Shown: positions 1-64,000 of the stretch, piece by piece
How positions within the stretch are numbered: the stretch's first letter is position 1
Layout: each line of letters begins with the position of its first letter
Source of the DNA: Muricea muricata
Lineage: Eukaryota > Cnidaria > Anthozoa > Malacalcyonacea > Plexauridae
DNA length: 64,000 bases
Direction of reading: 5' to 3'
Assembly (NCBI GenBank): GCA_963855995.1
Contig: OY979717.1
Location: forward strand, 45,496,044 to 45,560,043
Notes under the pieces: generated by a model
Databases searched by the model: none
Told to the model about the DNA's origin: nothing
Seen by the model: only the letters and a program-made list of their open reading frames with translations
Translations under genes and position numbers: made by a program

Positions 1-29
1 ATCATCAACCTGTCGCAATGTCTTTGAGA

Positions 30-190
30 ACAAGATTGGACAATGTTGTGCTGCCCATATTGTTCAAGGTGGTTGACAACATTGAACAACATTGTTACAC
101 CCGATTCAGGCTCAACAATATTGCTCAATGTTCTTGACAACTGTGAAGAATGTGGGCCGCACAACATTGTTCAATGCTGTTGTACTGCAG
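30..190. repeat. Cluster of CAACATTG / CAATGTTG words
   Basis: About eight copies of ACAACATTG or its complement, CAATGTTGT, occur in both orientations within 160 bases, several forming short palindromes such as ACAACATTGTTCAATG. I see no gene here. It is probably a degraded inverted-repeat element or a low-complexity palindromic cluster. Confidence 0.5.
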
Positions 191-418
191 GCTCATAATT
201 TTTGGCCGTGTAGGAAATACGGTACACCTGTTTGGGGTCACTTGACGTCCTGTTATCGCGCATCTGATGTTAATATTGCGCGCAAAATTCCTGCGTGTAC
301 TGATTTCGCTATTCCGCTTTTAGACATTGCCTAAACCCACATTTATCATGTACGTCGCTGGTTTATGTCTGCTAATTGGAGCACTTATAGCGTTAATGCG
401 CAATGCGATTGTTTGGTG
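190..418 (+). other. GPS-like region plus TM1 exon, with an apparent 1-nt frameshift
   Basis: One frame (190-332) reads a GPS-like stretch with FWPC, SC and CTDFAIPLLDI, resembling the cleavage-site domain just before TM1 of adhesion GPCRs. It meets TAA at 332-334. TM1 continues at once in the next frame (TFIMYVAGLCLLIG) and ends with a phase-2 donor at 418/419 that fits the TM2 exon. Dropping one T near 332 would make a continuous GPS-TM1 exon. Alternatively, an acceptor at 322-323 makes 324-418 a separate in-phase exon and the GPS-like frame coincidental. A polymorphism or sequencing indel is also possible. Confidence 0.5.
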
Positions 419-3400
419 GTAAGTTGTAGAGCAAGCTGATTTTATATATATTTGATACGATCCAATCCTGGATTTTAAAACGTTGACTGCTAAACCTTAT
501 AGAAGTGCATTGGTTTTACCATATTTTACGTGATTCATCAGCACACCATATCAAATACAAATAAGAATTTTTTATCACCTTTATGAGTTAATAGAAACAG
601 TTATTTCGACCAACTATACATATATACATACATACATATACATATATACATATACATATATACATATACATATATACATATACATATACATATATATACA
701 TATATTATCATATGAGAGGCGAGGTAATATCATACAAGATATATCATATCGTAACGATATATTTAAACCATATATCGTAACGAGAGCGCTAACACTGATA
801 TCACCTCGTCTTGAATATGATTACCTCTTTCACATAGTTGTGCAATTATCAGGGGCGATCTTTTATTTTCAAATTATAACAAGTTTAATAAGAAACCAAG
901 AATATCTTTTTGTAGCTGCAAATATCTTGCATTTACTGGCCTTGCATCGACATATTTCCGTTATAATCGCACACAGTCGGACGCCATCTTTGTTTTGAAA
1001 ACGGGAGAAAAAACGATATCACAGTGAAAAAGAATGTATCTGTGACAATATCGTTTATCGTTTTTGGCTGGTGATTCAATTTGCGACACGAAAAAATATG
1101 TCTGAGCGATCATTATTCATTGTATATTTTTTCAGTCAAACAAGACGTGAAAGATTATCAGTTCTTATCCACGAATGCCTAGCCTTTATACTGACTGCAG
1201 TGGTATTTTTATTGACACTCTTTTTGGACTATCAAAAGGTATAGTACCTATAAAGTATTATTGGACTCATATCAAGCATATACTATGGCTAATGTTGTAA
1301 TTTGATTGACTACTCTCCTCTCCTCTCCTCTCGTCGCAATCTAGTCCTCGGAACAAGGCTTCAACGTCATTTTTGGGGAATATTTCTGGTTTGAACTCCG
1401 ATTTAAAGCCCGCAGCAAGGTCGGGGGGGGGGCTTTGTCCATATATTCGTGTTCTACACAAGTAACTTCTTTTGAATCAATTGTTGTTATGGTCCATGAA
1501 CACGTAATAATCCCCCCCAAAAAAAAAATTATCGAGCTTATATGGATTCTATCCATGAGATCATCGTTGGTTCGAGATTCGCCCTCATTAATTATCATGC
1601 ATCCACCTCAGAAATGCCGAGATCGTAATCTAGTTAATCGTTAGAATCAACGACAAATCTGTTATAGTTATAGTATGCGAATTAGTGAAAAAGATGACAA
1701 ATTGAGCCTGTGTTTCTTTGTATCATAGAAGTAGCTCGAGTGCTAAGGTCAAACAGATATTTGAGGTTAAAACGTGAACGTCAGTCTCATGCAAACAATG
1801 CACGATAGTTCATTATTTCGGACGTTCTTAGATACTGACTTCAAACACTATAACAATGCTATTCAACAAGGCAGCCTTTAGTACAATTGAACTTGAATAC
1901 TTGACTCCAGGTTTATATACTGAACTCTATTCAAGATTGAAAACAAACGTCATTTTTGAAAACAGCCCTCCAAATTCTTGAAAGTTGCAATCAAATTGTT
2001 TCTACTTTTCCTTTGCAAAGAAAGGAAAGCCGCATGTACCCGGAGGTATTGAATTCTGATGTTGCTAAAACATATAGAACTATTTATGACTTTATTTTAA
2101 AGACGCCTGAATTTTGATCTTATAATGAACAATGAAGGTCATATACTGGGAGCAATATTCAGAATTTTAGAAACGTCGAGATGTTATTGCAACGGCAAAA
2201 ATCACTAGCCAGCGAAGGAAAAACGCAGGAAAAACTCCCCAACCGATCAATCCGCTAAATCTTCTTGGACGAAGGATATTCAAATGATATTCGTTCATTT
2301 TAGGTGATGTGCATGATATTTGCGGCATTGATTCACTGGTTTGTTCTTGCTGTGTTTTGTTGGATCTTGGCTGAGTATCTTCAGCTTTATATGTGTGTTC
2401 ATTTTGGATGGAACAGGAGTAGCTCAAGACTCAAGTATTTTGCTGTTCTTGGCTGGGGTGCGTATCTCGAGTTATTCCAGGCCGCGTTACAGTTAATCCT
2501 GTCTAGCCAACTCAATATAAAGGTTGTTCCTGAACCTCATCTCACTAGCACAACCTCAATATTCGACCATTACTCATTTATTCAGGGCGGCCCTTGCCGA
2601 GCGGGTGTACAGTACTGTTTTTCCCGTGATAAAGCGGAAAACTATTAAAGATATAATGAACTACACATTATACACTACTCACAGTAATTTGAGTAAAAAT
2701 AGTAATTTGAAACACAGTAAGTCAGGTGGCACACATGACTAAGACTCAAAAGCACCTCCTCTCCCTACCTCGTCATGTTGTATCCATCCCGCAGTTGTCT
2801 TGTCTTGTACCATGTCTTTGTTTTGTCTATGAGTTCTATTTATGTTAATCGCCTGAGTTTAATTCCTTAACAGTGTTAAGTATGTCTGACAAACAACATA
2901 CGTTATAAGAGTAAAAATGGCATGGTTTGATTTGAATTTGTTCTTGATCATGATTTCAACGGTACAGCAAATGAAATTAAGAATGGGTAAATGAGTAATG
3001 AACGTAGGCAAGTCCATCATGCTTTTCGCGCGTGGAGGTCTAGGTTTGAAACCGCGCGGACAAAAATAATAGAAAACTATGCACTGGAATTGATGTTCTA
3101 TAGCTCTAACTCGAGTTGAGTTGAGTTTAAGTCCCAGATGTACATTGACTGCCCCTTGTTGATATTGAGTACTGCCTATGGTTCTTTGAAGTCCTTAAAT
3201 ACTACTTAAACGGATTTTTGAGTTTCAAGGATGCTTGAAAAGCTCTTAAATGAAAACTTCTTAAATGCTGAACTTAAAGTCCATATGATAAAAAATTGTT
3301 TAATTCAATGATTGTGATTAACGCTAGCACTTGTCGTAATATTGCGCTTTTTTTCTTTTAAGCATCACTGCCATAGCATCGTAAATAGTTCAAGACGATA

Positions 3401-6400
3401 TTTAAATTTCAACATGAACTCGCAATACAAATGAGATTTGTTTGATTGGTTCCTACATTGCGGAATGTTAAAAGTGGCCTAGTTTGACATCACATTATTG
3501 TTTTCGAGAAATCAGATACGTTTTGCTACCGCAAACTTCAATTTCGTATCGGAAAAGTGTGTTTTTCTTCAACATGGTCCCCATGTCTTTGTTTTATAAG
3601 TACATTAATGACGAGAAAAATCTATATAACTTTTTCAGTTGTTCCGCTGATTTTGGTCGGCATTACCCTTGCAATTTTACGGAATGATTATGGTTCCAAA
3701 CATTGGTAAGTAATGTGTAATCCTGTCTCTTTGTATTTCACATCTTTGTGACCGATCTGTTTGCACTGGTTAATTAAGTTAGATTAAATTAAATTAAAAT
3801 CAAATATAAAGTTAGTTCAACACCGTCGTCTGTAGAATATCCCGCTAAGCTTTGCTCAATGTCATCTTCAATGTTTATATTTTAGCTTCCCACACTAAAA
3901 CGTATAGTAAATAAACATAAGGGCTTCTCATCGGTTCAACCTCTCCCTCCCCCTCCCCCTTCTCCCTCCACCGTTTAGTAATTTAGGGAGTTATCATTTT
4001 TATTCGGAGAGCGCTACTAAATTGAGGGGAAACTATCGCAGCCTTCCACTACAGCATGGAAGAAAAACGTCGCTCTTTGTAAAGATTTAAATTTTAAAAT
4101 TTGCAAAAAAGAGGTGACCCTCCCATCAGTTCTAGTAGCCCCCACCCCAACATTCGTACTGTCCAAAGTAGATACTGAACATGCAGTTCGACTTTTTATC
4201 GACGACAAAATGCAGTTGCAGTGATTTTATTATTCTATTTGTGTGTCCTAGTAACTGTGTTTTTCTTCCGACTTGTTTAGGTGTTGGTTCAGTGACTCTC
4301 AAGCTATACTTTTGGCTTACGTTTGCCCAATAGTCCTGTGCATATTGGTATGAAACAATTCCTTTCTTCAAATGAAGTAGTGTTACTGTATATCTATAAT
4401 CGGAGCGCCCAAAAATATGGTGCACAGAATTATCAAATCTGATAGAATACAGTGTAGTAGGTTCTTCTGAACTTTTAAAACCTGCCGAACATTGTACTTA
4501 CAACAACTTGTTCACAGCAAACAAACTTATTTCATGCAATTAAATGTAAGACAAATCGTTTTAAAATTCTGCATTCCTTTGTCTGTTTCGAAACTTTCGG
4601 TAGATAATACACATTAGTTTAGGAAAATCTCAAATTACATAGTTTCTTATATGTAAGTCTCTTCAGTATTGTTACTGCGTTTTTGTAAATATATATACAT
4701 GATTATCTTTATCTATGAATTGTAATATATAAGTTGTAAGTGATTGATGTATTTCAAACTTTATGACTGCAGTTTCTTCTTCATTAATAAATACAATTTT
4801 AGTGTATACGCTGAATATCAATGATGCATTGCATAATATTTTTTTATTTCCAGGTCATTTTTATTCTTATTCTAAAGATTTCATGTTTCAAGTCAGATGC
4901 AACAGACGAAAGTGAAAAAAGAGACCTAAGGTAGATGGTTCGCCTGTAGTGCATGTTGGCTAATATCTTTTGCGGTTTTTGCCATTCACTTAACGTCCGG
5001 GCTGGAAGTACCATGTGTTGGTTAAAGTGTCTATAACGCACATTTTTATTGAATTGTGTAGAAGAACTTTTAAAACTGTAATGCAAGTTCGTTTATACTT
5101 TCGCACCCAAACGCTTTGTTCGTGAGACATTTTGAATTTTTTTTGCTTGCGCACCTGAAAAGTCGCAGTTTTTATTAGGCACCATTAGAAAGAGGGCTAT
5201 AATGTATGTTGTCTTCTTGTAAAGAAACGATTTGGACAATAGTTTATTTTTAAGTCATTTTGCTAAAAAAAGTATTACAGATTGTCTTTGATTTGATAAA
5301 AAAATATACCAGGAAAATTATGGTTTTGCTACTCGCTATCTATCGAGCAATATCTATTAAGCTATCTATTGCGAATCAAATTACAGCATTGCATTAGTAT
5401 TTCAGTGGTACTCTACTAATAAAAATTATCTTTGACCTATACATCATGTCAATATTTTAAGAATTTTGTTTCTTCAGAGCATCAACCACAACTCATTACG
5501 CAAAGTAAGACGTCGCTAGTGGGCAAAACAAAAAATCAAACTAAAATATCTCGTCTGCGATGCACTGTAACAAAAAGTACAAAAGAACTTGTAGTACGGT
5601 TATTACTCTGCCACATTATGCGATAAAAAATTTCGTTTTAAATGCACTTCAAGTGTGCAGATAATATTCTTTATAATAGGTATGTTTCACGTTTCAGAAC
5701 ATTGGACGGCAATTTCAGTTACGCACGAGATTGTTTATACCGGTACTTTTGAAAAGCCACTAATTTAACATGCCATTTTTTATCCAGTGTTGTCATGGTT
5801 TTATCAACATTTCTTATACCACTGGTCCTATGCACATTTACTTTGGCTCTATTCTCAGCTCGTCAACCCCAGGAGACGGTCTTCCAATACGTCTTTGCTG
5901 TGTTTTGTATTTTCCTTGTGAGTACTTGTACCATATTTATCCTTGCGTTTATAGAGGAAAATAGAAAAACAACAAAAGTAATGTTATACTTGTATAGCAG
6001 TGTAGTACATACACATGACGTTTTTTAGTCTGGCACGCCATGCAAATTTGTTGAATCAAAAAGAAGGAAAATTGACTACGCATACTTCGTCAGCCAGTAC
6101 ATTTATACCATAGCACAGTGAATTTAACAAATTTATATAAATCATGTTCTAATTTGCGTAGCTTAGAGTAGCACAAATGACAAAATCATTGACAATAACG
6201 GCTTTAAAATTAAACCATTCAGTAAATAATAACTTGTAGTTTTAGGGCCTGTTCACACTACAGCGTAAGATCGATCTCAAATCGATCTGGGATAAAACAT
6301 GCCTAGTGTGAAATGTCGCTGAAAATTTGGGATTGACCTCAGATCGATCTCAGATCGATGTTAGTGTGAACAGGCCTTTAAATAGAAAGAACATTACAAT

Positions 6401-9400
6401 TTTCTCAGAAGTAGGAGAAAGTACTGTATTGCACACAGGGACGTAGGGGAAGGCGTGATGTGGAGTGGAAAAAAGGATTGAAAACATTCCTGGTCTGTTC
6501 GGGAGTTATGTTAACTTCTGCCCCATACCAAACCTATGAATGAAATGAAAATGTTTATTTCCTATACAAAACTTCTATTTAGCCTGGGTCTCGATAAGGA
6601 ATATTTTAAAGTGTCTATTAATGTATTTAGGCAATTTACATCGTGATCTACCATTGTTGGCTGGACAGGGAGGTGAGTGCAATCGACTCCTACTTTCCTT
6701 TTCTAATTTGTCTCTCAGAATGAGTTTGGATTCATATTTTTTACCTCGCAGATCATGAAGCTGTCAGTTCGGAAAAATGTTCAGAGAGCTAGACCGAAGC
6801 GTGATTATTACAGCACTAAGGAGACTGTAATGGTGAGATGCTATCTTTTTATTTAGAAAAATCAATGTTAGTCTCACACTACAATATTGCGGGCTCGATT
6901 AGCAGCTGGCGGCCATTTTTTCAGGCACATCACGATAAAATATTTTTACAATCCGTCGTACAACAAAGAAATCCTTAATGGACCATTCCCCAACTAGACA
7001 AACTTTCAAATTGGAAACGATTTTAGCACAGTTGAAAAGAGCTTCCTAAATTTAGTGGAACTGTAAATTATTTTGCAATATTTTGCAACCAAACTTCACA
7101 ATTTCACTAAATTTAGAAAGCTCTTTCCAACTGTGCTAAAATTGTTTTCTAGTTTAAAACTTTGTCTAATTGGGGAATGGTCTATTTGTCAAACTGATAC
7201 TTTGAAGAACATTCATTAACGAACCACCAATATTCCCTTTTGATAGTCAACAAATGAATTTTATTCAAAACCTCATCAATAATTTATGAAGAAAACACAA
7301 AGGAAATCCTAACCGTAAAGGGGTCTTCATATGTGATGACAATTTTTTTATGGCAAAACTTTTGCCTTGATTCTCTCGGCTTAAACAACACCTATTTTCG
7401 TAGATAAACTGATGAAATGGATCGTTTTTGAAGCCATTTAAGAGCTCGCAATTTGCAGTGTATCTGATAGAACACCCGTTTTTGTGTTAAACATTACATA
7501 ATAATAAAATGTAGCAGCCAACAGCATGCAATTACAACGTAATGAATAATTCTAATTCAATTATTTTGCAAGGCATGGTTAACATTTCGTGTTACGGTAG
7601 CATTCTTATGTAAAGGTGCATGTACAATTGAAAGTTTGCGACACCGTAACACCGAGGTTTAATCCAAAATTTAATGTCGCCAACATGTTATTCTTTTTCT
7701 TTCAGTATTCTGAAGGCACTTCAGAAGGCAAAAGTTTTAGCCTAATATTCCCATCTCGTAAGTCACCGACGAAAAAGCCGAGCGAGAAGAAATCAGTGAA
7801 AAGAAATGACTCGTCAACTCCATTTGACTACGATTCATCGATGCCCATGTACCCATCTGTCAACGATTCGTCACTGAAATCATTCAAGAGCCAAGTGTAT
7901 GTATCACTCTTTAAGCTATTATCAGTGTCGCAAAAAAGCCACGGGCATGCAGGTATTGCCCGTGAGGAAGATTTGCAAAATGGCGTGCTGATCAAGCTTT
8001 ATTCCAATCCCAAATTTGAAAACGCACAACTTTACACGTTTTGAGGAACGTTTGCAGACTTTGAAAACTTTTCCCGGAGAGATTTAATTGTGCTTTTGGA
8101 AGATTGTGATAGACGTATCTTATAAATAATATCACAGTTGCACAATGTTTTGTCTTGTCAGGTCTTATCAGCAGGATTGTATTAGAAATTTTCGACCTCT
8201 AGTATTTCAAAATAATGTCATGTAGTTTGTGGAGATCATTGAATTCGGACATTAGCAGCGCTTCCAATGTTACATGTAAAGACTGAAGGATAATTTCTTG
8301 TTGCTGTCAGCTCCCGGGCCACGTGCTTTCTACAGTCCGTCTCCTTTTTTCTTCCAAATTTTTTGCTTCCTAATTTTTTGTTTGCTGCTCACACCTATTG
8401 ATATTTCAAGGAATTTGTAAACATTTAAACCAGCATAAGCTATTTGAAATGCTTTGTTGTAAAGAGCCATGAAAGTACTGTTTCCATTTTCAGGTCAACA
8501 CAGCAGCATACGTTAGATACCCCGCCCAATACGTTGTCAGCCATTACAATATCTCGACCAAATAGTCAGTGTATCGAGTTGACGTCTCTTTCCGATCTCG
8601 ACCGACGGCCTGACGGTGCTGAACAAACTGATGCTGGTGAACCCAGCGAGTTCTATGGTTCTAGACATAGCAATCCTATGGACAAAGAAAGACAGCGTAC
8701 CAGTGGTTGCAGTAATGACTGTACAAACGCCACTACGTTTGGTAAGGAAAAGGTAGCTCAGAAACCGTCGGATGCACCCAGTAACAACAGTGAAAACAAG
8801 AACCGGATCTCTGGCACTAGTAGCGCTGGTTTATCAAGAACAAGCAGAAGTTCAGTTTCTGGTGCTTCTGTAACTGCAGCTGGGGAGGTAAAGATTATTA
8901 AACAGTACATTTCCCATTATTGGTACATTTCGTATCTGACTGTATGTCTTGTTCAAGATCTACACAACTCAATTGCATTGGGCTGTCTTCAAAGTAGGAT
9001 CCCGTTAGCAAAAAGGAAGAGACAAAGAACTTTTGAAAAGATTGTATAATATACACAATTAATATTGTCCCCCTTCCCATAGTAATGGTCTTGTGCGAGA
9101 AAAATTTGCTGTATTGTAGAAACCCTAGTTTTAATAACTATTTATTTCGTATAATTATTAATAGCTATTTATTGCATGTCCTTACTTTCAAGCCTTGGTA
9201 TTAGAAATATTGAAAAGATGATCTCGTAGATATACCAAAGATTATCGTCTCAAAAGATGTTTTGTGTAAAAATTTAGTTAAGAAGAACAATGCAATATAT
9301 CTTTGATTCAGGATACTTAATTCAATACATCAAAATGTATCATGCAAATGTAAAACAGGCTCTAAACAGATGCATAACTAGAACAATAATTAGGAAATCC

Positions 9401-10016
9401 AATTTTCAAATCCAAACGTGCATAAATGAGTACTCCCCCACCCCCTCACCAATTAACGCTCTAGTTGCGCCCATGGCCATAAGTGTAACATATTAATACG
9501 TCAAATTACAGACTGCGCTGTTCTATTACGGTCGCTTTGGGTGAGCAGACTCCGAATCCCGACAGGCCAATACAAAAATGAACTCCCACACGTGAATATA
9601 GGACTGAAGCTAATCGGGGGAGGGGGAGGGGAGAGGAGATTTCAGCATTTAGATCCTGACAGAATCCTGAAATGAGTTGTGACTGCAAGGTTAGAAGCCA
9701 GATTAGAAACCAGATAGTGATAACTGCCAACACTTTTCGATAGTAAATTTTGTTCGTTCTCTAGGAAAATGTGGATGACGAGGCACCTGAAAATCAACCC
9801 TTCATACGTCGTGATACCGGCGAATATGGTCCTGAAATACGGTCTGACCCTCCCGCAAAGATACCAAAGCGTCGAAAGCGAGGCTCACGACGTCGTCTGG
9901 ATGACGAATTTCATGACGATGATACTGATGAACCAAAAATAAAAAATAAGCAAGGCTCTTCCACGTTGCCCACGACAGAAAGCTCGGTCAAATTAAAAAA
10001 CTATACAAGTTTTTAA
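190..10016 (+). CDS. Adhesion-type (family B2) G protein-coupled receptor, 3' part of gene
   Basis: This is a seven-transmembrane receptor of the secretin/adhesion superfamily, expected at the plasma membrane and signalling through G proteins. Exons by frame and splice sites: ~190-418, 1136-1238, 2304-2457, 3639-3705, 4281-4347, 4854-4930, 5788-5917, 6631-6672, 6752-6832, 7706-7894, 8504-8887 and 9765-10016 (stop). Phases match at every junction after TM1. Family marks are visible: TM1 (YVAGLCLLIGAL), ICL1/TM2 (RRERLSVLIHECLAF), TM3 (LIHWFVLAVFCW then EYLQLY), TM4 (VVPLILVGITLAI), ECL2 CWF, TM5, TM6 and TM7 followed by basic helix 8. The tail is about 250 residues, Ser/Thr- and Lys/Arg-rich, with KRRKRGSRRR and a C-terminal YTSF that resembles a class I PDZ ligand. 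The N-terminal ectodomain lies outside the window. The donor at 7894 (alternative 7900) and acceptor at 8504 (alternative 8494) are least certain. The family assignment is firm, the subfamily is not. Confidence 0.88.
600..710. repeat. TACATA/TATACA microsatellite
   Basis: Roughly 100 bases of alternating TATACA and TACATA units. It lies in the intron between TM1 and TM2 of the receptor gene. Confidence 0.9.
6246..6376. mobile_element. Short inverted-repeat element (MITE-like), 131 bp
   Basis: The ends are GGCCTGTTCACACTA and its exact complement TAGTGTGAACAGGCC. The interior carries repeated AGATCGATCT palindromes. It has no coding capacity. It sits in the intron between the TM6/7 exon and the next receptor exon. 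No clean target-site duplication is visible. Confidence 0.8.
6981..7182. mobile_element. Hairpin MITE, about 200 bp
   Basis: The left end GACCATTCCCCAA is complementary to the right end TTGGGGAATGGTC. Similarity continues inward about 80 bases per arm, through TTTAGCACAGTTG and AGAGCTT. It is non-coding and lies in a receptor intron. Confidence 0.8.
7250..7470 (+). repeat. Dispersed repeat, copy A
   Basis: This region shares words in order with 49915-50035 and 50555-50665: CTCATCAATAATTTATGAA, CTTTTTGCCTT-type text, then GTTTTTGAAGC followed by CTCGCxA. Copy B is split by another insertion. Both copies are intronic and in the same orientation. Confidence 0.6.
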
Positions 10017-10647
10017 TGCAGGTTTGCTGTCTTGCTGAACGATGACGATCCTCGAATCTTAGGCCTATTTTAAACAAGTGAAAAGTTAGTAGAAAACAGC
10101 TGGATATCTAACGGACTGAATTATGGCGAAAATTATGTAGAGAATTTCAATGCTGTGCACGGTTTTAATAATTTTGCAGTTTACGTCTAAATGAAGCAAA
10201 AAACAAAGCCCCATGCTGAGGTAGAAGATTAGCTAACAGTTTACTCAAGCTCCGTCTCCCGGGTATGCAAGGTGATTATGGAAAATGACAAGTGCGTAAG
10301 AGTTGCATTGCCCTACTGTGCTTCTAATTTTCACCTTCATATACAAATGGAGAGTAATGGTCTTAAGACAGATTGCTGCAGGTATCTTAGGCCTGGTGCC
10401 TACCACACTAAACAGCGAGCATTTTGAACTGTTTTATGACATTTATTCTATTTTTATGAGTAATGGTATTTGCATGCGGATTATTTTAATATAATTTGTG
10501 TATAAATTATTAAAAACTAGTAGTTCATAGAACAGACGTTTTATTGCAGGTATGGTATAGTGGTTATGTCAAGGTTTTTGCATAGTATGTTCTTTAGTTC
10601 AGACGGCGAGCAGTCCATAAAGAAAAAGAGGTTGAGGAAATGGAGAA

Positions 10648-10982
10648 TAGGGGTGCACCGGAACAATATTTTGATTTCCGACCGGAACCGGAACTTGCCA
10701 AAACTAAAAAAATCCGACCGGAACTGCACAGACCAATATACATGTAGAGCACAACGTTATGACTGTATGGTTGTTATGTTGTTAGATAAAGTATCTCTTA
10801 TGTTGTATTGTTGTAACATAAAGTAACTCTTATGTTATGTTGTAAAATAAAGTAACTCTCATGTAATTTTTAAGATAAAGCATCTTTGCTTGTTACTTTT
10901 CTTTACACTCAAACGCATTTCCGGTTCTGGCTGTTCTTATTACATCGCTTACCTCCCGGAGCCAAGTTCCGGTGCACCCCTG
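10648..10982. mobile_element. hAT-like non-autonomous element, 335 bp
   Basis: The ends are TAGGGGTGCACCGGAAC and the complement of CAGGGGTGCACCGGAAC, matching the CAGGGGTG-type termini common in hAT transposons. Flanking 8-mers ATGGAGAA and ATGGATGT agree at five of eight positions, as expected of an aged 8-bp duplication. The interior holds a degenerate tandem of about 35 bp built on TTATGTTGT..ATAAAGTA. There is no transposase. The element lies downstream of the receptor stop codon. Confidence 0.75.
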
Positions 10983-12110
10983 ATGGATGTATGCAGGAAA
11001 CAAGGAAGAAATGAAATACGCGTTGCCTTCAGACATTTGTGCTTGACCACTGGACTACGTTGGTTATTGGTGCCGAACTCCGTGATTGATTCTGGTCGAC
11101 ACACATTGTCTTTACCACTAGACTATTTTACCACTACCACTTTCTTCCAACGTGGTTTAAATTGTTTGACAATTTTTTGTATCTCATTCTGTTAAAAACG
11201 GGTAAATAATTTAAACCATATCGGAAAAGTGTAATAGCCAACCTGGTCTGGTGGCCAGGCAAAGTGGTGTAAGTAAACAACGCAACTGAATGATAATTCC
11301 CTTGTTCTGAATTAACTCTGAAGAATTAATTATAGGCTAGAGAAAACCCGCTTAGACAATTTAAAATAAGTTGCCAGTTCCTGATAACAAACAATTAGTA
11401 TAGAGGCCAAATCAAAATGTCTCAAGTCGTCAACTAGGTTTGGGTCAATTCCTGCCCTTGTCAGAAAAACCCAAAAAAGTTTTTTGTCCGGGGTAAGAAT
11501 TATCATAAATATGTAGTCTAAATTAAATCAAAGTTATTCCAACCCATTCGCGAGCTTTCGTTTGGATTTCATCGAATAATATTTAAACATACTTTGTTAA
11601 CCAAGATCTTGATGTTGATTTTGAGTGTAATTACATTTTTTAATGTATGTAGAAATTTATTTTTAAATAAATACAATATCACAAATAACAAAAATGAGTA
11701 AGATCACAACTTGAGCATACAGTAGGTTTCTTGTGCTACGAATTTTAAAATCCCATATTTTTGTAAGTAGAACATTTGAAAAATGAATGTGTGTTGAAAT
11801 CAGCCTTCTCTTATACTAGGAGAAGACCGTGTAAATTCTGATCAAACATACTTTTCCAAATTTAATGAACCAGCTACAGGCGTTCCATGTATATCATTAT
11901 TAAACAAATCAGATCACTATTTAAATCTAATGTCGAAGGACACCATTATTGCTGAGGCACTATAGAGGTGACAAGTAATAATGGAAATGTTCGCTAATTT
12001 CATAAATGTTTAGCAAATTATATTTGATTTTTAACATGAAACTTATACAGAGCGTTAATAACAGCAGCCTATGTATAGATGCGTGTGCGCATCGCAATAG
12101 TGCCTACCTG
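10983..12110. other. No host gene seen; SINE-like fragment at the left
   Basis: No ORF has recognisable protein similarity. At about 11035-11140 the minus strand has a tRNA-like stretch: GTCTAGTGGTAAAGAC resembles an A box and GGAGTTCGGCACC is a weak B box. The words TGTGCTTGACCACTGG and CTACGTTGGTTAT recur at 16172-16202. The rest is AT-rich unique-looking sequence. Confidence 0.4.
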
Positions 12111-12120
12111 GTTGTAATTC

Positions 12121-12366
12121 GGTCATGGCTTTATAGGATACCCTAAAGGTCGAAATGTCGAGAGAGCACTGGGTTGCTCACTCACTGGGACTGTATCTAC
12201 TTCACCAAATTTAGCTAAAGCGCGAGCCCGAAGGGCGAGTAATGATTGTCGCGCTACGCGCTCCCTCTTTAGCTAAATTTGGTGAAGTAGATACAGTCCC
12301 AGTGAGTGAGAAACCCAGTGCCCTCTCGACATTTTGACCTTTAGGGTATCCTATAAAGCCATGACC
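12121..12366. mobile_element. Near-perfect hairpin transposon with exact 10-bp target duplication
   Basis: Two arms of about 100 bp, differing at roughly three positions by eye, start GGTCATGGCTTTATAGGAT and end with its complement. The loop is about 45 bp and GC-rich. GTTGTAATTC lies immediately outside both ends (12111-12120 and 12367-12376). The low arm divergence and intact duplication indicate a recent insertion. A 9-11 bp duplication suggests the Mutator-like superfamily, but the ends alone do not prove it. Confidence 0.92.
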
Positions 12367-13129
12367 GTTGTAATTCAACCACAATCGGTGCAACAACAGA
12401 GTATGCAGCATATATATCCAAATCGGTGATAATATAGTCTTGATGGTCTGATTCGAAGATACAGGGTTTTAGCACTTATGGTCAGGGGGCGCTTCTACCC
12501 TCCCCTATAATTCGAACCAGAGCTGGTGGAGTTATGATGCAGACTGTTGAAGGCAGCCAATTCGATGTCAATGTCGAAAGGCAACCGCATTTGGTTGGTT
12601 GTCGAGGCCAATTGTGCGAAGCCATCCGTGTGCGATCTTTTATTACAATACCTGGTTCTTTTCACCTTCATCATGCTCTCTTTTATACCATCCCTAGGCT
12701 AATCCTTCGAAGGTATAGCAGAATTCCTGACATCTTTTGAAACCTGCTCATTTAAATTGATTACGCTATCATGCAATCTCATATGATACTTCTCATTATT
12801 TCTTTATTTGTGCACGACCAGAGTTATTTTGTGATTTCCTGAAATTTGATTGGCTGCACGAGCGGGCGGCTTTTTACGATATCTTGGCCCGCGGGCCGAA
12901 AGAGTTATTTTTTTAAAAACAAACCAAGGAGTGGAGTTGATTGTCGAACTTGAATAAAAGTGTCTAAAAGCCAAAAACATTCCAATGAAATTAAAGATAA
13001 AAAATAGACTGAATTGACTTCAGCAGATGTCTTCTGAAGATTAAAACTAACTATGCAACAACGAAAAACCCCGGCAGAATCTAACAAAGTTTTACAAACA
13101 AAGCCATACATGTATCAAAATCTGTCGTA

Positions 13130-13410
13130 CCATAGGTGGCCCAGAAATCGGTGGTTTTTAACCTTAAATAAATGAATCTTGTGTATAATATTCCTCTTAC
13201 AGCTGTCAGAAACTCGCGGAATTGTTTTTTCTCGTGCGACAGTCGGTTTGTCTCGCGCGACGTTCGTGCAGTATTATTAGTTTAATATATTCCCGACTGT
13301 CGCACGAGAAAAAAACAATTCCGCGAGTTTCTGACAGCTGTAAGAGGAATATTATACACAAGATTCATTTATTTAAGGTTAAAAACCACCGATTTCTGGG
13401 CCACCTATGG
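13130..13410. mobile_element. Palindromic element, CCATAGG-end group, 281 bp, TSD TCGTA
   Basis: Arms of about 117 bp begin CCATAGGTGGCCCAGAA and are almost identical. TCGTA flanks both ends (13125-13129 and 13411-13415). It is non-coding. Its ends resemble those at 19661, 35479 and 50670. Confidence 0.9.
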
Positions 13411-13884
13411 TCGTACATATTATACACGGTATCGACCAGAAATAAAAAGCACACATTGAAATAAATAGTGAAACATAGACAAATTCAAAAATAATACTGT
13501 TTGGTAATACTTGACTACTAACCTGTAGTTTAAGGATGATTCCTGGACTTGAAATTTTAGTATTAAATGTTGTCAAAAACTAAATCTGATTTTTGCAAAT
13601 CGAAAATAAAATTTGCTGCGTAAAAACGCCTATTTCAACCATGTTTCAGTTGTAAAACGAAGGGTAAAATAAATAATCGTAATAACTTTACCTTTTTCAT
13701 TGCCGTATTGTGTGTAAAAACGTCAGTAGCAGAGAAAATATAGTCTTCGTTTTAGCTGTTTGTCGGCCATTCTTGAATAAATATTGAAGGAAAGTAACAA
13801 ACTAGCTGATCTCAAAGGATGTTCGCAACACTGGATTTTTGTAAGAATTTAATTAATTATGCATCACGCGGAAAAAAATAAAAA

Positions 13885-14019
13885 CGTTATTTACCGTTTA
13901 GGTCGGTCCGTACTGGAAAAATATTTTGTCTTGGTCTCAAAAACGTCCTTCGGCCTCGGACAGTTTTTGAGACCTCGACAAAATATTTTCCCAGTACGGA
14001 CCTCCCATCCGGTAAATAA
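13885..14019. repeat. Palindrome of about 135 bp
   Basis: GTTATTTACCG at the left pairs with CGGTAAATAAC at the right. The inner arms GTCCGTACTGG, AAATATTTTGTC and GTCTCAAAAAC are mirrored. It abuts the left end of the Penelope-like element. It is probably a separate MITE, with no clear duplication. Confidence 0.75.
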
Positions 14020-14065
14020 CATATGTTGTTTAATGTTTTCAATTTAAAAATAAAATTTTATTACG

Positions 14066-14090
14066 TTTCGGGGTTAAGCCCCTTCTTCAG
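14066..14090 (-). ncRNA. Hammerhead-like core in the 3' terminal repeat of the Penelope element
   Basis: On the minus strand CTGAAGA is followed by a GGGG/CCCC stem with a CTTAA loop, then GAAAC. This matches the CUGANGA - stem II - GAAA arrangement of hammerhead ribozymes, which Penelope-like elements are known to carry. I could not identify a convincing stem III or cleavage site, so it may be a decayed copy. The inverted arm (15600-15625, plus strand) has CTGAAGA, GGGC/GCCC and GAAA. Confidence 0.45.
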
Positions 14091-14282
14091 AATGACATTC
14101 ATTAATCCCCGTCTCTTTAATTAAATACCTTCTACAATTTGCATATAAACATAAATTAAACCTCTACTTTTAAATTAACTCTTAACTTTTAAAATAGCAA
14201 TTAAGCTTCTCTACCCAAAAACTCTCCCTCTCAGTAGGGTTATTAACGTCAGTACAATCAATAACCTGCACTGACAAATCAC

Positions 14283-15386
14283 TTAAACCTGAATGGCCCT
14301 CCCCAAAAAAATGAGCATACAAATGCTGCCAGCAACATTTGTCTGTTCACGACCATACCTATTTAAAAAGCTTTTATGATTATTAAAGCGGAACTGAAAT
14401 GATGTTATAGTACTTCCAACGTATTGTAGCCCACAGCTGTTACAACTTATTAAATATATTACACCCTCTGAGTCACAATCGAAACGATGATTAATGAAGA
14501 AAGAACGTCCCTCCGCATTGCTTTTAAATTTATCACCAACTGTAACGTTGTCACAAATTTTACATCTATTCTTTCCGTACTTAAAGATCCCTACGACTGC
14601 TTCCTCTTCCCTTCGCAACTTAGCACGAACTAAATGGTCCTTAAGGTTCTTGGTACGACGAAAACATACCATTGATGGTTCTGGCATAATGTGCAAAAAC
14701 CTTTCAGACCAAGCTACAATTCCCTGCAATTCTCTAAATATCTCATAAAGAACTCTCAATGCTAGATGATAATCAACTACAAAGCAATTTCTATTACTAT
14801 TTTCAATCCCCTCTTTTCGCTTAAGTAGACTATTCCTGTTGACTCCCCTCACCCTTTCAAACTGGTTGTCAACATAATCGGAACAATACCCCCGTTTTAC
14901 CAAAAACCCTTAACGTTCTCCTAACTTTTCCTCAAAAACCTTATCCGAATTACAAATTCGCCTCAAACGTAAACCCTGGCTATAAGGGATCGCTCTCTTA
15001 ACGTGTGGAGGGTGACATGATTTAAAATTCAAATACTGATGCGCATCAGTAGGCTTAGAGTAAACTTCAGTGTGAAACGCACCATTAACTTTAGTAATCT
15101 GCACGTCCAGAAAAGCAATCTCCCTCAAACCAATTTCCCATGTAAACCTAATGTTCTCATGAAATGAGTTCAACCTTGCGAGGAAATTACTCAATTCATC
15201 CCCGCCATGAAGCCGTATCATGAAAACATCATCCAAAAACCGCCACCAAACCCAAGGCTTCAACTCACAAGAATCCAAAAATCGCTTCTCAAAATACCCC
15301 ATAAAAATATTGGCAAAACCGGGAGCAAATTTAGTCCCAATAGCCGTCCCCAGTTTTTGTTGAAACACATTCTCATACAAACTCAT
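14283..15386 (-). pseudogene. Reverse transcriptase (C-terminal part) plus GIY-YIG endonuclease, one internal stop
   Basis: The two open stretches, 15386-14910 and 14903-14283, are in the same frame and separated by one TAA at about 14910-14912. The first has the RT catalytic FLDDVF, then IAFLDVQIT and VYSKPTDAHQYLNF, typical of Penelope RTs. The second has a Cys pair CKICDN, SFFINHRFDC and the nuclease core VIYLISC..CGLQYVGST followed by FRFNNHKS. GIY-YIG nucleases nick target DNA to prime reverse transcription. The frame ends inside the terminal repeat. RT fingers are missing at the 5' end, because the frame opens at the boundary of the other repeat. Confidence 0.88.
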
Positions 15387-15667
15387 TTTTCGGGGAGGGC
15401 CATTCAGGTTTAAGTGATTTGTCAGTGCAGGTTATTGATTGTACTGACGTTAATAACCCTACTGAGAGGGAGAGTTTTTGGATAGAGAAGCTTAATTGCT
15501 ATGTGCCTAATGGACTTAATTTAAAAGAAGAGGTTTAATTTATGTTTATATGCAAATTGTAGAAGGTATTTAAAGAGACGGGGATTAATGAATGTCATTC
15601 TGAAGAAGGGGCTTGACGCCCGAAAACGTAATAAAATTTTATTTTTAAATTAAAAAACATTGTTGTT

Positions 15668-18600
15668 GTTTTTTTGAAGTTAAATAAATGAAAATTTTTG
15701 TGCTTTATTGTTTTAATCAATTTTTAATAATTAACAAGCAAAATTATTAATTGATAACTATATAACATTTAGCACAGAAAAGGTGGGGTATTACTAACGC
15801 CCACCACACATAACATATCTATATAAGTTCTACATAAAGCTTTCAAAACGGGGAGGAGGGTGGGTAAAATTTCTTTCGTCCGATTTCTTGATGTGCACTG
15901 CAGCCCTCGTGAAATAGGAAAGGAAAGGTGACCCGTTTCACCACCAATAAATACCGATTTTCAAATCACACGACTATACCTAAATTAACTTATGCGCACA
16001 AATATCCTATTTCGCATAATTACTTCCAATTATAAATTATTACGGGAAGCAATAAAAACTCTTATCGCCGTGGCAATAAGCCCCTTTAGATAGGGTTATA
16101 ATTCTAACACTAGACGAAAACTATTTGAAGCAACGGCAGGAATTTATCGTAGCCACATCTATTGAGACACTTGTGCTTGACCACTGGACTACGTTGGTTA
16201 TGAGGCTCAGGCAAGGTGGTTTAAGTTGTCTAAGCGTTCTAGCCTATGCTTGATTTTTAAAAGTGACCAAAGCCAAAACGATTTTTGGCAAAGGCTGGTA
16301 TTGATCCTGTCAATAAAAACAGAACGTAATACTATAGAAATCATCAAATTTCGCGCATTTCATTTCTTTCCGTGTTGTCCCTCCTTTCCTCAATTCCTTT
16401 CCTTTACAGACTGCTCCCACTCTGTTATTTCATCAGATATATAACTTTTATCATTCGGCTTAACATTGACTAAAAGATATTGATCTACGCATCGGTTGTG
16501 CTCACAACAAAGTTAGCCCCCCCCCCCCGATATGAATACCACCCAAATTTCGCCTTTTTGCTCATTTTAATTTCGACCTTTTTCTCAGCTGAAACTTTGG
16601 TTTATTTTAATACATAAGCATGTATGCATTCCGAACCAAGTTTTATAAATTTTGAAGTTCAAAATGTAAACAAGGCGTTTGTTTACATAACGGTTGCGCA
16701 CCATTTTTAAGGCCAGATGATCACAACAGACATTCTAGTTATTGTAGTTAGTGGATTAGTGAAATTTTGCGATCTTAACAACTATATAAACATTTCTTTT
16801 TGAAGGAACCCAGACTACCTCGGCAAAACCCACGACGGTACGACTTTCGGCAGAAGGTTAACTAACTTTTTTAACATAAGTGTTATGTGACCGAAGGGCA
16901 TATTCTAACCACTAGACTTGGACTCTGGACTATGGAATTTCAAGATTTTTTGCTCTTTTGCTAGTTTAAAATAAATTCAATTCTCAGTGTTCTTCAGTTC
17001 AATTCCGTAGTTATATTCAATTTTAGAAAGTACATATTAATTATTTGCAGACTGAGACCAAAAAAATGAGAATGGGTGATCTAATCATGGATTATATGTT
17101 AAGAATTTCTTGATTACTTGCATCTCTAGATCTATAAAATTATTGTGGAATTATTATTTAAAATGGCGTGCATTTCATTAATCAATTCATTCAAAAATAG
17201 ATTCCACCTCCTAACGTTTTATCATTTACAACATTGATTAAGCTTAGGCGGGCGAGGTTGCGTCGAAACACTCTTTATGGGTGTGCGAAGTTCTTTCGTC
17301 ACCATAATTTTGGCTAGAATTGTAGCCCAGTAATATTGTAAAGATATTAATATCCACGGGATCAAGTACTGCTAACTCTGAACGTACCGCAGTGAACTGC
17401 ATATTTGACTGGAACGATAACTTGGCTTCCATCTTTGATCCCCAAATTGACCTACAACAGGCTATGTTTTCAAGTTCAGGCCCTTTCTATCAGCAATGTA
17501 AAGAGATTTGATGTTTTCACTTTGATTCAAGAAGTAATGCCTAGGGTTTATGAAATTGCGACTTAGTTTTCGACACTACTGTCTTTCATTGAAAAAGAGA
17601 AAATAGATTGGCAAAATGGTACTAGAAAGTGTTATGGACTTATACGCAGCTAGAAACGCACATGTTGCAAAAGGCTTGTTACTTTGCTGTTATCAAACCA
17701 ATATCTCGATATCATGCAGGATGCGTTCGCATCCAGTGCTCCGGCTTGATGATTACAAGTCTGTTACAAATTCTCAACAGGCTTGATGCAAGTTGATTAA
17801 TTGTCCAGACTTTATCCACACAAGCTTGATGCAAGTTGTTTCAACAAGTTACAGCAAGAGACCTGATGAAACTTGATGAAGCCAGCAAACCTGATGCAAC
17901 TTGATGACGAAAATCCACAACTTGTATCAAGTTTGTGGCATTTCTGGCTGTGTAGTTGTTGTCGCCATTTTGGCTAACATGGGGATCTTGCGTGGAGTTA
18001 TCGTTCCAGTATTAACAGAGCTCACTGCCGTGCCATCGACGTATACATTCAAAAACATGTACTAGATCTTTCTCAGCTGCTCTCATCAGGGCGGCATAAA
18101 CAGACATTCTTTAAACTTAATATTCAATTGGTATCCAGCTAATGTTTTCACAGTTTCATTAAATTGAACATTTTTATGACTTCGTTTTCTCATATGGACT
18201 TTCAAAAATGCCCTTTATTGATTTCTATATCATTGCTATGGGACCGGTGATGTACTTTATGAAATGATAGTGGAAGGCTTCGTTAGCAACTTACATTCTC
18301 ATAATCCCTTCAAAAAAATTTTGAATAACTAATTACAGACATAAATAGTCTTGTTTTGCCTGGTTGTATTTTTTTATATTTTAATGACCAGGAATGTCTC
18401 GTGTTTGGGTCTTTCATTCCGTTGCTCTTCTTTTGAGTTCACGTTGGTAAGCAAGCTTTGTTACATAGGGATATCAGCTTGATTCCAAGATAAAAAATCA
18501 ATAAACTATCGGCAATCATGTTTAAATGTATTGTTTGAATATAGTATACCTGTTCGCTATAAAGCTATTTTGATTTGGTGAGTTGTATTTAAGTATTATC

Positions 18601-18840
18601 AAATATTTAAAAAATAGCTCATGAAATTTTGGGTGTAATCGAGTTGTGTTTTTTAAACCTTCTGTATCGAACGATTCATTTGCACGTGCAGGTTTTGCGT
18701 AATTAAGTCAAGTGGCACTGCGATTTATTTCGTTTGGTACTAATATAAACGTGTAGGACGAGTTGTGAATTGTACCTTAATAATTGCACTCATCCTCGTG
18801 TGGAAATCTACATTTGAGCTATATATGTAAAACCAGTTCA
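15668..18840. other. Gene-free stretch with SINE-like and motif repeats
   Basis: No coding exon is recognised. Near 16170-16235 there is a copy of the 11-kb SINE-like words. At about 16885-16925 the minus strand reads GTCTAGTGGTTAGAATATGC, strongly like the D-arm/A box of tRNA-Glu/Asp, so a tRNA-derived SINE fragment is likely. There is a C homopolymer near 16519. Confidence 0.4.
17745..17945. repeat. Cluster of CTTGATGCAAGTTG words
   Basis: GCTTGATGCAAGTTG and variants such as CCTGATGCAACTTGATG and AACTTGTATCAAGTT recur six to eight times in both orientations over 200 bases. It is built like the CAACATTG cluster at the window start, but with a different word. Confidence 0.55.
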
Positions 18841-18843
18841 ATA

Positions 18844-19107
18844 AAGGTTGTCCTTCCAAAAGCGTAAATTGTAAACTGTGAGCGCGCAAGGGCTGACGGT
18901 TTATTGCTTATTTTCACCTCAAGCGCAAGGGCTGACAGTTTATTGTTTATATTACATAAACAGCATCATGAGCACATAGGAAACTCACGACGGCAAATTT
19001 ACTTTATACAAAGATAATTCCCTGATTATCAGGGACTAAATAAACAATCATCCATCATCCCTTGCGCGCTCACGGTTCACAGTTGACGCTGCTGGAAAGA
19101 CAGCCTT
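18844..19107. mobile_element. MITE with terminal inverted repeats of about 50 bp
   Basis: AAGGTTGTCCTTCC at the left mirrors GGAAAGACAGCCTT at the right. Inward, ACTGTGAGCGCGCAAGGG is mirrored by CCCTTGCGCGCTCACGGTT. The interior repeats GCGCAAGGGCTGACxGTTTATTG. It is non-coding. Confidence 0.8.
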
Positions 19108-19660
19108 AATTGAATTAGCTGTAAGCACATTTTTACATCACTAAGTTTGAAAGTGGCCGACAGTCGAAACACTTCGTATTTCAAGAAAAGCTGATATTAT
19201 TTTTCAAAGCTGTTGCTGCTGAAGGGGATATGGTCAATTTGCAAAAGGCATGTTCAAGATGGCGGCCACTTTTTAAGATTTTTGAAACGAAAAGCAATAT
19301 AAACAACGAGATATTTATAACATTCTTAAAGCTTACCCTAAACCATACTATATATAATTTATTCATTATCATTTTATATATAATTGCAATCCCTTTACAA
19401 AATGACTGAATACAATTTACACTTACAATATGAAGCACTTTATTAAGAAAATAATTCGGTTTTTCGTGAGACGACAAAACTTTGTAAAAGACATGTCGGT
19501 GAGAAAAATATGCATTCATAGCCCGCAAAGAGACTCTGGCCACCCTGACTGTATAGGCTTTTACAGGGAAATTACACTCGAACACTTGAGATGTGCGAGA
19601 AAATACATGCTATGCCCTGCACCCACTCGTCTATCCTGCATTGAAGTTTCGGAAGTCCTA

Positions 19661-20636
19661 CCACAGGTCACCCGGAATGCGTACAGTTCTAATATAGCGT
19701 TCAGTGGGACAGCATCTGTTACATAATGTATATATTAACACAAAGGTTGGCAAGTAAATACAAATTTGAACACTCGTACAAAATTTAAACCACAAAAAAA
19801 TCTGCAAAAAGACTTCGATATTCATTTAAAAACATACACATATTGAGAAGACATACCTGAAAAGCATATACGTTGTATTTTTGTGTCAATTCAACATTTT
19901 TTACCCAACGAAATTTGCGAAAAGTCATCAAATTTTTAGTTGATTTTCGCTAAAACTATGCGCGATGCCGGCTGCCTGCCTTACGTCACACGAAAAAGCT
20001 CCCTGATTGGCCTGCTGAAAACTCAATTTTTTTACCGCGAAAGCAAAACCGGGGGAGCTACGTAATATACAATGAATATACAATGCTTCTTCTTTTGAAC
20101 CTCTTCACATCTTTAGCACTTCAGTTTAAAATTTTTCGAAGTTGTTTGCATTTGTTACTGAGTTGTTGTTTTTAAAAAAGCTTTCACTTCAAATTTCCCT
20201 CCGCAGCGTCGGCGTAGCTCTTTGAAAATTTTAACATTTCTCCCCCGGTTTTGCTTTCGCGGTAAAAAAATTGAGTTTTCAGCAGGCCAATCAGGGAGCT
20301 TTTTCGTGTGACGTAAGGCAGGCAGCCGGCATCGCGCATAGTTTTAGCGAAAATCAACTAAAAATTTGATGACTTTTCGCAAATTTCGTTGGGTAAAAAA
20401 TGTTGAATTGACACAAAAATACAACGTATATGCTTTTCAGGTATGTCTTCTCAATATGTGTATGTTTTTAAATGAATATCGAAGTCTTTTTGCAGATTTT
20501 TTTGTGGTTTAAATTTTGTACGAGTGTTCAAATTTGTATTTACTTGCCAACCTTTGTGTTAATATATACATTATGTAACAGATGCTGTCCCACTGAACGC
20601 TATATTAGAACTGTACGCATTCCGGGTGACCTGTGG
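19661..20636. mobile_element. Large palindromic element, CCACAGG ends, 976 bp, TSD TCCTA
   Basis: Two arms of 397 bp (19661-20057 and 20240-20636) appear identical by eye. They begin CCACAGGTCACCCGGAA and enclose a 182-bp loop. TCCTA lies immediately outside both ends (19656-19660 and 20637-20641). No frame encodes a recognisable transposase. Identical arms and an exact duplication mean the insertion is young or the arms are being homogenised. Confidence 0.93.
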
Positions 20637-20641
20637 TCCTA

Positions 20642-22600
20642 CATTCATACATTAAGTTCAATTGGTTTTTGCAAACGTTGATATGTATACATGCATCTGG
20701 ACTGCTTGCTTAGCCTCTTTACGACATAAATGTACCGCCTTCGATCACATCACGATTGTGGCGCTGGGATTAAAGAGCGGAACCATATATTCGTGATCGC
20801 AACATTAAGGAATAACCCTCAAAAACAGTTATCTTGTACGTACGAATTAATCTCAGCTTTCGTAACTTTTAATCGCTAACATAAGTCTCAAGTCAAAAAT
20901 TATACTGTATACACGAGCAAGAAGTCCAGATGTTTGTATGTCAGTGATTCCAACTGTTCAACGGCATTTAATTCCCAGGATGAAATTGTTAGGATATATA
21001 ATGTTTTAACAAGATGAATTATCAAGGGAATAGATGCGGTTTTTCTCATGTCTATACCACATGTACCGCATGTTGCTAGATCCAGCTTTTTATAGCTATT
21101 GAAAATCATTGTACAAAATATCTAATAATTCTCATATCCCCTTTGATAAATCAATATATTTTACAGTTAAAAGTACATTAATAGTTTAAATCTTACTCGA
21201 GCAACACATACATCCACTGCCATATTTGCCGACGAGAAAAGTGATCTGTCTTTGCGAATTAGCGCAGAACTGGTGTTTGTCTGGCAAATGAACTCCGAAT
21301 GAGTGACTAAACTCCGTTATTCGAGTTCAGTGGTTTCTCGTTCTTTCCGTGGTGTTGCCGCGAAACTTTTAAATTTCATGATTTCATGAGCCGTTGAAAC
21401 AGTATCGTTTAAAAGATTACGATGAGTCAAATGTTGAGTGTTGTATATGAACTATAATCTATATCACTCTACCGTATGTACACAAATCATGATACAACTC
21501 ATGAACTTAATCATATTAACAAATGTATCAATCATGCAATATATGATAGAATGGTAAGACTGGAATAAAGTTCGGTTCTATAGTAAAACATATTGTTAAT
21601 TCTTTGCCGAAAAATCTAGTATAATTTATGAAATTGTGTCTCGCCGAACTATTTATGATAAATTAACTTGTCTTCGCACAAATTTGTTTTTAAGCAGTTT
21701 GTAATTTGCCGACCACTTCATGAGTGAAAAACAATTAATTAATATTTCCTGCTCGAGATTAAATACATACATGTAAAAAAAATACGGATATTACTGTTAA
21801 TTCACTCTCTTGGTGTTTTTCAATAGCAAGGCTTTATACTCGACGTAAAGTTCACCCTGACCCCGATTAGCTTTGTGAAGTTCTAAAGAATGAGTGTAGC
21901 CACTTTATTCTAAATTGAAACTTATTCGCATTATCAAAGCAAATGTTTGCTTTTGTCAGTTTTCTATAAAAGTTTCAAAAGTTATTGGCGCTTTCGGCAC
22001 ACCTGTCCGGCTGTTCCATGTGTTTTACAGAACATATTAGAATTTTGGCACCTGGTATGGCGAGCCAATCACGCGCTCGTAGCCAAGCGATGCTGTGCAA
22101 TTGTTATGATTTCAATAATTGTTTAAAAACGCCGCCGATAATAATGCCCGCGTGTAAATTATCATCAACACAATGCTGCGCTAACTAATCATAAACGAAA
22201 GAATAAAGTCCGCTGCCAGTGTTGATTCATAATTTATTTTCGCCTGTTGAAAATAACAGGATTAGATGTACTTCATTTAAAAATAATGTAGATGTTAAAT
22301 TATAATTGATTACAATTCCGTTGATAATACCGTTAAATTTTATTACACGCAAATACAGCCCGTTATTCGTTAATCCTTTTCGCGTTCCTATTATCCATAA
22401 TATGTGAATCATTTTTTCTTGAGATAAACACCTAAATAGGTTAAAACAATCATATCGTCGATGGGGTGCCACCCCCAATCAATTCAGGCTCCATTAAAAG
22501 GCTGAGTGTTATTTTAAGTCATATCCAGCCACCGAAATTGCGCACTTTGATTCAGACTCGTGCATGCAGGTAGGAACAGATTCGAGGCTAATGTACATGC
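20642..22600. other. No gene seen; upstream flank of the homeobox gene
   Basis: AT-rich sequence with no recognisable coding exon or transposon ends. It may contain the promoter and regulatory DNA of the homeobox gene that starts at 22615, but no specific element can be defended. Confidence 0.4.
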
Positions 22601-22614
22601 GATAGTACAGAGAA

Positions 22615-24571
22615 ATGGCAAGCTCAATAACTTCAAGTCCCTATTCAATTGCATCACTGATTGCTTCAGACCCGATAAAACCGAAAGCCGACCCTTCAAG
22701 CGTTTCCTTGGAACAGGTCATCATCTCAGAGCAAGAGCGCCCAGATGGAACCGCAGTTTTGGAAGATGAAGGAGAACCACAAACAAAATCTACAAGTAGA
22801 TGCTCATGTTTCGCTTGTGCTCAGCCGTCCGCATTCTCGCCGTTCAAAAACGGATTAGGTCCTGAAAGCGAAGCGAATCACTTTTCAACCATTTCAAACG
22901 TGAGGTCGTTTGCTGACTACTTTTATATTCCCGCAAAAGGTTGGTAAAAACAATTGTAAGTAATAACAATTGCGCTTTATTTCGGCTGTATATAAGATCA
23001 TATATGTTCGCGTTTGTGATGTTTTTCAGTCTCCAAAAAAGGCTCAAATTTGGTGTATCACGTTCATATGTCAACAAAATGTCAACTACTATTTCCAGAT
23101 TTGTGACAGAACTCAGCGTCAACGGGAAACTCGCAACAAGACACCGAGTCTCTTACAAAGGCCATGTCCCGCAGCAGATCGACGTGAGAATCTCTCACGC
23201 GAAACCCACACTATATGTTGGTTAGGGCATTTTTCAAAGGAAGCTTTAGCAATGACCCAACCGTACCAATGATCCAAGCAACCAAGCATTCCGCAAAAAT
23301 GTCTGTAAACCTAACTTTGATTTTAAGGCGCCGTTATACTATGCAATTTGTTCCGCAACATGTCTCGCAATTTTGCTGCGACGCAAGTTGCAAAATCTAG
23401 AAATGCGTTTCTACACTAACATTCTTATTTTAAGAGAGACCGACGCTTGCAAAACTCAAAAATAACTTCATGAAATTACAATTTTTGTGGCACTCCACTG
23501 GATGTTTGTTAAGATCATTCGTTGTGCATGATCTCCAATCTGGATGAAGACAAATATTCCAGAACCTTATGAAAACCTCATTAATTTTAAATGACATCAG
23601 TAACTTCGGTTTCAGAAACTGAGATATACTAAGCCCTCGTTTTCGCTTAAACTTCATAGTTTCGTCGGTGAAGAAGAAGAAGAAGGAGAACAAGACTCGA
23701 CGTCAGCGAACAACATTCACAAGCGAACAAACTTTGAAACTCGAGTTGGAGTTTCATCAGAATGAATACATCACGCGCTCGAGAAGATTTGAACTTGCTG
23801 CATCGCTGAAGCTAACGGAGACACAGGTAAAAAACATCTTTCCCTGGTACTTCGGTAGCTTTCCTTAATTCCATAGGGAATGTTCAGAGGTTGGGTCATG
23901 TTGGGTTAGCTAATGTGGCCCCACAGTGATTGCCATATACTGTCCCAACATTCTAACCTAATAAGTCGATTATTTGTGACAACGTGCATTTAACAACTCC
24001 ACTGAGATTGTACTTTCATGCATATAAAATGACCCTTGCCCTAAAATTCACAATCACAATAATTTCCTTTAGGGATTGGAGGGCTCTAAGGATCAGTGGC
24101 CGTTTGTATAAAGCTCTTAATCATTTTTAATCACTGTTTTGTAGTTAAATAGCGGATCAGAAAGTACAAAATACGTTGTTCTGATTGGTTGAAGTTTCCA
24201 CTAATCATGCATAGCTAACTTTAATCACTTTTTCATACAACGGGCCCAGATCCGACCTCGTACCCAGGGAAATCTTCCCCCAGATGAATATCCATTTCCT
24301 GTCCCGTATTAATCATGTCTTTGGATGTCTCAGTTTAACTATTACTTTAAAATCCATTCTGTAGGTGAAAATATGGTTCCAAAACAGACGAGCAAAAGAC
24401 AAACGAATCGAGAAAGCACAATTTGACCAACACTTCCGAATTTCAGGATACCCGACCGGGCTTTTGTACCACCGTGCAGCTTATTATGGGTTCTGTAATT
24501 CTTCCTCGTGTTATAAAACACCCACCACGCATGAGTCGGCCGTTTTGCCTTCGCAGCCAGCGCTGTTGTAA
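22615..24571 (+). CDS. ro: Rough-family homeodomain transcription factor
   Basis: A nuclear DNA-binding regulator of the ANTP class. Exons: 22615-22939, 23660-23826 and 24365-24571, joining in phase to 232 residues. An in-frame TAG at 22603-22605 supports the ATG. The homeodomain runs from TRRQRTTF to [14 protein letters not shown] with L16, F20, W48, F49, Q50, N51 and R53 all present. An intron splits Q44/V45. Three things point to Rough rather than other ANTP families: [11 protein letters not shown] in helix 1-2, AKDKR after WFQNRR, and the extension [11 protein letters not shown] beyond residue 60. Residues 10-16 (YSIASLI) resemble an Eh1/Groucho-binding repressor motif. KKKKK precedes the homeodomain. 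The exon 1 donor (AAAAG|GTTGGT) is weak and is chosen because it alone gives the right phase with the 23660 acceptor, so an extra exon is possible. Confidence 0.85.
24094..24249. mobile_element. MITE-like element in homeobox intron 2
   Basis: CAGTGGCCGTTTGTATAAA at the left mirrors the complement of the right end, CTGGGCCCGTTGTATGAAAA. Both arms continue into TTAATCA or GATTAAAG words. The ends resemble those of the element at 30768. Confidence 0.65.
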
Positions 24572-24964
24572 CAGAACGAATGCCATAACTTATATAAGTT
24601 CTATTTCATGTAAATAACATTTTATATACTGGGTAGGGTAATGGCAACAAAAATATCATTTGCTCATTTGAAAGAGCTTTTGAAATATCTAACCAACTTC
24701 TTGTAGCTTTTTCATATCTTGCTTGATTTTTAAGACTTTTCGGCAGAAAAGCCGTCCGCCATTTTGGATTTGCAAGATATACATATAATTTTCAGCGACA
24801 TGGAGGCAAAATTATACGTCTATTGTTTCTCTCTACTTGTAATTATCATTATATGGCTTAATAAAAACTATTGACACAGTTACTAACGTTATACCTATCG
24901 AAGTTTAGGCAAAAATCTTTTTTCCCAGAGCCGATGACGTCTCTCGCCTGCGCACAGGCATTGC

Positions 24965-25325
24965 TCTTTGTACACGCATTGATCTAAAAATAGATAATCT
25001 GGATAGAGCTTCTATACCAACAAAAATCGTGGCCACTTTTGATTTCACACACACGATTCTTCGGACCACAAATGATCACCCCAAATCGGTAAATATTGTT
25101 AGAATATCCACTGCTGCTCTCTGCATGTTTTCTACTCAAATTTGAATCTACTAGCTCAAACAATGCAAATTGCTCAGATACAGGCAAACAGCTTCGAATG
25201 GACTTAGGCACGCCTTGTTCAGCGCCATAAATGGTCCCAAGAATCGGGTGTTTGACATCAGAAGTAGCCACGATTTTTGTAAGTGTAGAAACTCTATCCA
25301 GGTTACCTATTTTCAGATTCGTGGG
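24965..25325. repeat. Imperfect hairpin of about 360 bp downstream of the homeobox gene
   Basis: GATAGAGCTTCTATACC, ACAAAAATCGTGGCCACTT and CACGATTCTT at the left are mirrored by GATAGAGTTTCTACACTT, ACAAAAATCGTGGCTACTT and CCGATTCTTGG read on the complement of the right. Mirroring extends outward to AAAATAG..AA(C/T)CTGGATAGAG. It is an old MITE or inverted duplication. Confidence 0.7.
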
Positions 25326-26870
25326 TACACGATTGGCATTTTCTGTATCCAACGGCAAAGTACGTTAAAGATATTTCGCCTAAGAAACAAGCTAGATATC
25401 TTCTTCGACGTCACAGCTCGACGTATATGAATGAGTGTCCATGCAAGAAATCAAGTAAAAGTATATGGGAGAAATATCAGATAATTACGACAGTTATAAT
25501 TACGCCAAAATAGTTACGACAATGCAAAGTGAAATGCTTACCATTCTTAGCCGTGAACTGAACACAAACCATGTTGGCATAAGTTGGCATAGAATGACAG
25601 AAAGAAATAGCTACATTTAACGTGTAACTTTTTCTGAAATTGAACGCTTGCTTCCATTTTATTTTCACAGATCAATATGGCACAAGTCGTTTAAAAGAGC
25701 AACCTGCGCCCTCCGAGCAGGGGCAGCTGTCCCCACCCCCTCCCTTCCCACGGCGCCAGTGCCCGTAGCTCTTGCCACTGTACACAAAACAAAATTGAAA
25801 ATAATCCATTTCTGTCAGACGAATGCTGAAGAGGCAGACAGAAATGAATATTTCGGCGGCACGTGAATTTCACGTGTATATCCGGGTGTTTAGTAAAGGA
25901 GTATATAACACCAGAAGTTTAGTTACAAAGATTATCTACGCCTCTCCAGTACAGACGTTCGTTCTTTGTGTGTGTATTTTTGGGGTTTTTTTAACAAATT
26001 TGAAATGGAGCATGCTTTTGCTTTAACCTCCAGAACCGTTGCTATAGTATGTGGTGGAAAGCATGTTCTAGAATTTTTCCTAAAGAGGTTTTTCCTGCGG
26101 GTTTTCCTGTCGGGCCGAGCAAGACGGCGGTGCAGTTTATTGTATCGTATTAGATGTGTTTTCTATCTATGGCATGGAACTGATGGAAGGATAAGAGAAC
26201 AGTATGTTTGGGAATAAATTTGGTGAAGTTTGTGAACTGGTGCCATAATCTATTGTTTTGCTGATCTATTTAACTAGTTTCCATCTATGGTATGGAAAGG
26301 TAAGGAAATAGCAATTTCCTTGACACGGAGCACAATGTATTTTCCATCTATGGTATGGAAAGATAAGGTAATAGAAATTTCCTGGACACGGAACAAAGTG
26401 ACATTTGCGGATATTTATTTACGTATTGTTATCTCGTAGTGTAATCTATAGACTTACTGACGTTAATCATTTTTGAAATGATCAGAGTATGAAATTTGAG
26501 GAAAGTATTTTAGTAAACGACTCTTTTACAGTTGATAATATCGAAATATGCACAGGACAGTTTGCATCAAACAGCAAGTTGAGTGTACATCTGTGGTATG
26601 TACGGAGTTGTTGCATGGGTAATGATATTAAACGAATACATTCTGTAAATATTGCAGGGTGTTTTTTGCAAGGAACTAGCAAGAATCTCAAACAAACAGG
26701 AGTTTTCCAGATTAAAATATGTAGTGTGAATTATTAGTGGAAACAATATCAGTGCATTGATCTGGAGTGGACTACTAGTAAGCAGTAAATCCAACTAACT
26801 ACTCCAACAAATATACACTTACATGACGTTTTGCACGAATGACACGTAATCTCAAGCGTTTAGCCCGCGA
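25326..26870. other. Intergenic stretch with one minisatellite
   Basis: No host exon is recognised between the homeobox gene and SEC61 gamma. A 63-bp tandem unit, listed separately, lies at 26278-26400. Confidence 0.4.
26278..26400. repeat. 63-bp tandem repeat, about two copies plus a degenerate third
   Basis: TTTCCATCTATGGTATGGAA starts at 26278 and again at 26341, followed each time by AGxTAAGGxAATAGxAATTTCC and GACACGGA. A diverged copy (TTTCTATCTATGGCATGGAA) lies at about 26159. Confidence 0.85.
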
Positions 26871-27068
26871 TCATTGTATCCCAGAATGAAAAGCGTCAGA
26901 AGCCTCTTTGTTCATCAACGAAACTGGCTACAACATCGAAGGTAAAACGTAGCGATTTGTAAACAGATTTTTTGTCTTTTTTGGTATTTTGAATCTGGCA
27001 AACGATTTTTATTCGCTTGTTTTGTTGTTTCTAGATCGTAGTGAACTATACGTCGACAAATACGCGAA

Positions 27069-29369
<2,301 letters not shown>

Positions 29370-30520
29370 CAAGGTGAGTTTATATGTCAATTAAAGTGTG
29401 ATAAAACAAAGAAAGTATCTCACACTTGAGTGTAAAAACTAACTGTAAATTTTCAAAGCCTTCCTATTCCAATACAGCCATTTTCTGGATTAACCCATGG
29501 TTTTAGGATAACACAAAATTTTGTCCATGTATAACCTCTTTGCTGTGAATAAACCTGTATGAATGTAAGCCCAAAGGTTGGTTGTTAGCTAACTTAACAC
29601 GGAATGTTCCATTCAAGTTGTTCAAATAGCCCCTCAGAAATCTTATTTGGATCAATATTTAGTAAACAAGTAAACAAACATGAAGAAGTACAGAAACTAA
29701 AACACTGGGTTGGATTATGCCCATGTAGGGTTCACTCATCCAGCTTCCAACAACTGATCCTCAAGTCCTATATTTGAAGGTTTATGCAAACAGGCTAAAG
29801 AACTTCTGCATATCCAGCATCAAACGTGGTAGTCACAAGTAGTTACTCTGGATTTTTCTTGGTTAAGCACAAATATGAGCCTTGTGCATAAATTATAGTC
29901 CAGCCTAATACCTTTGTTCCCTAGTTGCACACGATATGACGTCAAGATGCAAAATGATTTTTTTAAAAATCAAGTTGTTACATGAAAAATCATATGTTCA
30001 TTTTGAGTTCTTCTGAATAGCCAAATATAGTAAGTTAAACGAGAGCTCGTTATACATTGTGACGTCGCATTGTTTGCGCTGAAAAGTTCAAATAAACTAA
30101 CGTATCCCAATTTAGAAGAAAAGAAATGAAAAACTGCAAAAGAATTTCTGCGATTTTTTAAAAAAAATCGCGTGAGTTGGCAAAAAACTTTTCTCACATC
30201 ATTAACGAGATAATTTCTTTCCTGTATAGGTGTACAGATGTAAAAGAGTATTTTTTATTTTTGTCAAGACAGGAATATGCAAACAGAATTAAAATTTAAA
30301 CAGTTCTCATGTAGCAAGGATCTGTAACTTATTTAAAATAATGTAAATGTACACGTGTAAAATTCTACGGCACAAACAAGATGTGTTACTTTTTACTGTT
30401 CCCAGTTTGAGGCAGCTTGATGGCATCTTAAGCATATGACATATGAGGTTGCAATAAGTTGTTTCAACAAGTGTTGTAGCGTATAAATATGCACGCATGC
30501 TAGTCAATAAAGCCCGATTT
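29370..30520 (+). other. Probable 3'UTR intron and last exon of SEC61G
   Basis: Four bases after the stop codon lies AAGGTGAGT, an ideal splice donor. The best downstream acceptor is TTTCTTTCCTGTATAG ending at 30229. The putative last exon would run to an AATAAA at 30506-30511. The intervening sequence shows no coding potential. This is inferred from splice-site strength only. Confidence 0.45.
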
Positions 30521-30767
30521 CCACTGTGTTATTTTGCGGGCGAAAAATTTAGACCAAAAATCATTTTTTATTAATTATATTCATTCGCCGCGAGGAAAGA
30601 CCAACCTGAAATGATCAGGCTTTGTGAATGCCCTTTTGAAACAAAAGTTGTCATTGTTTGTTATTCGTTTTTTGGAGAAGTAATTTCTATAGTTTATTGC
30701 CTTTCAATATTATAACAAACCACTGGAAAAGCTTGTTAGTATATATGGTCGAAAAGCTTCAAATACT

Positions 30768-30998
30768 GGGGCCGGTTGTATCAAAGGCGGTCAGCTTAAA
30801 CGGTGGATAAGTGAAATAAAAAAATTACTTTTACACCTAGAACGGAACAGAAATTAAGAGTTTAATAGAATGAATATTTAGTTTTATATTGTTCTTCTGA
30901 GGTCAAATAGCTTTAGTTGTTTATACAGCATGCAAGCTTGTTTTATATTTTTGACTTATTCACCGTTTAAGCTAAACGCCTTTGATACAATCGGCCCC
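30768..30998. mobile_element. MITE with GGGGCCGGTTGTATCAAAGG ends, 231 bp
   Basis: The left end GGGGCCGGTTGTATCAAAGG mirrors the right end CCTTTGATACAATCGGCCCC with one mismatch. Inner arms GCTTAAACGGTG and CACCGTTTAAGC also pair. It is non-coding. Confidence 0.88.
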
Positions 30999-32430
30999 AA
31001 TTTGACATTTCGCTGATTGTGCGCAAGAACAGATAACTAAATAGTTGCGTTGCGAAATTGAAGACGATATGGAAGACGGGTTTACTTTGATGACAAAAGG
31101 AGCTCTAAACATTGGTATTGTGTAGACAACAGACTGGATTTAAAAGGGCAGTGATGCCAATGATATTTAAAGAATGTCTCTGAACCAAAATGCATTGCAC
31201 GCTCGAGTGTGAACGTGGCAGCCTTTTTCTTTGTATTTGACATGATCCAGGAGATTTGGTATAACAAATACATAAATGTACGCAATGAGTTCTGGTTGAC
31301 ACACATTCTTTATGTTGAAAACGCTTAGTCTCATTAATCTTCTAAATTTAATCACATAAATTTGTATGTTTTAATTAACAATTCTGAAATGCAGATGAAG
31401 GATACGTGCATGAACCGTCTGAGTATTAATAAATGTTTAAAAATTTCTTTTGAAGGGCAAATTTTTTTCTTATGAATTTCTTGTAATAACCGTTTGAAGT
31501 TTTTTAGTATTTGCAAACAAAAACAATGTAACTGACACGATGCATGCGCAGTGTTTGGTATATGGACTTCAAATTACCCCAGTCAATCGAGCATGCTTTC
31601 TTGCTGCCCAGGAGACGTGATAATTCTTACAAGGGGGTTTCTATGTAGTTACTATAAAGGCAGCATAATAATCTGAATTTTCTGCCGTACTGTGACGATT
31701 TCCCGATCTCAAAACGGTTATCAATTTATGTTTCGGTAACTAAGGCAAAGGTTAGAGGTAGAAGGGGTTAGGGTTAGGCATTTTATGGGTTGGGGCTCGA
31801 ATAATGTTAGTGACCGAACCAAATTGATTACCCTCAAAACTACCTGGGTAAAATGCAAATAACTATTTTTTGATGGGTCAAAATGGCTAAAAAATGGCCA
31901 AGATAGCAGTCACAGTACGTGCAATTGCAGTTTATTAATTATGTCAAAAGCAGGTATCGACATGTTTACTGGGTAGGAAAATATGTCGTTTGCGGAAGTG
32001 TTTTCACCCCGTCAGCTTCACGGCATCATGTTGCATAGAAGTTTTTATTCAAGATGAGAAAAGCATCCGCTGAAGCTGAAAAATTTTAATGCGATGTGTT
32101 CTTTAAAGATACTTCTGCTATTTGGAGTTGTCTTTAGACCAACTATAATCGAAAGAAAGTCCTGACGTCATATTGTTGCATGGTTTTTAAAGGAAATGGC
32201 TACAACTTTCTTTTCAGACTGTCCTAGTGCGTGAACAGTATAATTATCCTGACTTAGCAGTATACCTGACAGTATAGTTATCCAGCTGAATGAGCTGATG
32301 CGCGATGTGTTTGGTGTTGAATGTCGTGCGTATTTCACAGTAGTACGTCGACCGCGCGCATACTGTGTATAAAGCAAAACATCGATCGCGCGCATACCAC
32401 ATGTGTATTCAGCAAAAAGCTGAAGATAAT
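30999..32430. other. Gene-free stretch
   Basis: No exon, RNA gene or element end could be supported here. The short ORFs have no recognisable similarity. Confidence 0.4.
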
Positions 32431-32440
32431 CCTAATTCTA

Positions 32441-32644
32441 AAGGCCCTGTCGCACAGTGCAATTTTTCTTCCAACTTGGAACGCAATTCTACTCTTAACA
32501 GATGTAAATTTGTGACAAATGTTTGGTATGTTAAAAATATATCAGCATACTGTGATGGAAACATGTATTTGCCAATTTTACATCTCCTAAGAGAAGAATT
32601 GCATTGCAAGTTGCAAGAAAAATTGCACCGTGTGACAAGGCCTT
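32441..32644. mobile_element. MITE, AAGGCCCTGTCGCAC ends, 204 bp
   Basis: AAGGCCCTGTCGCACAGTGC mirrors GCACCGTGTGACAAGGCCTT. The inner arms TTTTTCTTCCAACTTG and CAAGTTGCAAGAAAAA pair, and AGAATTGC words flank the centre. It is non-coding. Confidence 0.85.
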
Positions 32645-32757
32645 AGATCCTTATAGACCATATAGTATAGCTTGTCTGGTGACTGTGTTGCTGAACACAT
32701 TTTGTGATTGGCTTTCTGGAACAATAGTGATCAATGTTTAATCTTTATGGTTCGTTC

Positions 32758-34480
32758 TTTTTTTTATTTAAACATATTTAAACGTTTGCCCCAAGAGCGA
32801 TGTAAGCTCATCTAGGGGGCTCACGCCTATTTATAATAAGATACACATATTAGGATGGTAAAATTAAAACAGCTGGTTCGTTAATCATTACAAACTGCAA
32901 AACGCCCTGATCTTTTGATATATGATTGTACATGGAAAACAATAGCCTTGTTTTGTTCCACGGTCAATTTCTCAGACCCAAACAAAAACATTTTAGTTTT
33001 ACGAGAATCAGACTTATAATACCAACCATTTCCCAATATTTCAACCATGGCCGCTAACAAAGACGTCCTAAGAGCAGCGTATCGGGGACAATATAAAAAG
33101 TAGTGAATTACCGATTCGCTATTAATTAAATCCACAATCACGTGGTGGAGATGTTACACAATTAATTTTAAAAAGATGATAATTTAATGCGCAACAATTC
33201 AAACGAAGTCGAGTATGGAGAACTGAACTATATCTATCATGAGCATAATCATAATGTTTCTCATAGGTTGAAATGTCAAAGAAATCCTGCAAACAACGCT
33301 TAAAATTACTTAGTGATTGAGTCTCCCGAAATTCATAGTCTAAACTGTTCCATAAACATGTAGTAGCAGGAAAGTAAGATTTCTTAAATCTCTCCGTACG
33401 ACATTGGAATAAACTAATCTTTGTTGTGTCGTAAGAGTAAGTAAATCGGATAAGTAACTTGGTGTCAAATCATTAACTATCTTAAAAAACAATACAAGCT
33501 AATGTACTGAACGTCTTGTCTTTAATCTTTCCCATGCAAGTTCCTCCAATAACCTTTGGCGCTCAGTACCCTTCATTGCACCAGTGACTATTTTAGCAAA
33601 TTCATATTGTACAGATTTAAGCAAATCACTAACATTATCACAGCAACCATCCCAAACAACATCAGCATATTCCATAAGAGGTCTAATTAGAGATTTGTAA
33701 AGTTTGTCCAAAGTGTTTCTGTTAATTTTCAATTTCAAACCTTTCAATAAATTTAGTCGCTTTGAAGCTTTGTCATGATGACATGAATATTTAAAATATG
33801 TGTTCTCCAGGACAAATTAGAAGAAAGGGTGACTCCAAGATGATTATGACTACTGACAATATCAATCTCATTTCCTTCATAATATAAAGCCGGATGCATT
33901 GCTGGTTTGTCTCTCTTAGTAGAGAAGATCATCGCTTCAGTTTTGTTGGGATTAATAGTGACAAGCCAATCACGTGTCCATTTACTGATATTTGTTAAGT
34001 CGCTATTGAGTTTGGCTGACGTTAGCTGAGGATCTTCTACAATTTCTAACAAAGAAGTATCCGCATAAATAAAACAAGTACTTTGGATACTGTCAGTAAT
34101 ATCATTTATATAAACTAGGAATAGCAGAGGCCCAAGAACTGATCCCTGCGGCACTCCTGCTTGAACGTATTTCTAATCAGACATAGTACCATCAATAACT
34201 ACTCGTTGTCTTCTATTTGTCAAATAACTTCTAAGCCAGGATAATAATGGATCTCTAACACCCAAACGTTCCAACTTAAAGAGAAGACCTTTATGCCACA
34301 CTTTGTCAAAAGTCTTACTGATATCCAAGAAAACCACATGCACTTCACTACCACGCTCTAAAGCTTCATAAATTGTAAAAATAGGAACAACATTTGCTAG
34401 TTTCCAAGCTGAAAAATCCGGCGCAATTTCTGTAGTTTTACTGTCTAGATCGCAGAGTCCTGGCTTTGGACTCCTCTACA
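32758..34480 (-). mobile_element. 5'-truncated, decayed non-LTR retrotransposon (LINE)
   Basis: On the minus strand, from about 34470, comes an RT palm region (VHVVFLDISKTFDKVWHKGL), then LRSYLTNRRQ, PQGSVLGPLLFLVYIND and IYADTSLL, where the usual YADD has lost one Asp. The thumb and C-terminal parts follow (LDKLYKSLIRPLMEYADVVWD and later FLYCPRYAALRTSLL). At least three frame breaks or stops separate the segments (34154-33753, 33747-33499, 33141-32881). The 3' end is near 32758 with an A-rich tail. It looks CR1/L2/Jockey-like, with the clade not fixed. It is inactive. Confidence 0.85.
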
Positions 34481-35470
34481 CCCAATGTCTTAAAAACAAT
34501 TCAGGAAAAGAGTCTGCCTTTACGTTTACAATTAACGTAACTTATAAATTCGTTGATTTTTTAAAATTCATTGCCAAGTTTCCTTTGCTACGTAAATAGC
34601 GAATTCGAAATAAAAATCCTATTTACACTCATATTCGCGTGACGTATTTATCAAGTTCGCTATTGCTGTCAAAGGCTACAGGAGATTTCTACTGATATCG
34701 ATGATCTAATTTATTTAGACAGTTATGCTTGCCATGTTAAGCCTGTATTTAACATAACGACAGTATCTGTACGGGTCCTCAATAATTAAACAGTTTATCA
34801 TATGTATACACTGAAAAATTAAATGGACATGGCAATACCAATGTACATTTCTTATTGGCTTATCTGTAACTGAACTTTTCGAAGCGAATATTCCTCGAAA
34901 ATCACGAGTAACTGTTTTATTATTTTTACACAAGTTATTTTAATTTTGTTTGATTTCTTTGTATAAAAAGGCGGCTAGTCGTAAAAAAAAGGCGGCTAGT
35001 CTGTAAACTTTTTTTCCTGTTATATTCGCCTGTAGGTGAATATAAAGGAATGTCACGTCATATTGGACCAATCACAACGTCGGATTTCTTATGTTCACTT
35101 GTGTAAAAATACTATTGACAGTGTAATATCCGTTATACTTATTTTCTTGTGAATATCGGAGCACAAATGAGACAGGCCATCCGCTATCTTGTTTTATAAT
35201 AAGGTCTATTTTTATATTGTCATGTACAAAACGTACTGTCAATATGTTAAATTCAGATAAAATTGGCTGGGACACTCTTTAATTTACTTAAGACGTATAA
35301 AAATCATATAAGATATCTATGATGTAAATACCAATCCACTGAGTTGGATTTTTCTAGACCTAGAGCGAAGGGATCCGGAATTTGATGAAATGTTATCCAA
35401 AGGAATGATATATGTCATTGCGAGTGTTAATATTTCATTCAATTCCCCGAGCGGAATGTCTGTAAATTAT
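34481..35470. other. Gene-free stretch
   Basis: AT-rich sequence with a short direct duplication AAAAGGCGGCTAGTC at about 34967-35000. No exons are recognised. Confidence 0.4.
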
Positions 35471-35478
35471 ATATTATA

Positions 35479-35571
35479 CCATAGTAGCCCAGAGAACGCA
35501 GCGTGTTTTTATTGCCACGCGCGAGCGCCACAAGAATAAACTACACGCAGCGTTTTCTGGGCTGCCTATGG
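35479..35571. mobile_element. Short palindromic element, CCATAG ends, 93 bp, TSD TTATA
   Basis: CCATAGTAGCCCAGAGAACGC mirrors GCGTTTTCTGGGCTGCCTATGG. TTATA lies directly outside both ends (35474-35478 and 35572-35576). It is the smallest member of the CCATAGG-end group, and its ends match those at 13130. Confidence 0.88.
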
Positions 35572-35764
35572 TTATACCGAAAATAAGCCACAGAAAAGCA
35601 GAAGTAGTACATACAATATAAAAACTTCGCCAAATTTTATCAAGCATTTCTTCATCTGTAAGTCCTTCGACATTCCTGACTGCGTCCGAAATTGTTTTTA
35701 GAACATTCCGTGTTGTTTTTCGCCCAATATTACGGAGAATTTGTTTGACTAAACCTTTTTATGC

Positions 35765-36345
35765 CATAGATATAGAGATTTACGCGAGGTAAACGGGTGA
35801 AATAAAAATCGTATTTTCATTGTGGAGAGGCGAATAAGCGTTTTCATTGGCCGTACGATTTTTTTCACTAGTGAAAATTTATCGTATCAGCATTTTGATT
35901 GGCTATACGGTTTTTCTCACTAGTGAAGAAAATCGTATTGTTATTTTGCTCACAACATGGCCGCCGTGTCGGGGAAGGAGCGAAAGGGTATTGGGCTTTT
36001 ATGTCTAAAAGAAGAAGAGTTTCGCCAATAAAAAACATGAAACGGAAAGAAGAACAGCTTTGACTCACTGTTTAGGCCAAATAACAGAGAAACAAATGGT
36101 ATGATTCTGTTTTGAGAGTTCAGTATTTTGTTTCGACATTGTTCGCGCCTTTGACAGGTTTCCAGTTTTAAAATAATCTCTGTATGTTTGGCATAAACAA
36201 ATTACTGTATGGTTGGCTCGTTTGTACGATTTTTATGCACGAATTGTGAAAGATTGCTAAATCAAGAAAAAAGCAATCTTTCACAATTCGTGCATAAAAA
36301 TCGTACGCACTCGCCTACCATGCAGTAATCTCTATATAGTATTTT
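35765..36345. repeat. Composite inverted-repeat region with an inner 124-bp hairpin
   Basis: ATATAGAGATTTAC at the left mirrors GTAATCTCTATAT at the right. Within it, 36203-36326 is a strong hairpin: ACGATTTTTATGCACGAATTG followed by its complement. CACTAGTGAA(G)AAAATCGTA words recur at the left. It is probably one element with a nested or expanded end. Confidence 0.6.
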
Positions 36346-37132
36346 GTTCTCCGCTATTTTGAATTTTAAATATGAAATTTCCAGCCATTTTCTATGTCAA
36401 TGATCCGAACTCAAATATAGCGCTGGAGCGTTGTATAATAGTCAAATTTGGCATTGGATCGTGATATTCGACTTCTATACCACCCTACAGTATTGCACGT
36501 ATTTGACTTTTGCACTATGGCGCGAGGAAAAGTCGAGAATTACTTGACTGAAAGCTGGTGTTGATAAATCTGGTTGTACAAAACTACAATATATTTGAAG
36601 TCCAAGTATAATATTAATAAAATCATACTAGTTAATGGCTTCTTGAAGAATGCATTATACCCTACATGTGACGTCGCGGTTTTTTGCATATTCAAGTCTC
36701 CTCATTACCAATTATTCCACGTCAAAAAAGAGTATACTTATGTGACTAATGGGTCTGATGATACGGATTACGTTTAATTTTACCCTCTAAAAGGTCTATA
36801 TATAGACATATTTATAGTTTCTGGTCAATAATATTCAGGTCAGAGTTGCCAGAGAACAAACATAGACCGGCACGGAAACTGTGTGAAAGAATGCTCTCTT
36901 TCCAGTGGTTGTATCTCTGATGAAAGAAAATGCATTTGTGATGGCGATTGTGGTTACAGCTGCGTTAAAAAAGGTATTTTTGCTTTGTGTTGTTTACAGG
37001 ATCATAATTGGAGCGTTAATTAAAGGGGAGGAGTATGTATATTAATACATCCATCTTCTGCCCGGCGAATTTCGTTTGAAGTGAGTTGTTATTAACTGAA
37101 GGTTGATTTCAAAATAATTTAGTCGGGGAGAA

Positions 37133-37481
37133 CCATAGATATCTCATATACACTAGATAGCGCATCTGTTATCAAAAAGTGAAGCCAAAAATCTCAGCGG
37201 TATCCCCTCATAACAATAGGCGGCGGCCATATTGGTCGTTTTCACTCATCAAAAAAATGCTACAGAAAACACTATACTTTTATGCATTTGTGTATTAAAT
37301 ACTTTTTAGCTGCATAAAAGAGGATTTATTGTCAACTTTGTCCATTTCCGCAATACAAAATACACAAATTATCATGCTCCATGTCGACTCTGTGGGAACG
37401 ACCAGCGCCTGCGATCTGGCTTCAATTTTCGCCTGCCCACAATGTGGGATGCACTATCTAGTGTATATGAGATATCTATGG
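37133..37481. mobile_element. Inverted-repeat element, CCATAGATATC ends, TSD GGAGAA to GGGGAGAA
   Basis: CCATAGATATCTCATATACA mirrors TGTATATGAGATATCTATGG, and the arms continue through CTAGATAGxGCATC. GGGGAGAA occurs at 37125-37132 and at 37480-37487. Because the terminal CC/GG overlaps the repeat, the duplication is 6 to 8 bp. It lies in the intron between the WAP-like and first CCP exons. Confidence 0.85.
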
Positions 37482-37985
37482 GGAGAACACAAAAATATGA
37501 ACATTCACGCCCCCCGCTCAATTAAAGCACTAGTCTCACCCCCTGCTTGCATGACGAAACTGAAAACCGCAAAACCTCGATCTCTAAAATCTGATGGCGA
37601 AAGCAGAATGCACCTACACCCATTATTCTCCTTTCTGTTTAACAACGGAAAGGGCGACTTTTAATTCCGGGTGCTTTCGGCTTTCAAGTAAAATCTTATA
37701 GAGGTGGAAGTATTGCGGTTGTGAGTTTTGAGCAATTCGGGAGCAACTTTTATTGAATTAACTGTATAGGATCGAAAAGCTGTATCTGCAGATTGTAATT
37801 AATGTAGATTTCAGATGCCCAGAACTGCCAAATCCCGCAAATGGTCAGAGAGATTACTTTAGTAGGAGATTCAACAGCACGGCAAAATTTACGTGCAATC
37901 AAGGATCCTTGGTAGGCTCAAGAGAAAGAACGTGCCGCGGTATGAGGAATGGGACGGAGTGCAGCCAGTATGCGGTGAGTAAGAT

Positions 37986-38255
37986 CCGGTGAACTCAATA
38001 TAACTGGAAGGCTACCTGAGACGGGAAATTTGAAGCCAACTTGTCAAAGTCCTTCCCAGTCTTCCCACGCAATTGGAAACTAGGCCAAAAACAACATCCT
38101 GCAACCCTTGTAGAGATCTCGCGCGAGTGATGGGTGCGGGACATAAACACGCGTTTCTGGAAGTCAAACACGCGTGTCTAGAAGTCAAGTTTGGCTTCAA
38201 CTTTTGCGTACGGATTTATGCGAAGGTAGCCTTCCAGTTACATTGAGTTCACTGG
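37986..38255. mobile_element. MITE just downstream of CCP exon B
   Basis: CCGGTGAACTCAATATAACTGG mirrors CCAGTTACATTGAGTTCACTGG on the complement. The inner arms AAGGCTACCT and AGGTAGCCTT pair, and TTGAAGCCAACTTG is mirrored by CAAGTTTGGCTTCAA. Flanks TAAGAT and TAAGTT may be a diverged 6-bp duplication. It begins 11 bases after the exon B donor. Confidence 0.75.
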
Positions 38256-39400
38256 TAAGTTCACCAATCTCGTGCGCAGAGCCTGCGTTCCTTTTGGCAA
38301 GGACGAGAGGCTCCGGATAACGCCAATGAGATATGTGATATGATTGGTTTATGCTGTTTTCTGCCCCAGTACCCCAGAGCCTGTAAACCTCTGTCCAGGG
38401 CTTCGTGAAACAACTGTATTCTTTTCATTCCCGATATCAAAAATATTGATTTTTCCATTCAAGTCATAATTCGCTTTGCCTCCTATAAATTTATGAATAT
38501 TGCTCTATGTTACTGCTGCAAATAAACTCCGTTTTACTAATAGGGCACTGCTACCGAAATCATAATTATTTTGACTTTTTCATCGGCGTTGTCCATGAAA
38601 ATATACGTGTATTTTACAAGACGGCTTCACGCCTTTGTGTTTTGTTCAAGAATTATTATTGCATTTTCGAAAGGATTTGAGAGATATTTCTCATTCACTA
38701 CTGTCGTTGGAGTGGAAGCAGTGGCGGATCCAGGGTGAGTCAAAATAAATTATAGCAGCTCAATTTTAAATTCAAAATAACTTTATAGCAATATCATAGG
38801 TTATGAATTTCAAAAGAACAAAATCTAACCAATGAAATTGCTTTGAAAGTATTTTAAAATATAAATATATCCTAGAGTGAGCTGTGGTATCAATTTATTT
38901 CTTCAAATTGGTCGTTTCATTACGAAATTGATCAACTTGTTTTCCGGTTCCTGTTATCATAGTCCGTAGTCAGCCAATTAGCTTTGACTTCAGGACGTAT
39001 GGACAAATCAGAACACATGTGAAGTAAGACATTTTACCAATGCCTTTCTTTTACTTAAGTAAAATTTTCAGTCACTACTTTGACGTCTACTTCAGTAAAA
39101 ATTGAGGTCTTACTTTTTACTCCTACTTAAGTAAAAAACTGAGTTGAACATTGCCCGGCTTTATTAATTTATTGGGTGCTTGCGACTATCTTTTTGGGGA
39201 TTTTTTTGCAAAGTTTGCGAATGCAGAGATTGCTCAAATTATTCAGACACTCTCCTTTTATTTTAAGTGCAATTTAAAATACGATCGTATCTATCAAATC
39301 TATGTGTATTTTCCTTTTCACGATTTCCTTTTGTGTTTTTAAGACTTGATAGCCATATGGCATCCGAATTTTTTTAAGAAGTAGCTATGAATATTAATGA
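38256..39400. other. Intronic stretch of the CCP pseudogene
   Basis: No exon or mobile element ends are recognised. TACTTAAGTAAAA words recur three times near 39050-39135. Confidence 0.35.
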
Positions 39401-39589
39401 TGATTCTTATTTAGGCAAGAAGTGTAATGACCCTGGAATTAGTAATAACAATTCATTACGTCAAGAACCAATTCTGGCAGCTGGTGTATTTTTGACGTTG
39501 CAAGTCTTGAATTATTATTGCGTTCCTGGGTATCTTATTGAAGGAAAAAACAGCATTACCTGTCAAGAAGATGGTATACCGGCTGGTTG

Positions 39590-39819
39590 CCACCGCATAC
39601 TGGCTGCACTCCGTCCCATTCCTCATTACCGCGGCACGTTCTTTCTATTGAGCCTACCAAGAAGAATCCTTGATTGCACGTAGATTTTGCCGTGCTGTTG
39701 AATCTCCTACTGAAGTAATCTCTCTGACCATTTGCGGGATTTGGCAGTTCCGGGCATCTGAAATCTAGATAAATTACAATCTGCAGATATAACTTTTCGA
39801 TCCTATACAGCCCACCGCA
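39590..39819 (-). repeat. Inverted copy of CCP exon B inserted into CCP exon C
   Basis: Bases 39591-39810 read in reverse match 37762-37977: the end of intron A, acceptor, and all of exon B. This copy is open over 171 bases on the minus strand (39764-39594), reading CRGNEEWDGVQPVC without the base missing from exon B. Its acceptor TTATCTAG is good but the donor is GTGGCA. The insertion is bounded by an exact 8-bp direct repeat CCACCGCA (39590-39597 and 39812-39819), of which CACCGCA is also present, reversed, at the exon B donor. Confidence 0.88.
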
Positions 39820-40199
39820 ATGTTATCGTAAGTATGAAGTTAACTCATGTTTTTGCGACTACATATACAGGGGGTGAAAGTCTCACCAACTTATCACACA
39901 ATCAGATGAGAATTACAGCACGTTCAGTGTGGGGATGCCTGTGACACAGAATAGGAACCATAATTGAGGTACGGTATTAGTAAATGGACAGTATAGAATC
40001 ACTCAACAGTGCAGCGTCACAGTGGCGCCCATTTTTATGCAGTTTACTGGCTCCGACCACTGATCTCATAGTAGACACTGATCTCATAGTAGAATGGATA
40101 TAGCTTCTATAGATAAGAAAAGTGAAGCCTAATTATATATGCAAAATTCACTTCCGGGGACCACGGAGTGAAACAAACGTGTATAGAAATGTATGGCAA

Positions 40200-40670
40200 A
40201 CAACACGCACGAGCACACAATTTCGAAAATTTAATTATTGGCTTAAATTTTCGAAATTGTGCGCTCGTGCGTGTTGTCATGTGCGCTCGTGCGTGAAATC
40301 ATAAACAACAAACTTACAATTGACAAATACAATTACAGTTTGCAATATTGAGAAATGCCTGATTGTTGACCTTGGCAGTAACAAAGAAAACACTTAATCA
40401 AATGCGTACAAAGTACCATATCACATGTGATACAATAAAAAACAAAACATGTGTTTACGCCCGCATTTCGGGAGTTAGGTAACCTGCAGTTAGGCTGGCT
40501 TAGAACTTACAATAGTTTTTTAAAAATGACTTAAAAATCAATTATTTATCTCCTAAAGATTCTACCGAAACAATAAGATTACTCGCTCTCAATTTTTATT
40601 CGTTGATAGTTGATTCGGGCTTCGCTCTCATCAACTATCACCACACAGAAATCTTGAGCGTGTAATCTAA
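40200..40670. repeat. Two short palindromes
   Basis: 40200-40278 pairs ACACGCACGAGC..ACAATTTCG with CGAAATTGTGCGCTCGTGCGTGT. 40576-40670 pairs AGATTACTCGCTC and GTTGATAGTTGAT with ATCAACTATC and GAGCGTGTAATCT. Both are non-coding hairpins in the intron before CCP exon D. Confidence 0.65.
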
Positions 40671-41429
40671 TTGTTAAATTGCACAACTGTTGTTTTCAAT
40701 CGACCTTAAAAATTAGGAATATCATGCTAACCACCACAGCTCCCCGCCAGTTCCAAAGTCTTTAAACCAACTTGGTTCGATGCATCAAAAGGAGCGAGAA
40801 ATGGGAGATGGTTAAGTTTAACCTGCAAGCCAGGATACTACAGAAGTGGGTCGTCTATAATGACATGTCTAAATGGTATCTGGAAAATTCCAACATCATT
40901 CAGGTGCTCACGTAAGTATATCGTTTCGGCATAAAACGTGCAGATTTAGCAAATTCCTAATCAAGGGAAGACAAGGCAGGTTCGCAAACTAACGAGCACA
41001 GGGACGTAGCGATCAGAAGTGGATTTTTGACCTCAAACGTCATGTTACAAAAGTACAAACAAACCCGCGAAGATTTTTGCACTTAGTGATTTGACGCAAA
41101 TTAATGTAATACAAGTACACGAAACTTATTATAGGTCGATTTTCACTTTACCATTTCAGGTAGTGTAAGAACGAATACCTTTCGTGTACTAGGATATAAT
41201 ATAGTTTATATATATTAATGTTACTAGGTATAAAATGACGCAGGAACTTGCAGCTATTGAAAGATAAGTTATTCTTCGTTTGTTTTTGCTAATTCCTCTG
41301 TGTTAAGATTATTTTTTAATGATTTTAGATTAGTGAAATGTTTATTTTCAAAAAAGTAGACAATGTTGAAACGTCTCGAAACGGCTTGAAGTATAAAGTT
41401 TTTTACTAATATCCATTGCTTGGGCACTT

Positions 41430-42010
41430 ACGTTGTAGAATAAATAAAGATAATCTGAAATTTTAATGCTTCAAATCCAGGGATGTTGAAACATATAAAA
41501 AATGGCGTGCGCGCGAAATTTAAAGGCTTAATGGTAATTTTGACTTGGTAGGTAGACAATATGTTAGGTGTTTTATTGCTGTTCAAAATTGCAAGAAATT
41601 TGATTGAGTTTAGGCCATTCAAAACGTCGTGCGAACGTATATTTTTCTCAATAAGAATCGTTTTTCTGAAGAAATGTTCCAATTTCAAATGTCCCTTCGG
41701 AGTTGTATGCAAATTAGGTAAATACAGAAATTAAACATGCACAAAACCAATTTTTCTAAAAATATGGAAGTTCGCGCGACGTATTGAACGGCTTAGACTC
41801 GAGCAAATTTTCTGAAATTTTGTACAGCAATACAACACCCGAGAAATTTTTCATCTACCAAGTCAAAATTAATTTTAAGCATTCACGTTTTGCACGCAAG
41901 GCATATTTCACTCGTCGTAAAAGACACAACTCCCCGAGTATTGAAGTTCTAAATTTCTCATTTTCCCGGTCTATTCTACCTAAACAATCTATTTTAATAC
42001 AAAACATCGT
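41430..42010. repeat. Imperfect inverted repeat of about 500 bp, plus a TA microsatellite beyond it
   Basis: Left-arm words (41500-41640) such as TTTGACTTGGTAGG, TTATTGCTGTxCAAAATT and CATTCAAAACGTCG are mirrored at 41775-41900 (CGACGTATTGAACGGC, ACAGCAATACAACACC, CTACCAAGTCAAAATTA). Translating either arm outward gives similar peptides (LNGL.S.KF..IL.SN.TP and YQVKI..K...FAR). A (TA)n run follows at 42077-42098. Confidence 0.65.
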
Positions 42011-42339
42011 ACATTGAGGCGCTTCGCGAGACAGCATGACACATTTGTCAACTTTTTTTTTTGATGCACCCTCTGTATATATATATATATATATATATTT
42101 CTTTTGCAAAGAAAACCAAATACCAGTTTTCAGAGCATAGAAAATATCGATTAACGATCGAAGTGACGGAAAAAATAAATCCTGATTCAAGCTTGCACGC
42201 AATGAAAAAACGCCGATTGACGTGTCACAAACAAAAATGACAACATCGTACAAAAATGTTGTAGAATAACTGTAGCGGTTGTAGCGGGATGTTTCTAGGC
42301 ATTGTGATTATACGTTTCACGCGCCTGTTTGATATGTTC

Positions 42340-44517
42340 TTCGTTTAAACGTTAATAGCCTATTGAAACATATTGATGAAATTAGGCATTTGTTATTCAA
42401 ATTTCCCTTCGACATTTTTGCTATAAATGAATCTAAGATTGATGATTCAATAATGGACGGGGAAATAAGTATTTCTGGCTTTAATTTGATAAGAAAGGAC
42501 CGCAGTAGGGCTGGAGGTGGTGTGGTTCTATATATCAGAGAGAGTTTGTCTTATATAGACAGAAATGACTTGGTGCCGGACCGTCTGGAAATGCTATGTG
42601 CTGAAATCAATCGCCCCTAGCTTTAGTAAATCACTTTTTGTCAATATGACAATGTGAGCATCATCCTACATTCATTGCAGAAGAATTAAATGACTACTTT
42701 AGTAGTATAGGTTCGAAGTTAGCATCAGAATATGAAAATGAGGCTAGCACTAACGTTGATGATTTGTCTGTAAATTATACTTTTAACCAATCTTCAGATA
42801 CTTTTTTGAAATTCTCCCGATACATGTTGATAGTGTTGCTTCAACTTTAAGAGGCCTAAAAGCATGTAAGGCAACAGGCTTGGATAATATTCCTGCTAAA
42901 ATTCTCAGCATATAATTGCACCATCGCTGACTTTCATTTTTAATTTATCGCTTGCTACTGGTATATACATAGATGAGTGGAAGCAAGCACGTGTAACGCC
43001 AATATTGAAATCTGGGGATAGGAGACAATGTGAGAACTATCGGCCAATTTCTATTTTACCAGTGGTGAGTAAAGTATTTGAAAGGGAAGTCTTCCGTCAG
43101 CTGTATAGTTATCTGACTGAAAACTCCCTATTGTCAAACTTCCAATCTGGATTTCGTCCAAAGCACTCGACTGCAACTGCCCTCATCCAAATGTGCGATG
43201 AGTGGTTAGAAAATATGGATAATGGTAAATTAAACGGAGTAGTATTCTTAGATATTAAAAAGGCATTTGACTCTATAAACCATCATATTTTGCTAAATAA
43301 AATGAATGAACAATTTGGAATTTTTGGGATGGAATTAAAATGGTTTCAATCATATTTAACGAATAGAGAACAGTAATGCAGTATTTATGGAGAATTATCT
43401 AGCAATAAAGTTATTTCACATGGAGTGCCTCAGGGGTCTATATTGGGGCCACTCTTATTTTTATTATATATAAACGACCTGCCTGATTGCTGAAAATCAA
43501 CAATCCCATGAGGCATGTACGCAGATGATACGCAAATTTCTTCCTCTTCAAATGATGCAAATAAGCTTGTAGTAGAATTAAATTCAGATCTTGCTCATTT
43601 TTAAAGAAAACAGACTGCAGATGCATTCCTCTAAATGCAAAATGATGTTTATTGGCTCCTCATATAATCTTAATAATATCATTTGCGAGGAACCCGTTGT
43701 GGCAAATGGAAAACCAATTTCTCGAACTAATACACAAGTTTGTCTGGGAGTAAAACTAGACGAAAACCTTAGTTGGGCTAGTGATATCGACATGATATGC
43801 AAAAAGGCGAGTTCCGGTATTGGTGCTATTAAACGTATCAAGCCCTTTGTTCCAGTGCATACTTTAGAATCTATTTACAAAAGTCTTGTTCAGCCCTACT
43901 TTGATTATTGTTCCCCTTTATGGGACACGTGCGGAAAACTTCTAAAAGATAAGCTACAGAGATTTCAGACTCGTGCAGCAAGAGTTATATTGGGTGCCAA
44001 CCATGCTACTCATTCAGTCGATCTTCTCAACATGCTTTCTTGAGATACACTTGAAAATCGACGGTCTGGTGCCAAGTCAGTATTAATGTATAAAATATTA
44101 AATGACCACACTGCGCCTGGTCTGCGTGGTTCCTTCGTTAGGAGGGAAGTACTGATCAAACTAATTATCACCTCCGAAATACTGCTACAGATCTAACACT
44201 ACCTAAGCCAAAGCGAGAATTTTTGAAAAAGTCTTTCAAATATGGTGGCGCAGTGCTCTGGAATCAACTCTCAACAGAAGGGAAATTAGCAGAGTCACTG
44301 CATTCATTTAAATCAATTGTTGGACGATGACATGTCCAGTTTATTTGTTTGTTCTATATATATAACTTGTAGTCCTATATATTTAATCTGTGTGTTTTTT
44401 GTAATTAGTTCATGTTCTTTTTTTAATGATTTTTACATACAACACGCCCCCCATGGAAACCAGCTTTAAGTTGATAAGGCTAGCGTGTTATTTTTGGTAA
44501 AGTATTACCTACCTACC
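42340..44517 (+). mobile_element. Decayed non-LTR retrotransposon (CR1/L2-like LINE)
   Basis: It starts inside an apurinic-type endonuclease (LNVNSLLKHIDEIRHLL, FDIFAINESKID, AGGGVVLYIRE) that stops at 42619. A linker fragment follows (EELNDYFSSIGSKLA), then RT: ENYRPISILPVVSKVFE, FQSGFRPKHSTATAL, VVFLDIKKAFDSINH (43005-43376), stop, [31 protein letters not shown], and a C-terminal part at 43591-44043 (CLGVKLDENLSW, YFDYCSPLWD, LQNRAARVI-like). Several stops, frame changes and a deletion in the endonuclease make it inactive. The 3' end is near 44517 with a short ACCT-type tail. Confidence 0.9.
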
Positions 44518-45700
44518 ATTCTTGAGCGCACTTAATTTTGTCGCACACCAAAACCCACTCGTAAATGCCGAGGCTTTAGCGTAGGTAGTTTTACAAAGTT
44601 CATCATCAGGTCGTCTTTCTTCCATTACGCGTCTGGTCGCGCCTGGCTGCTGATTATACACGTTTTTTTCATGGTCATTTTTTTTTCGTTTGGCATACGT
44701 CATCCCTAGATACAAACCTGCCCTGCCTGCCCTACCCAACCCTGCGGGTATGACCCATATGTGATAAATTTATTTACACTCAATGTTTTGTCGCCAAGAC
44801 TTGGCATTTCGGATGACATTCAAGTAACACATAATGTCTCATTCGTTTCATAAAAATACAAATAAATAAACAACTCGCGTCAAATAAAGTAACGTTAGTT
44901 AATCAAAGGTATCAAAATAAACATGCGCGCATTAGGCACGCGATACTTATTAATGTTACAAGTCTTGTCAGTCTTACAGGTCTACAACTATGAAATATTT
45001 GCATAAAATTTGGTCATAGTTAATTTGATGAAATTCTGCGAGTTAAAATAAATAATTAGCATTTGATTATCCGTTCCACTGTAAAATAAATGTTTTGTCG
45101 TGATTTTGTTCGCGTGAGAAATTTTACTTGTCCCATCGAAGCTGTTGGATCTCAGAAGGCATTCATTGACTGTCCTGTACGACCTCTTTATTATCGGATC
45201 AATGCGCAACAGATTGTGTTCCCAGTGTAATTTGAAATATGAACTGAGGACTTTGAGGTCAATTTTTCAGACGCTCGTGTCGTATGTTCAGTATTTACTA
45301 CAGGAACGCACCAAATCCTACGCAAAACTAAGCATGCAGCAAAATATTATTCTTGCATTTCTAAGGTGTCTAAAACCTAACGCGCAACGATGAGGATGCC
45401 TAGGCGAAATCCGAACTCTACAATGCCAGTTGTGTTCTGTCTGCCGACGTCCCACTGCGCAAAAATTAATGTGTAACATTTTAAGCAATTAATTTTGCAC
45501 ACGTTTAAGTACTTGTATTTGTTTAAAAGTAGTTATATCGAAAGACAGTTTATTTTCTTGCTTCAGGGATTTGTTTAGCTTGAAAAAAGGCGCGCATATC
45601 ATGCAAATTTTATGGCCTCTCGTGCGCCCGGTATCGGTCATCGCACTTCCTTCGCACGCACATTGAGGCGCACTGTCATTCAAGGATCTAATTACAGAAC
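44518..45700. other. Upstream flank of the collagen gene
   Basis: No exon is recognised. It probably includes the collagen promoter, but no TATA box or other motif can be defended by eye. Confidence 0.35.
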
Positions 45701-45882
45701 AATCGACTATTTTGCATGAAACCCGAGAGGAATGCCTCCCCTTGCATGCGGGTATTATTCGGAATAGTTGGGCTGTGCTGCGTGCTTACCACAACTGCAC
45801 GAACCAACCTAGTCTCATTTGTCTCCAGCAAAGCTGTGAACGGACTCCGTGGTTAACCTTCGTTTATCGACCGGTTGATAAG

Positions 45883-45949
45883 ATGGAGTTAAGAAATTTA
45901 GCGATTCTTTTGGTTCTGTCCGTGGTGTTACATATGGCCAAATCGCAGG
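45883..45949 (+). other. Collagen exon 1: signal peptide
   Basis: MELRNLAILLVLSVVLHMAKSQ then a phase-1 donor (CAG G|GTAAGC). It has a hydrophobic core LAILLVLSVVL and probable cleavage after the Ala-Lys-Ser-Gln region. An in-frame upstream ATG at 45712 without a stop in between would add 57 unlike residues. The start at 45883 is chosen because it puts the signal peptide at the N-terminus. Upstream sequence is probably 5'UTR. Confidence 0.8.
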
Positions 45950-48900
45950 GTAAGCGATCGCTTTACATTCCAATGTCCTTCGTGCGCGAAATGTGTAATA
46001 TAGTATAGTTTTGTATTTTATGAGATACTAACTCATATGATTTGTCGTTTTGCGAAATTTCGCTTTCTCGTTTTAATTGCACTTAGAACAATATGAACAA
46101 TATACGCGCGAATGTTACAATGGACGCACATTATTCTCAGTCTCACAAACGCTCGCTGTCCATTTTGATGTCGGTGGATATTTATATCACGTTGATGCAC
46201 TCGTATATTAGTCTATGCTTTAAGAAATCATTTAGGGCCAATCTATGTGAGGTTAATTATATGTAGTAGAATAATATGCATTAATAAGTTTGCGAATAAA
46301 AATCGCCTGGGACTTTATAGTGCATTTGGTGTTTGTGTTATTTATACTAAGGCATTCTGATCATATACATTCTCAAATTTAAAAGGAGACCTTTATCGAT
46401 ACAGGAATGCCTTAGACGTATAATATGTTCATTATTGTTGTACTTGTTGCACGTTTATTATGCAGCGGACTTGACTAATGCAAGCGCCATGGTTCGAACC
46501 TTCGAAAATGTCGGAAAATGGCTGAAGCATTTGTCTGGTCGCCTGTAGATTTTTTCCGTACTTTAGTAACTGCAAGGGGATGTAGTTGAAGTGATAAAAA
46601 AGAACGAATCTTGCATGAAATTTGGTAAATACTTATGCGCCTATTTTTTGCGACAACAAAGACCGCAGTGTTTCTGACCCCAAGAATCGGTTGATACAAT
46701 GCGGCTCGCATTACAATATTCTCACTGGCGTTAGCGTTTACCAATTTGCGCGCTAACACTAACGCAAACACTGTATGCTTCACAATATTTTTGTGTTTTC
46801 ATTTGAAAGCATGATTGGAAGCCTTCAAAAGTTAGCGTGACCTATGCGTGCAAACATTGATATCCACATTAGGCGCTGACGTGACATACAATACAATAGA
46901 TTATTGTACCCTTCAATACATTGTGCACAAGTTATATAGAAATATTCCACGACTTGTGTGCAGCTTGAAAGCGGTTACATAAAATACGTTTTGATGCAAC
47001 ATTTTTAAAATCTATCAAAAGTTTGTATGCTTAATATACGCAAATATCCAAACGCTAACATATGATAGAGGCTAAATTTTGCTTACCTCCCCTCCGGTCT
47101 TACCTTCAGATTATGTATAATATTATGCATGCAAATAGACAAAGAGGTAGGAGTTTGCTACTACGTATATAATTTATCAAAGGAATTGTGGTTTGACCGG
47201 CCAATGGTGAATAATATACTGTATAATTCTAGTAAGAGCGGCAGAAAGATCACAAAATAGAATTGTGATGGAATTGCCCGGATGGTAGTGTTTCAAGCAA
47301 GCACCAAATTGGTAATCCGAGGGCGAGGTTTTCTTTCTGAAGCATAGATTCTGAGCTAGCTAAAAAGCTTAACGCTGATTACCATGGACCGGCCGGTTAT
47401 TCATTGGCACTCCATTTTGTTTAAACTGAGACATGAACAAGTATGAAATTACCATAAAAATGACCTTGAAATAATGACATAGTTTGATATTTCGATTCGT
47501 CATATGATATTTCCATAAGATATTTTCTATGATATTTCGAACTAAATGCATGGAAATTTATAACCATCTTAAATTTGTTTTTATTCATCAAATAATGAGT
47601 TTAATCGTCTAGCTTATTCATTGTGTTATTATCATACATTCGTTGTTGATTTCCCCTTTTTTCTGAAACAACGCTAGCTGGCATCAAATGCTTATATGCG
47701 CTTCTATGCCGTTTGTATTAGTTAATGCTGATTAATATATTAAATTTTGCATTAAATGGGAAATTATGGTTTGAATGTTTGTTACTTATATACTGAACAG
47801 CTATTCAACTGAAGATGACTTGTAATTCATGTCGAAACGTATCGAATAACATGTTGGTAATTTACGGAGTTCCAATTATTTTGTTTTATAAACTCATTTA
47901 TACCAGCATTTTTAAAAATCGTACCCTTTTTTGATTGCCGATACCAAGTGTTATCCACGTCAAGCTGTTGGTAATGCATGCGTAGGGAGAAGATGCAATA
48001 GTAAAAATTTTGAGTACGATTTTTGAGTATGTTTGCTGTTTGTGCATGGTATTACTCCGAGTATTAAACATGTCCTCACCGTTGAAGCTGAATGGATATA
48101 GACTCAAAGTAACAGGACAAAACAGTCAAGATTTGACCTCATCATTGAATAAAATTAGTCCTAATTTAAATTATTAGCTACTGTATATTTTTTAAATATA
48201 CCATATGCGTAGACAATAGATATTGCTATTATATTTTAATTTCAGTACTATGTCTAAACTGATATTAAACCATATACTAACACTGCGTTTTTCTTTGTTC
48301 CCATTTCAGGATCTGGCTTTGTAAGTATATTTAGTCCATTACTTTGTGGTCCATTCGTTTTAGACTGTTGTGTGCATGTTGATGTGCAATTTATTACATA
48401 AAGTACGGTGCTTTATAGGGATTTCGGGTTCTGATAAAACTGATAATCACACATGTGAGATTATTTATGATAGTTTCACATCCGAAAATTATCGCTTTTC
48501 AAACAATCATCAAACATAGCTTCTGGATATCTTATACTGGTAGAAAAGACTGGGAACTTTGAAATTAAAACTAACGTTAGCATAAATAAAACACTCCCAT
48601 TGCATTTTTGGCCGGCCAAAAATAATAGCTTGTTTTGATAATCATAGTTAACAAAATATTAGCTACCGGTATTTCGATAGCTCGTCGTCAAAGTAGAAGC
48701 AATAGAATGTAAGATTAAAGACAGGTCATATGATGTATAACTGAAAACAGGATCAAGGGAACAACATAACACCATGCATAAGCCTAACACTCATACTCAC
48801 ACGCCTTCAATTCGAATCGAAGGGATCGAAAATATCAATGAGGGTAATATTTTCATGAAAATTTTGTATTTTGTTAAAAAGAATAGTATATCTGAAAACA

Positions 48901-51900
48901 GGATCAAGGGAACAACATAACATCATACGTAAGCCTAACACTCATACTCACAGGCCTTCGAATCGAAGGGATCAAAATATTAATGAGGTTAATATTTTTA
49001 TGAGAATTTAATATTTTGTCAAAAAGAATAGTATGTCTGAAAACAGGATCAAGGGAACAAAATAACACCATGCGTAAGGCTAACGTTCATGTTCACAGGA
49101 CTTACTACCAAAGGGTTTAAACGGAGGATCGAACAGATTTAAGGGTTCGAGAACCAGGGTAATATTTTGAGTATTGTAGCACCTCTCGGAAGGTCGGTTG
49201 TGATTGGTTGATTAGTCTGTATTTTTCAGGTAAAAGGCGACAAAGGCGATCCGGGAGAAAAGGTTAGTAAAAAAATCATCAGTTTCAAGCCAGAAAGCAT
49301 GTTGAATTGTGCATACCAGTTTTAAAAAAGTCGATATCGTCGCTTGGCGACTGCTGTTTATAGCCATAACGACTGCCAAAATCGATAGGAGTGAGATTAT
49401 AGTAATACTTAAAACATAAGCAGGAGTACTTCATCAGATATAAAGACGCGATGCGCAACACAGCGCTTATTTCTGATAAAGAACTAACTGCGTATATTTT
49501 TAATGGATTTAAAAACGACCCATTTTGTACTCACCCTTTTTTTTAACTTCATCTGTATATAGCTAATGATACTAGTTGCTTTTCTAGTTTATTCGTCCTA
49601 ATTCGCGCAGTATTTAATGCGCCTACAAACGATTAGTTGATCTTTCTGGTTGAAAAGCTGGCATGACCAGATCGTGAAAAGTCTCATTGTCACAAGAAAA
49701 TTTTCTTTTTTACAGCACATTCATGAGCAAATAAAACATATCTACGCCTGCGGTCAACAATTTTTCCCTGTTTGTTTCTAACTCAAATTTCATTAGGAAC
49801 ATTTTAGTATTGCCCCTCTAGTTAGTTTACCTAGTTTTATGTGCTTTTAACGGCCAGTTGCGTGACTGCTGAATATTCTAACAAACTATGAAACTAGGTA
49901 AACAGTTAAATTCCTTTCAAAAACTCATTAATAATTTATGAAAAACATAAAGAAAACCATGGCTGTGAAGGAAGGAGTCTTTATAAAAATCCAGTTGATT
50001 TGTAGAAACTTTTTGCCTTTATTTTCTCCGCTTAACAGACCTGCCAACCTCTCACACAAAAGAATCTAGAGGCCAGTTGGAAAATTTCTGGAGATTGCCC
50101 CCAGAATTCTGGAGATAATTCATGTACTGACAAAAATAAATGGACTAACTGTGGATAACAGAATTTATAATAGTTTAAAAAAAACACTTAAATAAACATG
50201 AAATATTCCTAAAGTTTAACTGAAGGTTGTCAGTTACTTTCGTGGTTCACGTACGATCTAATACAGGCTATGTTTACATAACGTTTTCACTTTCTGCTTC
50301 CGCAATTTTGATAATAGTCTGCATAAATTATCATGAATCAAAAATAATTCAAAATGGCAAGCAAAAGCCAATATTATTTTAAATTTTTTAGTCATCGATG
50401 GGTTTCACAACGGTATAAAGTCAGAAAATTGTTAACATTCGCACCCAAAATTAATTTGACAGTATTTCCGTGAGACCGTGAGATGAAGTTCAAATTCGCG
50501 AGTCACACGGGAAATCCGTGAGAGTTGGTAGGTCTGCCTTAATTTAAAAACAAAATCTATATTGAGAACTTTTTCGTAAATAAGCTCACAAGATGTGTAT
50601 AAAATGGGTTGTTTTTGAAGCTATTCAAAATACTCGCTAGAACGCAGTTTTTGCTTATCACATCCTACTCCTAGGTAGCCCAAAACTCGATGTTTTGTAT
50701 AAATTCAATCACCTACTCAGTTTTATATTGGATGTTTGAGTTTATAAAAAACACCGAGTTTTGGGCCACAAGGGTCAGATATGAAAGTTCGACTGCGTCA
50801 AAAGCACTTCCTGGTGGTGTACATCTTACATATTTTGCTCAGCACAACACGCTGCATATATTTGCTAGAATCTATGCAGCATGCTTTCATTCTTAAAGTT
50901 TTTGTGGGATTAGACATTTAGAGATGTACATGGCTAAATTCTAATGTTTGTAGAATTTGATATATAATATTGTCCATATTTTACCAATGTTTTTTTTTGG
51001 AAAACGTTGTATAACGAGCTAGGTATTCTCTCTTGTAACTTGTTACACTTTCTCCAATACGTCAAACGCCAAACACCCGGTGCATAAGATGCTTTTACCA
51101 GTGAATACTTACTAAATTTGCACCCAAGTAATCACAAAATGAACACACCTGATCAAAAAGCCATATAAAAGAAAAAAACCTAAACCTGTGCAAAAAATGC
51201 AGTTTAAAACTTTATTGTATCTGTTCTAGGGTCAACCAGGGCCACCTGGAATTACGGGACTACTAGGTGCAAATGGTCCACCAGGTGTTCAGGTAAGTTG
51301 TTTGACTAAATTTGACTGAATTGTGTGACCACCTATACTCAACCTGCCTCAGTGGTCTGGTTTATCCCAATAGGTATGATTTAGCATTATTTGCTTTAAT
51401 ATAGTATTTTACTCAATCTCATCAATGGAAGAGTGCCTGGCACCTGATTGATGTGTTGTATTACTGTACTGTACCTTATTAGTACTGGGCCACTATTGAA
51501 AATATATACTTGGTATATTTGCTCTACACAGAAGCTGGCTAGAACTAAATTTGCCAACCTAGCTAGCTGTTTTGACATGATTTTCTTTCATGTTGACAAA
51601 TTCAACAATCTGATTTTTCGTTAATTTTGAGACTTTTACATACACTAGTTGTACATTTGTAATCATAGGGTTTAATGAATAACAATGTTAGAATTGAATA
51701 GGTTGCTGTACACGTTATCGAGCTGTTTCAGAACTGTCCTCAGAGATATGAAAAACTAGTTCATATCAATCTCACACTGCAGAGTCAACACAGAATTCAT
51801 TGCTTCATGTGGGATTTGAACTCTCAGCTTCATGTTTCTAGACTGTCAGTGTACCACCAATTGAGCTATCATTGAGCCAACTGGTATTGGTAGCGAGTCT

Positions 51901-54900
51901 TATCTAATTTAAGTGCATGAAACCCAAGGGTCTAGATGCCTGACGATGCCAGTTCAAATCCCACTTGACACAACAAATTTTTCGTTGATCTTTGCAATAT
52001 CAGATTAGTATGAATATAGAGCTGTACACTGCTGGGATGTTGAATACTGCAAAGTATTAAGCTATAGTTTCCACAATTGGGAATTTTAGCATCATGTCAT
52101 ACCAAAAGTAAAATTTATAGTAGAAATAAATTGTTTCACCTTTCATGCAGGGCTGCAGAGATAAATACCAGGGTTGTAACTAGATTTTTAATTGGGAGTG
52201 GTAGGTGGGGGTGTATATTCATATATTCATGTTTTGTACAATGAGTTTCTGTTGAAATTGAAAAGAAACTCAAAAGCAACTGAAGAGAAACTTGTCAAAT
52301 ACACAACCCCTTGTTAATGCTGTAGCTCTGACCTTGCATTTGACCTTGTTAGGAACAGTTGTCAGGGGGCCTCCTTTAATAGCTGAAGGCCTACAGCAAA
52401 TCCTCACTTCTTGCTTCAAGTTCCCCTGGCAAATTTTTTGGCCATTATCTTTTTTCATCCTATTGATTCTCAAAATATTTACTTTTTGAATTTGGCCAAC
52501 TGAAGAATTTCCAGGACAGAGTCAGAACTTACTTCATTGTTTGGTTTGGATGCATTTTCATTGAGTATTTTTTAGTTTTCAATTTCTGGATCCCTTATGA
52601 AAAATGTGTATTTTCTTTTTTAGGGTCCTCCAGGTCCTAGTGGTGGTAGAGGTGATACAGGCGCTCCTGGTGCACCTGGTCGTGGTGGGGTTGCTCAAGG
52701 GGTAGGTAATTTTTTAGGATGGTTAAATTGGCAGCTTTATGAAAATGTTTACAGATTATTGATATCTTTGCTAGTCGAGATGCCTATACCTCGTCTGCTC
52801 AGATATTTAATCTGCCTAATCAGGTCTACATGACTGCCACTGTATGTATTCTTTGTGGGTATTGTTATTGTAGTTTTATAAAATGTGCCAAAAAAGCAAC
52901 AGCAAAAAAATTAATTATCTATTCTTTACAATTTTTTGTCATTTTTAATAGAATATATTTTTATTATTAATATGTTAATGTTCTGGGGGTTTTTTTGACA
53001 GCCTGTAGGCATCATTAAAGAAGTAGAAATGCTTCACATGTTTCATACAAGACAAATCACAACCTTTCTGTGCCTATGAGTTAGTCAGGTCCCTGCCAAT
53101 ATGTACCATAGTTGCCCCATTAAAAGTAATGTTATTAAATTAGCTACTTTAGCTTATCTAGTATTTTGTTTCTTAAAAAAAAGGCAATTCTGATCATCAG
53201 GGATGATTGCATGAGTTCATATACTGTGTTTGAATTAATCTGTATAACACAGTACATGAGGATTACTTTCTTTGGTCTTATCTTAAATTTATTTATTCAT
53301 TTTTTCTAGAACATTATTCACAGACCAGGACCACCAGTAAGTGCGTTAACACATAGTCATTAGCTGGTCACTATTATGTTATAATTACAAATATCAACAT
53401 GCTAAGCAAATTGGGATGCCCAAATGTGATAAAACAGCATTCACAGATTTAGGTCGTAACAAATTTGCAGTGTCATCACTGCTTTTTAATCTAAGTGCAC
53501 ATGTGTAAATAAGACACACATAAATAACAAGTATATGTACCTAAAAAACTAGATTCATATTTACCTGACACTACAAGAATAATGAAAAATTCTCTGCTCT
53601 ATGACTATGTAATCTAAATGCAATGCAATAATCTGAACAGGGAGTGTACCTCCAATGTATAGTAAGATACTTTTTTGTGAACATCCCCCCAGGAATGAAT
53701 CACGATTATGGTATATACAGTAGTTTTTTATTGCTGGACTGTGTTTTGCCTTTCACTGAGAGGTCATTTTGATTTTCTAGACTCTCACCAAAACTTGAAA
53801 TGCTGCATTATATCACTACTGTAGCTTTAGTTTTTCTTTTTACCCTTCAATTTCTTGGATGTGCTGTAGTTTTTACTTAGTATTGCAACTGTTTACACCA
53901 AAACGTAGTCTGTACAGTATGTAGAAGCCATTGAGTAACTGCTAAATATTTTTTACTAAGGGTCCACCTGGTCCAGATGGCCAAGAAGGAGAAGATGGTA
54001 AACCTGTGAGTATAAACTCCCATATAGTTTATGTGCCTTTGCCATAATGAGGCATCCCCCATTATGTTACAGACTTATTCTTGGTAAAATTTGTGTGCCT
54101 AGCTGATATTTCTCTCCCATCAACTTGCATTTGGATTTTTATTCATAGGGATACAAAGGTGAAGCCGGACCACCAGGTCATGAAGGCGCTCGAGGTGCAC
54201 CGGTAAGTATCCCATACATCTGCTATAGTGAGTGAAAATATGATCTTGTGTTCTTAAAAGTTGTTCACATGGCATTCATGCCTAAACAATAAACCATTAA
54301 TTTTAAAACGTTTTTAAATTTTAGTATTTACTTACTTGTGTACAATGTCATTGTACATGTCTGAGAGTGCCAGATGTAGATAAAGTATAAATAGTGCACA
54401 TGCAGTATCCGCTAATATTTTACCCAGTATTATGTAAATAAACTGGATAGTTCCAAAACTTAAAAACATTGTTTTTTGAGGTATTGAAAAGGAACATTTA
54501 CTGGGAATGAAAAAAGTTTTTCTGAACTGCTCTATGTACATATTACATACATAGCTATTCTATAACTGTTTTGTAAAATCTGAGTCATTGTCATATATTT
54601 ATATCAGTATATATATATGATTTATTTTTCATTGTTAATTTATGCATTAATCTCTGTTTCTAATGCTTTAGGGTGATCCTGGTTCACCTGGTGATATTGG
54701 AGAGCCTGGAACCCCTGGAGAACAGGTATGATTATGCCTACCGGTATGTATTATTTTTTAGACATGGAAACCATGATGTGGCTGTCAGCATCTATTCCAT
54801 ACATACTATTATTTTACTTGTTCATGCTCATCAATAAGGAAGCTTTTCAGCACAATGGCTTGACCAACCTTGTTTATGGGCTGTATGTTTTATAGGGTGA

Positions 54901-57900
54901 GCCTGGTGCCAAAGGTTACCAAGGTGAACGTGGATTAATAGGTGTAGCGGTAAGTGTGCTGTATTAGTTGTAAGCAGATAATCAAGGGACACATTTGCAA
55001 TTACACATGCTGTTTTAAAATGATGTGAAGGATGAGTGATTGTGGGCAAGCAGTCTGCTTTGATAAGACTGGATCAAACTCTAATATCACAACATATTAT
55101 AGGAATACCACCTAGAAAACTAGCAGTGTCTGGACATGCTATTTCAAATAATCGCCCCCTATTATTGTTCATGTTTGTCATTCATAAAATGTTTGTCATT
55201 CATTGGGATGTTGAAACTGCGAGTACAAAGTTTACAGTAATCAAACCCTCGTCATATAGATCAACATACTGTATCAACATAATATTGCTGACATATAGAC
55301 AAGTGTTATCCTATAACCCATTGATACATGCATTCTCAGATTACAAGCAAGGTTTCTATGTCCTCATTGATTTGAAAATGAAATAGAAGAAAATTACTGG
55401 ACATGTTGATGTTACTCATACTGTAGTAAGAAATTAGCTTGCAATTTTTTATTTGAACCAGCCAGTGCAATTTGCTGTCAAACTTTCAGGGTGACCCAGG
55501 ACCAAAAGGTGAAAAGGGTATTCGTGGATTCAAAGGAGATCGTGGATGGCGAGGAAATACAGGTCCACAAGGGCCCAAAGGTGTAAAAGGAAATCCTGTA
55601 AGTTACATATGTTTCCCACTTTCTTTTTTTGAGTATTTAGCCAACTAATATAACAATGATATCAAGGATGACTATGTTTATGTAGAACAAAACACTGATT
55701 AAATAAACTGATTTTTTTCCTTGTATACATATTTAGGGTGCTGATGGAGCTACAGGTTCTGATGGCCGAGCTGGTAACCCTGTAAGTACATTGTGTAATG
55801 TACACATGTTGCCTGACATATAAATATATTTTGGTGTAGATTCTGCAAAATACTATTTTTTAAATTTACTTAATGGTTATTTTAAAGAAAATTTCTATAA
55901 TTTGTAGGGTCGAAATGGTGAAGATGGACAGAAAGGAGATCAAGGATCCCCTGGTGATAGGGTTAGTGCTGTATAATGGAATCCTCCATTATAATACCAA
56001 TGCCAACATGTAAAAGGGTGGATTTTGCCAAATAAGCATTGCATAAGTTGAATATGCTAACATTACAGGGGTTGAAATCCAAAACAACTTTTAAGAGACA
56101 CATCATTGTTGATTCAAGTATTGGTTTTATATGTTATGTGAATCACCGTCATTGTTATTATTTCTACATGTTTTTTTCTGCCCAACTCGTTCTGTATCTA
56201 CAGTACATACTTATGTATAAGGCAGTTTAAAGTGGTTTGATAGGCAATCTGAATACGTTATAGCTGATTAACTCTTTTGCCAATCCCATGCTGTTGTAAT
56301 GAAATTCACCTCACTATAATCATTGCTCTTTTTTTAGGGTGAAGCAGGTGCACCTGGAGAAAGTGGCCCTGGTGGTTTTCCTGTAAGTATATTCACATAG
56401 ATTTATCACTGTACATACTGTATGTATGTCAAAGTGTACCTCATGTCATTGCTTGTATTCTACGTGATTCAAGTTTATATTCATTGTGGAAATGTGGTAT
56501 AATATGTAAATAATACCCATTACACTTTTCCAGGGTGAGGAAGGTCTAGCTGGTCCTTCAGGTTCCCCTGGTGCAGGAGGTGATCCTGGATCCCTGGGAG
56601 ATAAGGGTCCTCAAGGTGATGAAGGTCCAGAGGTAATACAACCTAATTACATCTCCTCATTTGCAGTGAACCAGTAAACACTTTCATGAATATATCACAA
56701 CTATGACACAATTCTGCTAAAATGCTTTGTCTTTCTTTAAAACTCATTATTTCCCAGGCTGAAAGTGACATTGTCCCAAATTTAGGGTGAACGTGGTCCA
56801 CCTGGAACTGAAGGTGCTGCTGGAGAGCAAGGAGATCAAGTGAGTATTTGCATTGATAGTGAAGTTTGCTTCCTATAATTCATCTGCTAACATATTTCTT
56901 TCTCACTTCTCAGGGTGAAGTTGGCCCTGCCGGACCAGTGGGACCCAAAGGTGCTACTGGTGATGCTGGTGAACAGGGCAACCAAGGATTAACTGGTCCT
57001 CCTGGTCAACAAGTAAGTCCCTAGTTTCAAGTATAGGTGCACAAATTACATAAGGGTATTTATTAATTCCAACAAAGTACCAAAAAGAGGTACAAAAGGT
57101 GCCTAACAGTACATACAAGTAACAATAAAACAAGCATAGAGTTATGTATTACATGAATGTATGTCTCAACAAAACATTGGTAGTTGTTTTTCTGTTGCAT
57201 CAGATTGAAAGATGCTAATATGTCAAAACAATATTTTGTACTAGAAATTGTGAAAATATTATTGTTTTCTAATGCAATAACATAAAGGGTTGAATAGCAT
57301 CAAAGATATGTCAAGTAGTATTCTAAACATTGTAATATAACAAGGTGTTTACCTGACTTGTTAAGGAGGTTTTCTAACAAGAATCTATCCAACTTTAAAA
57401 ATTTTTAAGTGAAGATATTTCTACGTTTTGTCTAATTATTTATTACTATCAGGGTTAGTGATCAACTGCAGTGCATACACATAAAAAATTGAATTAAAAA
57501 AGGAACTAATCAATCAATGAACAAACTCTGTTTTTGCTTTCAGCTTGCTATAGATCTTTATCAACAGCAATATTATTGGCTAGCCGTGAATACACATATT
57601 AACTCCACTGTGTATTGCTCCACATTAACTTGAATAATTTAATATAAATGTATTATTTGCCAACAGGGCTCCATGGGTGAAGATGGACAACCTGGTGAAA
57701 ATGGTGAAAGGGTATGCCTGAAATGTTGTAGTATTTAAGTTTGCATGAGATACATTCATAGACCGTTTCACTTTTTAGAGTACTTATAAGGTACTTACAA
57801 TATTTTACAGGGTGATAATGGATATCCTGGTCTGCCTGGTAGACCTGGTGATAATGGAGAGCCTGTAAGTAAATGAATTTCTTAAAATTTACTATCATAT

Positions 57901-60900
57901 TGTGTATTTTTGTGTTACACATGTATGTAAAATTCTCAGAACTTCTCTAGCAATTCTGTCCACAATTTCTGTTTGAATTGCAATGCTTGTGCTGGTCAAG
58001 TTATCAACAAGCAGAAACAAATTATTGACCACCTGTGTGTAACAAGCTTAACAGGTTGTAAAAACGTTTGACTAAGCAAAGTTTGACGAAGCAAACATTA
58101 GGATCAAGCTACCTCTTTACTGTCTGTTATTCATGCTGATATCAACATTAACTTTTAGGGTGAACAAGGGCCAACTGGTCCAGATGGTAATGATGGTCCA
58201 CAAGGTGAACGGGTATGTAATTTTCAATTTTACTCTTGACTGTGCTCCAAGTGTTTTGCAACTCCACTTACCCAGTCTGCAAATTGTGTTTTGTTCTTTT
58301 TTGTTCTTTTGTTAACAGTTAATAACAAATATAAATACTCGGTAGAAATGATCTTGCATGTTACTATATGGTTGAATTGTAGTACTCCATGGTCAAGCCA
58401 CAAATTACAGTATTGTATAGGGTAGCTTGAAGTGAGAAGAATTATAGTACATGAGTTATAGTACATTAGTACATGTGCTGGAGGGTAATTGCTTTATTAC
58501 ACAGCCTTGTCATCAGATGTCAGTCTTAGGAAGTCAGTTATGTAAAAATTGATATTTTTTTGTCATTGGTGAAATAATTATGCAAAGGGTTGTTGGCTTT
58601 TATCATTGAGAACTGATGATATTAGCAAAGTTGTAAGGATCAGAAAAACATGCCTTTCCTAGTAGGACAGCTTTTTTGCATGCTTTGTAACATATAGCAT
58701 ACAGTACCTGTACCTAGACTGGTTGACATACCATGACATTTTTATTTTTGTAGGGTCGAACTGGTGCTCCCGGACCTCCAGGAAGAATTGGTGATCCTGG
58801 ACCTAAGGTGAAAAACTGTCAAACGCTTTGATTCAGTTGCATTCCGGGACTGTTGAATAAGGAACCATATGCGAACCAGACATGGTCTTGAAACTTGGCG
58901 TTTATAATGTGCTGCGATTTTATGTTGACTTGGCTTCACCGTGCACAAATCTTTTAAAATTTTGCCTATTAATATTTCAATATGCGATTGAGTGCTTGTG
59001 ATGCTATTGAAGGATTGCTTCAGTATATCAAAAATCCATTGTCTTCATCGTGCACAGGTCAGCGTAAACACGAACAAAAAGATAGAAGAAAGACATTGGC
59101 CGAGTCTCCGGACCATATCTAGATTAACTTTGCAGGAACATAATTAATGAAACTCTCTTTTAATGTTATAAAGGGAGGAAGTGGTGTGCGTGGTCCAATG
59201 GGAGCCAATGGTCCCAAAGGTCCAAGTGTGAGTATATAATTTATAGTTTTACATTGAATTTTGCTGTACTGTACATATGAACGTATTGAGTCCACTTAAA
59301 TATCGGTTTGATATTATCAGTCGGCGAGTTTGTTAGAAGTGAGTGAAACATTTTTAATTAAGATAAAAGTTTTCAATTAAGATAAAAGTTAAAACCCTGC
59401 ATGCCCTAGCTGTACTGTATACATTGTTGCAAATACCGTTTTAATGAAAGAATAACCGTTCAAAATGCTCTAATTTTAGGGCCAGAAAGGCGAACCTGGA
59501 TTACAAGGTCCAGTTGGTACTCGTGGTGACCAGGTACGTATACATATAAGTTAGAATTAAAAGGTTCTAGAGTATCAATTTTATTCTAGTCAGAATAGTA
59601 ACTCAAATTAAGTTTGATACATTGCACAGTACATCTATGTATGTGCGTGGCAACACTGAGCCATATTCAAGGGTTCAAGCTCAATCACACGGAGCAATTC
59701 ACGTGACTGCATGCAAATAACAGTCAAGACACAAGACACAATATGTGAATTATAATATAAGAAATTAACGTACAGTAATTAACATATAATGATTAGATAG
59801 CTGTGATGACATTAACTTTTAAGCTCTAATTGATCATACGAATTTAAAATATAGTGTAGATCTAATCGAGAGAGAAATATTGTTTCCTCATCCACAATAA
59901 CCTTATTTATCATGTTTTCCATAGGGAGAGCCTGGTTTAGATGGAGACCCTGGTGAGCCAGGTGAACGGGTATGTACATGGATATATCAATTTCTAGACC
60001 AAACTGAAGCTGGACTGTACTTTAAATGTCACGTCAGTCATCATCAGATGGAATGATGAATGCGATTTTATGGAGAATACACCCACGACTTCTGTACAAA
60101 CCTCTGAGATATGGGAAAGGTTATATAGCAATAACTGCTTGATTTTAATTCACAGGGTCCACAAGGCAGAGCTGGTGAGAATGGTCAAGACGGCAAACCT
60201 GGTGTTGCTGTAAGTGCTCATTTTTCATTTCGCATACTAGCTTGTCTTTGAAGTGATAAAAAAACACTGGTAGAAGTGTTCCAAGCGTTTTAGATTTGAT
60301 AAAATACGAGTTCGAGTACATTGTAGTATGCTAATTAGGATGCAATGATACATAAAGAATACTAATGAATGTAACAAATTATAAAATGTGTCATCCTAAT
60401 TAGGGCTTCATCAGAATGAAGCCTCACATGACATATTATGGTTGACATGATTCACCAATAATCTTATGAATTATTAATGATTATTTAAAGCAGGCTGAAA
60501 ATATTTTTTAAGCAGCTTGTCTGTGCTTCATCTACTCTCCACGGGGAAGTAGACAGGAGTATAGGCTAGCTTGTCTGTTCATGTTTAGAGAATCGATGCA
60601 AAATTTAGGCGGAAACATTGTTCTTTTATTTATCTGGTTTTATAATTACATACTATATTTATTTTGAATATTGTGCGTGAATTGCATGGTGCTTATCTAA
60701 CTTATCAATTTCTTACTTTTATTATTAAACATATATTTCTTGTGTCAAAGTTCATATTGTAGAATGTGTTCTTAGTTAGCCCGTATGACTCATATTTAGT
60801 GAGAAACTCATGTTTGGTATACTGCGTGACCTTTTGCATTGGACATATACTGAAAATCTTGTGGTTTTATTTAGTATTCTTATACTTCTGGAGGAAAACT

Positions 60901-63900
60901 CTTAACATGGTACATTATATTTACTGTATAAAATGTACTGAATTTTATAGGGTCCTCCTGGTGCTGCTGGTGCTCGTGGAGAGAAAGGATCTTCCGTAAG
61001 TCAAACTCTATTTTACTATAATGCTCTGTTAGAATGTAAAGAAATTATGAAGAAAAAAAGAGATGATGCTGATTTTCTTATTTCCTGCCCAATTTATCAC
61101 CACTTTTGTCATGGTCCATCATCGCGTACATACCGTATCATGAATCTAGTCATATCTCTGAGTATGGTTCTGAAATGAAATACTGTAACATGTTGTATAT
61201 ATGTTATGCAGGGACCAGAAGGACCTGCAGGTCGTATGGGAAGCCAAGGTCTGGGTGGCGCTCAAGTAAGTCAACAATTTTTGTTTTCAATAACATTATC
61301 ATTGCTTTAAAATATTCTGATTATTGGCTTGTGTGGGAATAAATGACTTATTAATAAAATATTAACATAATGAATAAATATAATGAATAGATTAACAGCA
61401 TGTCACATTTCATTGTTCAGTGCAAAAACTAGCTTAATCAATTTGAAGGAATGCAAAAACACCAACGTTTTCATTTTCATTGTCGTTTCGTGTCTTTTTG
61501 GTAAAGATGTTTTTCTTATTCCCACTCTGACGTCAAAACCTGTTTGAAAAATTGCATTTATTTTTTATACACGTGACCATTATAGTAATGAGAAACTGTT
61601 TTACATAATGTGAACTGTGTGTCCATTCTGAACTCTTAAGAAACTTTTTATGTTGATCTAATGCTGATGTTAATGCAAAGCCACATCGAAGATGTCACAT
61701 CGAAACATGCAGAACAATTTGTATGAGATTCAGCAATAGAATAAAAACAAGAAAGTCTTGAACTTGTTTAAAGCTGCTTCCCAGTGTTATGTTTAGCACA
61801 CTCATTTAGTTTTAGTATTTCTACAGGTTCGTTCTACCCAAAACTAAAAGTGATCCAGACAAAATTTCTAAAGAAATCTTTCTAAGCTTTTCAGAAGCTG
61901 CTGGGAAATTTCCTTTCAAGCTTGCGTTAACCCAGATTTAATTAAGCTAAGCGAATACCGTCCACGGAATGCTAAAATTAAGAATTTCCATGTGCAAGCC
62001 GGAGCAGACCAAGTTTTTGTAATTTCAACAAGCTATTTCTGACGTTATTTCACTTCAGCCTGAGCAGCATGAACATTTCAGAGCGTTACCAGGATGAACT
62101 TGTTTCGCACGAATGAAGTTGCATGTCTGTCTGACCGTAATACTGAGCCACGACTGCTTAGGGACTTGTTTTGATAGTTTGCTATTATGCATCTTAGGGT
62201 GACCAAGGTGGCCGCGGAGATAAGGGAGCGAAAGGTAAAGCTGGAGAGAAGGTGAGAAAACTGATGTTATTATTACCATCATTATTTTCAAAGAATGTTC
62301 TGACAATGTCATTTTTCATTTGTGCGCATGCACATAGCTTTGACTAAACAAATGTTTTTTTTGCAGGGATCAGTAGGTGAACGTGGTCCTCAAGGTGACA
62401 AAGGAAGTGCGGGCAAAGATGTAAGTATATACGGTTGTTCTATCTAACAAAAGTTTGTACAAATTTTGCCTCCCTTGGGCCATTGAATAGGTAAACATTA
62501 GCACCGACCATTGTGTTAATATGCATCAATTGCCCTATCTGGCGCGTTATTCAAGCAGAATTTGATGCACTAGTTACAGTATGAGTGTCCGTGTTGTATC
62601 GGGTATACAAACTGGAGCTGAAGATCTCGATGCGAATCGAGATCTATTAGCGAAGTAATTTTGAAAATATATATTATTTGTAAGACGAGAAAATCAAAGT
62701 TGAAATCAAGAGAAATTTTTATCACATGTACAAACTCCTTCACACACATAATTTCTTTTGTGTTTTTGTCATGAATTATTAATGCTTTCAAAAGAACATA
62801 CGCCTTAGAGTATCACATTACATCCAGTGAGTTTATTTATAGGAAACCTCACTGCAATTTTGAAAACATACACTACAATACCAATGCATAAACACATTTC
62901 ATCACATATTTTAGAGACAAGAAACGTGTATGAATATTGCACCAGGGTTAAGTGTAACTGTTAACAAATACAGTGCGGCCAGTGTTTTTGTTTCCTGAGC
63001 TTCAATTGATTGATTGCTACCCGCATCTATGTAGCTCGTTTAGATGTTTTCTTCGTAACAAAACAAAAAATGTTGTCCGTTTTCTACAGGAATATTCGTA
63101 ATCAATTTTGTTTTGTATTTGATAGGGCCTACCTGGTGCTAGAGGCGATCCAGGTCTGGCTGGGCCAGAAGGTCCAGAGGTAAGAAATTCACATGGTTTT
63201 ACCTGCAATATGATAAAACCTCCCCCACCCATTCAAAAACAGCATGCGCACTGTACTAATTATTACTACTACAGACATGATTTGAAGAAAGTCTACGTTA
63301 ATGGTATAATAATGTAAAATAATTTGGTGTGTGAAATAACTAAATCATAGCTGACAACAGTGGCAGAAGATGAACAAAGTCCAGTCAGGTTCTTGGTAGC
63401 ACACTAATGCCCCCCCTGGAAAATCTGCACCCCTCTTGTCCAGATGGGAATTGATCCGCCCCTATCTTAGATTTCCAGAGAGCCATAAATACGCAAGTCA
63501 TATACACGTAAGTGTGTGTACACGTAAGCATGAAATTAGCAACTCAAAAGTAAGCGCCTTACTTCGAAACTCTATGGTATTTTAACTGAGTTTTTTTAAA
63601 TTCACCTGAGATTAAGTTTGCCCAGATATGAAACGTCTTGTAGGGTGACAGTCTTGTTTGCACTTCTGATCAGATGTGAAAATTAAAATTCTAGGGTATT
63701 CAAGGTGAACAAGGTGCTATTGGTATGGCTGGCGCTTCTGGTCCTGCTGTAAGTATTGTTATCTGGAATTTCGTATGGGCAAATTTTTATTAATTAAGTG
63801 TAAGCATTAATGAAAACACATTTCGAGAAGAGAATGTTTTAGGGTAAATTCAAACAATATGTCGACAACAATTAGCTGTACCAAGAAATTTAGTGCGAGC

Positions 63901-64000
63901 GGTTTGATAACATTTAGCAACGTCTAACAACCTGTTGGCATCAAACCTTCTATAATCTTCAAAACTTTAGAAACAAACATTTGCTGGTTGCATTTTAGGG
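45883..64000 (+). CDS. Fibrillar collagen alpha chain, 5' half of gene, partial
   Basis: A secreted extracellular-matrix protein. Three chains wind into a triple helix that assembles into fibrils. A signal peptide exon is followed by collagenous exons, all on one strand and all joining in phase: 573 codons to 63748, then the next exon begins at 63999 and leaves the window. From exon 7 on, every complete exon begins with a whole Gly codon and is 45, 54, 99 or 108 bp, the hallmark of fibrillar collagen genes. There are 160 consecutive Gly-X-Y triplets without a break, about half of the roughly 338 of a standard major helix. The C-propeptide lies beyond the right edge. No VWC, TSPN or WAP module is seen between signal peptide and helix, though short exons in the 2.4-kb first intron could have been missed. 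The exact clade is not assignable. Confidence 0.95.
47809..47838 (+). ncRNA. Hammerhead-like core relic in collagen intron 1
   Basis: CTGAAGA at 47809-47815, a possible GAC/GTC stem with an AT-rich loop, then GAAAC at 47834-47838. The arrangement matches the Penelope terminal-repeat motif at 14066-14090. No RT remains nearby. It may be a solo terminal-repeat relic or chance. Confidence 0.3.
48741..49190 (+). repeat. Tandem repeat of about 145-151 bp, three copies
   Basis: CTGAAAACAGGATCAAGGGA begins at 48741, 48892 and 49037. The first two units share the downstream CGAAGGGATC, ATGAGGxTAATATTTT and AAAAAGAATAGTAT blocks. The third is diverged in its 3' half. It lies in collagen intron 2. Confidence 0.9.
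49910..50665 (+). repeat. Dispersed repeat, copy B, split by an insertion
   Basis: 49915-50035 matches about 7255-7385 and 50555-50665 matches about 7395-7460. The element at 50036-50537 lies between. Just left, TAGTTTACCTAGTTT (49825) and AAACTAGGTAAAC (49890) form a separate short inverted repeat. Confidence 0.6.
50036..50537. mobile_element. Nested inverted-repeat element, CAGACCTGCCAACCTCTCAC ends
   Basis: CAGACCTGCCAACCTCTCAC mirrors GTGAGAGTTGGTAGGTCTG near 50518-50536. CTTAA lies just outside both ends (50031-50035 and 50538-50542). The CAG terminus is hAT-like, but a clean 8-bp duplication is not seen. It is non-coding, in collagen intron 3. Confidence 0.75.
50670..50773. mobile_element. 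Short palindromic element, CCTAGGTAGCCCA ends, 104 bp
   Basis: CCTAGGTAGCCCAAAACTCG mirrors CGAGTTTTGGGCCACAAGG. The end sequence resembles the elements at 13130, 19661 and 35479 (CC..AGGT..CCC), but no exact target duplication is visible, so it is older or has been altered. Confidence 0.7.
51803..51878 (-). repeat. tRNA-derived SINE head
   Basis: On the minus strand TAGCTCAATTGGTGG is a textbook RNA polymerase III A box, and GAGTTCAAATCCCAC, about 40 bases on, is a textbook B box. The acceptor and anticodon stems pair poorly, so this is a SINE or tRNA pseudogene, not a working tRNA. The SINE body probably continues left to about 51700. Confidence 0.7.
51880..52040 (+). repeat. Second SINE-like fragment, opposite orientation
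   Basis: CCAGTTCAAATCCCACTTG (about 51952-51970) is a B box on the plus strand. GAGCTGTACA downstream resembles a word in the body of the neighbouring minus-strand SINE. The A box is not convincing. The pair lies head to head in collagen intron 4. Confidence 0.45.
53961..63748 (+). other. Collagen exons 7-31: uninterrupted major triple helix
   Basis: Exon starts-ends: 53961-54005, 54149-54202, 54672-54725, 54896-54949, 55490-55597, 55737-55781, 55908-55961, 56338-56382, 56534-56632, 56786-56839, 56914-57012, 57667-57711, 57811-57864, 58159-58212, 58754-58807, 59174-59227, 59480-59533, 59925-59969, 60156-60209, 60951-60995, 61212-61265, 62198-62251, 62367-62420, 63126-63179 and 63695-63748. 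Lengths are 16 of 54 bp, 6 of 45, 2 of 99 and 1 of 108. Each opens with a Gly codon after AG and closes on codon position 3 before GT. Charged triplets such as GER, GEK, GDK, GDR, GEP and GQP are frequent. Confidence 0.96.

What the first reader, a model, noticed from the sequence alone, without database searches (positions are those of the whole stretch)
13125..50773. Group of hairpin transposons with CC(A/T)(T/C)AGGT-like ends and TNNTA target duplications
Four palindromic elements share terminal text: CCATAGGTGGCCCAGAA (13130-13410), CCACAGGTCACCCGGAA (19661-20636), CCATAGTAGCCCAGAGAA (35479-35571) and CCTAGGTAGCCCAAAA (50670-50773). The first three have exact 5-bp flanking duplications: TCGTA, TCCTA and TTATA, all TNNTA. 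Interiors and lengths (93 to 976 bp) are unrelated, as if different palindromes are mobilised by one transposase that reads only the ends. The superfamily is not evident from the ends. 5-bp duplications are known for Transib and some hAT groups.
Basis: partly seen in the sequence, partly recalled or inferred. Interest (0 to 1): 0.72.

Follow-up and report, generated by a model that had tools for sequence, protein, structure and literature searches.

The report
P-type hairpin MITEs, 7-bp target duplications
The hairpin sequences are small, gene-less jumping elements that duplicate 7 (sometimes 8) bases of target DNA rather than 5, and they are most likely moved by a P-element-type transposase, a kind that is abundant in this genome.

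Summary
The four hairpins exist where stated, with related ends. The ends were misplaced by one base: the elements begin CAYAGG, not CCAYAGG, and the exact flanking repeat of the first two is 7 bp (GTCGTAC, GTCCTAC). The third matches at 6 of 7 bases; the fourth has none. Genome-wide, the 16-bp end occurs exactly 643 times against 1 for a reversed control. Of 51 paired elements read, 30 have an exact 7-bp duplication, 4 an exact 8-bp one, 9 a 7-bp one with one mismatch, 1 only 5 bp, 7 none. Such duplications at GT...AC are published for the P-superfamily elements 1360 and Galileo, not for Transib. The genome is full of P transposases, and the window holds two further hairpin MITEs with ends like those of P elements here. 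No transposase was found between CAYAGG-type ends (1 of 291 ends within 10 kb of a P domain, 2.6 expected), so the P assignment rests on target anatomy and company, not on a master copy. New families of a known kind.

The parts
13131..13409 (.). Element 1 (family B), 279 bp hairpin MITE, end CATAGGTGGCCCAGAAATCGGTGG
13124..13130 (.). left 7-bp target duplication GTCGTAC of element 1
13410..13416 (.). right 7-bp target duplication GTCGTAC of element 1
19662..20635 (.). Element 2 (family A), 974 bp hairpin MITE, arms of about 398 bp 100% complementary, end CACAGGTCACCCGGAATGCGTACAGT
19655..19661 (.). left 7-bp target duplication GTCCTAC of element 2
20636..20642 (.). right 7-bp target duplication GTCCTAC of element 2
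35480..35570 (.). Element 3 (family C), 91 bp hairpin; left end altered (CATAGTAGCCCAGAGAA), right end CATAGGCAGCCCAGAAAACG
35473..35479 (.). left flank ATTATAC of element 3 (6 of 7 bases equal the right flank GTTATAC)
35571..35577 (.). right flank GTTATAC of element 3
50671..50772 (.). Element 4 (decayed, D-like ends: ..GTAGCCCAAAACTCG / ..GTGGCCCAAAACTCG), no convincing target duplication found
37134..37480 (.). Further P-type hairpin MITE, 347 bp, end CATAGATATCTCATATACACTAGATAG, exact 8-bp duplication GGGAGAAC; its first bases resemble the end of P transposon L038 (CATAGATATAGKAGACCTAGATTG)
37987..38254 (.). Further P-type MITE, 268 bp, end C(A/G)GTGAACTCAATATAACTGGAAGGCTACC, 8-bp duplication with 1 mismatch (GTAAGATC/GTAAGTTC); 85% (140 bp) and 91% (53 bp) identical to the end regions of the transposase-bearing P element L033

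Best explanation
The hairpins are non-autonomous, palindromic MITE or foldback elements of several families (A, B, C, D, E) that share a ~16-bp terminal sequence CAYAGGYNRCCCRRAA. A P-superfamily transposase (THAP/RNase-H type) acting in trans most likely excises them by cut and paste and inserts them with a 7-bp, occasionally 8-bp, stagger into palindromic GT(NNN)AC targets. Shown: the shared ends, the 7/8-bp duplications, the GT...AC preference, the lack of a P transposase match in the 20 large loci read, and the abundance of P transposases and other P-type MITEs in the genome. Inferred: that the transposase is of the P superfamily, that it acts in trans on all these families, and cut and paste itself.
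For: Exact 16-bp ends 643 against 1 in control. Target duplications in 51 paired elements: 30 exact 7 bp, 4 exact 8 bp, 9 seven-bp with one mismatch, 1 five-bp, 7 none. In the 24 of these pairs that the flank-neutral listing contains: 14 exact 7, 4 exact 8, 3 seven with one mismatch, 1 five, 2 none (counted by hand). GTNNNAC precedes 27 exact ends, 4.2% of 643, against 0.31% of window 7-mers, and the 7 inverted pairs in that listing all have reverse-complementary 7-mers. Published parallels, read as passages: 1360 7 bp GTTNAAC, P element 8 bp GTCCGGAC, Transib hopper 5 bp (PMC3276498); Galileo 7 bp, three copies 8 bp, GTATTAC/GTANTAC, long inverted repeats (PMC4168063, PMC3573991). PF21787 gave 723 first-look candidates, 150 scored, all 150 over the Pfam cut-off. 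Five of 12 P loci fetched have CA...TG ends and exact 8-bp duplications: L033, L034, L037, L038, L036, with P domains by Pfam. Two more hairpins in the window resemble L038 and L033 at their ends.
Against: No P transposase lies between CAYAGG-type ends as far as searched. tblastn of 12 P proteins against the 20 loci L009-L028 and the window gave no hit at 1e-3. Of 291 typed end positions, 1 is within 10 kb and 0 within 5 kb of 203 typed P positions, 2.6 expected by chance within 10 kb. None of the 12 P loci carries the end. GT...AC is not unique to P: hobo (hAT) has GTNCGNAC with 8 bp. All P elements with transposase that could be delimited here make 8-bp, not 7-bp, duplications, as do the Anopheles and zebrafish P elements in the passages read.
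Confidence: 0.78

Rival explanations
1. One reading: 5-bp TNNTA duplications and CC...GG ends, a Transib-like or 5-bp hAT-like group.
For: Three window elements have 5-bp repeats next to CC...GG.
Against: The exact repeat is 7 bp in 30 of 51 pairs and 8 bp in 4; copies with G or T in place of the outer C repeat that base in the other flank. Inner TNNTA in 6 of 30. Transib hopper is 5 bp with motif CCANTGG.
Confidence: 0.03
2. A hAT transposase moves them, with mostly 7-bp and some 8-bp duplications at GT...AC targets.
For: hobo target is GTNCGNAC; 4 of 51 pairs have exact 8-bp duplications.
Against: 7 bp is the mode (30 of 51), whereas hobo is 8 bp in 99.8% of insertions. CACAGG and CATAGG do not fit the YARNG hAT start (recalled). 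hAT transposases were not searched for in this genome.
Confidence: 0.12
3. Not transposons but spontaneous palindromes from inverted duplication at replication or repair.
For: Long perfect arms (398 bp in element 2) and many other palindromes in the window; the 4.9-kb L010 palindrome lies between inverted copies of family A.
Against: Hundreds of dispersed identical termini and precise 7/8-bp duplications at different sites.
Confidence: 0.02
4. An unrecognised transposase superfamily with 7-bp duplications moves them.
For: No master copy was found; the ends differ from those of the P elements delimited here.
Against: Length and target match 1360 and Galileo; the same genome and window hold P-type hairpin elements.
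Confidence: 0.05

Closest known systems
Galileo (P superfamily, Drosophila)
   Same: 7-bp duplications with a few 8-bp ones, GT...AC palindromic target, long inverted repeats, many copies without transposase (PMC4168063 and PMC3573991, passages)
   Different: End sequences and transposase were not compared; here no transposase-bearing copy was found, and several unrelated interiors share one kind of end
1360 (P superfamily, Drosophila melanogaster)
   Same: Modal 7-bp duplication, GTTNAAC target (PMC3276498, passages)
   Different: Protein and end sequences were not compared
P-MITEs of Anopheles gambiae
   Same: Short elements with P-type ends and central regions unrelated to P (PMC1562414, passages)
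   Different: They make 8-bp duplications and share their ends with identified P masters
P elements of this genome (L033, L034, L036, L037, L038)
   Same: CA...TG ends, similar targets, related hairpin MITEs in the window
   Different: 8-bp duplications and other end sequences

Membership tests
P superfamily (non-autonomous member) | 7- or 8-bp target duplication | tested here: met
   30 exact 7-bp and 4 exact 8-bp of 51 pairs
P superfamily (non-autonomous member) | palindromic GT...AC target motif | tested here: met
   27 of 643 ends have GTNNNAC against 0.31% background; in 14 pairs from the flank-neutral listing G 15/28 and T 19/28 at positions 1 and 2
P superfamily (non-autonomous member) | ends shared with an element that encodes a P transposase | tested here: inconclusive
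   not found: 1 of 291 ends within 10 kb of a P domain, 2.6 expected; the listings cover only part of all ends and P copies
P superfamily (non-autonomous member) | mobilised by a P transposase | not testable with these tools
   needs a transposition assay
Galileo/1360 branch | transposase phylogeny | not tested
   no cognate transposase known
Transib | 5-bp target duplication | tested here: not met
hAT | 8-bp target duplication (5 or 6 bp in some groups, recalled) | tested here: not met
   mode is 7 bp, 30 of 51; 8 bp in 4 of 51
hAT | YARNG start (recalled) | tested here: not met
   CACAGG/CATAGG

The most novel reading that the evidence does not exclude
A 7-bp branch of the P superfamily, met in the papers read here only in Drosophila, exists in this distant genome and recognises so little of the end (~16 bp) that independently formed palindromes of 91 bp to several kb are all mobilised. 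Palindromes are repeatedly made from P elements here, as in the 3.9-kb perfect palindrome L095 with two head-to-head partial transposase genes.
Probability: 0.25. Interest if true: 0.5.

Novelty: new member of a known kind. Interest (0 to 1): 0.3.

Why it matters
It corrects a tempting misreading: when a target begins with G and ends with C, its outer bases look like part of the transposon. It also places a large MITE population with the P superfamily rather than with 5-bp elements. If the 7-bp branch is confirmed, the difference between 7- and 8-bp staggers within one transposase superfamily can be studied outside flies, together with how palindromic elements arise.

Tried and rejected
Tried without success: finding a master copy. 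Long stretches between family A ends (L009 2,926 bp; L011 4,708 bp; L012 1,605 bp) hold family A pieces and other DNA, and the 4,913-bp family B palindrome L010 likewise; none contains a whole ORF of 140 aa or a P transposase match. Ten of the 21 stop-to-stop ORFs of at least 140 aa in L009-L028 were scanned with Pfam: reverse transcriptase in three (one below the Pfam cut-off), ankyrin repeats in one, nothing in six; the other 11 were not scanned. Variants of the end and three P queries gave no end next to a P domain except one 6.8 kb away, fewer than chance predicts. P loci L029-L032, L035, L039 and L040 could not be delimited. The 7-bp near-repeat GAGGCTC/GAGCCTC in L032 and the 8-bp AATCGATT in L035 lie inside longer inverted repeats and were discounted.

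Rejected: arm homogenisation within each copy. In family A, arms within a copy are 88-100% identical, arms between copies 89-100% (7 copies, two of them from one duplicated segment). Family B hints at it (5 of 7 copies at least 99% within), but only 110 bp were compared.

Bias to know: L009-L028, L046, L047 and L077-L082 were picked from a listing that demands an outer C, and L087-L094 from one that demands GTNNNAC, so the 30-element motif is biased. The 24 pairs of the listing, the 14-element motif and the ratio to one search are not. Some of the 51 pairs have the same flanks and are copies of one insertion (L041/L046, L043/L044, probably L048/L052); L025 was left out as a duplicate of L023. 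L011 lies in a tandem array, so its duplication is less sure. In one search neighbouring P hits were merged by hand and at least one end is entered twice.

Full report
What is there. The four hairpins are at the stated places. Moving the boundary inwards by one base changes the picture. Element 1 is GTCGTAC|CATAGG...CCTATG|GTCGTAC (13131-13409) and element 2 is GTCCTAC|CACAGG...CCTGTG|GTCCTAC (19662-20635): exact 7-bp repeats, and no longer ones. Element 3 (35480-35570) matches at 6 of 7 bases. Element 4 (50671-50772) keeps related arms but has no convincing duplication. A scan of the window for CA...TG inverted ends (at least 12 of 16 bases paired) with an exact 7- or 8-bp duplication returned five hits: elements 1 and 2, a further element at 37134-37480, and two hits lying inside elements 1 and 37134-37480. 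The reversed window and five block-shuffled windows returned none.

The window lies in a 453-Mb genome of 74 contigs. Exact CAYAGGTNNCCCRGAA occurs 330 times forward and 313 reverse, against 0 and 1 for the pattern read backwards. Related ends CATAGGYAGCCCARAA occur 53+42 times against 0+0. I read 51 paired elements, in families A (CACAGGTCACCCGGAATGCGTACAGT), B (CATAGGTGGCCCAGAAATCGGTGG or ...AAACGCATG), D (CATAGGCAGCCCAAAA...) and E (CATAGGTAGCCCAGAAATCGG), plus window element 3. Longest exact flank duplication: 7 bp in 30, 8 bp in 4, 5 bp in 1; 7 bp with one mismatch in 9; none in 7. Of the 7 without, L041 and L046 share a left flank, and L010 is a palindrome whose flanks are inverted family A sequence. 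The 24 pairs that the flank-neutral listing contains (100 of 643 ends were printed) divide as 14, 4, 1, 3 and 2 in the same order (hand count). In copies whose base outside CA is G or T (L018 GTACTAG, L013 GCATTAT and GTCTTCT, L026 GCCTAAT) that base is repeated in the other flank, so the outer C of CCAYAGG is target DNA. Inner TNNTA holds in 6 of 30.

Target. GTNNNAC stands before 27 exact ends, 4.2% of 643, against 0.31% of 7-mers in the window. The seven inverted pairs in that list all have reverse-complementary 7-mers. In the 14 exact-7 pairs of the flank-neutral listing, both strands counted, position 1 is G in 15 of 28 and position 2 is T in 19 of 28. In the 30-pair set, which is partly selected, a C/G three bases outside also stands out (32 of 60).

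Which transposase. Published values read as passages: 1360, 7 bp, GTTNAAC; P element, 8 bp, GTCCGGAC; hobo, 8 bp, GTNCGNAC; hopper (Transib), 5 bp (PMC3276498). Galileo: 7 bp, three copies with 8 bp, GTATTAC (GTANTAC in a six-species sample), long inverted repeats (PMC4168063). Mainly 7 with a few 8 bp at GT...AC is thus Galileo's pattern. The genome is rich in P transposases: PF21787 gave 723 first-look candidates, 150 scored, all over the cut-off; PF12017 gave 338 candidates, 150 scored, all over the cut-off. Of 12 P loci fetched, five have CA...TG ends with exact 8-bp duplications: L033 GTCAACAC, L034 CCTGTGTA, L037 GAATAGAT, L038 GGCGGCAC, L036 GTGCAGAC. Their proteins carry the P RNase-H, GTP-binding and HTH domains, and four of the five a THAP domain. 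Two more hairpins of the window go with these 8-bp families: 37134-37480 has an L038-like start and 8-bp GGGAGAAC, and 37987-38254 is 85-91% identical to L033 end regions with an 8-bp duplication at one mismatch.

What is missing. No transposase was found between CAYAGG ends. tblastn with 12 P proteins found nothing in the 20 loci L009-L028 or the window. Among 291 typed end positions and 203 typed P positions, one pair is within 10 kb (C3, 6.8 kb) and none within 5 kb, where 2.6 pairs within 10 kb are expected by chance. The lists are incomplete: one search printed 100 of 643 ends, and searches scored 150 of 723 and 150 of 338 candidates. hAT transposases were not searched for. So P membership is inferred from target length and motif, from the company these elements keep, and from the published parallels.

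Palindromes. One P-derived element fetched for comparison (L095:544-4458, C11) is a 3,915-bp palindrome with ~1,830-bp arms at 100% identity, an 8-bp duplication AGGACAAT and ends CACTGACCTGAATGATATGG. Each arm carries a partial P transposase (HTH and RNase-H N-terminal domains), head to head. The domain searches list the same head-to-head arrangement at C3:12.956 Mb and C3:36.96 Mb, which were not fetched. Palindrome formation is therefore not a special mark of the CAYAGG families. In family A, arm-to-arm divergence within a copy is about that between copies.

Verdict. Ordinary in kind: non-autonomous hairpin MITEs, most likely of the P superfamily with Galileo/1360-like 7-bp targets. Paper searches made: of which I saw 15 of 417, 15 of 26 and 10 of 12 listed papers; no listed title is about such P MITEs outside insects. 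Repeat databases could not be searched, so these families may be catalogued already.

Noticed in passing
window 12121-12366: Another hairpin, 246 bp, end GGTCATGGCTTTATAGG, exact 10-bp flank repeat GTTGTAATTC: Mutator-like by length (recalled), not P.
   Followed up: partly
window 14070-15620: Reverse-transcriptase-like and GIY-YIG-like ORFs on the minus strand (14283-15431) inside near-perfect inverted repeats: looks like a Penelope-type retroelement (by eye, recalled).
   Followed up: no
L095:544-4458: 3.9-kb palindrome with 100% identical ~1.83-kb arms holding two head-to-head partial P transposase genes; the same arrangement is listed at two further places on C3.
   Followed up: partly
L010:494-6429: A 4.9-kb family B palindrome flanked on both sides by inverted family A sequence; the flanks mirror each other instead of being duplicated, as if the whole locus had been inverted-duplicated.
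   Followed up: partly
L011:773-9219: A ~3.7-kb unit starting with a family A end is repeated in tandem at 96% identity.
   Followed up: no
window 42900-44043 and 33753-34172: Reverse transcriptase fragments of LINE type (by eye).
   Followed up: no
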